The position numbers and the translations under genes were made by a program. Below, piece by piece: positions 1 through 64,000 of a stretch of 64,000 nt of DNA. Location: contig OY756146.1 of NCBI GenBank assembly GCA_963576785.1, forward strand, positions 992,001 to 1,056,000. Reading direction: 5' to 3'. Every line of letters starts with the position of its first letter. The first letter of the stretch is position 1. The stretch is from Chlorophyllum brunneum. Its lineage: Eukaryota > Basidiomycota > Agaricomycetes > Agaricales > Agaricaceae. The notes below the pieces were generated by a model, which did no database searches, was not told the DNA's origin, and worked only from the letters and a program-made list of their open reading frames with translations.

Positions 1-3000
1 TAACGTACGCAGGCTCAACACCACCTTCCAAGGTTCCATTTACCATTGCACGATCGAGGAAGTTTTCGCCTTGTGAAATTATTGGCCAGTTGAGGTTTTC
101 AGTTGAGGTGACAACGGGTGGAGGTCGGAGTGTTGATGCACCGAACGTTGGTACATCATCGATGTCGGCCTCTGTGAGACCAGCAGCTTCCAGAATTTCT
201 GTCGCAAGTTCATCGAGACCGTTTCCTTTCGCTGTCAGATATGCCAAAGGATCTATGAGGAGAGATGAAAGATGTGAATATGGATATGAATATGAAAAGT
301 AATACGTACGAAGGCCAACGTCCCTCAGGACAGCAATCCTGCCAGCAACATCACCAGCATATAAAGCGTTATGAAAACGAGACATAGGGTCACCACGGAC
401 ATCTGCAATCTTTTGCATCTTGGACAGCTTATCTGTGCTACCAGTGGCGAGGTAGAGGAAGGATAGCCTATCAAAATTCTTCGTTTGCTGGTAGGCTTTC
501 TCAACGATCTATCGACAGAGTTCAGCGATAGTCCAGGTTTGGTGTGATAATAATATACCTTGTGATTGCCCTGCTTCAAGGCCTGCTGAGCCAACCTCTC
601 CCAACAATCAGGTCGGTTGATCTGCTTGGCGGTCTCCATTGCAACGTCAAGGTTTCCACACTCGATAGCAAGCTCGAAGCGAGTATTGGTGTCTTGAACA
701 AAGTGGAGGGCGATCTAGGAGGGGCACATGCATTAAGTCCCGTCCAACAGAGCGAAAATAATATTTTACCTCAGGGAAGTCCTTCTTTTGTAAATACGCG
801 ATGATACTCTGGCCAAGGAGGCTGGACGTCCGGATAATATACAACATTTCCTCATGATTATTCTTCAGTAAAGCAAGCTTAAAGCGATACTCAGTCGGAT
901 CGAAAGTGATAGTGCGAGGTCGAGCAGATCGGTCAAGGCAATGAACGGTCTTGCCCTTCACCCGAGTAAGATAGACGGGGTTATCCAAAGTGCAAATAAC
1001 TCCGTGATCACTAACGGAAAATTAGCCATGGTTAGAATAATGGATACGTGACTTACCCTTGTGACAGGCAATACTTAACATGGTTGAGAGTCGAATACAA
1101 GAAAACGCCAGAATCGTCCCAAGCGCCAGACTTGATACGAATAGTCTCATGGATCAAAGTATGCTGTGAGAAGTTTTTGTTGGCAATAGTGATGGCTAGG
1201 CGCTCAATGAGCAATGAAAACTAGAAATCCAAATCAGACAGACTCACTATGCTTGCTCATGAGGGCAACGAGTGTTCCATCATTACTCCATACGACGTAC
1301 TTGACAGGAGGGCTGTTGAGCTCCGCGATGGTCTTCTGCTGTTGTATATCATATAGGACCACCGACGAAGTGGAACTCAAGATGAGACAAGCAGTGCCAC
1401 CATAGAAGATCTCGTTTGTCTGAACGGGGGGTTTGATCGACTTTACTGCTGAATTGGACAGATCGCGAACTTCGATAAGCTTCGGATTGCCGTGAGCGCC
1501 AAGTTATTGACTCGATGGAAGTAAACCCACCTGCGTAGCCTTGTCGAGCACAGCAAACCTGTTCCTCGCGACAAATATAGCACTCTGTCCATTGCCCCTC
1601 TTTCCACCCACGCTCGAGTCCTTGACCTCTCCTTGTGCAGACTGGGGCAAGGACGCAAGCTCGTACAGCCCATTGTCAGAGCTAATGGTCAGAATCACAG
1701 ACCGCTCAGCTGGGTTGAAGCTGATTGTCCTTGGGGGAAGGTAAGGACTACCAAACTTGCGTACGCTGAGGAGTCCGATATCCGATCCAGTGGAGAAGTC
1801 ATAAGCGCGGACATACTTGTCCCGGACATAATACAGCGTATCTTGATGCACCGTAAACGCGGGTCGTTCACGCTCGAGCTTGAAGACAATCAAACCACTG
1901 TCGTGTCCAGCAGCGAAGAGATTGAGATTAGGATGTGAGGCGAGGACCCAGAACCTGTCTTGTTCCCGCCTGAATGTTTGGATGGCAGTCCTCTTTGCCA
2001 GATCCCAAACGCGGACAGTTTTGTCTTCACCACAAGAAACAATTAATTCATGCTTGGGGTGGAATAATGCGCTTGAAACGTTGTTAAAATGTCCTCTGCA
2101 CGAATCAACCTCCCAAGCTTTTGTTTCGCTCATCCTCCAAATTTTGATTATGCGATCGTCAGCAGAGGAAATAATGAGCGGAAGGGTTGGATGGAACATG
2201 GCAAAATTTACGCCGCGATCGTGACCCTCCAGGACGTACTTGACAGTGGAGAAATTGTCGAAGGTTTCGAATTGGTGAGATCCAGGGCCACTTCCACCAC
2301 CCATACCTCCAGGGCCGCCTTGGTGTGGAGTACCCTTGCGAAGCCCTGATATATCCCAGACCCGGACCGTCTGATCCATTGAAGTAGAAACAACAAGATC
2401 CTCCTTGGGATGGAATTGCGCTGACATGACGTAGTGCGAATGACCGGTAAGGATTGCAATACACTGGCGAGAAGTACTGTTCCATATGCGAATTGTCTGA
2501 TCGTCGGATGCAGAAAGCTATAAAGTGGTTCAGACAGGGGTTCTTATATCGACGTCAAACACGTACAATCCAAGGCATCTCGTGGTGAAACTGCACAGTT
2601 CGAACATAATCCAAGTGACCAAGCAGGGTGAACAAACAGCGCCGGTTCTGTGGTCGGATGTCTAGAGTTCATCGGGAGTTACGATCCTTCATCTCAAGTG
2701 ATCCATTAAAGTTACTCACCCCAGACCTTTATTTTGTAGTCGTCCCCTCCAGTCACCAGCAGAGCTCGGCTGGGATGTATGGCCACCCCGCGGACAGGGC
2801 CTGCGGAATCTTCAATCGGCGAACACGTCAACCTTATGTAGCCGCGGCTGCTCACCCTCATGTTCCTCGAATCTATCAACCAAGACTCCCATACGATAAT
2901 TCCATAGCTGCACGCTCCCATTGTGTAGCGACGCCGCAAGAAGGGGCTGCGTAGGATGAAATGCAAGCCCTGGTTTGACGAAATGAGCTCAAGGATTCTT

Positions 3001-3065
3001 CATTGTTATTTGCTAAGGAACTCACCCTTTACGCGGTTGCTTTTTGATTCAAACTTGGTGAGCAT
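1..3065 (-). CDS. cop1: Coatomer subunit alpha (COPI coat), 5' part, 11 exons, truncated by window edge
   Basis: Alpha subunit of the COPI vesicle coat, which carries Golgi-to-ER retrograde cargo; the N-terminal WD40 propellers bind dilysine cargo signals. Exons read on the minus strand: 3026-3065, 2856-2969, 2720-2800, 2567-2661, 1531-2517, 1248-1479, 1057-1195, 770-1010, 559-714, 310-508, 252-1. All junctions are GT-AG and the phases chain without error, giving 845 codons. The start [14 protein letters not shown] is the family's conserved N-terminus. WD repeats fill roughly residues 1-320 (for example [28 protein letters not shown]). A glycine-rich loop ([13 protein letters not shown]) interrupts the propeller near residue 175. 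Later conserved stretches include [26 protein letters not shown] and [16 protein letters not shown]. The usual protein is about 1,200 residues, so the C-terminal third lies outside the window. No stops or frameshifts seen. Confidence 0.97.
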
Positions 3066-3290
3066 TACCGACATGCTCGCGACTTGTATGTGAGCACTTC
3101 TTATGCAAGATGATGGGTGCCTAGATTTTGAACGCGCTTCACACTACAGACGTGGCTGCTGATCGTGGGAATCACAGGTGTGTCACGTTATCTGACGGAA
3201 GCCCAGCGCGATATTGATAAATACAACATTAAATGCAAAACCAGCCTACCCACCCCCAAAGTCTTGTTTGCCCGGCTTTCTGCCGTTTCC
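3066..3290 (-). promoter_or_regulatory. 5' flank of the coatomer alpha gene
   Basis: Non-coding stretch between the coatomer start codon and the 3' end of the first decayed repeat copy. It should hold the coatomer promoter by position. I see no convincing TATA box or other recognisable site. Confidence 0.4.
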
Positions 3291-4300
3291 TTCTCTTGCC
3301 TCGCAACCGGCCATGCTCCTAACCATGTCAGGATACCTCCCACTGCTGGTGCGCCTTGAGGAACTCCCAACTCGTGTCCCACACCCAAGTCACTAATTAC
3401 ATGTCCACCTGTATTGTCAGTCAGAGGGTAAACAAATGCAACAGTCAGCCAATGATCGTGTCATGACGGACACATTTGCTCCCGTGCTGGAGTTACAAGG
3501 AGGCCTTAGTGACTAACTCGACTCAACGAGTAAAACCACTAACTCGTCATCTGATTTTTTCTTCCATGAAAACCTCTGTAGGATCCTATTAGTACTGGTA
3601 CAGTAAAAATAAAGAATCAAATTTTAAAAAACGAATCGGCGAGCAAACGTAAATATCGTCAGATAAAATTTCGGAAATCCAGACTCCAGGAAGTAAAAAA
3701 ACCCCTCTCTCCGGTGCCAAGTTACCACTGACTTCTATCAGTGAGTATTAGGAAACATATAACAACCATACATATGCTTACCATGAAAAGAGGGTGTGTG
3801 GATATTATTGGTGAGAATACCCGCTTTCGGAAGGTCCTCGAAGTGAAGGGGACCAGGACGCCCGACGAACATCACTGGAGCTCATAAAGTATTACTTAGG
3901 GCTATACATTACCCCCTATCAAGTACGCGACGCCGACGTGGCACGAACGGACCACGAAAGTAATGGACCTCCATCACTCAGATGCCCTGGTGTGTTCGTA
4001 TGTATCATGACGAACCTCGGCGAACAGGGAAGACCGTTTCCAATGGCAAGTTTGTCTTTAGATGGGTTTATATCATTATCCAAACCAACAGGGATGACAA
4101 GACAACGAGGAATCAATTAAGGGAGTTGGCGAGCGAGATTTTTGAGCAGGTATGAACTCGGCAAACCGCCTTGCTTGTGTTTGAGATGCCAGTGTACTTC
4201 TCAAGATCGCCAGATAATGTCACTTTTCTAGAAAACGCGAAGAAGCACAATATGATACTGTCCATGACAAACATATGATAGAACAGTCCGATTCAGCATA
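3290..4300 (-). pseudogene. Decayed copy 1 of an unrecognised gene family
   Basis: Lowest-coordinate and most degraded of three related segments. On the minus strand it holds, in order, a stretch near 4200-4130 reading EVHWHLKHKQGG (compare VEMYLEHEQGP in copy 2), a short open piece at 4116-3919, and a conserved block around 3600-3540 reading RFSWKKKSDDELV. An intron acceptor (ATACAG) near 3412 matches the last-exon acceptor of copy 3. Stops and frame changes separate the pieces. I do not recognise the family. Call rests on similarity to copies 2 and 3. Confidence 0.5.
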
Positions 4301-4309
4301 ACTCAGACA

Positions 4310-5930
4310 TCAATCCCTAGTCGCCCCCAGAGCCTCCTTATTTCCCCGTGGTTTTCGCCTTAGGATCTTTGGTTTCCGCCTTAGAATCTTGTTTATCATC
4401 GGTCGTGGGGCGCTTCGCACTGCTGCTGCTGGATGGAACTTGGGGCGTTGGCGTCGGCCGGTGCTTACCCGTCTCGTCGCCTGGCCCACGATATTTCGGG
4501 CTACAAAAGGTAACAGAATAATAAGCCATAATGATCGCGTCATAGTGGAAATTGTATATGATCACAGACCTATTTCCACTCCCACTGTAACCCCGAGGAG
4601 GCTTTAGTAAATAATTGAAACCAACGAATAAACCCACAAACCTGTTATCCGCTTTTTTTCCTCGTGGAATCCTCAGGATTCGACTAGCACCGGCGCATTA
4701 AAAGACAGTCGTAGAGTCACCAAAGGAGAGAGTCGGTGGGCAAACATAAGTATCCTGTGAGATTATACATCCAGAAATCATAACCCACTTGACGATTGAA
4801 GAGGTAAAAGATTTCCTTTCTTTTTCAAACCACATGTTGCTGACTTTGATCCCTGAGTGTTATGAAGCGAACCGCAGCGGTATATACTTAGTATGAGAAG
4901 AGGATGTCGATGATAAAATGTTTGTTGACGAGAATACTGCTTTCGGGGCCGGATTATAAAGGCTTGGAGAGACGCCCACCCCACAAAGTACAGCGTGGGC
5001 CTGTACATCGCTGTAACATGGATTGAGTAGTACAATGCCCATGTGGTGCAAACACTGGACGTTGTCGCCACACTGATTGGGTACAGTAGTACAGCTAGTG
5101 ATTGATGAGCAATGACGTTCACGCCCATTGTATATGTCTCACATGTGTCATGATCCTCTTCCGGAACAAAGCGACATTCAAATCTTTTGTCCTCAATGAG
5201 TCAATACCATGAAGGTAAACCGGGACCCACAAGGATGACAAGACAACAAGTGACCGTTTCTGCTCATCAAACATGTAGTAGCCATTAGCGAGATTTTCAC
5301 CTGGATACGGTCCTTGTTCGTGTTCGAGATACATCTCAACACCTACGTGGATTATTTCGGTTTTAGGAAGTCCTACTCCCAGGCTCTGAAACATGAACTA
5401 TACTTCCTGCTTTTGTTTGTGACTTGTACATTGGCCAGGTAGTTCAACCCGGCAGACAGTGACCGTTGGTGACTGGTGACCGATGATCTTTGACACTTGA
5501 CTCAATAAACACAAGGCCCTATACATGCCCATAACCGAATGGGGTCCACTTTGACAACTGTTAGAATCAACACTCCGTTTGAATGCCATTCATACGTGGG
5601 TATGGTGGCGGTGCAACTCTATGTAGACCAGTGTTGTCTCCTGGTATGTTTTCAGCACCATACACCGAAAATATAAGTATAGATATGTTCGATTCTTACG
5701 TATTGACATCTTCATCTTCCTCCCTTTGATAACGCGTACCTTCCTTTTACGATAGAGGGTTCGAGAACGGTGTGAATTGCAAGTCGCTCGACTATCGTCT
5801 TCGCCTTTCCTAGTGAGCCTTTCTGTATCAAGTACCTACCCCCGCCACTTAAGCACTGTCGAATGTATGCTGGGAATATCGAGCCCGATGGACTAGAACC
5901 TTCCATACAAATTCAAATTCATGTCAAAAT
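4310..5930 (-). pseudogene. Copy 2 of the unrecognised gene family (best preserved, probably broken)
   Basis: Minus-strand pieces in the same order as the other copies: 5906-5712 (IRQCLSGGGRYLIQKGSLGK), 5589-5398, 5394-5119 (VGLPKTEIIHVGVEMYLEHE, then LANGYYMFDEQKRSLVVLSS), a block near 4690-4640 (SRILRIPRGKKADNRF), and a last exon starting after TTTTGTAG at 4501 and ending at a stop at 4338. The last exon is a serine- and lysine-rich tail (KYRGPGDETGKHRP, SSSSSAKRPTTDDKQDSKAE). I could not chain these pieces into one intact splice form, so it is either a pseudogene or a gene with introns I misplace. No function assigned. A TATAAA-like string lies on the plus strand near 4966. Confidence 0.45.
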
Positions 5931-6069
5931 GTAAGCTAGACATGCCCAGTTGTGAATCAAGGAACTTCCAAAGCAGCAGTACATAGGGGGGATATCACGG
6001 TTGTCATTCAGTCACTGAGCTTGAATACAGAACCTGGAAAGTTATGCTCAGAAGTAACATGTGATGCTG

Positions 6070-7560
6070 TATAGCGGAAAACACGCGATACAACGGGTAC
6101 AAAAGAGCGAGCCATACGACGGCGAAGCCACTTATCAAGCCGCTGTTTTGTTGCCCTTTCCGAGTGCCCTTTGCAATAAATTAGGCTCTTTTGGTTTCAC
6201 ATCGGCCGTACTTCCAGCAGGCGTAGGAGAACCATTAGGCCTTTTTCCACTGCTGGATCTGCTGAGCGCTGGGGCAGTTTCTGATGACCTGTGTCCTCCC
6301 CCGCCCGCGCCCTCTCCACGCAGTTTCCACCTGCAATATTAACCAAATGGTACAGTCAGTCCAAGGTGATCATGTCATCGTGCATAGCATATGATGACGA
6401 ACCCATTTTCGCCCTCGCTGCAGTTACGACAAAATGCCTTAGTAAATCATTAGAACCCTAACTAATAAAACACTAACTCATCATCTGATCTTTTCTTCCA
6501 TGACAATTTTCGTAGGATCCTGTTCATACCGGTAACAGAACACGGGATGATCAAAGGAAAACGGATTGGTGGGTAAACATAACCATCCTATCAAATGGGA
6601 ATTAAAACCTACCTGAGGATCCAAACAATAAAAGATTTCTTTTCTTCTTCTGACTTCATGTTAACCCTGGGTTTGATTCGTGAGTGTTAATGAAGCAAAT
6701 AGCAGCTACGCACATATATTTACTATGAAAAGGGGGGTGTAAGTGATAGATAGATGTTATCGGTGAGAATGCTTCCTTTCACAAGGCTTGGTCCTTATAA
6801 AAGGGCCGAGAGACGCCTGAGCATTGATAGAACCCACGAAGTACCGTTTGAGCGTTTGTACATCCCTGTAGAATTAGCTATAATTGTCAGCGTGACAAGA
6901 ACTCTAGACGCAGTACAGCGGACTTGGAACACCAAGTAGCGCCAGTGGTCTTCTATCAATCACATGCACTGTCCGTGTGGTTTACCTGCATTCACCAACG
7001 AGGTTGTCTCTAACGGTTTCGTCTTCAAACGAGTCGATAACATAATGACAAGGACGGTGAATGATATCGATGTGCTTTTCACCAAATGCTCGTGCTCGAC
7101 ACGCTCTTCCGAGACTTGTGCGTTTTTTCCTGGAAGCCCCACTCTTGGACGCCCAGATGTCACCCGAGTAGATTGGCCTGGCTGATAGCCGCCTGCCATT
7201 TCTCAACTTTCAACGGTGTGGTCCTATACAGACCCATAGCACACAGCAGAAATAGAGCTGTACGGTCAAGAATGAACGTTTAATGAACCCTCACTTCAAT
7301 GTGGATCCTGCTCATAGACGATTACAGTGAGGACAGAGCCCTGGTACCAAGCGCCTAACTGACATCTATCTTTCGAAGCACTGTCAAGTGCGCGGCGGAT
7401 GTGACCCCGTTTACATGGCCCTAGAGCCGACCCGATAGTCGCTGATAAAATACACCGGCTGATACATAGTCCCCAGGCAGAAGAATCCAGAGGAATAGAT
7501 TCCTCGCGCAAGGATTTGAGCCGATCACCAAGGTGTGTGAAAGACCAAAGTTCAGCCAAA
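6070..7560 (-). pseudogene. Copy 3 of the unrecognised gene family
   Basis: Third related segment. Minus-strand landmarks: 7199-6960 (RPRVGLPGKNAQVSEERVEH, aligning to the VGLPK block of copy 2), a block near 6530-6480 (RILRKLSWKKRSDDELVFY), and a last exon after ATATTGCAG near 6333, beginning WKLRGEGAGGGGHRSSE and ending with a stop near 6150. That tail is rich in Ser, Pro and Lys, as in copy 2. Non-coding similarity to copies 1 and 2 is also strong around 6360-6850, including a plus-strand TATAAAAGG near 6796 shared with copy 2. Interrupted frame. Function unknown. Confidence 0.45.
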
Positions 7561-7668
7561 TTTTAATATTCGAGTTGATCCGAAAAGTTGGGTCTATTAG
7601 GAAACCGCATATTGCAACACACACGTAGAATCATTAAATAAAATGGGGACGAGCATCTGCGTGGGTAG

Positions 7669-8627
7669 CTAGGTTTTGTTCAATCGGCGCTTGGCGATGC
7701 TGCGGAGAGCGTGTTTGCCGGTGAAGAGGGTGATAATGGCAAGTATACCACCGTAGAAAAGAACTTGGCCGAGTTTGAGATTAACCCAGTAGTAGAAGAC
7801 GAGGATTTCATAGGCGCCGAGGCTGAGGATGAAGGGGAAGACGTTGGGAGAGGACAAGTGGGTGAGGCGAGGAGAGACTTGGGACCACTACAAGGCCAGT
7901 TAGTAAAGATAATATGGGAAATGGGAGGAGTAGACGTACGAGTCCAAGAAGAAGGAACCAAGGCGAAATAACAAAGCCTGAGAACAACGCGGATATAATC
8001 TTGGGTGGCAACTTCTGGGCCGGCCTGAAAGTGTGCTGAATCTCGGGGAGAGGGTGGAATGTGGCCTCGTCGGGGTGTACAGGAGGAGGTTGCGAATGCG
8101 GGAGATAAAGATCGAAGAGGTCCGCGGCGAGAGGTTTGTAGTCGGGTTTTCCAATGAACAAAGACACTTGCAACGGCGCGTCACCAGAAGGTGGCAAGGT
8201 GATCGGTGGACGAGCCATGTTCAGCTCAAATTTAGCTTTGCCACCGGGAGTGACACGGATGGGTTGGATGCCCTCTTCGTTAGTCGTGGCATCATAGAAA
8301 CGGAGGAAGGTTTGGTGGGGTTGGGTTCCCTCGCCCGAGTCTTTGTCAACGACTTGGAAGGTGAGTTTGAGGGTGTCTGTGACGTTGAGAGTGACGGGTT
8401 TTGCGGACTTGTGTGCAAGGGAGAGGCTAGGTTTGGGTGGTTAGGTGTTGCTGGGATGAGTACGCAGTGGATGTGACATACGGTTCTGAGCGAGACTGTT
8501 GACCCTTTGTGTCGAGGACGACGAAACGCGGAGATTGGAGCGTCAGAAGTTTTGCGTGAACAGAGGCTGCGAGGAGGAGCAGCGACGCGACGAGGATTTG
8601 CATGGCTGGACCTATTGCCAAGGACAC
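7669..8627 (-). CDS. swp1: Oligosaccharyltransferase subunit Swp1 / ribophorin II, 3 exons
   Basis: Subunit of the ER oligosaccharyltransferase that moves the glycan from dolichol to Asn-X-Ser/Thr of nascent proteins. Exons on the minus strand: 8482-8627, 7940-8426, 7669-7887, all GT-AG, giving 283 residues, close to the 286 of yeast Swp1. A signal peptide is visible (MQILVASLLLLAASVHA, residues 9-25). The lumenal part includes SPRFVVLDTKG and LRFYDATTNEEGIQPIRV. Three membrane segments close the protein: about 194-212 (ISALFSGFVISPWFLLLGL), 222-243 and 246-266, with a basic tail (RSIAKRRLNKT). Two in-frame Met codons (residues 1 and 9) precede the signal core, and the second may be the real start. 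The gene diverges from rpn3 across about 270 bp. Frame intact. Confidence 0.93.
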
Positions 8628-8899
8628 GTCGGACTATTGATGTGCCATCACCCCGTGGGAATCATAATATTCCAGTATTCTTATTGGTCGAAATTCTGAT
8701 TTCAGTATTCGGCTGGGCTTTGGGACTCTAGTGCCATGAAATAACACAAAGTAACCAGCCCAAGTCCCGATGGCAGTTTGACGCCGAATAACGACTGGTT
8801 GTGAGGTCGTGCTTTGTCATACGGGTGAATTGCCGGATATGGTAGTGTAGGTGACGCGTCCCAAGGAATACGCGTCTGCAGTTACCCTCCACCATCGCC
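8628..8899. promoter_or_regulatory. Shared 5' region between swp1 and rpn3
   Basis: About 270 bp separate the two divergent start codons, so both promoters must overlap here. The stretch has ATTGG/CCAAT-like words (for example TATTGG near 8682) but I see no clear TATA box. Assignment is by position only. Confidence 0.5.
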
Positions 8900-10603
8900 A
8901 TGGCCGACGTCGAGATGAAGACCAAGGACGGAAAGAAGGAAGAGGAGAAGAAGGAAGAAGAAGCAAAAACACCCCCGCCCCCTCCCACTCCGCTCGCAGA
9001 AATCAAGTCCAACATCGCCCTCATTGATAGGGCAGTCTCGACCCTCGAACCCCGCTTCACGCATCGAGTATTGAGGTCGCTCACAGCTCTGCGCAAGCGT
9101 ACTGATGCGATCGTGTTGAGGAATGCGGTCGATGAAATATATCCCAAAGGTGGGGTCTATTTCATCGAGCGAGATCGTCGTCTAATTAAGTGCAGATAAT
9201 GCCACCAGGAAATCCCTGCTTTCCTGGATTCCCGGCTCTTCTGATTCAGGATTGTCAATGGATATTGACTCCAAGCCAACGACCCAAGATCCCGTACCAG
9301 AGGTCGAAGTGTACCTCCGATTGCTGGTCATTTACACATTGCTTAACTCGTCGGAGGCCTATGGCAAAGCCCTCCAGCTTGCAAAGGAAACCGGTGAAAA
9401 GATCCTGCAGCTCAATCGCAGGAGTATGGATCCAATTGCCGCCAAGATCTGGTATGCTGTGGATCGTGCCTATGAACTCGGGGGAGAACTTGCAGATGCT
9501 CGACCGTATGTATCCCTCCTTTTCCGATGTATTCCCATAATTCTCATCCAAACAGAATCCTACTCTCTGCACAGCGTATCGCCTCTCTTAGACATGACGA
9601 CGAATCTCAGGCGGCTTTGATCAACTGCCTACTCCGCAACTACATCCACTACAGCCTTTTCGATCAAGCAGACAAGCTCATATCCAAAACCACCTTCCCG
9701 ACTAGCGCCAGTAATCCCCAGTACGCTCGCTACCATTACTATCTTGGACGTATCAAGGTTGTGCAACTCAACTATTCCGAGGCACATCGAAACCTACAAC
9801 AGGCGATTCGACGTGCACCCCAACCAAGAACTGCACCCGGTTTCTACCAATCTGTGCACAAATTCTTCATCGTTGTGGAACTCCTGATGGGTGACATTCC
9901 TGACCGGAGTATGTTCAGACATCCTGTCCTAGAGAAGGCCCTAATGGCCTACTTCGAGATCGTCAAAGGTACGCCTCTCGAATATCTCTCCCCTCAGATG
10001 CTTATATATGCGCCTTGATATTAGCCGTCCGTACCGGTTCTCTTTCCCAATTCCAAACCACCCTTTCTAAACACTCCGCCACATTCACGACTGACAAAAC
10101 CTACACCCTCATCCTCCGCCTTCGTCAAAACGTAATCAAGACTGGAATTCGTCGTCTCTCCCTCTCTTACTCACGTATTTCCCTCCGTGATATTTGCCAC
10201 AAACTTCACCTCGATTCTGAGGAAGATGCTGAATATATTGTCGGAAAAGCTATTCGTGACGGTGTTATTGAAGGTAGGATCGTTCATGAGAGTGGTTGGA
10301 TGGAGTGTGCTGGACAAAAGAGGGGATATGGACCGGAGGTTAGTGATGTGTTTGGAAGGCGAATTGCGTTCTGCTTGGATTTGCATAATCAAAGTGTCAA
10401 GGTGGAATTTCCCCTTTTGTTTTGAGAGAACGGTCGCTGATGTATGCGCTTTTACTTTTGCTTTCTAGGCGATGCGTTATCCCCTCAATGCGCACAGGAA
10501 AGAATTGGCTGCAGCAGAGGGAGCTAGGGAAAGAGAGAAAGAGTTGGCAAAGGAGATCCAGGAAGGTGAGCTTGATGACGAAGATTTGGGTGGGGACTTT
10601 TAG
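8900..10603 (+). CDS. rpn3: 26S proteasome regulatory subunit Rpn3 (PSMD3), 5 exons
   Basis: Non-catalytic PCI subunit of the 19S lid, needed to build the lid. Exons: 8900-9149, 9196-9505, 9556-9968, 10025-10401, 10469-10603. Introns are 45-67 nt with GT-AG ends and consistent phases, giving 494 residues, the usual size. The protein starts MADVEMKTKDGKK with an acidic/lysine and proline-rich tail. It continues with helical repeats (LRHDDESQAALINCLLRNYI, YHYYLGRIKVVQLNYSEAHR) and a PCI domain at roughly 325-450 (SRISLRDICHKLHLDSEEDA, YIVGKAIRDGVIEGRI). It ends with a charged KE-rich tail and DDEDLGGDF. Start chosen because it is the first ATG in the frame and gives the expected N-terminus. No damage seen. 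Confidence 0.96.
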
Positions 10604-10812
10604 ATGTGCAGATATGTGTAATTATAATCGCAAGTTTGCCTCATTTACCTGAGCCTAAGTCGACTTCAACCTTCAACCTTCAACACTGGTACAGATACCA
10701 ACCAACGCCATCACACCCACGTCACAGTACCTGTTCTTTATTGGAGCAGCCGAAGTCATACTGGACGCTAAAAACCAATGGAAGCAGATAGACAAGTTGT
10801 AGAAACCCAGAA
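10604..10812. other. Convergent 3' region between rpn3 and the GNAT relic
   Basis: About 210 bp holding the 3' ends of two convergent genes. It includes a short imperfect repeat (TTCAACCTTCAACCTTCAAC near 10670). No gene seen. Confidence 0.5.
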
Positions 10813-11390
10813 TCAACTGTTCTCCATCTCACTACTTGTGTCTTGAGGATACTTGATGATGCAGTAACGATTATACCCTGGTGCCTTCGGAGGACCCGGG
10901 ATGAACTCTTGGCCAACGACTTGGTAACCGAGGCGTTGATAAATCCCAAGATGAATTCGTAAGTTTTCTTCATGGTGCCAAATTTTTGGGCTTACATTCT
11001 TGTCATTCTTGGTCTCAAAGCACGTGTTGAGGTTAGAGCGGCCACCTGCGAAGTAAAATGTTCAATATCTCCCAACGCAGTCCCAAAGGAAAATCACTTA
11101 CCTGCTTCTTGCCAACTTCGACTAACATTCTGCCAATCCCCTTGCGTTGGTGGGCAGGCGCCACAGCCAGTGAATATAAATTCCAATTATTTATTTTGTA
11201 ATCTTTTCCTAGGTATTTGTTACTTGTCTCCGCGTTGAGAGGTAAGAGCTATGATCATTCATTAAAAAAAAGTTGCCGGGAATACCGGAACAAACTGTGT
11301 TGGTCCACCATGCATACAACTCTGGGTTGATTCATTCAAGTGTGGTCAGAAGTTCCAAAGCACCTTCTTGTTGTTGCTTCCCACTGATAA
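10813..11390 (-). pseudogene. GNAT-family N-acetyltransferase relic, split by a Copia insertion
   Basis: Minus-strand pieces of an acetyl-CoA-dependent acetyltransferase. The exon at 11102-11248 carries the acetyl-CoA-binding motif A (LYSLAVAPAHQRKGIGRMLV). The last exon (11045-10813) carries ETKNDKN, LGIYQRLGYQVVGQEFIPG and a stop at 10813. A further upstream piece near 11335-11270 reads NPELYAWWTNTVCSG. The 11102-11248 exon ends in phase 0 but the next acceptor at 11046 puts the downstream part out of frame, so about one base has been lost or gained. The upstream piece has no good donor, and a TGA interrupts its continuation. Copia E begins only 70-120 bp upstream, so the gene's 5' end has been displaced. 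Substrate unknown. Confidence 0.75.
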
Positions 11391-11458
11391 ACAGATAGAT
11401 GGAATTAGTCACAGAGCCCAACCTACATCCATCAGAAGCAATGAAATGGTACACAACC

Positions 11459-11901
11459 CATTGAACAGCACAGTATCTATGCAGTAGCAGATGGATGATC
11501 TGACTTACTAATAGGTTGGTTAGTAGGATGGTGAAGTACTAATAAGAGTTGTTGTGAGTTGAGTAGAGTGAAGTAGAAATTGAGTAGATTGTCTTAAGAA
11601 ATATAAGGGAATACATGCTGCTTTATATACTAAATGTCTGGGTAGCAAACCCTAAGACCTATGAGTAATAATGACACATAATGAGTTAGTAATGACTACA
11701 GAGTCCCTTGAAACACTGCAATATCATCAGCAGTGTCCAGTAGCATAATTGGAGCAACAGCAATCAGTCAGCTCATGAAATACATGAGGAAATAGTGTAT
11801 AATGTGAGTCAGAGGGCACAGCCTTGATGATGAATATTAGATGAATAATACTGAAGAGCTAGTCATATAGAATACAGCTATAGTAAGTACGAATGACAAC
11901 A
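11459..11901 (-). mobile_element. Copia E 3' LTR (443 bp)
   Basis: Minus orientation. Its length equals those of the LTRs at 32079-32521 and 20814-21256, and the sequences are closely similar. The outer end is mutated (CA where the family has TG). It is preceded by CAACC at 11454-11458, which is the reverse complement of GGTTG at 32074-32078 next to the matching 5' LTR. A polypurine tract (AGCTAGGAGAAG on the minus strand) abuts its inner end. Confidence 0.85.
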
Positions 11902-13293
11902 CTTCTCCTAGCTCAAAGTATGATATGAATCAAGCACCAAACTGAATAGGTAAATAATTGCAACATCATTGGAATTTAACAGTATCCAGACTTTTTGTAC
12001 AGATGTCTGTTATAATCTTAGTCTAGGACTCAGGTTGCAAGTCTTTGGATAAAGACAAGGAAATAAAGAGAAGAGAAAGAGATGATACAATTGGTAAAGT
12101 GTAAGGAATACATCAAGTATTACTATACTTTATATACTAGTGGTGGGTACTAAGAATAAGGGAACAGAGTAAAGGAGTCATAGGGGACAAGTAGGACAAG
12201 TCAGAAAGGGTACAGCCATAAGGGATGAAACAGGAGATGAAATGGATATGCAAGAATAATGAGTATGACAGGCATATGATAGGAATGTAGTGTCTATCTA
12301 TAGTTCATAACAATGTCAGCAGGGTTCTTTTCAGACTCCACATAAAATGGTTCTATTTTGCCTATCTCAATGAGTTCACAGATGAAGTACCAGTGAATTA
12401 CGACATGTTTAGATTGATGTTCAACAACTGGGTTAGAAGCCCAGAAGGTTGATCCTAGATTGTCACATATGAGATGTAGAGCAGGCTACTTGAATTCAAT
12501 CTCACCTAGTACCTGATAAATCCAAATCAGTTGATGAGATATCTTGCACATGGCAACATACTCAGCTTTTGTGGATGACAGCACTGTGGTGGCTTGTCAG
12601 CAACTCAACCAGAAAACTGGTCTATCGGCAAACAAGACTAGATTACTGGAAGTAGACTTACATATAGCAAGACATTCCACAAAGTCAGAATCGGAGAAGC
12701 CTTGAATGAACTTCTTTGATTACCCATTAAAGACAAGGCAATAGCGTCATATGCTCAGAAGGTAGCAGCACAAGCTAGGCCAGCTTGCTTAAGGCCATAC
12801 AATGCTTTTTGTAACCTCCACACTTTATTATGTCCAAAAAATCCTTCTGGTTGTTCCATGAAGATTTCTTCATCCAGATCACCATATAAATAGGCAGTTT
12901 TTACATCAATGCTTTTGATCTTCCAGTCTTCAACTGCTGCTAAAGAGAATAGGAGACAAGAAGTTTTGTAGCAGACAACTGGAGAGAAAAGCTCATTGTA
13001 GTCAAGACTTTCCTTCTGTGAGAAACCTTTTGCCACTAGTTGAGCATGGTAATGACCATCTGACTTAGTGTTAAAGACCCATCTATTTTTGACAATATTA
13101 ACACCCTTGGTAGGGCAGTCTACTAACTTATACACATTGCATTTCCTGAGTACATCAAGCTCCTCAAGGCATGCCTTAAGCCATTTGTTGTACTCAGCAG
13201 GTGGCAACTTGGCAAGGTCCTGAAATTGGACCAGCTGTGGTGACGGAGAAGTTGCACTGGCCTTAGAGAGGCAGTAATGGATCAACTCCATAC
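11902..13293 (-). pseudogene. Copia E pol, RT to RNase H part (broken)
   Basis: Minus-strand 3' half of a Copia polyprotein. From 13289 down it reads WVFNTKSDGHYHAQLVAKGF, KSIDVKTAYLYGDLDEEIFM and LQKALYGLKQAGLA, the classic Copia reverse transcriptase blocks. An internal deletion near 12760 removes the YVDD region and joins directly to the RNase H part. A solo Gypsy LTR interrupts it at 12008-12312. The 5' half of this element is now at 32079-36411 in opposite orientation (see findings). At 13293 it is cut by Gypsy A, with CATAC as the flanking 5-mer. Confidence 0.85.
12008..12312 (-). mobile_element. Solo LTR of the Gypsy A/B/C family, with TSD ATGTC
   Basis: Begins TGTTAT and ends TTCATAACA, 305 bp, same family as the LTRs at 13294, 19383 and 45237. 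It is flanked by a perfect 5-bp duplication ATGTC at 12003-12007 and 12313-12317. The uninterrupted Copia site is visible at about 31296-31310 in Copia D, confirming the insertion point. An LTR-LTR recombination has removed the internal part. Confidence 0.92.
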
Positions 13294-13595
13294 TGTTATG
13301 AACTATAGATAGATAGTACATTCCTATTATGCACCTGTTGTACTCAGTATCCCAGTGTATCTGTTTCACCCCTTATCTCATCCCATATGGCTGTACTCCT
13401 ACTAACTCATTCTATTCATCACTATGACTCCTTTACTCTGTTCCTTTATTATTAGCACTCACCACTAGTATATAAAGTGTAGTAATACTTGATATATTCC
13501 TTACACTTTACCAATTGTATTATCCTTTACTCTTCTCTACTTCTTAGTCTTTATCCAAAGACTTGCAACCTGAGTCCTAGACTAAGGTCATAACA
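13294..13595 (+). repeat. Gypsy A 5' LTR
   Basis: 302 bp, TGTTATGAAC to TCATAACA. Contains TATATAAAGTG near 13469, a likely promoter element. The sequence just inside (TTTGGTAAAGTGTC) is the same in A, B and C and should hold the primer-binding site, but I cannot match it to a tRNA by eye. Confidence 0.9.
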
Positions 13596-14009
13596 TTTGG
13601 TAAAGTGTCATTCAACTCACCTTGCAAGAGAGATGCCACTATTCATAGCTAGGCTTGGAATAATAGCCTCCAACCAGGACGACAGTATATGAGCAACAGT
13701 AGCTCATCAAGAACACCAAGAAGACCAAGAGCTCCGAGACCAACAGACATCCAGGGATCACCAGTAACCACCAGATCCAAACAACAAACAGAACCAGATA
13801 TCCCTGAAGACCTTAAGCAATAGAAATCCAATCACAGCATAGACAAAGACACAGCTCTTATCAAGACCCTATTCAATACAGAAATTGCTGAAGCCACATC
13901 CAATATAGAAATTTCTGAGACTTACAAAAACAGAGAATCCGAAACATCTGATATAGAAGTTGCTGAAACCCACAAGAATGAATACAGTAAACTAGAGACA
14001 GAATCAGAA

Positions 14010-14900
14010 ATGGCCAATAAAATCAACTTCCCAAAGAACCTAGCCCCAGAACCAGGATACTTCAATGGAGATAGAACCAAGTTTGATGATTGGTGGAGAG
14101 CAATGTCCATATAGACACTCTTCAACAAGATCAACAATAATGAACAGAAGATAATTGGAGTATTAGCACAAATGAAAGAAGGACTAGCAGGTCCTTACAC
14201 TAATGCCAAATTACAGACAATTCAAGACAAGAAAACACCAGCATTTGATGACTTTGCAAAGGAGATGGTAGCTATTTTCTCCTTGGGAAATAGGACAGCA
14301 ATAGCAGAAGGGGAAATCAAGTTGTTCAAATAGGAAAAAAGGAACACCATAGACTTCTTAATAGAGTTCAAAGCATTGAAAACCCAAGCAGGAACAGATG
14401 ATGCACATGCCATATTCCTTCTCAAACAACACACCAGAGCAGATATCATCCAAACCATAGTAGGCTATCCATCAGCCTCAATTCCAGATACATACAATGG
14501 ATGGAGAAACATAATCCTTGTAGTAGGATAGGGATATGAAACCATAGATATTTGATGAGGAGATGTCAGAACCAGTACTGGAGTCACATATGGAGGTGGA
14601 GGACAACGACAACCAATGGAAATTGGTTGACAGAAAGCAGACACTGATCAGAATGGCAAACTGAAATATTTCAACTGCAACCTATACAGGTATATTGCCA
14701 AATATTGCCACAAGAAGATGAAGGTCACATACACCAAAATAATATGCTATAATTGCAGCAAACAAGGCCACATCTTGAAGAGTTGCAAAACACCAAAGAA
14801 AACACATATTAGAGAGGTTACCAAGGAGACTGAGCAAGAACAAGAGGCAAAGGAGGATTTTGCCAAAGGCTCAAGTAGGTGCAAACCCATAAGCCAATAA
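14010..14900 (+). pseudogene. Gypsy A gag
   Basis: Capsid-nucleocapsid frame. From the ATG at 14010 it runs in one frame to the stop at 14898, broken by several stops (for example in place of Trp or Gln near 14115 and 14331). Visible parts are GYFNGDRTKFDDWWRAM, a capsid-like stretch, and one zinc knuckle CYNCSKQGHILKSC (CX2CX4HX4C) near 14745. A lysine/glutamate-rich tail follows. B and C lack this gene. The true start may lie upstream. Confidence 0.8.
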
Positions 14901-14914
14901 ACCTAGAGTTCCTG

Positions 14915-17900
14915 TTTTACTTCACAATAGACGATATGTAATTCCACAGAAACAGAACTTGACATGTGAACTTCTCCTCGATTCAACAATTAGAACAAAG
15001 AAGGGACCTAAACAAATCACCATACTGGTAGACTCTGGATGCACCCACACATGCATAGCACAGAGAATAGTAGAAGAAGAACAAATTACAACCAAACCCC
15101 TCGAAACCCTGATATGAGTAATCAACACCAATGGAACCAAAAACAAGAAAGGAGAAATAACAGACATGGCACAACTGGTACTGAGCAATGGAAAACACAC
15201 AGAAGAAATCAAAGCAATGGTAACACAACTGGAGAGTACAGACCTATACCTTGGACATGACTAACTAGTCAAACACAACCCAGAAATTGACTGGACAAAC
15301 AACATAATATACTTCAATAGATGTCCAAAGGATTGTACCATACACCACCACAACATATGGTTCAATGAGAGGATATGCATAGTAAATGAATACATAGAGA
15401 AAAAGAAAACTAACCAAACAAACCCAGAAGATCTACTGACATATCTACAGCAATATATGCACCTGTTCAATAAGAAAAACTTTGACAAACTACCAGAACA
15501 TACAATATGGGACCACAAAATAAACCTATCAGATGACACACCACCAGTACTATAGTCCAAAGTCTACCCAATGACATTAACAGAAAAATAAGAACTGCAG
15601 AAATTCCTTAATAAGAATATCACTTCAGGACAAATTCAACTATCACAGTCCCCCTACACTATCCCATGCTTCTTTATACCCAAGAAAGATGGAACTAAAT
15701 GACTAGTACAAGACTATAAAAAGCTAAATGAATACACAATCAAAGACAAGATGCCACTTCTGCTTATAAGCAAAGTTATCGACCGACTCAAAAATGCAAA
15801 AGTCTTCAACAAACTTGACATCATCTGGGGATACAACAATGTCAGGATAAGGGAAGGCAATGAATGGAAAGCAGCATTCATGATGAACAATGGACTATTC
15901 AAACCAACAGTCATGTTTTTTGGAATGAGTAACTTGCCAGCAACATTCCAAAGGATGATGAACATGGTCTTTCGAGAGATGCTACACAAAGGAGCAGTTG
16001 TCAACTATATGGATGACTTTGTCATCCCTGGGACCACACAACAAGAACTTGAAGACAGGATGAAATGGTTTCTCGATATCACAGCAAAACACCAACTGTA
16101 CTTCAAGAGATCAAAGTACTTATTTGATGTGAAAGAAATACCTATATTAGGATTTGTGGTTGGACAAAGCAGTATCAAAAAGAGGAGAAGAAGGTGAAAG
16201 TAGTGAAAGAATGGCCAACACCCAAATCCCTAAAAGACATCAAGAAATTCCTAGGATTTGCAAACTTCTACCAATAATTCATACATGACTTCAGCAACAT
16301 AGTAGCCCTATTACATGAGTTGAAGAAAAAAAAACACACAATGGGTATGGACAGAGTGACAGCAACAAGCCTTCAAAAAGATCAAGGAAAAAGTTACAAG
16401 CAAGCTGGTACTAGCAATGCCACAAGACAAGGGACAATATAGAGTAGAAGTGGAAGCATTAGGCGATGGAGTAGGAGTGGTACTATTACAAAAACAGAAA
16501 GAACATTGGTATCCAATTGTATTCCACTCAAGAATAATAACACCAGCAAAACAAAACTATCAGATCTATGATAAAGAATTACTAGCCATCCAAGAAGCAA
16601 TCAAAACCTGGAGACAATACCTACTCAATGCCAATAAACTATTCAAAATCTGGACCAATCACAAAAACCTGGAATATTTCCAAAAACCACAACAACTTAC
16701 AGATTGACAAGTGAGATGGCAGATAGAGCTACAAAAATACCATTACATACTGAAACTCATCCCCAGAAAGACCAACACAAAAGCTGATGTTTTATTGAGA
16801 TTAACAAAAACTGACACCATACAAGACAATACTGATATCATACTACTACCAGACCACTTATTTGAGAACAACACAATTACTGCAATCCAACAAATTTGGG
16901 AAATCTCAGGAGAAGAAGATCTGAAACACAGACTATGAAAGGAAACAAAAAGGGAAACACAGTGGCTGAAGGAAAAGGAGAAACGACTAGAGGAGATATA
17001 GGAGACAGATGGAGTACCAATATTTGAAGGAAGAATATATGTCCCACCCAATAGCCAAATACAACAGGAAATACTTCAACAACACCACAATGAGACAGAT
17101 GTGGGACACCCAGGATAACACCAAATGATTGAACTCCTTAAACGGAGTTATTGGTGACCTTAAATGTACAACAATGTCAAATGATATATCAGAGGGTATG
17201 AGGCATGCCAATAAAACAAAATACTCCAAACAAGACCAACAATACATCTTCACCCATTACCAATACTAGCAGAACCTTGGGAAGAAATATCAATTGACAT
17301 GATAGGACCATTACCTGAGTCAGAGGGATATGATACAATACTTGTCATAGTTGATTGTTTCAGCAAAATGATCAGACTACGTGCAGTTAACACAACCTTA
17401 ACATCTGAGGAGCTAGAAGATATCTACTGAGATGATATATAGAGAACATATAGAATACCCTGCAGAATCATCAGTGACAAAGGTCCACAATTTGCATCAA
17501 AATTCATAGCAGAACTATGTTGAGCAACTGGCACCCAACAAAACTTATCCACGGCATACCACCCACAAACCAACAGTCAAACAGAGTGCATCAACCAAAA
17601 AGTCAAGACATACCTCAGAAACATAATAAACCATATGTAGAACAACTGGAAAAAATAGTTAGCTATAGCAGAATTCCAATACAATGACAAAATCCACACT
17701 GCTACTGGATATTTGCCATTCAAAATAGTTTATGGACAATACCCCTAGAAAGGAAATATAACTAATGTTACCAAAGCACCTGCAATCACAGAACAAATAC
17801 AGGAGTTACAAAACATGCAACAAGAGGTGATCAAGATGCTACAACACAGCCAGATGCAAATGGAGAAATGCAACAGCACCAAACCAGAACATGAGTATAT

Positions 17901-18363
17901 TCCAGAAGAACAAGTGTGGCTCAAAGCCAGCAACATTAGGACAACAAGATCAACCAAGAAGTTAGATCACAAATGGTATAGACCATTCTGAATAAAAGCA
18001 AAAATAGGCAAAACAAGTTACCAACTGGAATTATCTGAAACATAGGCAATACACAATGTGTTTAACAGCAGACTCCTCTTCCCCTATCAGAAACCTGAGT
18101 TTGACAGCCAGTGCACACTACCACCACCAATGCCTGAGATCATCAACAATGAAGAACAATACAAGGTAGAAGAGATCCAAGGATACTACATAAGAGGATG
18201 GCAAAATCAATTCCTAGTATACTGGAAGGGTTATACCTCTGAGGAAGACACATGGGAGGATGAGTCAGAACTGGAAAATACCAAGGAGGCAGTTCAGGAA
18301 TTTTTAGACAAGATTTCGAGGACAAAACCTATAAAAAGGGGGGGCAAAAAGCAACAATTATGA
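14915..18363 (+). pseudogene. Gypsy A pol: protease, RT, RNase H, integrase, chromodomain
   Basis: Protease motif VDSGCTHT near 15028. Reverse transcriptase from about 15540 with LDIIWGYNNVRIREGNEWKA, FFGMSNLPATFQRMM and an intact YMDD (near 16005). RNase H follows from about 16400 (IYDKELLAIQEAI). Integrase has IDMIGPLPESEGYDTILVIV near 17295 and AYHPQTNSQTE near 17555. The chromodomain at about 18150-18330 reads YKVEEIQGYYIRGWQNQFLV then YWKGYTSEEDTWEDE. Many stops (TAG, TGA) and some frame changes, so not translatable as one protein. The chromodomain probably directed insertion to marked chromatin. Confidence 0.9.
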
Positions 18364-18400
18364 ACAACAAACCTCACATTACAAGAGATCACTACACCTG

Positions 18401-19339
18401 ATGCACCTCACACTGTATCCACTGTACCCTAGACTTTACCAATTATCTCCACAACATACCATGCATGCCAAACACAAACCTATCCCCTTCCCAGCCAATA
18501 ACACAGAGTTTGAACAAGAACTCAACAACCTCCTCAATGTCCGATCTACCAAAGACCAGATCAAACACTATACTACCACAACCAAAGGACTCATGTACAT
18601 CACCCATGCCATCAACAACCTCCAAATCCAAGCCAAAGCCCCAAGCCATATTTTACTCATCATTACTACCAGAGCTCTCCCAGCTGCCATGTCAACTGGA
18701 AAACACAAACTCATGAAGGAATTATTGGATAAAGCAGCCACCAATCTCAATGTATTGGTATACTCCAATGCAAAGTGATGCATCCAAAGTGCCTTAATCA
18801 TGACAGGCAAAAGACTCAATCACCTCACTGATTCTAGCAACAACCCTACTTACAGACTTGCCCAAAGACTAATGGATCTTGACTCATACACCCCCACTAC
18901 CTTACCCAACAAACTGCCCTACCACAAAGACAATGAACAAGAATGGTTAGATAAAGGAATGGAAGGAATCAACAAAGTAGTCCCAGACCATTTAATGGAA
19001 CCAGATATGTGAGATAAAGTAGACTACCTCCTTATACAACTGCCTAACATGGATCCACCATCCAAACCAACAATATTTAATCTACCACCATCTTATCTCA
19101 CACTCAAGGATAGAGGACAATTTGAAGAACACTACTAGGAGGAGATAGTTCACAACCTTGTCATCTCTAAGACTAATGATATCACTATATTCCAAGGACG
19201 CACTGTAGCCCTCTTTAGAGGAGGACAAGACTATGCCCCCTTTTGGATCAGATGTCAATGCAAGTCAGGAACCCCAATGATTGGCCCTACTAAACGCCAA
19301 CTTGTCAATACCTTACACAAAGAACAAGACGACAAGTAG
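18401..19339 (+). pseudogene. Gypsy A extra ORF after the chromodomain (ORF3), 312 codons with three stops
   Basis: Reading frame in the sense direction between pol and the 3' LTR, from ATG 18401 to TAG 19337. Internal stops sit at 18776 (TGA), 19010 (TGA) and 19136 (TAG). The TAG is TGG in Gypsy B. The frame is 312 codons in A, B and C alike. Visible text includes HAKHKPIPFPANNTEFEQEL, LIITTRALPAAMSTGKHKLM and ALFRGGQDYAPFWIRCQCKS. I recognise no domain. It may be an accessory protein or a captured host fragment. Confidence 0.7.
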
Positions 19340-19367
19340 ACCATGACACTTTATGGGGTCATGAACA

Positions 19368-19687
19368 TAAAAAGGGAGGTATTGTTATGAACTATAAATA
19401 GATAGTACATTCCTATCATATGCCTGTCGTACTCAGCATTCCTATGTATCTGCTTTATTCCTTGTTTCATCCCTTAAGGCTATACTCTTACTGACTTGTT
19501 TTACTCATCCCCTATGACTCCCTTACTCTGTTCCTTTATTATTAGTACTCACCACTAGTATATAAAGTATAGTAATACTTGGTGTATTCCTTACACTTTA
19601 CCAATCATATCATCTCTTTCTCTTCTCTCTACTTCCTTGTCTTTATCTAAAGACTTGCAACCTGAGTCCTAGACTAAGGTCATAACA
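19368..19687 (+). repeat. Gypsy A polypurine tract and 3' LTR
   Basis: Polypurine tract AAAAAGGGAGGTAT at 19368-19382, then the LTR 19383-19687 (305 bp). This LTR is nearly identical to the 3' LTR of Gypsy C and more different from its own 5' LTR, which fits the proposed exchange. Confidence 0.9.
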
Positions 19688-21637
19688 ACTATGAAAGGTA
19701 CAAGCCTTTTGGTCAGCCTAGATGAGGACAATGGAATCCTAGCCAACCTAATGCCCCCTCCAGGTCTTGGTGATTGTATTCCAGGAGAGAATGGGTATGC
19801 ACCTAAAAGGCCACAACCTCCTCTACCAGCACATGAGCAGAATATTGACATTGATTTGCCCATGCTTGAGCCAAGTGAGGAAGAGCTTTGCCAATTGATT
19901 CACAAAGGTGGTATGGAGTTAATCCATTACTACCTCTCTAAGGCCAGTATAACCTCTCCATGTCTTAGCCAGTCCAATTTAGGGACCTTGCCAAGTTGCT
20001 ACCTACTAAGCATGATGATGTACTCAGAAAATACAACATATATGAGTTAGTTGACTGTCCTACCAAGGGTGTTAATGTTATAAAAAACAGATGGGTTTTC
20101 AACACTAAGTTAGATGGTCATCATCATACTTGACTGGTAGCAAAGGTTTTCTCACAGAAGGAAGGTCTCAACTATAACAAGCTTTTCTCTCCAGTTGTCT
20201 GCTATGAAACTTCTTGTCTCCCATTCTCCTTAGCAGCAGTTGAAGATTGGGAGATTGAAAGCATTGATGTAAAAACTGCCTATTTATATGGTGATCTGGA
20301 TGAAGAAATCTTCATAGAACAACTGGAAGAATTTACACTTGGACACAATAAAGTGTGGAGATTACAAAAAGCATTGTATGGCCTTAAGCAAGCTGGCTTA
20401 GCTTGGTAGTGCATGATGACAAAGTCACTGCTTGCCATAGGCTTCAAGTGATCTTTATTCAATGCTGGAGTATATTATAATTGCTGTCCAAAGACTGGCT
20501 TGATTATAATTGCCCTTGTCTATGTCAACAATATTGTCTTCATGGGCAAGAAGTGTCCCTTCTACTACCAAATGAAGAAAGACTTCATGGAATAATGGGA
20601 ATGTTATAACCTTGGAAAAATAACTGAGTTTCTTGGCATGACACTCTCACAGGACCAGAAGGACAAGCAGATCTACCTTCCTGCCCTATAAGGGTACCAT
20701 TAACCCTAAGTTCTGTTAGAAGTACTAACAACTTGTTGGATTCCTGATAGATCTTATGATTGGCTCATGACCTAATATCACTTATGCCATTGTGAAACTT
20801 AGTTAGCAGATGGTGTTTTCCAGCACAGTAACATACAGTAACAGATGGATAATCTGACTTACTGATATAATAGTTAGTTAATTGTGAAGTTACTAAGTGA
20901 GTTGCTGTTAGTCAAGTAGAGCAAGGATAGAGATCGAGTAGATTGTCTAAGGAAACATAAGAAAATATATGCTACATTATATACTAAATGTCTGGGTAGC
21001 AAACTCTAAGACCTATGAGTAATAACTATACATAATGAGTCAGTAATAACTATGAAGTTCCTTGAAACACTGTGATATCATCAGTGGTGTCCAGTAGCAT
21101 AATTGGGGTGACAGGGATCAGTCAGCTCATGAAATACATGAGGAAATGATGCATAATGTGAGTTAGAGGGTACAGCCTCAATAACAAATATTGGATGAAT
21201 AATATACTGAAGAGCTAGTTACATGGAATATAGCTTAGAAAGTACAAATAACAACAGATAGCTAGTCCTTCAGAAGAGTATTACAAGCATAGTTTATACT
21301 TGTGCTGCTATCTTCTGAGTACACAATACTATCACCTCATCTTTAACAGGCAATCACAGAAGTCCATTCAAGATTTCTCTGATTCTGACTTTATAGGATA
21401 TCTTGCTATACATAAGTCTACTTCTGGCAATCTAGTCTTGTTTGCTGATAGACCAGTTTCCTGGTTGAGTTGCTGACAAGCCACTACAGTGCTGTCAACC
21501 ACAGAAGCCAAGTATATTGCTATATACAAGACATCTCATCAACTGATTTGGATTCATCAGCTACTAGGTGAGATTAGGTTCGAACAGCCTGCTCCATATC
21601 TCATATGTAACAATTTAGGATCAACCTTCTGGGCCTC
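19688..21637 (+). pseudogene. Copia D pol, RT to RNase H part
   Basis: Plus-strand Copia remainder right of Gypsy A. RT blocks: VINPRWV-like KNRWVFNTKLDG near 20065, ESIDVKTAYLYGDLDEEIFI near 20256 and LYGLKQAGLAW near 20376. The catalytic YVDD reads YVNN near 20520, so it is dead. RNase H text VLSTTEAKYIAIYKTSHQLI starts near 21490. Stops are frequent. A solo Copia LTR interrupts at 20814-21256, and LINE L1 at 21638. Begins with ACTAT, the 5-mer that pairs with ATAGT at 40826-40830. Confidence 0.87.
20814..21256 (-). mobile_element. Solo Copia LTR inside Copia D
   Basis: 443 bp in minus orientation, TGTTTTCC to ATAACAACA, same family as the LTRs at 31414 and 32079. Flanked by GATGG (20809-20813) and GATAG (21257-21261), a target duplication with one change. 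Copia D coding sequence resumes directly after it. Confidence 0.85.
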
Positions 21638-21760
21638 ATCCCTTCTTGGACTTGTACCACCACCATCGATTTGTGAAACTCAATTATATGGTATCAGTCT
21701 ACAGTACAAAGGATACATTTCATGTCTGCATTACATTCTAATCTCTCTCTGAGAGAGACC

Positions 21761-23863
21761 ATGCCTGACAGTGACGGGAAAATCTTTGGGAACACACCAT
21801 GTGTTCCAGCCCCTCCATCTTTGTGGCCTCTGCGGCTCTGCCCCCTCCTGGCGTCCTGTTTCCTAGAATGCCATCTATGACTAGGCCTTTTGTCCCCACA
21901 GACCAGGCCTACAGTAACACTATCCCCCTGTTGGTTCTCAGCAGAAAACCGTCAACACCCCCGATGTTCTCGGTACCCCTCGCTAGTGAAGAGGACATCG
22001 GTCATCCAAATGAGTAAGGCCAGAGGGTGACCACTACTACTCAGGAAAGGACTGGGCCAATCAAGTAGTAGAAGAAGAATTGAAGCCCAAGGTAGAAGAT
22101 GCTGAAGACGGCCATGAAGGTGGACCAGAGGAGTTCTATGATGATGCTGTTAGGGAGGTTGGTAAGATCTCTGAGTGGGTCAAGGCCTGTAGCATGTTTA
22201 ACATGAGTGGTAATGAAGGACTTGCATTTGGGTGGGCCTTCACTGAACTAACGGGGACCCTGATGAAGGCAGGATGGCTCAAGGTTGCCATTGACAAGCA
22301 GAGAACAATCTCCACAGTTGGATGGGGGTCAATTTTGGTAAGATTACTGTCTGCGCTGAGGAAACCCCCCAGCCAGACGTTTCCTCCCTTTAACGCGTAG
22401 CCTCCAAAGGCCCCACGCGCAAACCTGACAATATCTGCATGGAGGTTGTTGAGCACATTGTCACTCTGGGTATCACCGATGGCAATGAAGTCATTCATTT
22501 GGGCATCTCCGATGATGACGTGCAAATGATCACCGAGGTGGAGTTCAAGACCATCGTTCATAACAAGAAGCATAGGGTTTGGAAACCCAAAGGAGCGGCC
22601 ATGAAGACTGCCACTACCGGGCCGAAGACATCAAACCCTACCCCCCCACCTGTGCCTGCCAAGGCCACCAAAACTATGGTGTCCCATCCCAAGGTCACCA
22701 AAAAACCTCAGGAAGGCACAAAAACTTCCTATGCCGCAGCTACGGCCAAAGGGGGTAAGAATTCCACTTCCACTCCCACTTCTACTGGGTGCAACCCTCT
22801 CAAGTTTGCGAGCAAATTCCCAGAATTATCCCATGAAAAGATAGTAGCAATGTATGATGCCGCTTTCTTCTCTTCCTCCCCCACAGACAACAAAAAGCTG
22901 GCTAAGAAAGCTGGTGTTATCTGCTCTACATTGAATAGTCCCTCGCACAAGCAAGTCATCATTCCTCTCCTTACTGGGCCTAACGTTTCCAACTTCGGGG
23001 CCATTATTGACTCTCTCAATGCCTGTCTCATAGTGGAGAAGTCCAAGACTAGGGTCATTGCCACCTCGCAGGGTAAGCTGGGCCTCATGGTCCACACCTC
23101 GGAGGTGTTGACCCCCATGGAGCTCGAGGTCATCAAGGCATGGCTCAAAGAGAAGTTCGGAGGAATTACTACGGGTGACATATCCCTCCCCAAATCCAAA
23201 TCGTTCGTGAAAGTCACGGACGTCAGCTACATCATGCCCTGAGGACAGGTCCTCACTGAAACCAATGTTGTTACTAGCATCCGGAACTCTATCCACTTGG
23301 ATGCTATCCAATTTGTGACACAACCAAGAGTGTGACGCAACTCCAAGCACTCAGACACCTGCACAGTGTGGTTCGAAATCTGGGATTCCAAGGCGGGGTC
23401 CAACATCGCGAAGATTGAGGACAAGTTCCTCAACATCTATGGAGGTCTCTTCTGCATCAAAAGGGCCAATGCCAACCCTGGAGTTCCATTTTGCGCCAAG
23501 TGCTGCAGATGGGGCCACCCTCTAATCCAATGCCATGCAAGACTGTTTACCTGCATGCACTGCAAGGGTCCCCACTCCACTGCCAATCACCGCACATTTG
23601 CCTACTGCTGCAAGGGCAACGACAAAGTAGACCCACCCATCACAGCCACCCCCTCTGGAGAACCATGCTCCCACAAGGCTATGTGCTCCAAATGTGGCAA
23701 GGATCACCTTGCTACTGACCGTAAATGTCAGTTCTGGAAGAAACGATTCAACCACAATTGGCACGCCAATAAAGCACTCGAACTAAGAGCCAACAAAAGA
23801 GTCCCACTGCCCCCCTCCTCATCATCCCCAGCTAGTCAAAGCCAGACTAACCCCCATCAATGA
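21761..23863 (+). pseudogene. L1 ORF1 (Gag-like, zinc knuckles)
   Basis: Begins MPDSDGKIFGNTP, then shifts frame near 21815, 22015 and 22330. Well preserved from 22439 (MEVVEHIVTLGITDGNEVIH) to a stop near 23240, then 23366-23863. An acidic region near 22080 (EDAEDGHEGGPEEF) and a Thr/Pro/Lys-rich linker near 22600 precede an RNA-binding-like core. Three zinc fingers follow: CAKCCRWGHPLIQC (CX2CX4HX4C), CMHCKGPHSTANH and CSKCGKDHLATDRKC. The last codon overlaps the ORF2 start as ATGA at 23860-23863. Confidence 0.85.
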
Positions 23864-26800
23864 ATAACACACCTGACGATCAAGACAGGCCTCCTAGCTC
23901 ACTTCTGAGTGAGTTGAAGGTTTGTTCTCACAACATTGGAAGATCGTATGGAGTGATGGAGACAGTCCTCGTGTGTAGAGGTGACATCGACCTCCTCCTC
24001 ATACAAGAACCCCCATGGAAATATCTCCGCAATATCCCTTCCCCCGTATCTAACGATGGCTCCCCCCTTGTGGAAGGCCCGGTCCACCCAGACTGGATGC
24101 TTCTATCATACCCAATCATTGCCAAAGAAGTCCTCCAAGTTGGATGCTGGCGCTACCCTCAATGGACGGTGAACATGGAACACCGTACCACTCCCCAAGT
24201 TCTCGCATTTGCTCACAAGAGACTTAAGCGACTTCGACCCTCCATTAGAAGAGATATTATAGAACATCGAGACCTCCTGTGCATCTCTCTTTGTGCAGGA
24301 GGAGAAGAACTACTACTGCTGAACGTATACAATGACAGTTGTAACACCACGCTCCACTTCCTTGAGGAGCGTCTCGTTGACCTTCCGCCTTTTCTCTTAA
24401 TAGGTGGAGATATTAACATTCGATCTGAGCAATGGAACCCTTCAACGGATCAACATCCAGCGAGTGCGGACCATCTCCTCATGATCACTGAAGCCCTCAA
24501 TTTAGAGAGGTCAATCCCATCTGCAGCCATACCAACTTGTTATGCCTCAGACCCTAACTTACTAGACACGGTCATAGATCTGTTGTTTGTTTTGGGAATG
24601 TTGCCATACGTCCCCATCCATGCTATCCAGGAAGGCGATCGATACAATTCGGATCATACCCCCCTTCTAATTAGGATTCCTATTCCGCAAATGGAAGTCA
24701 TCATTGAGAGATTGACAATTCCCAAAGAATTGGAAGAGGAAACCAAATTCCTGACAGATATTACAGAAGGAATTAACACCAAGAACTGGCCAATGAATAA
24801 CACAGACAAGCTGGAGAGAGCTGTTGCTGAATTGAAAGGCCTATTTGACAGATCTTGTAATTGCAATGCGAAGAAAACCAAGATCACCACTAGGTCCAAA
24901 ACCTGGTAGAACAAAGAGTGCTCTACTGCTCTTGCAACACACTGCACAGACTGCAAGAACAAGTGCAAATGGAATGTCTTTCGCAAGACCACAAGGAAAA
25001 CAAAAAGAGCATATTTCAACAAGAAGATCCAAGAAATCTCAGTCGACAATAAATGTCTGTGGGATCTGATGCCATGGGTCAAAGCACATGTGCTCCCAGC
25101 TATAGAAGCCATTCACCACAATGGCCGGCCTTATCTCACTATGGACAGCCTGTGGATGGCCCTTGACCAGCACTATAATGTGGCCTACAACAGACTAGTT
25201 AATGTGGCTGTCTTAGATGAACTTCTGCTGCCAATTGGGTTGGACAATAGGACTTGGGTGGATTTCTCTCTTCTTGAGATGATGGAATCACTCAAGAATA
25301 CCTCGACCACATTTCCTGGTCCCACCTTAAACAGATCACCGCCATTGACACCTGTGCTGATCTCCTCCTCAGAATCAGTTGCACATGTCTATCCCTTGGA
25401 CATTGGCCCATGCATTTCAAAAAGTCAACGTCGGTTATTATCCCCAAACCCAACAAACCCGACTACTCCACCCCAAAGGTGTTCAGACCAATTGTCCTAC
25501 TCAACACACTTGGCAAGTTAATAGAAAAAATGCTAGCCAAACAACTCCAATTCGAGGCAGTGAAATTCAAGGTTCTCCACCCTCACCAACTGGGAGCCAT
25601 CCAACAATGATCTACTGAGGATGCAGGACTCTTTCTAACTCACATTATCCAAGGAGCTTGGACAAAGAAGAAAAAGACATCGGTACTCGCATTTGATGTT
25701 GCCCAATTCTTCCCTTTCCTCAATCACGACCTCCTTATCGACATACTGGGTTGGCAGGGATTTCCCCCTCAAATTGCGGAGTTCTTCAACAATTACCTCA
25801 AAGAATGCCACACTATCTACTAGTGGAACAATGAAAGCTCCCCAGAATATGACACAGTGGTGGGAGTGGGCCAAGGCTCAGCTTTAAGTCTCATTCTCTC
25901 TGCTCTGTACCTCGCCCCCCTTCTTCGCATATTTGATGTCCATATGGAGGAACACCACGACAGATGGGACTTTGATGTCCTATCTTTTGTAGATGATGGC
26001 ACCTTAGTCGCGCAATCTCCATCCCTCAAATGGAACATCGAAATCCTTCAACACATGTACCATGAAATGGAGTGGCTCATGAATGAATTTGGCCTTAAAA
26101 TTGAACACAGTAAATCTGAAGTCTTTCATTTCACACATACGAGACAGGACTCCAATCCCTCTATTGACTTGGGATCCCCACCATTCACTGGTCGCACCCC
26201 TCTCAAGCCGAAAGCCTACTAGCGTTACCTCGGTTTCTACTTCGACCGGACGTTAACCTTCAAGGAATACATTCGCTATTACTCCGCCAAGGCAATATCA
26301 ACAATCAAGGCGATGAAAATGCTAGGGAACTCTGTACGTGGTTTGTCCCCTAGTAATAAGTGATTATTATACCGTTCGTGTGTTGTGCTGGTGGCAACAT
26401 ATGGATACCAACTTTGGTTTCACGACAAGTCACGGACTAAAGGGACCTGTGAAATCCTCAACAAGATGCAGCAAAGTGCAGCCCTCTGGATTACCGGGGC
26501 CTTCCGAACTTCTCCCACCAGCAGTGTCGAGTCCCTCACAGGGCTCATGCCCATCAAACTCTATCTCCAAAAGTTGGCTGAACAACAAATGTTGAGACTT
26601 CACATGTTGGACGATGAACACACTTTGGCAAGATTGATGAAAGAGTATCATTCTTCCCCACACTGACTTCACATCAAGAATTTCATGGAGATTCAGAAGA
26701 AGAAGACACTTGGAGCTGTGATGGATATTTTGTGCCCTACCCCTGAGACTCGGTATATAGAACATTTTAACTCTGTTTCTAAATCTCTCTGGCCCGGACA

Positions 26801-27887
26801 TAGGTTACTTGACCGTTTCCCTACTAATGTATCATTTATAGAATTCAACTGGGACAACCCCCACCTCTCGAAGACACTTTGGGACAATGTAACCACAAAT
26901 GCGGCGACAGACTTCAAGTCCATTATTATCGGCATGGACGGCTTGGTCCACCCCAACCCTAACCCGCTTGCTAGCCAGTTCATGGTGGCAGCCACTATTT
27001 GACACTTAGACGGAGGGAGCTCTATCATGAAGAGGCTCAGAGGAACAATGTCAACTGACATGGAACTGGTCGTGCAATACCTGGGAATTACCAAGGTACT
27101 CGCCACCAATAACTATGACCAGGTCAAACACATTCATGTGTTCACCAACTCCCTCGCAGCCTCTCGGCTCCTACTTGATTGTTCGCCACACTCCTACCAG
27201 TGACAGTCTATCCTTACATCGAAGGCACTACTGCCTTGGTTCAACAAATCTGACCAACACTGCCTCTTGTTCTACTACACTCTGTCGAAGTGTAAATATG
27301 GAATACAAAAAGCCACACACAATTGGATTCAAACAGTTGCCTGGCCTAACCAGGGTCAAAATCACCGAGTCCCTAACTCCATAGACTACTTATGCAAGAA
27401 GTCCGCCGAATGAGCTGTTCACACATGGCAAGCCATGTTTGGATTCAAAAAATACAGTGGTAGCTCCTTCCTTCACCTTCCGGTGCGAGCAAATGGGGCC
27501 TCTGCTTTACCATCACACATCAAATCCAGTCCCTGAATATGAGAATGTGATTACCAGCCACAGCTTTTCGCAAGAGCATGTTGTGCCATCCTATGCCATG
27601 CCCTAATTGGGGAATACTAACTACGGTTCTTCCCCAATGAGGACTTATCTTGCCACCATTGTACTAATCAAATGGTCCAGACTAGGTCGCACATCCTCTA
27701 TCGTTGTAACACCTTTGATCATCATTTTGGTGTCGATACCATCAAGGCACTAGTCAACTTCTTGCATCGTAACCCTACCATGTTCAGCTTCCCCCTGGAG
27801 CCTGATCGCCTTTGTTTCCATGCCGGTTCAATACCCCCGCTACATCGTCATCAAGTCTGTCAGAGATTTGGGTCTGTGCCTGTGTGA
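23860..27887 (+). pseudogene. L1 ORF2: APE endonuclease, RT, RNase H, zinc cluster
   Basis: Endonuclease blocks: CSHNIGRSYGVMETVL, LLLIQEPPW, LLIGGDINIR and YNSDHTPLLIR. The RT has FRPIVLLNTLGKLIEKMLAK, VLAFDVAQFFPF, GVGQGSALSLILSAL and an intact FVDDGTL near 25988. RNase H has IIGMDGLVHPNPN near 26925 and HIHVFTNS. The C-terminal finger region is CHHCTNQMVQTRSHILYRC near 27650. First stop at 24907 replaces TGG. Several later stops and frameshifts break it. Confidence 0.9.
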
Positions 27888-28210
27888 ATCCTTTTCTTTT
27901 TCTCTTTTTCTTATGCTCTCCCGGTTATGGATTTCATTCTCATTTCTCTATCTCTCCTTTCCTTGCTCGTCTACTATTTTATATAGTTTTCATTCAATGT
28001 CCATCATTCCCATGGTGTCTGGGCAAAAGCCCTCCTACATGCTAGTACCGTTCATTGTTCTCTCTTGTGTTTGCGAGTTGATAGTTTCTTTCTATCAATT
28101 TCTCTCTTTCACTCTCTCTCTCTGAATTCCTCTCATTCCTTTTCCCTCCATTCAACTTAGGTACCAAATATCTCTATAGTGTATGCACTAGATGGCATCG
28201 AGTCTTGTAG

Positions 28211-28212
<2 letters not shown>

Positions 28213-28245
<33 letters not shown>

Positions 28246-31031
28246 CAACAATTTATATAGTGGTGCTCAAATGCAGTCCGCGTGTACATACATACAAAGG
28301 CAGAACGTACAGAATGTTCGGAGAAGGGAAAGTAAACTACAAGTAAACTAATCCCATGAGACTCGTTGACATCTAGCACGTACACTAGAGAGATGTTTGG
28401 TACCTACGATGTTCAGCGGAAAGAGGAAAGAAAGGAATTCGGAAAGAGAGAGAGTAAGAGAGAGAAATCGATAGAAGAGAAACTATCTACTCGCAATCAC
28501 AAGGGGGAACATCAAATGGTACATAGCGTGTGGGCAGGTATTTACCCAGGCACCACGGGAGAAATGGAAGTTGAATGAAAACTATATAAAATAGTAGATG
28601 AGCGAGGGAAGGGGAGATAGAGAAATGAATTGGAAATCCATAACCGGGAGAGCAAAAGAAAAAAGAGAAAAGAAAAGGATCCTACGCAGGCACAGACCCA
28701 AACCTTCTTTGGACTTGATGACGATGTAACGGTGGAATTGAACCGGCATGGATACGAGGGCGGTCAGGTTCCGGGGGGAAGCTGAACGCAGAGGGGTTGT
28801 GACACAAGAAGTTGACGAATGACTTGATCGTGTCGACGCTGAAGTGGTGATCGAAGTTGTTGTAACGATACAGGATATGTGACCTCGTTTGCACCATTTG
28901 ACTGTTGCAGTGGTGGCACGGAAGATCCTCGTTAGGAAAGAATCGTAGTCGATATTCTCCAATCAGGGCGTGGTATAGTATGGCGCAACAGGCTCTTGCA
29001 AAGAGCTGGGGCTGGTATCTGCATTCTTGTATCCATGGACCGGACTTGATGTGCAACAGTAAGGCAGAGGCCCCATTCGCTCGCACCGGAAGGTGGAGGA
29101 AGGAGCTACCGCTGTAAGTCTTGAACCCAAACATGGCCTGCCATGTGTGAATGGCGTGTTTGGCGGACTTCTTGCGAAGGTAGTCAATCGAGTTCGGTAC
29201 TCAGTGATTTCAACCCCGGTTAGGCCAGGCGACCGTTTGGATCCAGTCGTGCGTGGCTCTTTGTATCCCGTACTTACATTTCGACAGCATGTGATAAAAC
29301 GAAAGGCGGTGTCGGTCTGACTTGTTGAACCAAGCCAGGAGCGCCTTCGAGGTGAGGATGGACTGTCGTTGGCAGGAATGTGGTGAACAGTTGAGTAGGA
29401 GCCAGGAGGCCACGATGGAGTTGGTGAACACATGGATGTGCTCAACCTGGTCGTAGTTGGTAGTGGCAAGCACCTTAGTAATACCTAAGTACTGTGCTAC
29501 CAGTTCTGTGTCCAGCGATGTGGTTCCTCCGAGTCTCTTCATAATAGAGCTTCCGCCATCAAGATGTTGAATGGTGGCTGCCGCCGTAAACTGGCTGGCA
29601 AGCGGATTGGGATTGGGGTGGACCGAGCCGTCCATACCAATCGTGATGGATTTTGCATCTGTCGTTGCGTTCGTCGTTACATCATCCCAAAGCGTCTTTG
29701 AGAGGTGAGGGTTGTCCCGGTTGAATCCTATAAAAGTTACATTAGTAGAGAAACGGTCAAGTAACCTATGTCCGGGCCAGAGAGATTTAGAAACGGAATT
29801 AAAATGTTCTATATACCGAGTCTCGGGGGTGGGGCACGAAAAGTCCATCACAGCTCCAAGTGTCTTCTTCTTCTGAACCTCCGTGAAGTTCTTGATGTGA
29901 AGTCGGTGGGGGGAAGAATGATACTCTTTCGTCAATCTTGCCAATGCGTGTTCATTGTCTAACGTATGAAGCCTCGACGATTGTCGTTCGGCCAACTTTC
30001 GGAGATGAAGTTTGATGGGCATGAGCCCTGCGAGGGACTCTACGCCACCGGTGGGAGAAGTATGGAAGGCTCCAGTAATCCAGAGTGCCGCCCTTTGTTG
30101 CATCTTGTTAAGGATCTCACAAGTTCCCTTGGTGCAGGATTGATCGTGGAACCAGAGTCGGAATCCATATGTTGCAACTGGTACAACACATGAACGGTAT
30201 AGTAGCCTCTTATTGCTGGGGGACAGACCCCTGACGGAGTTCCCCAGCATTTTCATCACCTTGATCATGGATATTGCCTTGGCGGAATAGAATCGAACGT
30301 GTTCTTTGAAAGTCAACGTCCGGTCGAAGTAGAAGCCGAGGTATCGCCAATGGGTCTTCGGTTTGAGGGGGTTGCGTCCCGTGAACAGCGGAGATCCCAG
30401 ATCAATGGAGGGATTTGAGTCCTGTCTTGCACGCGTGAAGTGAAAGATCTCAGACTTGCCGTGTTCAATTTCCAGGCCGAATTCGTTCATGAGCCGCTCC
30501 ATTTCGCAGTACATGTGTTGAAGGATTTCCATGTTCTTCTCCAGAGACGGGGATTGTGCGATTAAAGTGCCGTCATCGACGAATGACAGGACATCAAAGT
30601 CCCACTTGTCACGGTGTTCCTCCATACGGATGTCAAAAACGTGTAAGAGGGGGGCGAGGAATAAAGCGGAGAGGATAGGGCTAAGGACTGAGCCCTGACC
30701 TACTCCTACCGCTGCGTCGTACTCTGGGGAAGTTTCATTGTTCCACCGGTAGGTAGTGCGGCGTTCTTTTAGGTAGTTGTTGAAGAATGCAGTGACTTGG
30801 GGGGGGAATCCTTGTCGTCGTAGAATTTCAATAAGGAGATCGTGGTTGAGGGAAGGGAAGAATTGGGCCACGTCGAATGCAAGCACCGACGTTTTCTTCT
30901 TCTTCATCCAAGCTCCCCTGATAATGTGCGTCAGGAAGAGACCCGCGTCCTCAGTGGACCTCTGGCGGATTGCTCCCAACTGGTGTGGATGGAGAACCTT
31001 GAATTTAATGGCCTCGAATTGGAGTCGCTTG
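28213..31031 (-). mobile_element. LINE L2: 5'-truncated LINE inserted antisense in the L1 3' UTR
   Basis: Minus orientation. The 30-nt T run at 28213-28242 is its poly(A) tail. Target duplication GAGTCTTGTAGGG (28200-28212) and GAGTCTCGTAGGG (31032-31044), one mismatch. Its 5' end is truncated inside the RT (text KRLQFEA is lost or partial), and 2.8 kb remain. It lies inside L1, so it is younger than L1. Confidence 0.93.
28682..31023 (-). pseudogene. L2 ORF2 remnant: RT, RNase H, C-terminal zinc cluster
   Basis: The best-preserved LINE coding stretch in the window. It is open for 589 codons (30979-29210) from HPHQLGAIRQRSTEDAGLF through VLAFDVAQFFPSLNHDLL, GVGQGSVLSPILSALFLAPL, intact FVDDGTL, YLGFYFDRTLTFKEH and RNase H (TIGMDGSVHPNPN, TELVAQYLGITK). 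The first stop at 29210 is TGA where L3 has CGA. Beyond it the frame continues to FGSVPA at 28682 with the zinc cluster CHHCNSQMVQTRSHILYRY. No endonuclease, as it is 5' truncated. Confidence 0.9.
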
Positions 31032-31171
31032 GAGTCTCGTAGGGTTAGTATATGTTTAGTCTACTTTCCTTGCTCTGAACATTCTGTATGTTCTACCTTT
31101 GTATGTATGTACACACAGACTGCATTCGAGCACCGCTATATAAATTGTTGAATTAAAAAAAAAAAAAAAAA

Positions 31172-31857
31172 AACCTTCTGGGCCTCCAACCCAGTTGTTG
31201 AACATTGGTCCAAACATATCACAATTCACTGGCATTTCATCTGTGAACTCATTGAGACAGGCAAAATAGAACTATTTTGTGTAGAGTCTGAGAAGAACTC
31301 TGCTGACATCTGTATGAAAAGTCTGGATACTGTTAAATTCCAACAATGTTGCAATTATTTACCTATTCAGTTTGGTATTTGATTCATATTACACTTTAAG
31401 CTAGGAGGAGTGTTGTTGTCATTTGTGCTTTCTAAGCTGCATTCCATGTGACTAGTTCTTTAGTATATTATTCATCTAATATTTGTCATCGAGGCTACAC
31501 CCTCTGACTCACATTATACACCTTTTATTCATGTATTTCATGAGCTGACTGATCACTGTCACTCCAATTATACTACTGGACACCACTGATGATATTGTAG
31601 TGTTTCAAGAGACTCCATAGTCATTACTGACTCACTATGTATAGTTATTACTCATAGGTCTTAGGGTTTGCTACCCAGACATTTAGTATATAATGCAGTA
31701 TGTATTCCCTTATATTTCCTTAGACAATCCACTCAATTCTTCTACCTCACTCTACTTGACTACACAGCAACTCACTTAGTTCTTTACCATTCTAACTAAC
31801 CACTATCAGTAAGTCAGATTATCCATCTGTCACTGTATGTTACTGTGCTGGAAAACA
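31172..31857 (+). mobile_element. Copia D 3' end: RNase H tail, polypurine tract, 3' LTR
   Basis: After L1, Copia D resumes with the last RNase H codons (TFWASNPVVEHWSKH) and an in-frame end near 31380. A polypurine tract AAGCTAGGAGGAG precedes the LTR at 31414-31857 (444 bp, TGTTGTC to GAAAACA). The LTR contains a TATATAATG-like string near 31688. This LTR abuts 221 bp of other DNA and then Copia E's 5' LTR. Confidence 0.85.
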
Positions 31858-32078
31858 CACTTGACTTGGACCCCTGATAAGCAGTAATCAACAGATGTTG
31901 TTTCTAATGCAATGCATGGTTGGTGGCCATCAAGAGTTGCACAAACTTACTTTCAGAGCCTGTATTTGAGCAGATATCATTAGTGGGAAGTTTTATATGG
32001 TATTGCTGGATAATAGCAAAGTTGTCAGAACAGCTATGTGGTACCCAGCTCATAGTAACTTCCTCTCCGAGTAGGTTG
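31858..32078. other. 221-bp spacer between Copia D and Copia E
   Basis: The only DNA between the two Copia elements. It ends in GGTTG (32074-32078), the target duplication of Copia E. No open frame, no family recognised. If the proposed inversion is undone, its GGTTG end lies next to the GNAT relic across Copia E, so it may be host DNA. Confidence 0.5.
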
Positions 32079-32521
32079 TGTTGTCATTTGTACTTACTAT
32101 AGCTACATTCCATATAACTAGCTGTTCAGTATTATTCATCTAATATTCATCATCAAGGCTGTGCCCTCTGACTCACATTATGTACTATTTCCTCATGTAT
32201 TTCATGAGCTGACTGATTGCTGTCACTCCAATTATGCTACTGGACACTGCTGATGATATTGCAGTGTTTCAAGGGACTCTGTAGTCATTACTAACTCATT
32301 TTGTATCATTATTACTCATAGGTCTTAGGGTTTGCTACCCAAACATTTAGTATATAAAGCAGCATGTATTCCCTTATATTTCTTAAGACAATCTACTCAA
32401 TTTCTACTTCATTCTACTCAACTCACAGCAACTCTTATTAGTACTTCACCATCCTACTAACCAACCTATCAATAAGTCAGATCATCCATCTGCTACTGTG
32501 TAGATACTGTACTGTTCAACA
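32079..32521 (+). repeat. Copia E 5' LTR (443 bp)
   Basis: TGTTGTC to TTCAACA, same length as its proposed partner at 11459-11901. Contains TATATAAAGCAG near 32350, a likely promoter. The following GGTTATGGGCCCTGG is the primer-site position but I cannot assign a tRNA. Confidence 0.88.
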
Positions 32522-35500
32522 GGTTATGGGCCCTGGATTGCCTGCTCTCCATGTGCCATGACTGGCTGCAAGTGGGTTGTAGATATGCTGATCTAACCAG
32601 TCCTGTAGAGCATAGTCTTTCTAGCCCATCCCTCTAACATGACTCAATCATTTCATGCTCTATTGAAGGCTTCCTCATATGGGTTCATAGCTTGAACAGT
32701 ACAGTGGTGCAGATCTGATCACTAATTAAGTCCATTTTTAGACTACAATGTCTTCTCCCATCTCTGTAGTACTTAGCTCTATCCCTGTTCTCTCTGGTAC
32801 TGCCAATTATAATGAGTAGGCAGACTGGATGTAGGATGCCCTTGCATTGGTCTCTGCTGACAGGACTTCTGTAATCAGTGATGAGTTCTTGCTGATACCA
32901 TTGTTGCAAATACACACTTTTGTCCCCACCTATGCAATTGTCCCCTCTTCTACAGGGCAGGAGGCAATTAAACATGCTGTATGCATTCACATGCATTACA
33001 TTGTTTACTTGATCATCAAGAGTAAACTTCCTGCTGAGATGATCAAAGGGAATCTCTCTGATGTCAACAGTATGTGGGTGCATCTGTACACTGCATATGA
33101 CCTAGAGTCCATTTTCAGCCTCTATTTCAAGTATGTTGAGACAATTTACTTCCATCTCCATCCGAATGAGGACCCCTCCAGCCTAATCACCAAGCTTGCT
33201 GTTCTCTACAAACAGCTTGATACTAATAGCAATTGTGCCATACCCAAAATCATCAAAGTGATAACTCTTCTCTCCAGCATCCCAAATGTCTGGAACATCA
33301 TCACTCTCTTCTTAATGGTAAACACTCAGATCTTTGCCATGACCTTTGCTTCAGTCCACAGAGCAATTATGAACCACTGGTCTATGCTTGGAGTAAACCA
33401 GCAGGTAAATAAATTCTCTGGTATTAAACCACAAGGCATGTCCCCTCGCTATCAGGGGTAGCAGCAGTATAGTTCCCTATAGAAGCAGCAGTACCCAGGG
33501 CAGCAGTCACGCCCTCAGCAGCAGCCTTAGGAGGAAGGAGAGAAGAATAAGAGGCAACACAGAGCAAGGGGCAGCAGCAAAGGCCAAGCTAATGAGGTCA
33601 ATGCTGGGTAACTAGCTCCCTCTAGAAATGACACCAGGCAACCGGCATACATGATGGACTTGGTCAACTTTGGCTTTGCCAAGTTGACCACTGAACCAAA
33701 GAAGAGTACTTGCAGCCTCATCACTGTGGTACAGTCCTCCACCCCTCTTCCTTCTTCTCTTCTCTTATGGATGACAAATCCTGCTGAGAAGAAATCTCAA
33801 GATCTCTGGTGCCGCCCAACTCTGTATGTGGCTACCAAGGCAGAAGCCTTAGATCTTTATGAGAAATGCATAGGAAACACTTCCCTCCCCTATCTGGCCT
33901 CTCCTCCAATGGCTGCCTCCATTATGGAGGTTGATGAGCTATTTGGTACCACTCCAGCAGCCAAACTGGTCGTGAGCATTCCAGCTCCAACTGCCATCAA
34001 GATGGATGAGGATGCAGTGTTGATAGGATCTGAGAACAAGGACTACTCAGACAAAGCAATGGTAGATAAGCCAAATCTTGCTAGCTTTTCACACAAATCT
34101 GAAGATTGCTGCAGGAGTATTATATGCATCACTGATGTCCAAGGAGACTCTTGACTGTGTGCACAGAGTACAACCTCAGCCAATATAGATTCTTGGATAA
34201 ATAGCTGGACTAATTATGTACATGCACAATTATGTAAATCTTCAGAAATAATATTTTCTCCTCTATTTTCAAGAGTGAAGAATATGTGTGAAATAATACA
34301 TAGCTGCAGTAGTGTATGTGGATGTGCAATGAATAGGTGACCCTGTAAAATGAGCAATAAATAGCTTTTGGACTCCAGTGCCTCCCTCAATATTACTCCA
34401 AACAAAAGGGATCTTATTAATATTGTCGAAGGTTCTTTTGGATTGGCACAGATTGCAGATGGAGCCACCCTCTTTATTAAATCCTATGGTACTGTCTATT
34501 TAGAGACAGAAGTAAAACTTGAGTCTAGCAAAGTTCAGCAGCATACTTTGCACCTTCACCTGGTATATCACATACCAAAGTTAGATATGAGACTTCTCTC
34601 AACTGGATCCATCATGGATAAAACTGGTCTGATTGCAGAAATGTCAAATGGGAAGACTGTCATTCATGACATTTGTGGTAAACCATTCCTGAGCAGATAG
34701 TGTTGCCAGAGTGCTTCTTTAAACCAAGTTCACTTTGTGAACATATGCATCTTATGTGATGGAGATCTTCAATTCTCTTTGGCTTTGATCAACAAAAATA
34801 CCACATCCTATGATATCTGGCATTGAAGATTCACACACCCATCCGATCAGGCTCTGGGTTACATGCCAAAACACATGGAATCTGTCCTAGTACTTCTATC
34901 AAGAGAACAGAAGGTTTGCTCTGGTTGTGCACCTAGAAAGCTGCCAAACAAGGCCTACCATGAGAATACATCTTGTGTATCCAAGATCCTTGAATTGATC
35001 CATTTGGATCTTCAGGAGCTCCCCATTGTTTCTTACCATAAGTTCAAATGGGTTATGTTCCTTGATGACTACTCTTCCTCTGCGCATTTTTTTCTTACAC
35101 AATAAGTCAGATGCTACATGTACCTTCAAGGCATATGCTGAACTGGTGACAAACCAGATAAGCAAATGCATCAAGCAGGTGTGCTCTGATAATAGAGGAG
35201 AATACATATCTCAGGAACTCAAGGACTACTTTGCTGAGAAAGGAATCCTTCACGAAACAAGTGTGCTACACATTCACCAACAGAATAGGTGTGCCAAACA
35301 TCTAAATCAAACACTTCTAGAAAAGGCACAATCTATGCGACTTGAAGTATGCCTTCCAGCTAGCTACTAGGAGTTTGCTTTCAATATGGCTGCTCATGTC
35401 TATAACAGAACACCTATAAAGCATCTGAAATGGGTCACTCTTATGAGACATGGTTCGGAAGGAAACCTGATGTTTCTCATCTCTGAGTGTTCGGTTGTGG

Positions 35501-36411
35501 GGCCTATATATACCTTCCTAATGAGGTGTGGCAAGATAAACTTGTGCCTAAATCAGAATTGATCTTCATCAGTTACACAGGTAATGGCAGCAATTTCAAG
35601 TTTATGCACTATTAGTGGAACAATTCTATCTTTGTCTCCCCCTATGCTGTCTTCAATGAACTCTACGTTTCCAGATGTCCATCACAGTCTAAACAACAAG
35701 GCCAATTGCTGCCTAATAATAGCAATTCAAATGATCAAGATGGATTAAATCCTCCTCCTTCTGGAAACAGGTTTGTTCCAAGACCATTTAGTCCAAGTAT
35801 GCCACATGTTGGATCACTGCCACTGCCTCCTCATCCACAAACTCCTATTCCTAGTCCTAGAGAGTAGACTCTGTCACCTCTGCCTTTTTTCTTTTCTAGA
35901 GGATCTTCTCCCAGATTATCCTATAAGGATCCGACTCTACCTCCCTTTCTACCTATGCTGTCTCAGCCTCCAGGAGGAGTTAAGGTTGAGGATGATGTTG
36001 AGGAGGCTGCACCTGTGCGTAATCCACATGCTAACAACTGGGCTTCTATACCCATTCCAGAAGGGATCTTTATTCCTCATCCAGACATTGAAGCACCAAG
36101 AAAACTCCATGATCAAACTACTCTTCAGGTTCCATGGAGAGAAGGAAATGTCTATGGTAACCACCAACACCCAAAGGATAACCTTAGGGACTATGAAAAG
36201 TACAAGCCTTTTAGTCAGCCAAGATGAGGACAATGGAATCCTAGCCAACCTAATGTCCCACCAGGGCTTGGTGATTGCATTCCAGAAAAAAATGAGTATG
36301 TACCTGAAAGGCCACAACCTCCCCTATCAGCACATGAGCAGAATATTGATATTGATTTGCCCATACTTGAGCCAAGTGAGGAAGAGCTTTGCTAATTAAT
36401 TTGTGAAGGCA
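32522..36411 (+). pseudogene. Copia E gag-protease-integrase part
   Basis: One frame broken by stops. The ATG near 32750 starts MSSPISVVLSSIPVLSG, a Copia-type gag. Gag continues with MIKGNLSDVNSMWVHLYTAY. A Gln-rich stretch near 33480 follows. The protease motif reads LDSSAS near 34370 (normally DSGA). The pre-integrase zinc part is HRRFTHPSDQALGY-like near 34830, with CSGCAPRKLPNKAY. Integrase core: IHLDLQELP, FLDDYSS, CSDNRGEYISQELKDYF near 35190, with a frameshift near 35100. A proline-rich linker and EEELC at 36385 lead toward the RT. The element then stops at Gypsy B, with GTATG at 36412-36416. Confidence 0.88.
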
Positions 36412-36754
36412 GTATGACCTTAGTCTAGGACTCAGGTTGCAAGTCTTTGGATAAAGACTAAGAAGTAGAGAAGAGTAAGGGATGATACAATTGGTAAAGT
36501 GTAAGGAATACAGTAAGTATTACTATACTTTATATACTAGTGGTGAGTGCTAATAATAAAGAAACAGAGTAAAGGAGTTATAGTGACAAATAGAATGAGT
36601 CAGTAGGAGTACAGCCATACGGAATGAGACAAGGGGTGAAACAGATACACTGGAATGCTGAGTATGACAGGCATATGATAGGAATGTACTGTCTATCTAT
36701 AGTTCATAACAATACCTCCCTTTTTATGTTTACAACCCCATAAAGTATTGTGGT

Positions 36755-37693
36755 CTACTTGTTGTCTTGTTCTTTGTGTAAGGCATTGACAAGCTGATGT
36801 TTGGTAGGTCCAATCATTGGAGTTCCTGACTTGCATCAACATCTGATCCAGAAGGGGGCATGGTCTTGTCCTCCCCTAAAGAGGGCTACAGTGCATTCTT
36901 GGAATGTAGTTGTGTCATTAGTCTCTGCAGTGACAGGATTGTGTACTATCTCTTCCCAGTAGTTTTCTTCGAACTGTCCTCCATCCTTGAGTGTGAGGTA
37001 AGATGGTGGCAGGTTAAATATCATTGGTTTGGATGGTGGGTCCATGTTGGGTAGTTGTATAAGGAGGTGGTCTACTTCATCTCACATATCTGGTTCCATT
37101 AAATGGTCTGGGACTGATTTGTTGATTCCCTCCATTCCTTCATCTAACCATTCTTGTTCATTGTCTTTGTGGTAGGGCAGTTTGTTGGGTAAGGTAGTGG
37201 GGGTGTATGAGTCAAGATCCATTAGTCTTTGGGCAAGTCTGTAAGTAGGGTTGTTGCTAGAATCAGTGAGGTGATTGAGTCTTTTGCCTGTCATGATTAA
37301 GGCACTTTGGATGCATCACTTTGCATTGGAGTATACCAATACATTGAGATTGGTGGCTGCTTTATCCAATAATTCCTTCATGAGTTTGTGTTTTCCAGTT
37401 GACATGGCAGCTGGGAGAGCTCTGGTAGTAATGATGAGTAAAATATGGCTTGGGGCTTTGGCTTGGATTTGGAGGTTGTTGATGGCATGGGTGATGTACA
37501 TGAGTCCTTTGGTTGTGGTAGTATAGTGTTTGATCTGGTCTTTGGTAGATCGGACATTGAGGAGGTTGTTGAGTTCTTGTTCAAACTCTGTGTTATTGGC
37601 TGGGAAGGGGATAGGTTTGTGTTTGGCATGCATGGTATGTTGTGGAGATAATTGGCAAAGTCTAGGGTACAGTGGATACAGTGTGAGGTGCAT
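36755..37693 (-). pseudogene. Gypsy B extra ORF (ORF3)
   Basis: Same 312-codon frame as in A and C (ATG at 37693, TAG at 36757-36755) even though its 3' third is the diverged segment (about 10 of 70 residues differ). Two TGA codons are shared with A and C. The third stop of A and C is an intact TGG here (QFEENYWEEIVHN). The lack of frameshift across a diverged stretch suggests it once coded for protein. Confidence 0.7.
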
Positions 37694-37730
37694 CAGGTGT
37701 AGTGATCTCTTGTAATGTGAGGTTTGTTGT

Positions 37731-40420
37731 TCATAATTGTTGCTTTTTGCCCCCCCTTTTTATAGGTTTTGTCCTCGAAATCTTGTCTAAAAATTCCTGA
37801 ACTGCCTCCTTGGTATTTTCCAGTTCTGACTCATCCTCCCATGTGTCTTCCTCAGAGGTATAACCCTTCCAGTATACTAGGAATTGATTTTGCCATCCTC
37901 TTATGTAGTATCCTTGGATCTCTTCTACCTTGTATTGTTCTTCATTGTTGATGATCTCAGGCATTGGTGGTGGTAGTGTGCACTGGCTGTCAAACTCAGG
38001 TTTCTGATAGGGGAAGAGGAGTCTGCTGTTAAACACATTGTGTATTGCCTATGTTTCAGATAATTCCAGTTGGTAACTTGTTTTGCCTATTTTTGCTTTT
38101 ATTCAGAATGGTCTATACCATTTGTGATCTAACTTCTTGGTTGATCTTGTTGTCCTAATGTTGCTGGCTTTGAGCCACACTTGTTCTTCTGGAATATACT
38201 CATGTTCTGGTTTGGTGCTGTTGTATTTCTCCATTTGCATCTGGCTGTGTTGTAGCATCTTGATCACCTCTTGTTGCATGTTTTGTAACTCCTGTATTTG
38301 TTCTGTGATTGCAAGTGCTTTGGTAACATTAGTTATATTTCCTTTCCAGGGGTATTGTCCATAAACTATTTTGAATGGCAAATATCCAGTAGCAGTGTGG
38401 ATTTTGTCATTGTATTGGAATTCTGCTATAGCTAACCATTTTTTCCAGTTGTTCTGCACATGGTTTATTATGTTTCTGAGGTATGTCTTGACTTTTTGGT
38501 TGATGCACTCTGTTTAACTGTCAGTTTGTGGGTGGTATGCCATGGATAAGTTTCATTGGGTGCCAGTTACTCGATATAGTTCTGCTATGAATTTTGATGC
38601 AAATTGTGGACCTCTGTCACTGATGATTCTGTGGAGTATTCCATGTGTTCTCCATATATCATCTCGGTAGATATCTCCTAGCTCCTTGGATGTTAAGGTG
38701 GTGTTAACTGCGCATAGTCTGATTATTTTGCTAAAACAATCAACTATGACAAGTATTGTGTTATATCCCTCTGACTCTAGTAATAGTCCTATCATGTTGA
38801 TTGATATCTCTTCCTAAGGTTCTGCTGGTGTTGGTAGAGGGTGGAGATATGTTGTCAGTCTTGTTTGGAGTATTTTGTTTTGTTGGCATATCTCACATCC
38901 TTTGATATACCATTTAATGTTGTTGTGCATTTGAGGCCACCAATAACTCTATTTAAGGAGTTCAATTATTTGGTGTTGTCCTGGGTGTCCTACGTCTGTC
39001 TTATTATGGTGTTGTTGGAGTATTTCTTGTCATATTTGGCTGTTAGGTAGAACATATATTCTTTCTTTGAACATTGGTATTCCATCTGTTTCCCATATCT
39101 CCTCTGGTCATCTCTCCTTTTCCTTCAGCCACTGTGTTTCCCTTTTTGTTTCCTTTTGTAGTCAGTGTTTCAGATCTTCTTCTCCTGAGATCTCCCAGAT
39201 TTGTTGGATCATGGTAATTGTATTATCATCGAATAAGTGGTCAGGTAGTAAGGTAATATTGGTGTTGTCTTGGGTGGTATTGGTTTTTGTTAATCTCAAT
39301 AAGACATCAGCCCTTGTGTTGGTCTTTCCAGGGATATGTTTTAGCATGTAATAATATTCTTATAGCTCCATCTGCCACCTTGCTTGTTGTCCTGTAAGTT
39401 GTTGTAGTTTTTGGAAATATTCTAGGTTCTTGTGATCTGTCCAGATTTCAAACAGTTTATCAGCATCAAGTAAGTATTGTCTCTAGGTTTTGATTGCTTC
39501 TCGGATGGCTAGTAATTCTTTGTCATAGATCTGATAGTTTCATTCTGCAGGTGTCATCATTCTTGAGTGGAATACAATTGGGTACCAATGTTCTTTCTGT
39601 TTCTGTGATAGTACCACTCCTACTCCATAGCCTGATGCGTCTACTTCTACTCTGTATTGTCCCTTGTTTTGTGGCATTGCTAGTACTGGCTTACTTGTGA
39701 CTTTTTCCTTGATCTTTTCAAAGGCTTGGTGTTGTCATTCTGTCCATACCCATTGTGTATCTTTCTTCTTCAACTTGTGTAAAGGGGCTGCTATGTTGCT
39801 GAAGTCATGTATGAATTGTCGGTAGAAGTTTGTGAAGCTTAGGAATTTTTCGACGTCCTTCAGGAATTTGGGTGTTGGCCACTCTTTTACCACTTTCACC
39901 TTCTCCTCCTCCATTTTAACACTACCTTGTCCAACCACAAATCCCAATATTAGTATCTCCTTTGTGTCAAATAAATACTTTGACCTTTTGAAATATAGCT
40001 GGTGTTTTGCTGCAATATCAAGAAATCATTTTGTCCTGTCTTCCAGTTCCTGTTGTGTGGTTCCTAGGATGACAAAGCCATCCATGTAGTTGACAACTGC
40101 TCCTTCGTGTAGCATTTCTCGGAATACCATGTTCATCATCCTTTGGAATGTTGCTGGCAAGTTACTCATTCCGAAAATCATGACTGTTGGTTCAAATAAT
40201 CCATTGTTTGTTACAAATGCTACTTTCCATTCATTGCCTTCCCTAATCCTGATGCTGTTGTATCCCCAAATGATGTTAAGTTTGTTGAAGACTTTTGTAC
40301 TCTTGAGTCAGTCAATAACTTTGCTTATGAGCAGAAGTAGTGTCTTGTCTTTGATTGTGTGTTTGTTTACTGTTGGTCTTGGAGCTCTTGGTCTTCTCAG
40401 TGTTCTTGATGAGCTACTGC
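37731..40420 (-). pseudogene. Gypsy B pol remnant: RT, RNase H, integrase, chromodomain
   Basis: Joined to the leader by a deletion of about 2 kb. RT text matches C, with the catalytic motif YMDG in place of YMDD (near 40075). RNase H piece TKADVLLRL-like near 39300 (ADVLLRLTKTNTTQDNTN). Integrase near 38790-38460 (IVDCFSKIIRLCAVNTTLTS). The chromodomain at about 37940-37770 equals that of A and C. Many stops. Confidence 0.87.
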
Positions 40421-40825
40421 TGCTCATATACTGTTGTCCTGGTTGGAGGCTATTATTCCAAGCCCAGCTACAAATAGTGGCACCTCTCTTGCAAGGTGAG
40501 TCAAATGACACTTTACCAAATGTTATGACCTTAGTCTAGGACTCAGGTTGCAAGTCTTTGGATAAAGACAAGGAAGTAGAGAGAAGAGAAAGGGATAATA
40601 CGATTGGTAAAGTATAAGGAATACACCAAGTATTACTACACTTTATATACTAGTGGTGAGTGCTAATAATAAAGGAACAGAGTAAGGGAGTCATAGAGGA
40701 CAAGTAGAATGAGTCAGTAAGAGTATAGCCTTAAGGGATAAAACAAGGAATAAAGCAGATACATAGGAATACTGAGTATGACGGGCACATAATAGGAATG
40801 TACTATCTATCTATAGTTCATAACA

Positions 40826-41157
40826 ATAGTCCCTAAGAATATCCTTTGGGTGTCAGCAGTTGCTGTAGATATTTTCTTCTCTTTGTGGAACCTGAAGGGT
40901 GGTTTGATCACAAAGTTTTCTTGGTGCTTCAATGTCTGGATAGAGTATGAAAATTCTTTCCAGAATGGGCATGAGAGCCCAGTCATCAACATGTGGATTA
41001 GATGCAGGTGCAGTCTCCTCAACATTATCCTCTACCTCAACTCCTCCTAGAGGCTGAGATGGCATAGGTGGAAAGGGAGGTGGAGTTAGATCCTTGTAGG
41101 ATAATCCTAGAGAAGATCCTCTAGGAGAGGAAAAAGGCAGAGATGATAGAGTTTGCT
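40826..41157 (-). pseudogene. Copia D linker fragment left of the RT
   Basis: Minus-strand Copia sequence aligning to 35880-36200 of Copia E (proline-rich linker, PDIEAPRKL). It begins with ATAGT, the reverse of ACTAT at 19688-19692 where Copia D continues. At 41157 it is cut by the left end of element F. So this is the piece of Copia D just upstream of the RT now at 19.7 kb. Confidence 0.82.
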
Positions 41158-43150
41158 TGTTATGTCCAAACCTTGAACCTATGCTAGAGGCTATGACAAG
41201 TTCCCAGAAGCTATACAGTTAGTACCACCACCACAATCCAATAATGCCATTATTGACTCCCTTCTCCATCTTGTCTGGAAATATGTGCCATACTTGTATG
41301 TATGTGACATCAATGGACTCTACTTATGCACCATCAAGAACAACCTCTACAGCACTTGGAACAACAGTTGAAAAGCACAACCTACCACTGAGGAGATAAT
41401 ACAGTACACCCATCTCTACATATATACCTGCAGTCTAGTACTCAAAGCACTTATTCACTAACAAGTTGCCAATAGAATCTATTGTATAGAGATGTGACTG
41501 AAAAACCCATCACCAGATAATGAGTCCACTATACCCAGTAGTAACAGTGACAACTCTCCCCATCTACTATTATGATCTACTTAAGCCTTTATCAAGTCAT
41601 CTGAGTCTTACCTCTCCAAAGAACCAATTACATTGATATCATCCTTATCATCCGACTCCAATCAACCTATGGATACAGTTCTTTTATCACTGCCATTGTC
41701 ACCATTGTCATCATCATCCACTATCTTGTCCTACATATCTTGTAACTGTAGCTATTCCAATGAATTTTTATCTCTGTTATCTGAGATCTCCAAGAATGAG
41801 TAAGCACTTATCCATTTCATCTTCATCAGTTTCACTTTGCTCTATGTTTAGTTGTTTCACCTTTATTAGTTTCATGCCTATCTTTAGTAGCATTTCATTG
41901 TGTGTTTCATATCTATCAGTTTCATATTGTGAAACTTGTTTCAGTTTTGTTATCTATACTCTATAGTATTTATAGAAAAGAAGTAGTTAGTATAAATAGC
42001 CAACTGTATTAGGAAGTCAAAGCTTAAGCTTTGACCTTCTACAGGGATAGCCTTCTTGATCGTCCAAGAAGAGTTTTCATTGACAGTTGCTGTCAATCAA
42101 TAGAAGATTGCTTAACTACTTATTCTCTACTTGCCCTCATCACTCAGAGCTATGAGATAAATGGGATTCCCATTTTTTGGTTAAGTAACAATAGTTTGAT
42201 AATGTTTGCTTATCCAGTTACTTGGCTGAGATAGGTATTAAGGCCATACCCTAGAGGTCATATCCTCTTTGATTGCCCTTAGTAGCTGGATCCATAACAA
42301 TAGATCAAATTTTCCACTGAGTCATTCCAGCATAGGGAACAAGAACTCCAGTGTTATCTGTATTATTGCCATTATTGCTGAACAAGGATAATATCTTCCT
42401 ACATTATTGCTATTGTCACTGTTACAGGAAGCCAAAAAGAGTTGTATACAGCACCTATCTGCTACATAGGAGTATAACTCACTATCAGTCATATAGAACC
42501 CACACTGCCCTTGCCAGTACCTAGAGTATCCCTCAAGTTAGTAGGGTTAAGCACAAAGACCCACTCATAGAACATATGCTATTGACTAACTTTATGGTTT
42601 TCTCCTTGAGAAAAAGAGAAACTTGCCTACCATGCATCCCACCTCTGGATTCCCATCGAGAAGTACTCCAGTTGAAAGAAGACCCAGAAGAAATAGAAGG
42701 TCACAACTACTAGGCTACAGAAAAGCCATCTGTAGAAAAGTTAAACCAAGTAGCTGCTGACTAGTCAACCAGATGATACTAGCAACCATGAAGACACATC
42801 ATGCCTTGTCACTGTAACACCAGTAATGGATTCTCTCAAAAAGTAAGAGCACTCAGTAGAGGATGCCCTCAAAACCTGTTGTGTATTCCCAGGAAGTATA
42901 GAAAAAAGTTACAAATAATTGTCAGTAAGATAAAGGTACAACTCAGTCAAGATTGAATGAGTCCAATGTCATGCAAAGCAAAAGGAAACTACTCTACCTG
43001 TACCTCCAGTCTATAGGACTAGATCACAATCCAAGGCTGCAGAGTCTTACAGTGTTGAGCCTACTCAACAAAGCTTCCAGCAAAACCCAGAACCAATTCA
43101 ATATTCCCCACCAGTCTCTATCCAACAGTTCACCTCAACCACTTCCCAAC
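41158..43150 (+). mobile_element. Left part of Gypsy element F (putative long LTR plus leader)
   Basis: Starts TGTTATGTCC where Copia D breaks off. A matching CCATAACA ends at 42299, so 41158-42299 may be a 1.14-kb LTR. Inside are a partly open frame (41170-41810, no family recognised), a cluster of TTTCA words (41815-41943), TATAAATAG near 41993, and a perfect 20-bp palindrome GTCAAAGCTTAAGCTTTGAC at 42017-42036. From 42300 to 43150 is leader-like DNA without a clear gene. Gypsy C inserts at 43151. Positions 41498-43383 recur exactly at 43584-45469. Confidence 0.5.
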
Positions 43151-43383
43151 TGTTATGAACTATAGATAGATAGTACATTCCTATTATGTGCCCGTCATAC
43201 TCAGTATTCCTATGTATCTGCTTTATTCCTTGTTTTATCCCTTAAGGCTATACTCTTACTGACTCATTCTACTTGTCCTCTATGACTCCCTTACTCTGTT
43301 CCTTTATTATTAGCACTCACCACTAGTATATAAAGTGTAGTAATACTTGGTGTATTCCTTATACTTTACCAATCGTATTATCC
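43151..43383 (+). repeat. Partial Gypsy C 5' LTR at the left contig end
   Basis: First 233 bp of a Gypsy LTR (TGTTATGAAC onward), identical to 45237-45469, then lost in the N run. Likely the same LTR seen twice. Confidence 0.85.
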
Positions 43384-43583
43384 NNNNNNNNNNNNNNNNN
43401 NNNNNNNNNNNNNNNNNNNNNNNNNNNNNNNNNNNNNNNNNNNNNNNNNNNNNNNNNNNNNNNNNNNNNNNNNNNNNNNNNNNNNNNNNNNNNNNNNNNN
43501 NNNNNNNNNNNNNNNNNNNNNNNNNNNNNNNNNNNNNNNNNNNNNNNNNNNNNNNNNNNNNNNNNNNNNNNNNNNNNNNNNNN
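43384..43583. other. Assembly gap, exactly 200 N
   Basis: A round-number run of N, so probably a scaffold gap of nominal size. The sequence ending before it and the sequence starting after it are copies of each other. Confidence 0.98.
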
Positions 43584-45236
43584 CTGAAAAACCCATCACC
43601 AGATAATGAGTCCACTATACCCAGTAGTAACAGTGACAACTCTCCCCATCTACTATTATGATCTACTTAAGCCTTTATCAAGTCATCTGAGTCTTACCTC
43701 TCCAAAGAACCAATTACATTGATATCATCCTTATCATCCGACTCCAATCAACCTATGGATACAGTTCTTTTATCACTGCCATTGTCACCATTGTCATCAT
43801 CATCCACTATCTTGTCCTACATATCTTGTAACTGTAGCTATTCCAATGAATTTTTATCTCTGTTATCTGAGATCTCCAAGAATGAGTAAGCACTTATCCA
43901 TTTCATCTTCATCAGTTTCACTTTGCTCTATGTTTAGTTGTTTCACCTTTATTAGTTTCATGCCTATCTTTAGTAGCATTTCATTGTGTGTTTCATATCT
44001 ATCAGTTTCATATTGTGAAACTTGTTTCAGTTTTGTTATCTATACTCTATAGTATTTATAGAAAAGAAGTAGTTAGTATAAATAGCCAACTGTATTAGGA
44101 AGTCAAAGCTTAAGCTTTGACCTTCTACAGGGATAGCCTTCTTGATCGTCCAAGAAGAGTTTTCATTGACAGTTGCTGTCAATCAATAGAAGATTGCTTA
44201 ACTACTTATTCTCTACTTGCCCTCATCACTCAGAGCTATGAGATAAATGGGATTCCCATTTTTTGGTTAAGTAACAATAGTTTGATAATGTTTGCTTATC
44301 CAGTTACTTGGCTGAGATAGGTATTAAGGCCATACCCTAGAGGTCATATCCTCTTTGATTGCCCTTAGTAGCTGGATCCATAACAATAGATCAAATTTTC
44401 CACTGAGTCATTCCAGCATAGGGAACAAGAACTCCAGTGTTATCTGTATTATTGCCATTATTGCTGAACAAGGATAATATCTTCCTACATTATTGCTATT
44501 GTCACTGTTACAGGAAGCCAAAAAGAGTTGTATACAGCACCTATCTGCTACATAGGAGTATAACTCACTATCAGTCATATAGAACCCACACTGCCCTTGC
44601 CAGTACCTAGAGTATCCCTCAAGTTAGTAGGGTTAAGCACAAAGACCCACTCATAGAACATATGCTATTGACTAACTTTATGGTTTTCTCCTTGAGAAAA
44701 AGAGAAACTTGCCTACCATGCATCCCACCTCTGGATTCCCATCGAGAAGTACTCCAGTTGAAAGAAGACCCAGAAGAAATAGAAGGTCACAACTACTAGG
44801 CTACAGAAAAGCCATCTGTAGAAAAGTTAAACCAAGTAGCTGCTGACTAGTCAACCAGATGATACTAGCAACCATGAAGACACATCATGCCTTGTCACTG
44901 TAACACCAGTAATGGATTCTCTCAAAAAGTAAGAGCACTCAGTAGAGGATGCCCTCAAAACCTGTTGTGTATTCCCAGGAAGTATAGAAAAAAGTTACAA
45001 ATAATTGTCAGTAAGATAAAGGTACAACTCAGTCAAGATTGAATGAGTCCAATGTCATGCAAAGCAAAAGGAAACTACTCTACCTGTACCTCCAGTCTAT
45101 AGGACTAGATCACAATCCAAGGCTGCAGAGTCTTACAGTGTTGAGCCTACTCAACAAAGCTTCCAGCAAAACCCAGAACCAATTCAATATTCCCCACCAG
45201 TCTCTATCCAACAGTTCACCTCAACCACTTCCCAAC
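43584..45236 (+). repeat. Second copy of the element F left part
   Basis: Identical to 41498-43150 at an offset of 2,086. Carries the same TTTCA cluster (43901-44029), TATA-like box, palindrome (44103-44122) and short frames. Ends in CCAAC (45232-45236), the target duplication of Gypsy C. In element order it is contiguous with 56469 onward. Confidence 0.9.
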
Positions 45237-45694
45237 TGTTATGAACTATAGATAGATAGTACATTCCTATTATGTGCCCGTCATACTCAGTATTCCTATG
45301 TATCTGCTTTATTCCTTGTTTTATCCCTTAAGGCTATACTCTTACTGACTCATTCTACTTGTCCTCTATGACTCCCTTACTCTGTTCCTTTATTATTAGC
45401 ACTCACCACTAGTATATAAAGTGTAGTAATACTTGGTGTATTCCTTATACTTTACCAATCGTATTATCCCTTTCTCTTCTCTCTACTTCCTTGTCTTTAT
45501 CCAAAGACTTGCAACCTGAGTCCTAGACTAAGGTCATAACATTTGGTAAAGTGTCATTTGACTCACCTTGCAAGAGAGGTGCCACTATTTGTAGCTGGGC
45601 TTGGAATAATAGCCTCCAACCAGGACAACAGTATATGAGCAGCAGTAGCTCATCAAGAACACTGAGAAGACCAAGAGCTCCAAGACCAACAGTA

Positions 45695-47519
45695 AACAAA
45701 CACACAATCAAAGACAAGACACTACTTCTGCTCATAAGCAAAGTTATTGACTGACTCAAGAGTACAAAAGTCTTCAACAAACTTAACATCATTTGGGGAT
45801 ACAACAGCATCAGGATTAGGGAAGGCAATGAATGGAAAGCAGCATTTGTAACAAACAATGGATTATTTGAACCAACAGTCATGATTTTCGGAATGAGTAA
45901 CTTGCCAGCAACATTCCAAAGGATGATGAACATGGTATTCCGAGAAATGCTACACGAAGGAGCAGTTGTCAACTACATGGATGGCTTTGTCATCCTAGGA
46001 ACCACACAACAGGAACTGGAAGACAGGACAAAATGATTTCTTGATATTGCAGCAAAACACCAGCTATATTTCAAAAGGTCAAAGTATTTATTTGACACAA
46101 AGGAGATACTAATATTGGGATTTGTGGTTGGACAAGGTAGTGTTAAAATGGAGGAGGAGAAGGTGAAAGTGGTAAAAGAGTGGCCAACACCCAAATTCCT
46201 GAAGGACGTCGAAAAATTCCTAAGCTTCACAAACTTCTACCGACAATTCATACATGACTTCAGCAACATAGCAGCCCCTTTACACAAGTTGAAGAAGAAA
46301 GATACACAATGGGTATGGACAGAATGACAACACCAAGCCTTTGAAAAGATCAAGGAAAAAGTCACAAGTAAGCCAGTACTAGCAATGCCACAAAACAAGG
46401 GACAATACAGAGTAGAAGTAGACGCATCAGGCTATGGAGTAGGAGTGGTACTATCACAGAAACAGAAAGAACATTGGTACCCAATTGTATTCCACTCAAG
46501 AATGATGACACCTGCAGAATGAAACTATCAGATCTATGACAAAGAATTACTAGCCATCCGAGAAGCAATCAAAACCTAGAGACAATACTTACTTGATGCT
46601 GATAAACTGTTTGAAATCTGGACAGATCACAAGAACCTAGAATATTTCCAAAAACTACAACAACTTACAGGACAACAAGCAAGGTGGCAGATGGAGCTAT
46701 AAGAATATTATTACATGCTAAAACATATCCCTGGAAAGACCAACACAAGGGCTGATGTCTTATTGAGATTAACAAAAACCAATACCACCCAAGACAACAC
46801 CAATATTACCTTACTACCTGACCACTTATTCGATGATAATACAATTACCATGATCCAACAAATCTGGGAGATCTCAGGAGAAGAAGATCTGAAACACTGA
46901 CTACAAAAGGAAACAAAAAGGGAAACACAGTGGCTGAAGGAAAAGGAGAGATGACCAGAGGAGATATGGGAAACAGATGGAATACCAATGTTCAAAGAAA
47001 GAATATATGTTCTACCTAACAGCCAAATATGACAAGAAATACTCCAACAACACCATAATAAGACAGACGTAGGACACCCAGGACAACACCAAATAATTGA
47101 ACTCCTTAAATAGAGTTATTGGTGGCCTCAAATGCACAACAACATTAAATGGTATATCAAAGGATGTGAGATATGCCAACAAAACAAAATACTCCAAACA
47201 AGACTGACAACATATCTCCACCCTCTACCAACACCAGCAGAACCTTAGGAAGAGATATCAATCAACATGATAGGACTATTACTAGAGTCAGAGGGATATA
47301 ACACAATACTTGTCATAGTTGATTGTTTTAGCAAAATAATCAGACTATGCGCAGTTAACACCACCTTAACATCCAAGGAGCTAGGAGATATCTACCGAGA
47401 TGATATATGGAGAACACATGGAATACTCCACAGAATCATCAGTGACAGAGGTCCACAATTTGCATCAAAATTCATAGCAGAACTATATCGAGTAACTGGC
47501 ACCCAATGAAACTTATCCA
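45695..47519 (+). pseudogene. Gypsy C pol remnant, RT to integrase
   Basis: RT starts at the deletion junction (KDKTLLLLISKVID). Catalytic motif is YMDG near 45977, as in B. RNase H has DKELLAIREAIKT near 46540. The integrase core IDCF-like part reads TILVIVDCFSKIIRLCAVNT near 47310 and IISDRGPQFASKFIAELYRV near 47438. Stops and frame breaks are frequent. Continues after L3 at 54318. Confidence 0.87.
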
Positions 47520-47642
47520 CATCCCTTCTTTGACTTGTACCACCACCATCAATTTACAAAAGTCGATTATATGGTATAAGTCTACAGTACCCGGATATAT
47601 TTCATGCCTTTGCTATGTTCCAATCTCTCTCCGAGAGAGACC

Positions 47643-49811
47643 ATGCCTGACGGCGATGGGGAAGTCTTTGGGAACACACCACGTGTTCCAGCCCCCTCTA
47701 TCTTTGCAGCCTCTACAGCTCTGCCCCCTCCTGGCATCCTGTTTCCTAGGATGCCATCTATGACTAGGCCTTTCATCCCCACAGACCAGGCCTACAGCAA
47801 CACTGTTCCCCCGTCGGTCCGCAGCAGCAAGCCATCTACACCACCACCGACTCTCTCGAACCCCCTCCAGGGTGAAGGAGACAAAACCACTCATCAAGCT
47901 TCCAAATGGTCAAGGCCGGAGGGAGACCATTACTACTCGGGAGAGAACTGGGCTGAACAAGTCGAAGAAGAGCTGAAGCCCGAAGTCAAAGTCGAAGGTG
48001 AGGAAGAAGATAACAAAGAGGATCGTGAAGATGGTCCAGAAGAATTTTATGAAGATACTGTCAGAGAGGTTGGCAAGATCTCTAAATGGGTCAAGGCCTG
48101 CAGCACATACAACATGAGTGGCGATGAGGGGCTGGTATTCGGGTGAGCCTTCACAGAACTTACGGAGACCTTGATGAAAGTGGGATGGCTCAAGGTAGTG
48201 GTTGACAAAGGAAAGAACAACCTCCATGGTTGGATGGGGGTAAATTTTGGTAAGATTATCATCTGCACTGATGAAACCCCCCAGCCAGATGTTTCCACCC
48301 TTCGATGCATGGCCTTCAAAGGCCCCATGTGCAAACCTGATGACGTCTGCATGGAGGTTGTTGAACACATTGTCACTCTGGGTATCACCGATGGCAATGA
48401 TGTCATTCATTTGGGTATCTCCAATGATGACGTTCAGATGATCTCTGAAGTGGAGTTCAAGACCGTCACCCACAACAAGAAGAGTTGGGTTTGGAAACCA
48501 AGGAGGCTGACCCCAGAGACTGCCAATACTGAGCCAAAAAAGGCTAACCCAACCACCAGGCCAAAGAAAACGACCTCTACTGTGCCTGCCAAGGCCGCCA
48601 AAACTCCGGTATCCCCGCCTAGTATCAAGGATGCCAAGAACCCCCAGGAAGGAACAAAAACTTCCTATGCTGCAATGGCAGCCAAGAAGAGCAAGGACGC
48701 CACCTCTGCTACCGCCCCCTCCACAAATACCCAGGACCCTCTCAAACTCTTAGAGTTTGCAAGCAAATTCCCAGAATTGTCCAATGAGAAGATAGTTGCT
48801 ATGTACGACACCTCTTTCTCCTCTTCTTCCCCAGCAAACAAGAAGCCAGCTAAGAAAGCTGGCGCTATCCATTCCACCTTAAATGGTCCATTGCACAAGC
48901 AAGTGATTATTTCCCTTCTCACCGGGCCTAACGTAACCAATTTTGGGGCTATCATCAACTCTCTAAATGCATGTCTCATAGCAGAGAAGTCCAAGACAAG
49001 GGTCATTGCCGCCTTGCAGGGTAAGCTGGGCCTTATGGTCCACACCTCGGAGATGTTGACCCCTACGGAGCTAGATGTCATTAAGGCGTGGCTCAAAGAT
49101 AAATCCGGAAGAGTTACCACGGGCAACATATCCCTCCCAAAATCTAAATTGTTCGTGAAAGTCACGGACATCAGTTACATCACGCCCTAAGGTCAGATCC
49201 TCACTGAGGCCGATGTGGTCACCAGCATCAGGAATTTGATTCATTCCGATGCCATACAATTCGCAATGCAACCATGAGTGCGATGCAACTCTAAACACTT
49301 GGACACCTGTACGGTATGGTTTGAGATCTGGGACTCCAAGGCAGGGTCCAACATTGCGAAAATCAAGGATAAGTTCCTCAACATCTATGGAGGACTCTTC
49401 CGTATCAGGAGGGCCACTGCCAACCCGGGGGTACCTTTTTGCGGAAAATGTTGCAGATGGGGCCACCTCCTAATCCGCTGCTGGGCAAGGCTCTTCACCT
49501 GTGCACATTGCAAGGGGCCACACTCCACTGCCAACCATTGATCATTCACCTACTGTTGTAAGGGCAACAACAAAGCTGAACCACCTGTTGCGGCCACCCC
49601 CGCTGGAGAACCATGCCCTCACAAGGCTACATGCTCCAACTGTGGCAAGGACCACCTCGCTACCGACCAAAAGTGTCAATTCTGGAAGAAGGGATTCGAC
49701 CACAACTGGCACGCAAACAAGGTGCTCGAACTAAGAGCCAACAAAGGAGTTCCATTACCCCCCTCCTCATCATTCCCGGCTAGTCGAAGCTAGACTAACC
49801 CCCCTCAATGA
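47643..49811 (+). pseudogene. L3 ORF1 (Gag-like, zinc knuckles), few stops
   Basis: Starts MPDGDGEVFGNTPRVP. Acidic stretch near 48000 (EEEDNKEDREDGPEEF), basic linker, then a core of unknown fold (PLLTGPN-like SLLTGPNVTNFGAIINSL). Three zinc fingers end it: CGKCCRWGHLLIRC, CAHCKGPHSTANH and CSNCGKDHLATDQKC. Stops at about 48145 (TGA for TGG), 49188, 49275, 49539 and 49791. Without them the ORF would run into the ATGA overlap with ORF2 at 49808-49811, as in L1. Confidence 0.85.
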
Positions 49812-52800
49812 ATAATGTCCCCGACGACCAAGACAGGCCTCCTCGCTCACTCCTGAGTGAGTTGAAGGTCTGCTCTCACAACATTGGAAGATCATATGGA
49901 GTGATGGAGACAGTCCTCGCACGCAGAGGTGACATTGACCTCCTCCTCATACAAGAACCCCCATGGAGGTTTCTCTGTGACATTCCCTCATCTGTCTCTA
50001 ATGACAGATCCCCCCTTGTAGGAGGCCCAGTTCACCCGGACTGGACGCTCCTCTCGTATCCATTCATTGCCGATGAAGTCCTCCAAGTGGGATGCCGGTG
50101 ATACCCTCAACGTATGGTCAACATGGAACACCGCACCACTCCCAGAGTCCTTGCCTTTGCTCATAAGAGACTGAAGCAACTCCAACCCTCCATTAGAAGA
50201 GATTTAATTGAACATCAAGACCTCCTGTGTATTTCCTTATATGCAGGAGGAGAAGAACTACTGCTGCTAAATGTTTACAACGACAGCCGTAACACCGCAC
50301 TCCACTTCCTTGAGGAGTGCCTCTTCGACCTCCCGCCCTTTCTCTTAATGGGTGGAGATATTAACATCCGATTGGAGTTATGGGACCCTTCAACAGATCA
50401 ATATCCAGCAAGTGCAGACCATCTCCTTATGATTACTGAAGCCCTCAATCTTGTGAGGACTACTCCATCTGCAGCCATACCAACTCGTTACGCCTTGGAC
50501 CCCAATCTACCAGATACAGTCATTGACCTGTTGTTTGTTTCGGGAACATTACCATACATCCCCACCCACAATATCCAGGCAGGCAATCAGTACAATTCTG
50601 ACCATGCCCCCCTCTTAATTAGGATTCCTATTCCACAAATGGACATTATCATCGAAAGATTGACTATCCCCAAGGATTCAGATGAAGAAACCAGGTTCCT
50701 GATGGACATAGTGGAAGGAATCAACAACAAGAACTGGCCGATGAATAATGTGGAAGAACTGGAGAGAGCTGTCGCAGAATTGGAGGTTTTATTTGACAGA
50801 TCCTGGAATTGGAATGCGAAGAAGACCAAGATCACCACTAGATCAAAGACCTGGTGGAACGAAGAGTGCTCCACTGCACTCGCTACACACTGCATGGACC
50901 ACAAGAACAAATGCAAATGGAACACTTTTCACAAGACCACGAGGAAAACGAAAAGAGCATATTTTGACAAGAAGATCCAAGAAATCTCAGTCGACCAAAA
51001 ACGTCCATGGGATCTGATGCCATGGGTCAAAGATTGTGCACTCCCGGCTACGGAAGCCATGTGTCATAACGGCCGACCTTGTCTTACTTTGGACAACCTG
51101 TGGATGGCACTCAACCAACATTACAATGCTGCCCGTGACAGACCAACTGATGCAGCAGTCTTGGACGAACTTCCTCCACCGAATGGAATGGAGAATAGGA
51201 CTTGGGTGAATTTCTCTCTCCTCGAGATGATGGATTCACTCAAGGATACCTCAAATTCTTCTGTCCCCGGGCCTGACCACATTTCCTGGTCCCATCTCAA
51301 GCAGATCATCACCGATGAAACATGCACCGATCTCTTTCTCAAAATCAGCAGTGCATGTCTAAATATCGGACATTGGCCTGTGCATTTCAAAAAGTCAACG
51401 TCGGTGATCATCCCAAAACCTAACAAACCTGACTACTCCACTCCGAAGGCATTCAGACCAATCATCCTCCTCAATATGCTTGGTAAACTAATAGAGAAGA
51501 TGCTCGCCAAACGACTCCAATTTGAAGCAGTGAAGTTCAAAGTTCTTCACCCTCACCAACTGGGAGCCATCCGCCAACAATCCATTGAGGACGCAGGTCT
51601 ATTTCTGATGCACATCATCCGAGGAGCTTGGACGAAGAAGAAGAAGACATCAGTGCTTGCATTTGATGTTGCCCAATTCTTCCCCTCCCTCAATCACGAT
51701 CTCCTCATTGACATACTAGGTTGGCAGGGATTTCCCCCACAAGTCACAGTGTTTTTCAAAAATTACCTTAAAGAATGCCATACAACCTACTGGTGGAATA
51801 ATGAAACCTCCCCGGAATTCAATGCAGCAGTGGGAGTGGGTCAAGGTTCTGCCCTTAGCCCCATTCTCTCTGCCTTATTTCTTGCCCCCCTCCTTCACAT
51901 TTTTGACACCCGTATGGAGGAACACTGCGACAGATGGGACTTTGATGTCCTTTTGTTTGTAGACAACGGCACCCTAGTTGCACAATCTCCATCCCTTGAA
52001 AGGAATGTTGAAATCCTCCAACATATGTACCGCGAAATGGAGCGGCTCATGAATGAATTTGGTCTAGAAATTGAACACGGAAAGTCCAAAGTCTTTCACT
52101 TTATGTGTACAAGACAGGACTCAAACCCCTCTATTGACTTGGGATCACCACCGTTCACTAGCCACACCCCCCTCAAACTGAAAGCCCATTGGCGCTATCT
52201 CGGCTTTTACTTTGACTGGACGTTAACCTTCAAGGAACACGTTCGATTCTATTCCACCAAAGCAATATCCACGATTAAGGCAATGAAAATGCTGGGGAAC
52301 TCCATAAGAGGTCTATCCCCCGGCAACAAAAGATTACTTTACCATTCATGTGTCATACCGGTGGTGACATACGGATACCGACTTTGGTTTCACGACAAGT
52401 CACGGACTAAGGGAACTTGTGAAATCCTCAACAAAATGCAATGAAGTGTGGTGCTCTGGATTACCGGGGCCTTCCGGACTTCTCCCACCAGCGGCGTAGA
52501 GTCCTTCATGGGGCTTATGCCCATCAAACTCCATCTCCGAAAGTTGGCCAAACGACAAACGTTGAGGCTTCATATGTTGGACAATGAACATGCATTGGCA
52601 AGATTGACAAGAGAGTATCATTCTTCCCCCCACTGACTTCACATCAAGAATTTCACGGAGATTCAGAAGAAGAAGACACTTGGAGCTGTGATGGATATTT
52701 TGCGCCCTACCCCTGAGACTCAGTATATAGAACATTTTAACTCTGTTTCTAAATCTCTCTGGCCCAGACGTAGGTTACTTGACCGTTTCTCTACTAATGT

Positions 52801-53857
52801 ATCTTTCATAGGATTTAACCGGGACAGCCCTTACCTCTCGAAAACACTTTGGGACAATGTTACGACTAATGCGACGATGGACAACAAGTCCATCATTATT
52901 GGCACGGACGGCTTGGTCCACCCCAACCCCAACCCGCTTGCCAGCCAGTTCACAGTGGCAGCTACTATTCAACATCTAGACAGCGGGAGCTCTATCATGA
53001 AGAGACTTGGAGGAACTACGTCGACTGACACTGAACTGGTCATACAGTACTTAGGAATCACCAAGGTACTCACAACCACAAAATACGACCAGATCGAGCA
53101 CATTCATGTATTCACCGACTCCATCGTAGCCTCTCGGCTCCTACTTGATTGTTCACCACACTCCTGCCAGCGACAATCCATCCTCACATCAAAGGTGCTT
53201 TCAGCTTGGTTCAACAAGTCGGACCAGCACCGCCTTTCCTTTTATCACATGCCGTCAAAGTGTAAATATGGTATACAGAAAGCCACTCACGATTGGATCC
53301 AAACAGTCGCCTGGCCTAACTGGGGTCGAAATCACCAAGTCCCTAACTCCGTGGACTACTTACGTAAGAAGTCCACCAAACAAGCGATCTATACATGGCA
53401 AGCCATGTTCGGATTCAAGAAATACAGCGGTAGCTCCTTCCTCCACCTCCTGGTGTGAGTGAATGGGGCCTCTGCTCTACCGTCGCACATCAAGTCTGGT
53501 CCCTGGATACGAGAATGTGGTTACCAGCCTCAGCTCTTCGCAAGAGCATGTTGCGCCATCTTATGCCATGCCCCGATCAGGGAGTTTCGACTTCAATTCT
53601 TCCCCAATGAGGACCTATCATGCCACCACTGTAACAGTCAAATGGTACAGACTAGGTTGCACATCCTATATCGTTGCAATAGCTTCGATCATTACTTTGG
53701 CATCAACACCATCAAGACTTTTGTCAATTTCTTGCATCGTAACCCTACCGCATTCAGCTTCCCTCCAGAACCTGACTGCCCTCATATCCACGCCAGGTCA
53801 ATACCCCCATTACATCGTTGTCAAATCCAAAGGAGGTTTGGGTCTGTGCCCGCATAA
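49808..53857 (+). pseudogene. L3 ORF2: APE endonuclease, RT, RNase H, zinc cluster
   Basis: Nearly full frame of about 1,350 codons. Endonuclease to 50620 (CSHNIGRSYG, QEPPW, GGDINIR, YNSDHAPLLIR). RT about 51380-52400 (IIPKPNKPDYSTPKAFRPII, VLAFDVAQFFPSLNHD, GVGQGSALSPILSALF). The catalytic FVDD is FVDN (near 51957), so it is dead. RNase H from about 52890 (IIIGTDGLVHPNPN, HIHVFTDS). Zinc cluster CHHCNSQMVQTRLHILYRC near 53620. Stops at 50099, 52441, 52634 and 53456, three of them TGA where a sister copy has CGA. Confidence 0.92.
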
Positions 53858-54317
53858 ATCCCTTTTTCTTTTTATTTTTTCTTGTGCTCTCCTGGTTATG
53901 GACTTCATATCCATTTTTCTATCTCCCCCTTCCTCGCTTGTCTACTACTTTATATATAGTTTTCATTCAAAATCCATCTCTCCCGTGGTGCCTGGGCAAA
54001 TGCCCTCCCACATGCTAGTACTGTTTGTTGTTCCCCCTTGTGATTGCGAGTCAGTAGTTTTTTTCTATCAATTTCTCTCTCTCACTCTCTCTCCTTCTGA
54101 ATTCCCTTTTTTCTTTTTCTCACTGATCAAGGTAGGTACCAAACATCTCTCTAGTGTATGCGCTAGATGGCGTCGAGTCTCATGGGGTTAGTTTACTTAT
54201 AGTTTACTTTCTCTTCTCTGAACATTCTGTACATTCTGCCTTTGTATGTATGTACACGCAGACTGCGTTCGAGCACCACTATATAAATTGTTAATTTAAA
54301 AAAAAAAAAAAAAAAAA

Positions 54318-55144
54318 AATGAAACTTATTCATGGCATACCACCCACAAACTGACAGTTAAACAGAGTGCATCAACCAAAAAGTCAAGACATACCTCAGA
54401 AACATAATAAACCATATGCAGAACAACTGGAAAAAATGGTTAGCTATAGCAGAATTCCAATACAATGACAAAATCCACACTGCTACTGGATATTTGCCAT
54501 TCAAAATAGTTTATGGACAATACCCCTGGAAAGGAAATATAACTAATGTTACCAAAGCACTTGCAATCACAGAACAAATACAGGAGTTACAAAACATGCA
54601 ACAAGAGGTGATCAAGATGCTACAACACAGCCAGATGCAAATGGAGAAATACAACAGCACCAAACCAGAACATGAGTATATTCCAGAAGAACAAGTGTGG
54701 CTCAAAGCCAGCAACATTAGGACAACAAGATCAACCAAGAAGTTAGATCACAAATGGTATAGACCATTCTGAATAAAAGCAAAAATAGGCAAAACAAGTT
54801 ACCAACTGGAATTATCTGAAACATAGGCAATACACAATGTGTTTAACAGCAGACTCCTCTTCCCCTATCAGAAACCTGAGTTTGACAGCCAGTGCACACT
54901 ACCACCACCAATGCCTGAGATCATCAACAATGAAGAACAATACAAGGTAGAAGAGATCCAAGGATACTACATAAGAGGATGGCAAAATCAATTCCTAGTA
55001 TACTGGAAGGGTTATACCTCTGAGGAAGACACATGGGAGGATGAGTCAGAACTGGAAAATACCAAGGAGGCAGTTCAGGAATTTTTAGACAAGATTTCGA
55101 GGACAAAACCTATAAAAAGGGGGGGCAAAAAGCAACAATTATGA
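54318..55144 (+). pseudogene. Gypsy C pol remnant, integrase end and chromodomain
   Basis: Resumes the integrase at the L3 target site, with NYHP-like text then QNNWKKWLAIAEFQYNDKIH near 54419. The chromodomain lies at about 54930-55110 (YKVEEIQGYYIRGWQNQFLV, YWKGYTSEEDTWEDE), ending at 55144. A stop near 54770 separates the two. Confidence 0.87.
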
Positions 55145-55181
55145 ACAACAAACCTCACATTACAAGAGATCACTACACCTG

Positions 55182-56120
55182 ATGCACCTCACACTGTATC
55201 CACTGTACCCTAGACTTTACCAATTATCTCCACAACATACCATGCATGCCAAACACAAACCTATCCCCTTCCCAGCCAATAACACAGAGTTTGAACAAGA
55301 ACTCAACAACCTCCTCAATGTCCGATCTACCAAAGACCAGATCAAACACTATACTACCACAACCAAAGGACTCATGTACATCACCCATGCCATCAACAAC
55401 CTCCAAATCCAAGCCAAAGCCCCAAGCCATATTTTACTCATCATTACTACCAGAGCTCTCCCAGCTGCCATGTCAACTGGAAAACACAAACTCATGAAGG
55501 AATTATTGGATAAAGCAGCCACCAATCTCAATGTATTGGTATACTCCAATGCAAAGTGATGCATCCAAAGTGCCTTAATCATGACAGGCAAAAGACTCAA
55601 TCACCTCACTGATTCTAGCAACAACCCTACTTACAGACTTGCCCAAAGACTAATGGATCTTGACTCATACACCCCCACTACCTTACCCAACAAACTGCCC
55701 TACCACAAAGACAATGAACAAGAATGGTTAGATAAAGGAATGGAAGGAATCAACAAAGTAGTCCCAGACCATTTAATGGAACCAGATATGTGAGATAAAG
55801 TAGACTACCTCCTTATACAACTGCCTAACATGGATCCACCATCCAAACCAACAATATTTAATCCACCACCATCTTATCTCACACTCAAGGATAGAGGACA
55901 ATTTGAAGAACACTACTAGGAGGAGATAGTTCACAACCTTGTCATCTCTAAGACTAATGATACCACTATATTCCAAGGACGCACTGTAGCCCTCTTTAGA
56001 GGAGGACAAGACCATGCCCCCTTTTGGATCAGATGTCAATGCAAGTCAGGAACCCCAATGATTGGCCCTACTAAACGCCAACTTGTCAATACCTTACACA
56101 AAGAACAAGACGACAAGTAG
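55182..56120 (+). pseudogene. Gypsy C extra ORF (ORF3)
   Basis: 312-codon frame from ATG 55182 to TAG 56118, nearly identical to that of Gypsy A. Internal stops match those in A. Text such as PITFPANN-like PFPANNTEFEQELNNLLNVR and RGGQDHAPFWIRCQCKSGTP. No domain recognised. Confidence 0.7.
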
Positions 56121-56936
56121 ACCATGACACTTTATGAGGTCATGAACATAAAAAGGGAGGTATTGTTATGAACTATAAATAGATAGTACATTCCTATCAT
56201 ATGCCTGTCGTACTCAGCATTCCTATGTATCTGCTTTATTCCTTGTTTCATCCCTTAAGGCTATACTCTTACTGACTTGTTTTACTCATCCCCTATGACT
56301 CCCTTACTCTGTTCCTTTATTATTAGTACTCACCACTAGTATATAAAGTATAGTAATACTTGGTGTATTCCTTACACTTTACCAATCATATCATCTCTTT
56401 CTCTTCTCTCTACTTCCTTGTCTTTATCTAAAGACTTGCAACCTGAGTCCTAGACTAAGGTCATAACACCAACCCTTTGAATGACCCTTAACTAGTGTCA
56501 CAGCTAGCAGGATTAGAACTAGTGAACCTGCCCCAAGACAGAGTTCAAAGTCTTATTAGACACCTGCTTACACACAATCTGACTGGGCACAATCTTGAGA
56601 TAACAATCACAGCAATCCCAGAAATCCTAGTAGTCTGACAAACAGTACAGAGAATCCATCTCTACTAAGTCAGAACACTCAGACAACCCCAAGCACTCTG
56701 AATATAAAAGTGAGCACTTTGAAGAACCACCACCCTAGACACCGGAACTTGAGCCCCAACATGAATTTGACAACAACATATTGAACTCACCAAACTCACT
56801 TACTGGAGCCCTCCAACTACTCTGAAAACAAAGAGAAAGGGAAGTTCAATGAAACCAAACCAGCCAGATGACCAGCTATCAGTCAGATACCACTGGTTGG
56901 GTTGTCTGGTAGCTAGTTGCCAGCACCCATTAGCAG

Positions 56937-57640
56937 ATGACCAGAATACCAGGACCTCTGATTACACTCAGGACAACCCAACAGCCACAAATCCACCAAT
57001 CATCCCCATCAAACTCCTCAATGAGCTTACCACCAAACTCACCTATAGGATCAAATATGCCAGACCCCAAGCTTCCAAAGTCTGCCATTTTCTACAGTAA
57101 CCTGCTCAACTATCCCAACTGGAAGCAGAACCTCCAGATCTACTTTGCATTACAGCCTAACAATCTACCAAATGACAAGTCCAAAATTATGTATGCCTTC
57201 CTTAGTATGGAAGGATTAGCCAGAGAATGGAAACAAGCATACACCATCTTGCACACTACTAACAACATTTTCAGCCCTACCTAGACCATTGAATAGTTTC
57301 TCACAGAACTTGATACTTTGTTTCTACCTGCAAATAATACCTTTGTCACCATCAATCAACTGTCTAATGTCACCCAGAATAGACAACCCACTGCAGTCTA
57401 TGTTGAGCAATTCAAGAATATGTGTACCCGAGCCAGAATCACTCATGTAGAGACCAAAATCACATTCTTCATTAAAGGACTGGATCTGTATTACAAAAAG
57501 CTTGTCTATAGTCAGAATCCCACCCCAAATGACATCAATGCTTGGTACACAGCTGCACAAAATGCAGCAACAATGGCATACTCACAACAGAATTTTAGTT
57601 CAATAGGACATTGTCACTCAGTATGACATACCTCCCATTA
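56937..57640 (+). pseudogene. Element F gag
   Basis: Capsid-like frame (IFYSNLLNYPNWKQNLQIYF, YAFLSMEGLAREWKQAY, ARITHVETKITFFIKGL), typical of Ty3/Gypsy capsids (SMEGLA, W..A). Stops near 57280. A degenerate cysteine cluster (CFTCKCC) lies near 57966. No intact zinc knuckle seen. Confidence 0.7.
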
Positions 57641-58339
57641 TTCGAAATATTGCACTCTGAAAGCATCAAGTTTGATATCTTATGTAAGACCTTACTAGCT
57701 GACTCAAAGAAGCAGTAACCCCCCAGGCTATAGTTCTATGGACATTGACCATATCCTTAAGCAGCAGCTCAATAATCTTCACTCAATGGGAGAGGGATCT
57801 GACAAAGAAGAAGAAGAATCTGAGGAAGAAACATCATCAGATAATAATGAATATTCAAACACAACTACCTAGCAAGTAACTCACATGGCCACAAAACTTG
57901 CCACAGCCCAACTCAATGCTATCTTATCATCTGAACTCTGGAAGTTATACAATGAACAAAAGTGCTTCACATGCAAATGCTGCTTATAAGTCCAAATGCT
58001 TTGACTGAAGCAAGTAACAATTCAAGTCTACCCAAATTGTGAATATAATAGAAGACACCTCTGATGAAGAGATAGAAGAACTCTTCAACATTGCAGATAG
58101 TCATCCTGACAAAGATTTAATTAAGTCTTTTGTCTGAAGAGACTAGCTACTGTGTCTAGATCTCAAACTATAAAGAAACTACAGACTTCTTACTTAACAC
58201 CACACTATGATAACTACCCCTGACCCAGACCATCTCAAAAGTCCAACACCAAACAAATTGCTACCATCAACATTGTTCCAAAGAACAATACTATCTATAT
58301 CCCAACTACTATCCACTTACCTAATATAACTACTGAATA

Positions 58340-60200
58340 CCTCGCCCTCCTAGATTCAGAAGCAGCTGGAAATTACATCAACCCATCTCTTGTAGAACAA
58401 TAGAACCTACCAACCTGTCCACTTGACACACTAGTCACTATCCTTAATACTAATGGAACCACCAATGGACAAGAACAAGCTACCCATGATACTGTCCTTA
58501 GACTCACCATAGACACACAACAGATGATTCTAAAACCAAGTATTATTGGACTAGGAATGACATGCCTAATTTTAGGAATGCCCTGGCTATTGTAATTCAA
58601 CCCAGAAGTTGATTGGTCAAGGAAGACTATGAAATGGAGAACCCCATTTATCAATAACTCCCAGCTCAACTGCCTTGTCACCTCCATGGATGACAGTGCA
58701 AATGAAGCTGAACAAGTGAACTATATCTACCTTGAACCTGCCATATTCAAAGAAATAAACTTTAAAGCCAATGTCTCCCAGTTTATTATCCAGCAATATA
58801 GAGAGAAGAAAGAGACCAACCCTACGAAAATTGTACCAGCTGACTTTCATGACTACCTTGATGTATTTAGTGAACAAGCTACTTCACAATACCTACCCAC
58901 TTGACCATAGGATCACAAAATCAAGATGAAAGAATCTTTTGAACCAAAAACTGGACCCACTTATCAACTATTGCCCCAAGAGACCAATGAACTCAATAAG
59001 TTCATTGAGGAGAACCTAGCCAAAGGATATATTTGATGATCAAAATCACCTATAGCCTCACCTTTCTTCTTTATAGGGAAGAAAGATGGAAAACTCCACC
59101 TGTGTCAAGACTATTGATACCTCAATAGTTATACTATCAAGAATGCATACCTAATCCCACTCATTTTATCACTACTCAACAAACTCAAAGAATCAAATTG
59201 GTTTACCAAACCTGATGTACATGCTGGATACAACAATATCCACATCCGAAAAGGCAATGAATGGAAAGCCACATTCAGAACACTAAAAGGCCTATACAAG
59301 CCAACTGTAATATTTTTTGGGATGTGCAATTCCCCAGCCACTTTCCAGTCTATGATGGACCATATATTCTGCCTCCTTATTGACAAAGAAGAAGTTCTTG
59401 TATATATGGACAATATTCTCATATATGCCAAAACATGAAAAGAACTCTGATGCCTTACCCATGAAGTATTAAGACTACTTTGAGAACATGATCTATTTCT
59501 CAAACTTGAGAAATGTGAATTTGAGAAACAATACCTCAAGTATCTCAGTGCTGTAATCTCCCCATCATCTATTGAAATAGATGCAGCCAAACTTAAAGGA
59601 ATCAAGAATTGGCCAATACCCAAAACAACCTGCAATATACAAAAATTCATAGGATTCTGTAACTTCTATAAAAGATTCATCAAGAATTATGCATGACACA
59701 CCACACTACTAGACTCTCTCATATCCAAGGATATCAAATTCCACTAGACCAACAAGCACTAAACCACCTTCAAAGATCTGAAGAAACACTTTATAGAGAA
59801 GCCTATCTTGATTGTACCAGATCCTGACAAACCTTTCGAAATTGAAACCAATACTTCTGTATATGCCTCAGGAGCTGTCCTTACCCAACACAATGATAAT
59901 GGAGTAAAGTATCCAATTGCCTTTATCTCCAAAGCATTCAACTCAACAGAATGAAACTACTATTGCTCAGAGCAAGAATGGCTAGCTATCATACAAGCCT
60001 TAAAAAAATAGTGCTACCATTTAAAAGAAGCCAAAAATGAATTCATCATATAGAGTAATTACAAGAACTTATCCTGATTTAAGGAACCCCAAACCCTTAA
60101 TTGATGCCAAGTCCAATGGACAGCCTACATGGAATGCTTCAAACCTCAATTAAAGGTTAAGCATATACCTGGCTGAAAGAATGGCCTAGCCAATGCATTA
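58340..60200 (+). pseudogene. Element F pol: protease, RT, RNase H
   Basis: Protease LLDSEAAGNYINPSLVEQ near 58345 (normally DSGA). RT blocks FTKPDVHAGYNNIHIRKGNE near 59200, FFGMCNSPATFQSMMDHIF near 59315, and YMDN in place of YMDD near 59402, so inactive. RNase H near 59830-60190 (PFEIETNTSVYASGAVL, CSEQEWLAII, GLANALSQQ). Many stops. The integrase is missing because L4 interrupts or replaces it. Confidence 0.85.
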
Positions 60201-60225
60201 TCACAACAATCCAACCACATTCCTG

Positions 60226-60517
60226 ATTGCCACCACCAACCACCGTTTGTTCGCCCACTGTTGCAAGGGCAATGATAAAGCTACTCCGCCTATCGCGGCT
60301 ACCCCTCTCAGAGAACCATGCCCTCACAAGGTGACATGCTCCAACTGTGGCAAGGACCACCTCGCCAATGACCGAAAATGTCAGTTCTGGAGGAAGAGAT
60401 TTGACCACGACTGGCACGCAAACAAGGCGCTCGAACTATGAGTGAACAAAGGAGTACCACCACCCACCTCCTCTCCATCCCGGGCTAGCCGAAGCCAGAC
60501 TACCCCCCCTCAATGAA
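60226..60517 (+). pseudogene. L4 ORF1 3' end (last zinc finger)
   Basis: Carries the final finger CSNCGKDHLANDRKC and the Trp-His-Ala-rich tail (FDHDWHANKALEL). A TGA at 60439 sits just after. If read through it meets ORF2 at the ATGA overlap 60514-60517. Confidence 0.75.
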
Positions 60518-63500
60518 TAACATCCCCGACAAGCAAGACAGGCCTCCTTGATCACTACTGAATGAGTTGAAGGTCTGCTCTCACAACGTAGGAAGATTGT
60601 ATGGAGTGATGGAGACAGTCCTCGCGCGTAGAGGTGATGTCGACCTCCTCCTCACACAAGAACCCCCTTGGAGATACCTCCGAGACATCCCCTCATCTGT
60701 CTCTAATGACGGAGCGCCCCTCATAGGAGGCCCAGTTCATCCGGACTGGACTCTCCTTTCTTACCCTCTTATCGCCGAAGAAGTCCTACAAGTGGGACGC
60801 CGACGATACCCTCAACATATGGTCAACATGGAACACTGTACCACCCCGCGAGTCCTCGCCTTTGCTCATAAAAGGTTGAAACGACTCCGACCCTCCATCC
60901 GAAGAGATATAATCGAACATCGAGACCTCCTGTGTATATCAATATACGTGGGAGGAGAAGAACTACTGCTGTTGAATGTTTATAACAACAGCCGTAACAC
61001 TGTGCTCCACTTCCTCGAGGAGCGACTCTTCAACCTCCCACTCTTTCTTCTTTTGGGAGGAGACATCAACATCAGATCGGAGTTATGGGACCCGTCGACG
61101 GATCAACATCCAGCGAGTGCAGACCGTCTCCTTATGGTCACCGAAGCCCTCAACCTTGTGAGGACAACTCCGTCTGAGGCCAAGCTGACTCGATATGCCT
61201 CAGACCCCAACTTACTAGACATGGTCATTGACCTGGTCTTTGTCTCGGGAACACTTCCACACATTCCCTCCCACGCTATCCAGGACAGCAATCAGTACAA
61301 CTCAGACCACGCCCCCCTGCTAATCAGGGTACCTATTCCACAGATAGATGTCATCGTCGAAAGACTGACTATTCCCAAGGATTCGGAAGAGGAGACCAGG
61401 TTCCTGACGGACATCGTAGAGGGAATCAAGAACAAGAACTGGCCGATGAATGACGCGGATGAGCTGGAGAGAGCTGTTGCCGAATTGGGAGTTTTGTTTG
61501 ATAGATCGTGGACTCAAAATGTGAAGAAGACCAAGATCACCACTAGATCCAAGACCTGGTGGAATGAGAAGTACTCGACCGCACTTGCTTTGCACTGCGC
61601 AGATCGCAAGAACAAGCGCAAGTGGAATGCTTTTCGCAAAACCACGAGGAAGACGAAAAGAGCATACTTTGACAAGAAGATACAAGAAATCTCTGTTGAC
61701 CGAAAATGCCCGTGGGACCTTATGCCATGGGTTAAAGACCGCACACTTCCAGCCACGGAAGCCATGCGCCATAACGGCCGACCATGTCTCACACTGGACA
61801 ATCTGTGGACGGCTCTCGACTCCCACTATAATGCTGCCCGCGATAGACCAACGGACGCGGCAGTTCTAGAAGAACTCCCTCCCCCAAACGGAATGGAGAA
61901 TAGGACTTGGGTAGACTTCTCTCTCATGGAGATGATGGAGTTGCTCAAGGATACCTCGAATTCTTCCTCCCCCGGTCCCGACCATATTTCCTGGTCCCAT
62001 CTAAAACAGATCGTTGCCGATGAAGCCTGTGCCAGTCTATTCCTCAAAATCGGTAGTGCGTATCTGAATATCAGACACTGGCCTACCCACTTCAAAAAGT
62101 CGATGTCGGTGATTATTCCGAAACCCAATAAACCCGACTACTCCACTCCGAAGGCGTTCCGACCGATCATCCTCCTCAACACGTTTGGCAAGCTAATCGA
62201 GAAAATGCTCGCCAAATGACTCCAATTTGAGGCCGTTAAATTCAAGGTCCTCCATCCGCACCAATTGGGAGCGATCCGCCAAAGGTCCACTGAAGACGCG
62301 GGTCTTTTCCTGATGCACATCATCTGGGGAGCTTGGACAAAGAAGAAGAAGACGTCGGTGCTTGCATTTGACGTGGCCCAATTCTTCCCCTCCCTCAACC
62401 ACAATCTCCTTATTGAAATTCTACGACGACAAGGATTCCCCCCCCCAAGTCGCCGTATTCTTCAACAACTACCTAAAAGAACGCCGCACTACCTACCGGT
62501 GGAACAATGAAACTTCCCCGGAATACGACGCAGTGGTAGGAGTAGGTCAGGGCTCAGCCCTTAGCCCTATCCTCTCCGCTTTATTCCTCGCCCCCCTCTT
62601 ACACGTTTTTGACATCCGTATGGAGGAATACCATGACAAGTGGGACTTTGATGTCCTGTCATTCGTCAATGACGGCACTTTAATCGCGCAATCCCTGTCT
62701 CTGGAAAAGAATGTCGAAATCCTACAACACATGTACCGCGAAATGGAGCGGCTCATGAACGAATTTGGCCTTGAAATTGAACACGGCAAGTCCGAGATCT
62801 TTCACTTCACGCATGCAAGACAGGACTCGAATCCCTCAATTGATTTGGGATCCCTGCTGTTCACGGGTCACAATCCCCTCAAACCGAAGACCCATTGGTG
62901 GTACCTCGGCTTTTACTTTGACCAGATGTTGACTTTCAAAGAACATGTTTGATTCTATTCCGCCAAGGCGATATCCACCATCAAAGCGATGAAGATGCTG
63001 GGAAACTCCGTCAGGGGTCTATTCCCCAGCAACAAGAGACTTCTCTACCGTTCGTGTGTCATACCGGTTGCGACATACGGATTCCGACTATAGTTTCACA
63101 ATCGATCCCGCACCAAGGGAACTTGTGAAATCCTCAACAAAATGCAATGGAGGGCGGCGCTCTGGATCACTGGGGCTTTCCGGACCTCTCCCACTGGTAG
63201 TGTAGAGTCCCTCGTGGGACTCATGCCCATCAAACTTCATCTCCGAAAGTTGGCCGAACGACAATCGTTGAGGCTTCATACATTAGACAATGAACATGCT
63301 TTGGCAAGATTAACGAAGGAATTCCACTCTTCCTCCCACCGACTTCACATCAAGAACTTCACAGAGGTTCAGAAGAAGAAGACATTAGGAGCTGTGATGG
63401 ACTTTTTGCACCCCACCCCCGAGACTCGGTATATAGAACATTTTAATTCCGTTTCTAAATCTCTCTGGCCCGGACGTAGGTTACTTGACCATTTCTCTAC

Positions 63501-64000
63501 TAACATATCTTTTATAGGATTCAACTGGGACAACCCTCACCTCTCAAAGACACTTTGGGACGATGTAACGACGAACGCAACGACGGACGCAAAATCCATC
63601 ATGATCGGCACAGACGGCTCGGTCCACCCCAATCCCAATCCGCTTGCCAGCCAGTTTACGGCAGCAGCCACCATTCGACATTTAGATGGCAGGAACTCTA
63701 TCATGAAGAGGCTAGGAGGAACCACATCGACAGACATGGAACTGGTAGCGCAGTACTTAGGTATTACCAAGGTACTCGCTACTGCCGATTATGACCAGGT
63801 TGAACACATTCATGTGTTCACCGATTCCATCATGGCCTCCCGGCTCCTACTCAACTGTTCGCCGCACTCCTGCCAGTGACAGTCTATCCTAACGTTGAAG
63901 GCGCTCCTGGCTTGGTTCAGCAAATCAGACCAACACTGCCTTTCATTTTATCACACGCCATCGAAATGTAAGTACGGGATACAAAGAGCCACGCACGACT
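60514..64000 (+). pseudogene. L4 ORF2: APE endonuclease, RT, RNase H, partial
   Basis: Open for 550 codons (60567-62219) covering endonuclease (CSHNVGRLYGVMETVL, GGDINIRSELWDP, YNSDHAPLLIR) and the first RT block. TGA at 62217 where L3 has CGA. A frameshift lies near 62440 in a C run (CCCCCCC). The catalytic motif is FVND (near 62663). Further stops lie at 62950 and 63877, both TGA where L3 has CGA. RNase H (MIGTDGSVHPNPN) near 63600. Continues past the window. Confidence 0.9.

Follow-up and report, generated by a model that had tools for sequence, protein, structure and literature searches.

Among the closest described systems is inversion 2z3 of Drosophila buzzatii, in which copies of the transposon Galileo lie in opposite orientation at the breakpoints, have exchanged their target duplications and are both chimeric, and for which the text consulted concludes ectopic recombination (PMC2775673). 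Between human and chimpanzee, inversions mediated by retrotransposon recombination are given at 49 loci among 252 inversions in the portion of the study available (PMC2603318). In Saccharomyces, the sections of the report on Cas9-cut Ty1 describe crossover between inverted Ty copies on one arm as turning round the DNA that separates them, and report that non-allelic Ty1 copies undergo gene conversion, with and without crossover; in those sections, four isolates of a single strain, studied in depth, showed no same-arm inverted-repeat recombination (PMC9879454). The parts of the reports on Yarrowia (PMC5014426) and Tolypocladium (PMC6367777) covered here hold no exchanged duplications.

The locus described here, in Chlorophyllum brunneum, shows the same three hallmarks as 2z3. 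It differs in that Galileo, according to the text consulted, is a DNA transposon and the uninverted chromosomes were sequenced, whereas here the elements are LTR retrotransposons, the empty sites come from Copia paralogues and the linkage of one parent comes from a third Gypsy copy, Gypsy C. Similarly, recombination of inverted retrotransposons and chimeric elements are shared with the human and chimpanzee cases, in which non-matching duplications mark the derived state; as described in the available portion, those cases involve L1 and Alu and were found between species (PMC2603318), whereas ours is one case of LTR elements in one genome. Further, unlike the induced breaks in the Ty1 sections (PMC9879454), ours would be a natural event between copies that are 12-14% diverged. 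Overall, inversion by ectopic recombination of transposable elements is a well-known process, of which the present case is a new and unusually well documented example.

The window, meaning the whole stretch of 64,000 nucleotides that was analysed, corresponds to bases 992001-1056000 of contig C8 in a genome of 38.9 Mb in 14 contigs. Ordinary genes with Pfam matches (coatomer alpha/beta'-like, ribophorin II-like and a PSMD3/RPN3-like proteasome subunit) occupy bases 1-11000, and nested retrotransposons fill the window from 11.4 kb on. Gypsy A (13294-19687, plus strand; LTRs 13294-13595 and 19383-19687) carries reverse transcriptase and RNase H domains, and Gypsy B (36413-40825, minus strand; LTRs 40521-40825 and 36413-36711) carries a chromodomain. 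The two are 90.9% alike over 3961 aligned bp, with B missing ~2 kb that is present in A at 13747-15724. Both are decayed, the longest overlapping stop-to-stop frame being 164 aa, bar one frame of 205 aa that starts in neighbouring Copia. The family labels given in the first-pass annotation stand. For Gypsy, reverse transcriptase precedes RNase H in A, the genome copy L030 has RNase H, then integrase, then chromodomain, and B also has the chromodomain; pieced together from copies, the element is of the Ty3/Gypsy chromodomain type, with LTR ends TGTTATG..TCATAACA and a 5-bp duplication (CCAAC at Gypsy C). For Copia, the rve integrase (L022:4172-4660) lies ahead of the RVT_2 reverse transcriptase (L022:4917-6422) in the reference copy L022, the order of Ty1/Copia, and RVT_2 also occurs in the local element Copia E.

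The first-pass annotation had also claimed that the target duplications are swapped between Gypsy A and Gypsy B, and both exchanged pairs were found. As read in the sequence, CATAC to the left of A (13289-13293, plus) is matched by GTATG to the left of B (36412-36416, minus), and ACTAT to the right of A (19688-19692, plus) by ATAGT to the right of B (40826-40830, plus). The third pair claimed, at Copia E, was likewise present, with CAACC outside the 3' LTR (11454-11458, minus) and GGTTG outside the 5' LTR (32074-32078, plus). By a hand calculation that ignores base composition, the chance of three 5-bp matches in this pairing is ~(1/1024)^3. Duplications were also compared, as a control, in five elements at hand, a non-random sample: they are exact in Gypsy C (CCAAC), in a solo Gypsy LTR at 12009 (ATGTC) and in Copia L022 (TTATG), and differ by one transition in Copia L026 (CTGTA/CTGCA) and by two in Gypsy L031 (GACAA/GATGA), so that imperfect target duplications do occur. 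Transitions alone do not relate CATAC to ACTAT.

The four Gypsy flanks were then mapped onto nine distinct Copia copies (L015, L016 and L021-L027), which were chosen from the best genome matches and form a non-random sample; L010-L014, as sub-stretches of L021-L025, were left out of the count. At joint 1 (13293/36416), eight of the nine copies show an overlap of exactly 5 bp between the left flanks of A and B, and in the ninth (L027, which reads TATAC) the alignment is one base short. At joint 2 (19688/40826), seven of the nine show a 5-bp overlap, again exact, between the right flanks. The alignment of the B flank to L022 starts only at 40876, 50 bp short of the joint, and when extended would land 32 bp off, which points to an indel between the start of the alignment and joint 2; in L024 the right flank of B gave no match. 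Within L022, the two flanks of Gypsy A match opposite strands (left, minus; right, plus), a result incompatible with a simple insertion, and Gypsy A and Gypsy B each lie between two Copia pieces that face opposite ways. The 3' part of a second local element, Copia D, and the 5' part of Copia E provide the empty sites for each other's joint, with 79% and 85% identity across. The claim that Copia coding sequence is continuous at the joints was borne out at joint 1, where homology runs through and the phase is kept (with two in-frame stops in 79 codons, on the 5' side), and in part at joint 2, where the sequence is continuous but the Copia D frame is decayed.

GTATG overlaps the apparent LTR of Gypsy B, the end of which reads GCAGTATGACC where LTRs of this family normally end TGTTATGACC. 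Because the Copia copies continue through GTATG, these bases are the target copy and the adjoining outer LTR end of B is 7 bp shorter; the same run of Copia sequence through the five bases rules out the reading of GTATG as LTR sequence of B that matches by chance. The LTR and the target copy each contain a TATG repeat, and slippage between the two probably removed the 7 bp. As a separate observation, the two Gypsy insertion sites are 222 bp apart in Copia coordinates (L022:5485-5711), within the same open frame (L022:4917-6422), a spacing that may reflect either chance or a preferred target.

Copia E is found in two places. Its 3' part (11459-13293, minus; 3' LTR 11459-11901) contains the RVT_2 domain and a solo Gypsy LTR (12009-12313) with ATGTC on both sides, and its 5' part (32079-36416, plus) begins with the 5' LTR at 32079-32521. 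Consistent with the first-pass annotation, both LTRs are 443 bp long; they show 22 differences and no gaps. The best non-self genome match of the 5' LTR was 11452-11901 (95%, the next being 91%; best 40 of 257 candidates), and that of the 3' LTR was 32079-32519 (95%, the next being 92%; best 40 of 260 candidates). Because the two LTRs are reciprocal best matches, Copia E is a single element split into 11459-13293 (minus) and 32079-36416 (plus). Its interior is ~530 bp shorter than that of L022.

Copia D, mapped on the Copia copies, has its 3' part at 19688-31857 (plus; 3' LTR 31414-31857) and a 5' remnant at 40826-41158 (minus) that is cut off at 41158. A solo Copia LTR (20814-21256) and a pair of LINEs, one nested in the other (21638-31172), interrupt the 3' part: the outer LINE covers 21638-28214 with its tail at 31057-31173, the inner one, which faces the opposite way, lies near the 3' end of the outer at 28220-31032, and a target repeat of ~13 bp is present outside the nested pair. 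All seven frames of at least 180 aa that overlap the inverted stretch were scanned for domains, revealing a LINE endonuclease, a LINE reverse transcriptase and a sub-threshold Copia gag, with no domain found in four of the seven; among the frames scanned, transposon sequence alone was recognised. The earlier proposal that flipping the DNA between A and B rebuilds both Copias as whole elements held for Copia E, the split halves of which rejoin, but not for Copia D, the missing 5' end of which (~3.8 kb of L022, including the 5' LTR) had no match of more than 100 bp in 41159-64000. The next 20 kb beyond the window contain one minus-strand Copia LTR split by a Gypsy (L033:7940-8042 and L034:4532-4869; contig C8, ~1.064-1.071 Mb), which is 88% identical to the 3' LTR of D and 92% to the LTRs of E; being closer to E than to D, it is not clearly that of Copia D, and is possibly a displaced remnant. 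A partner for the 3' LTR of Copia D was not found nearby, and its best match in the genome, at 90%, lies on another contig (best 40 of 255 candidates). In the restored order, Copia E and Copia D would stand in tandem, ~216 bp apart. We also note an unnamed repeat (41157-43150) that starts where Copia D is cut off and whose relatives flank Copia L022 on both sides, inverted.

The two LTRs of one insertion are identical at the start, as a consequence of normal reverse transcription. In Gypsy A and Gypsy B, the 5' LTR of A and the 3' LTR of B are 93.6% alike (18 of 19 mismatches are transitions) and the 5' LTR of B and the 3' LTR of A are 93.4% alike (20 of 20), whereas the LTRs within A are 89.0% alike (28 of 33) and those within B 89.3% (25 of 32). 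Because the closer pairs lie between A and B and not within either, both Gypsies are chimeric. Naming the parental Gypsy in Copia E as GE and that in Copia D as GD, A has the front of GE and the back of GD, and B has the front of GD (from 40825 to a near-identical tract) and the back of GE (37141 to 36413). Genome-wide searches, each taken as the best 40 of ~960 candidates, agree with this pairing apart from the identical LTRs of Gypsy C. The 3' LTR of B returned the 5' LTR of A first and its own 5' LTR at row 21, and the 5' LTR of A returned the 3' LTR of B first, with the 3' LTR of A not among the matches listed. Similarly, the 3' LTR of A returned the 3' LTR of C (100%) and then the 5' LTRs of B and C, and the 5' LTR of B returned the 5' LTR of C (100%) and then the 3' LTRs of A and C. 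The bit scores in these four tests, in the order given, leave small margins to the next copies (437 vs 427, 436 vs 432, 461 vs 456 and 461 vs 452).

Next we compared Gypsy A and Gypsy B site by site. They differ at 44 of 453 sites in the first 450 bp of the element, at 252 of 1849 (13.6%) in 15725-17578, at 6 of 292 in 17579-17870 and at 85 of 728 (11.7%) in 18953-19687, while a near-identical tract at 17871-18952 of A (plus) shows 1 difference in 1082. In B the tract corresponds to 37142-38223 (minus; at most to 38515), coordinates that were transferred by hand from the A/B alignments, and the zone in A spans at most 17579-18952. With Gypsy C as the third sequence, B agrees with C at 251 sites and A with C at 1 in 15725-17578, at 5 and 1 in 17579-17870, and at 0 and 1 in 17871-18952; in 18953-19687 the pattern reverses, with B and C agreeing at 2 sites, A and C at 83 and A and B at 2. 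The maximum chi-square was 323 on 344 sites, a value reached by 0 of 1000 shuffles, a test that is generous because the sites are linked. By this comparison, A switches at 17578-17870 and B at 37141, which locates the crossover to a single zone, at equivalent positions of the two chimeras. A switch at the site where a LINE is inserted in Gypsy C, suggested by BLAST segments that end at the LINE, proved to be an artefact, and we no longer assign the LINE any part in causing the switch. The best match of the tract outside A, B and C is 89% (best 40 of 473 candidates). Further, within the tract 115 of 1072 sites distinguish A from L030 (10.7%; 14.9% to the left and 10.4% to the right) and 152 of 1068 distinguish it from L031 (14.2%; 14.2% and 15.7%), so the tract is not a conserved domain; one 150-bp window of A against L030 is low, with 4 differences.

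The mutation pattern was examined in three LTR pairs, those of GE (13294-13595 and 36413-36711), GD (19383-19687 and 40521-40825) and Copia E (11459-11901 and 32079-32521). Of 58 C-to-T changes, 41 stand before A, against a baseline of 36% (p 1e-7), and CG makes up ~1% of C dinucleotides, a bias before A that we take to be like repeat-induced point mutation. The tract shared by A, B and C shows at most one change. LTR divergence is 5.0% (22/443) for Copia E and 6.4% for GE, although Copia E must be older than GE; with the order of the nested ages thus reversed, LTR divergence serves poorly as a clock at this locus.

Overall, the results support the claim of the first-pass annotation that the DNA between the two Gypsies was inverted by recombination between inverted copies, since opposite orientation, exchanged duplications and chimeric elements were all found, and they narrow its estimate of 17-24 kb to ~18-21 kb, with the ends within 17579-18952 and 37142-38515. 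GE would have inserted into Copia E at CATAC, and GD, in the opposite orientation, into Copia D at ACTAT, at a time when the neighbouring Copia E and Copia D were in like orientation. GE and GD would then have undergone a homologous crossover, within the equivalent of 17579-18952 in A, that flipped the ~18-21 kb between them, joining the front of GE to the back of GD in A and the front of GD to the back of GE in B, exchanging the target duplications and splitting both Copias. The event appears to be recent relative to the insertions. This reading draws on the sequence itself, that is, on the exchanged duplications, the Copia continuity at both joints, the chimerism and the near-identity tract, and the trace is very probably true of the chromosome.

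Gypsy C (45237-56468, plus; LINE inserted at 47520-54318), the 5' half of which resembles B and the 3' end A, is flanked on both sides by its own CCAAC and is therefore an independent insertion. Its two LTRs are 20 transitions apart, and each is identical (100%) to the corresponding GD LTR (the 5' LTR of B and the 3' LTR of A). Because this exact match exists despite a separate target duplication, C and GD were homogenised LTR to LTR; conversion involving Gypsy C almost certainly took place, and its LTR divergence is no guide to its age. In the restored order, Gypsy C and GD face each other across ~2.3 kb. Gypsy C thus appears to be an in-genome witness of the uninverted parent GD, in which the front of B is linked to the back of A. 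The tract shows 0 differences from Gypsy C in A and 1 in B; given that the tract matches C in both elements and that C matches GD at both ends, the simplest account is that a break in GE was repaired from GD. We therefore consider it reasonably probable that GE was broken and copied from GD, a polarity that depends on Gypsy C, itself homogenised with GD, and the tract would be a conversion tract of 1.1-1.4 kb from the same event as the crossover.

An alternative that is compatible with a real inversion is that the identities among A, B and C stem from later conversions (between C and B on the 5' side and between C and A on the 3' side), in which case the tract would neither date nor polarise the crossover. 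Gypsy C does share 100% identical LTRs with both B and A while having its own CCAAC, and the differences are uneven: to the right of the tract, C and A differ at 4 of 735 sites, whereas C and B show 3 differences in ~3700 (or one more, counting the right-hand target copy of the LINE in C), so that a later conversion between B and C is possible. However, two events with different partners would be needed, whereas a single conversion suffices if it took place between C and a still intact GD, ahead of the inversion, and we regard later conversions as a possible but rather unlikely source of these identities.

We also considered that the order might be an assembly phase error, in which a short GE/GD conversion without crossover left 1.1-1.4 kb of identity that the assembler failed to bridge, so that the stretch between was misoriented. 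The near-identical tract is a place where an assembler could switch, and the assembly does stumble nearby, outside the inversion and to the right of Gypsy B, where the only N run in the window, a 200-N gap at 43384-43583, has unmerged ends (41498-45469). Its flanks, 41498-43383 and 43584-45469, are identical over 1886 bp at 100%. Since these identical bases surround exactly 200 N, neighbouring contigs were left unmerged and the apparent ~1.9-kb duplication is false, which rules out a biological tandem duplication at 41498-45469. L029, on contig C5, likewise holds 200 N within near-identical repeats. In contrast, Gypsy A, Gypsy B and the DNA between them lie in one N-free stretch (1-43383), and the assembly runs unbroken through repeats longer than the A/B tract, namely Gypsy B (~3.7 kb, 3 differences from Gypsy C) and the 5' half of Gypsy C (2283 bp, 1 difference from Gypsy B), suggesting reads or links longer than the tract. 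A LINE query, used as a further test of assembly read length, gave no near-identical copy elsewhere, none exceeding 89% besides itself among the best 40 of 426 candidates, and so does not bear on the question. We consider a phase error improbable. It is highly improbable that Copia fragments already rearranged received independent insertions of Gypsies that template switching had made chimeric during reverse transcription. For mosaic LTR elements of Schizosaccharomyces, the text consulted proposes recombination of chromosomal copies or in reverse transcription (PMC10085805), but here this would leave the three exchanged duplications, the opposite-facing Copia flanks and the split of Copia E unexplained, and the closer LTR pairs would be expected within A and within B, not between them as found.

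With the crossover between GE and GD as the preferred reading, one sequence would carry nearly all of the traces of an inversion: the empty sites, the exchanged duplications, the chimeric products, the crossover zone and a copy of one parent. A natural exchange between copies 12-14% diverged would be readable as to crossover position, tract length and polarity, and the case shows how nested retrotransposons may be decoded without a relative. The general view of how inversions arise is unchanged. It is conceivable, if doubtful, that A, B and C form an inverted-repeat set that is still recombining, with conversion maintaining 99.9% identity in stretches of A and B and of B and C. The ~20 kb separating A from B could then still flip, as perhaps could the ~2.3-kb spacer that separates B from C. 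If so, both orientations would be expected within the species or even within one culture.
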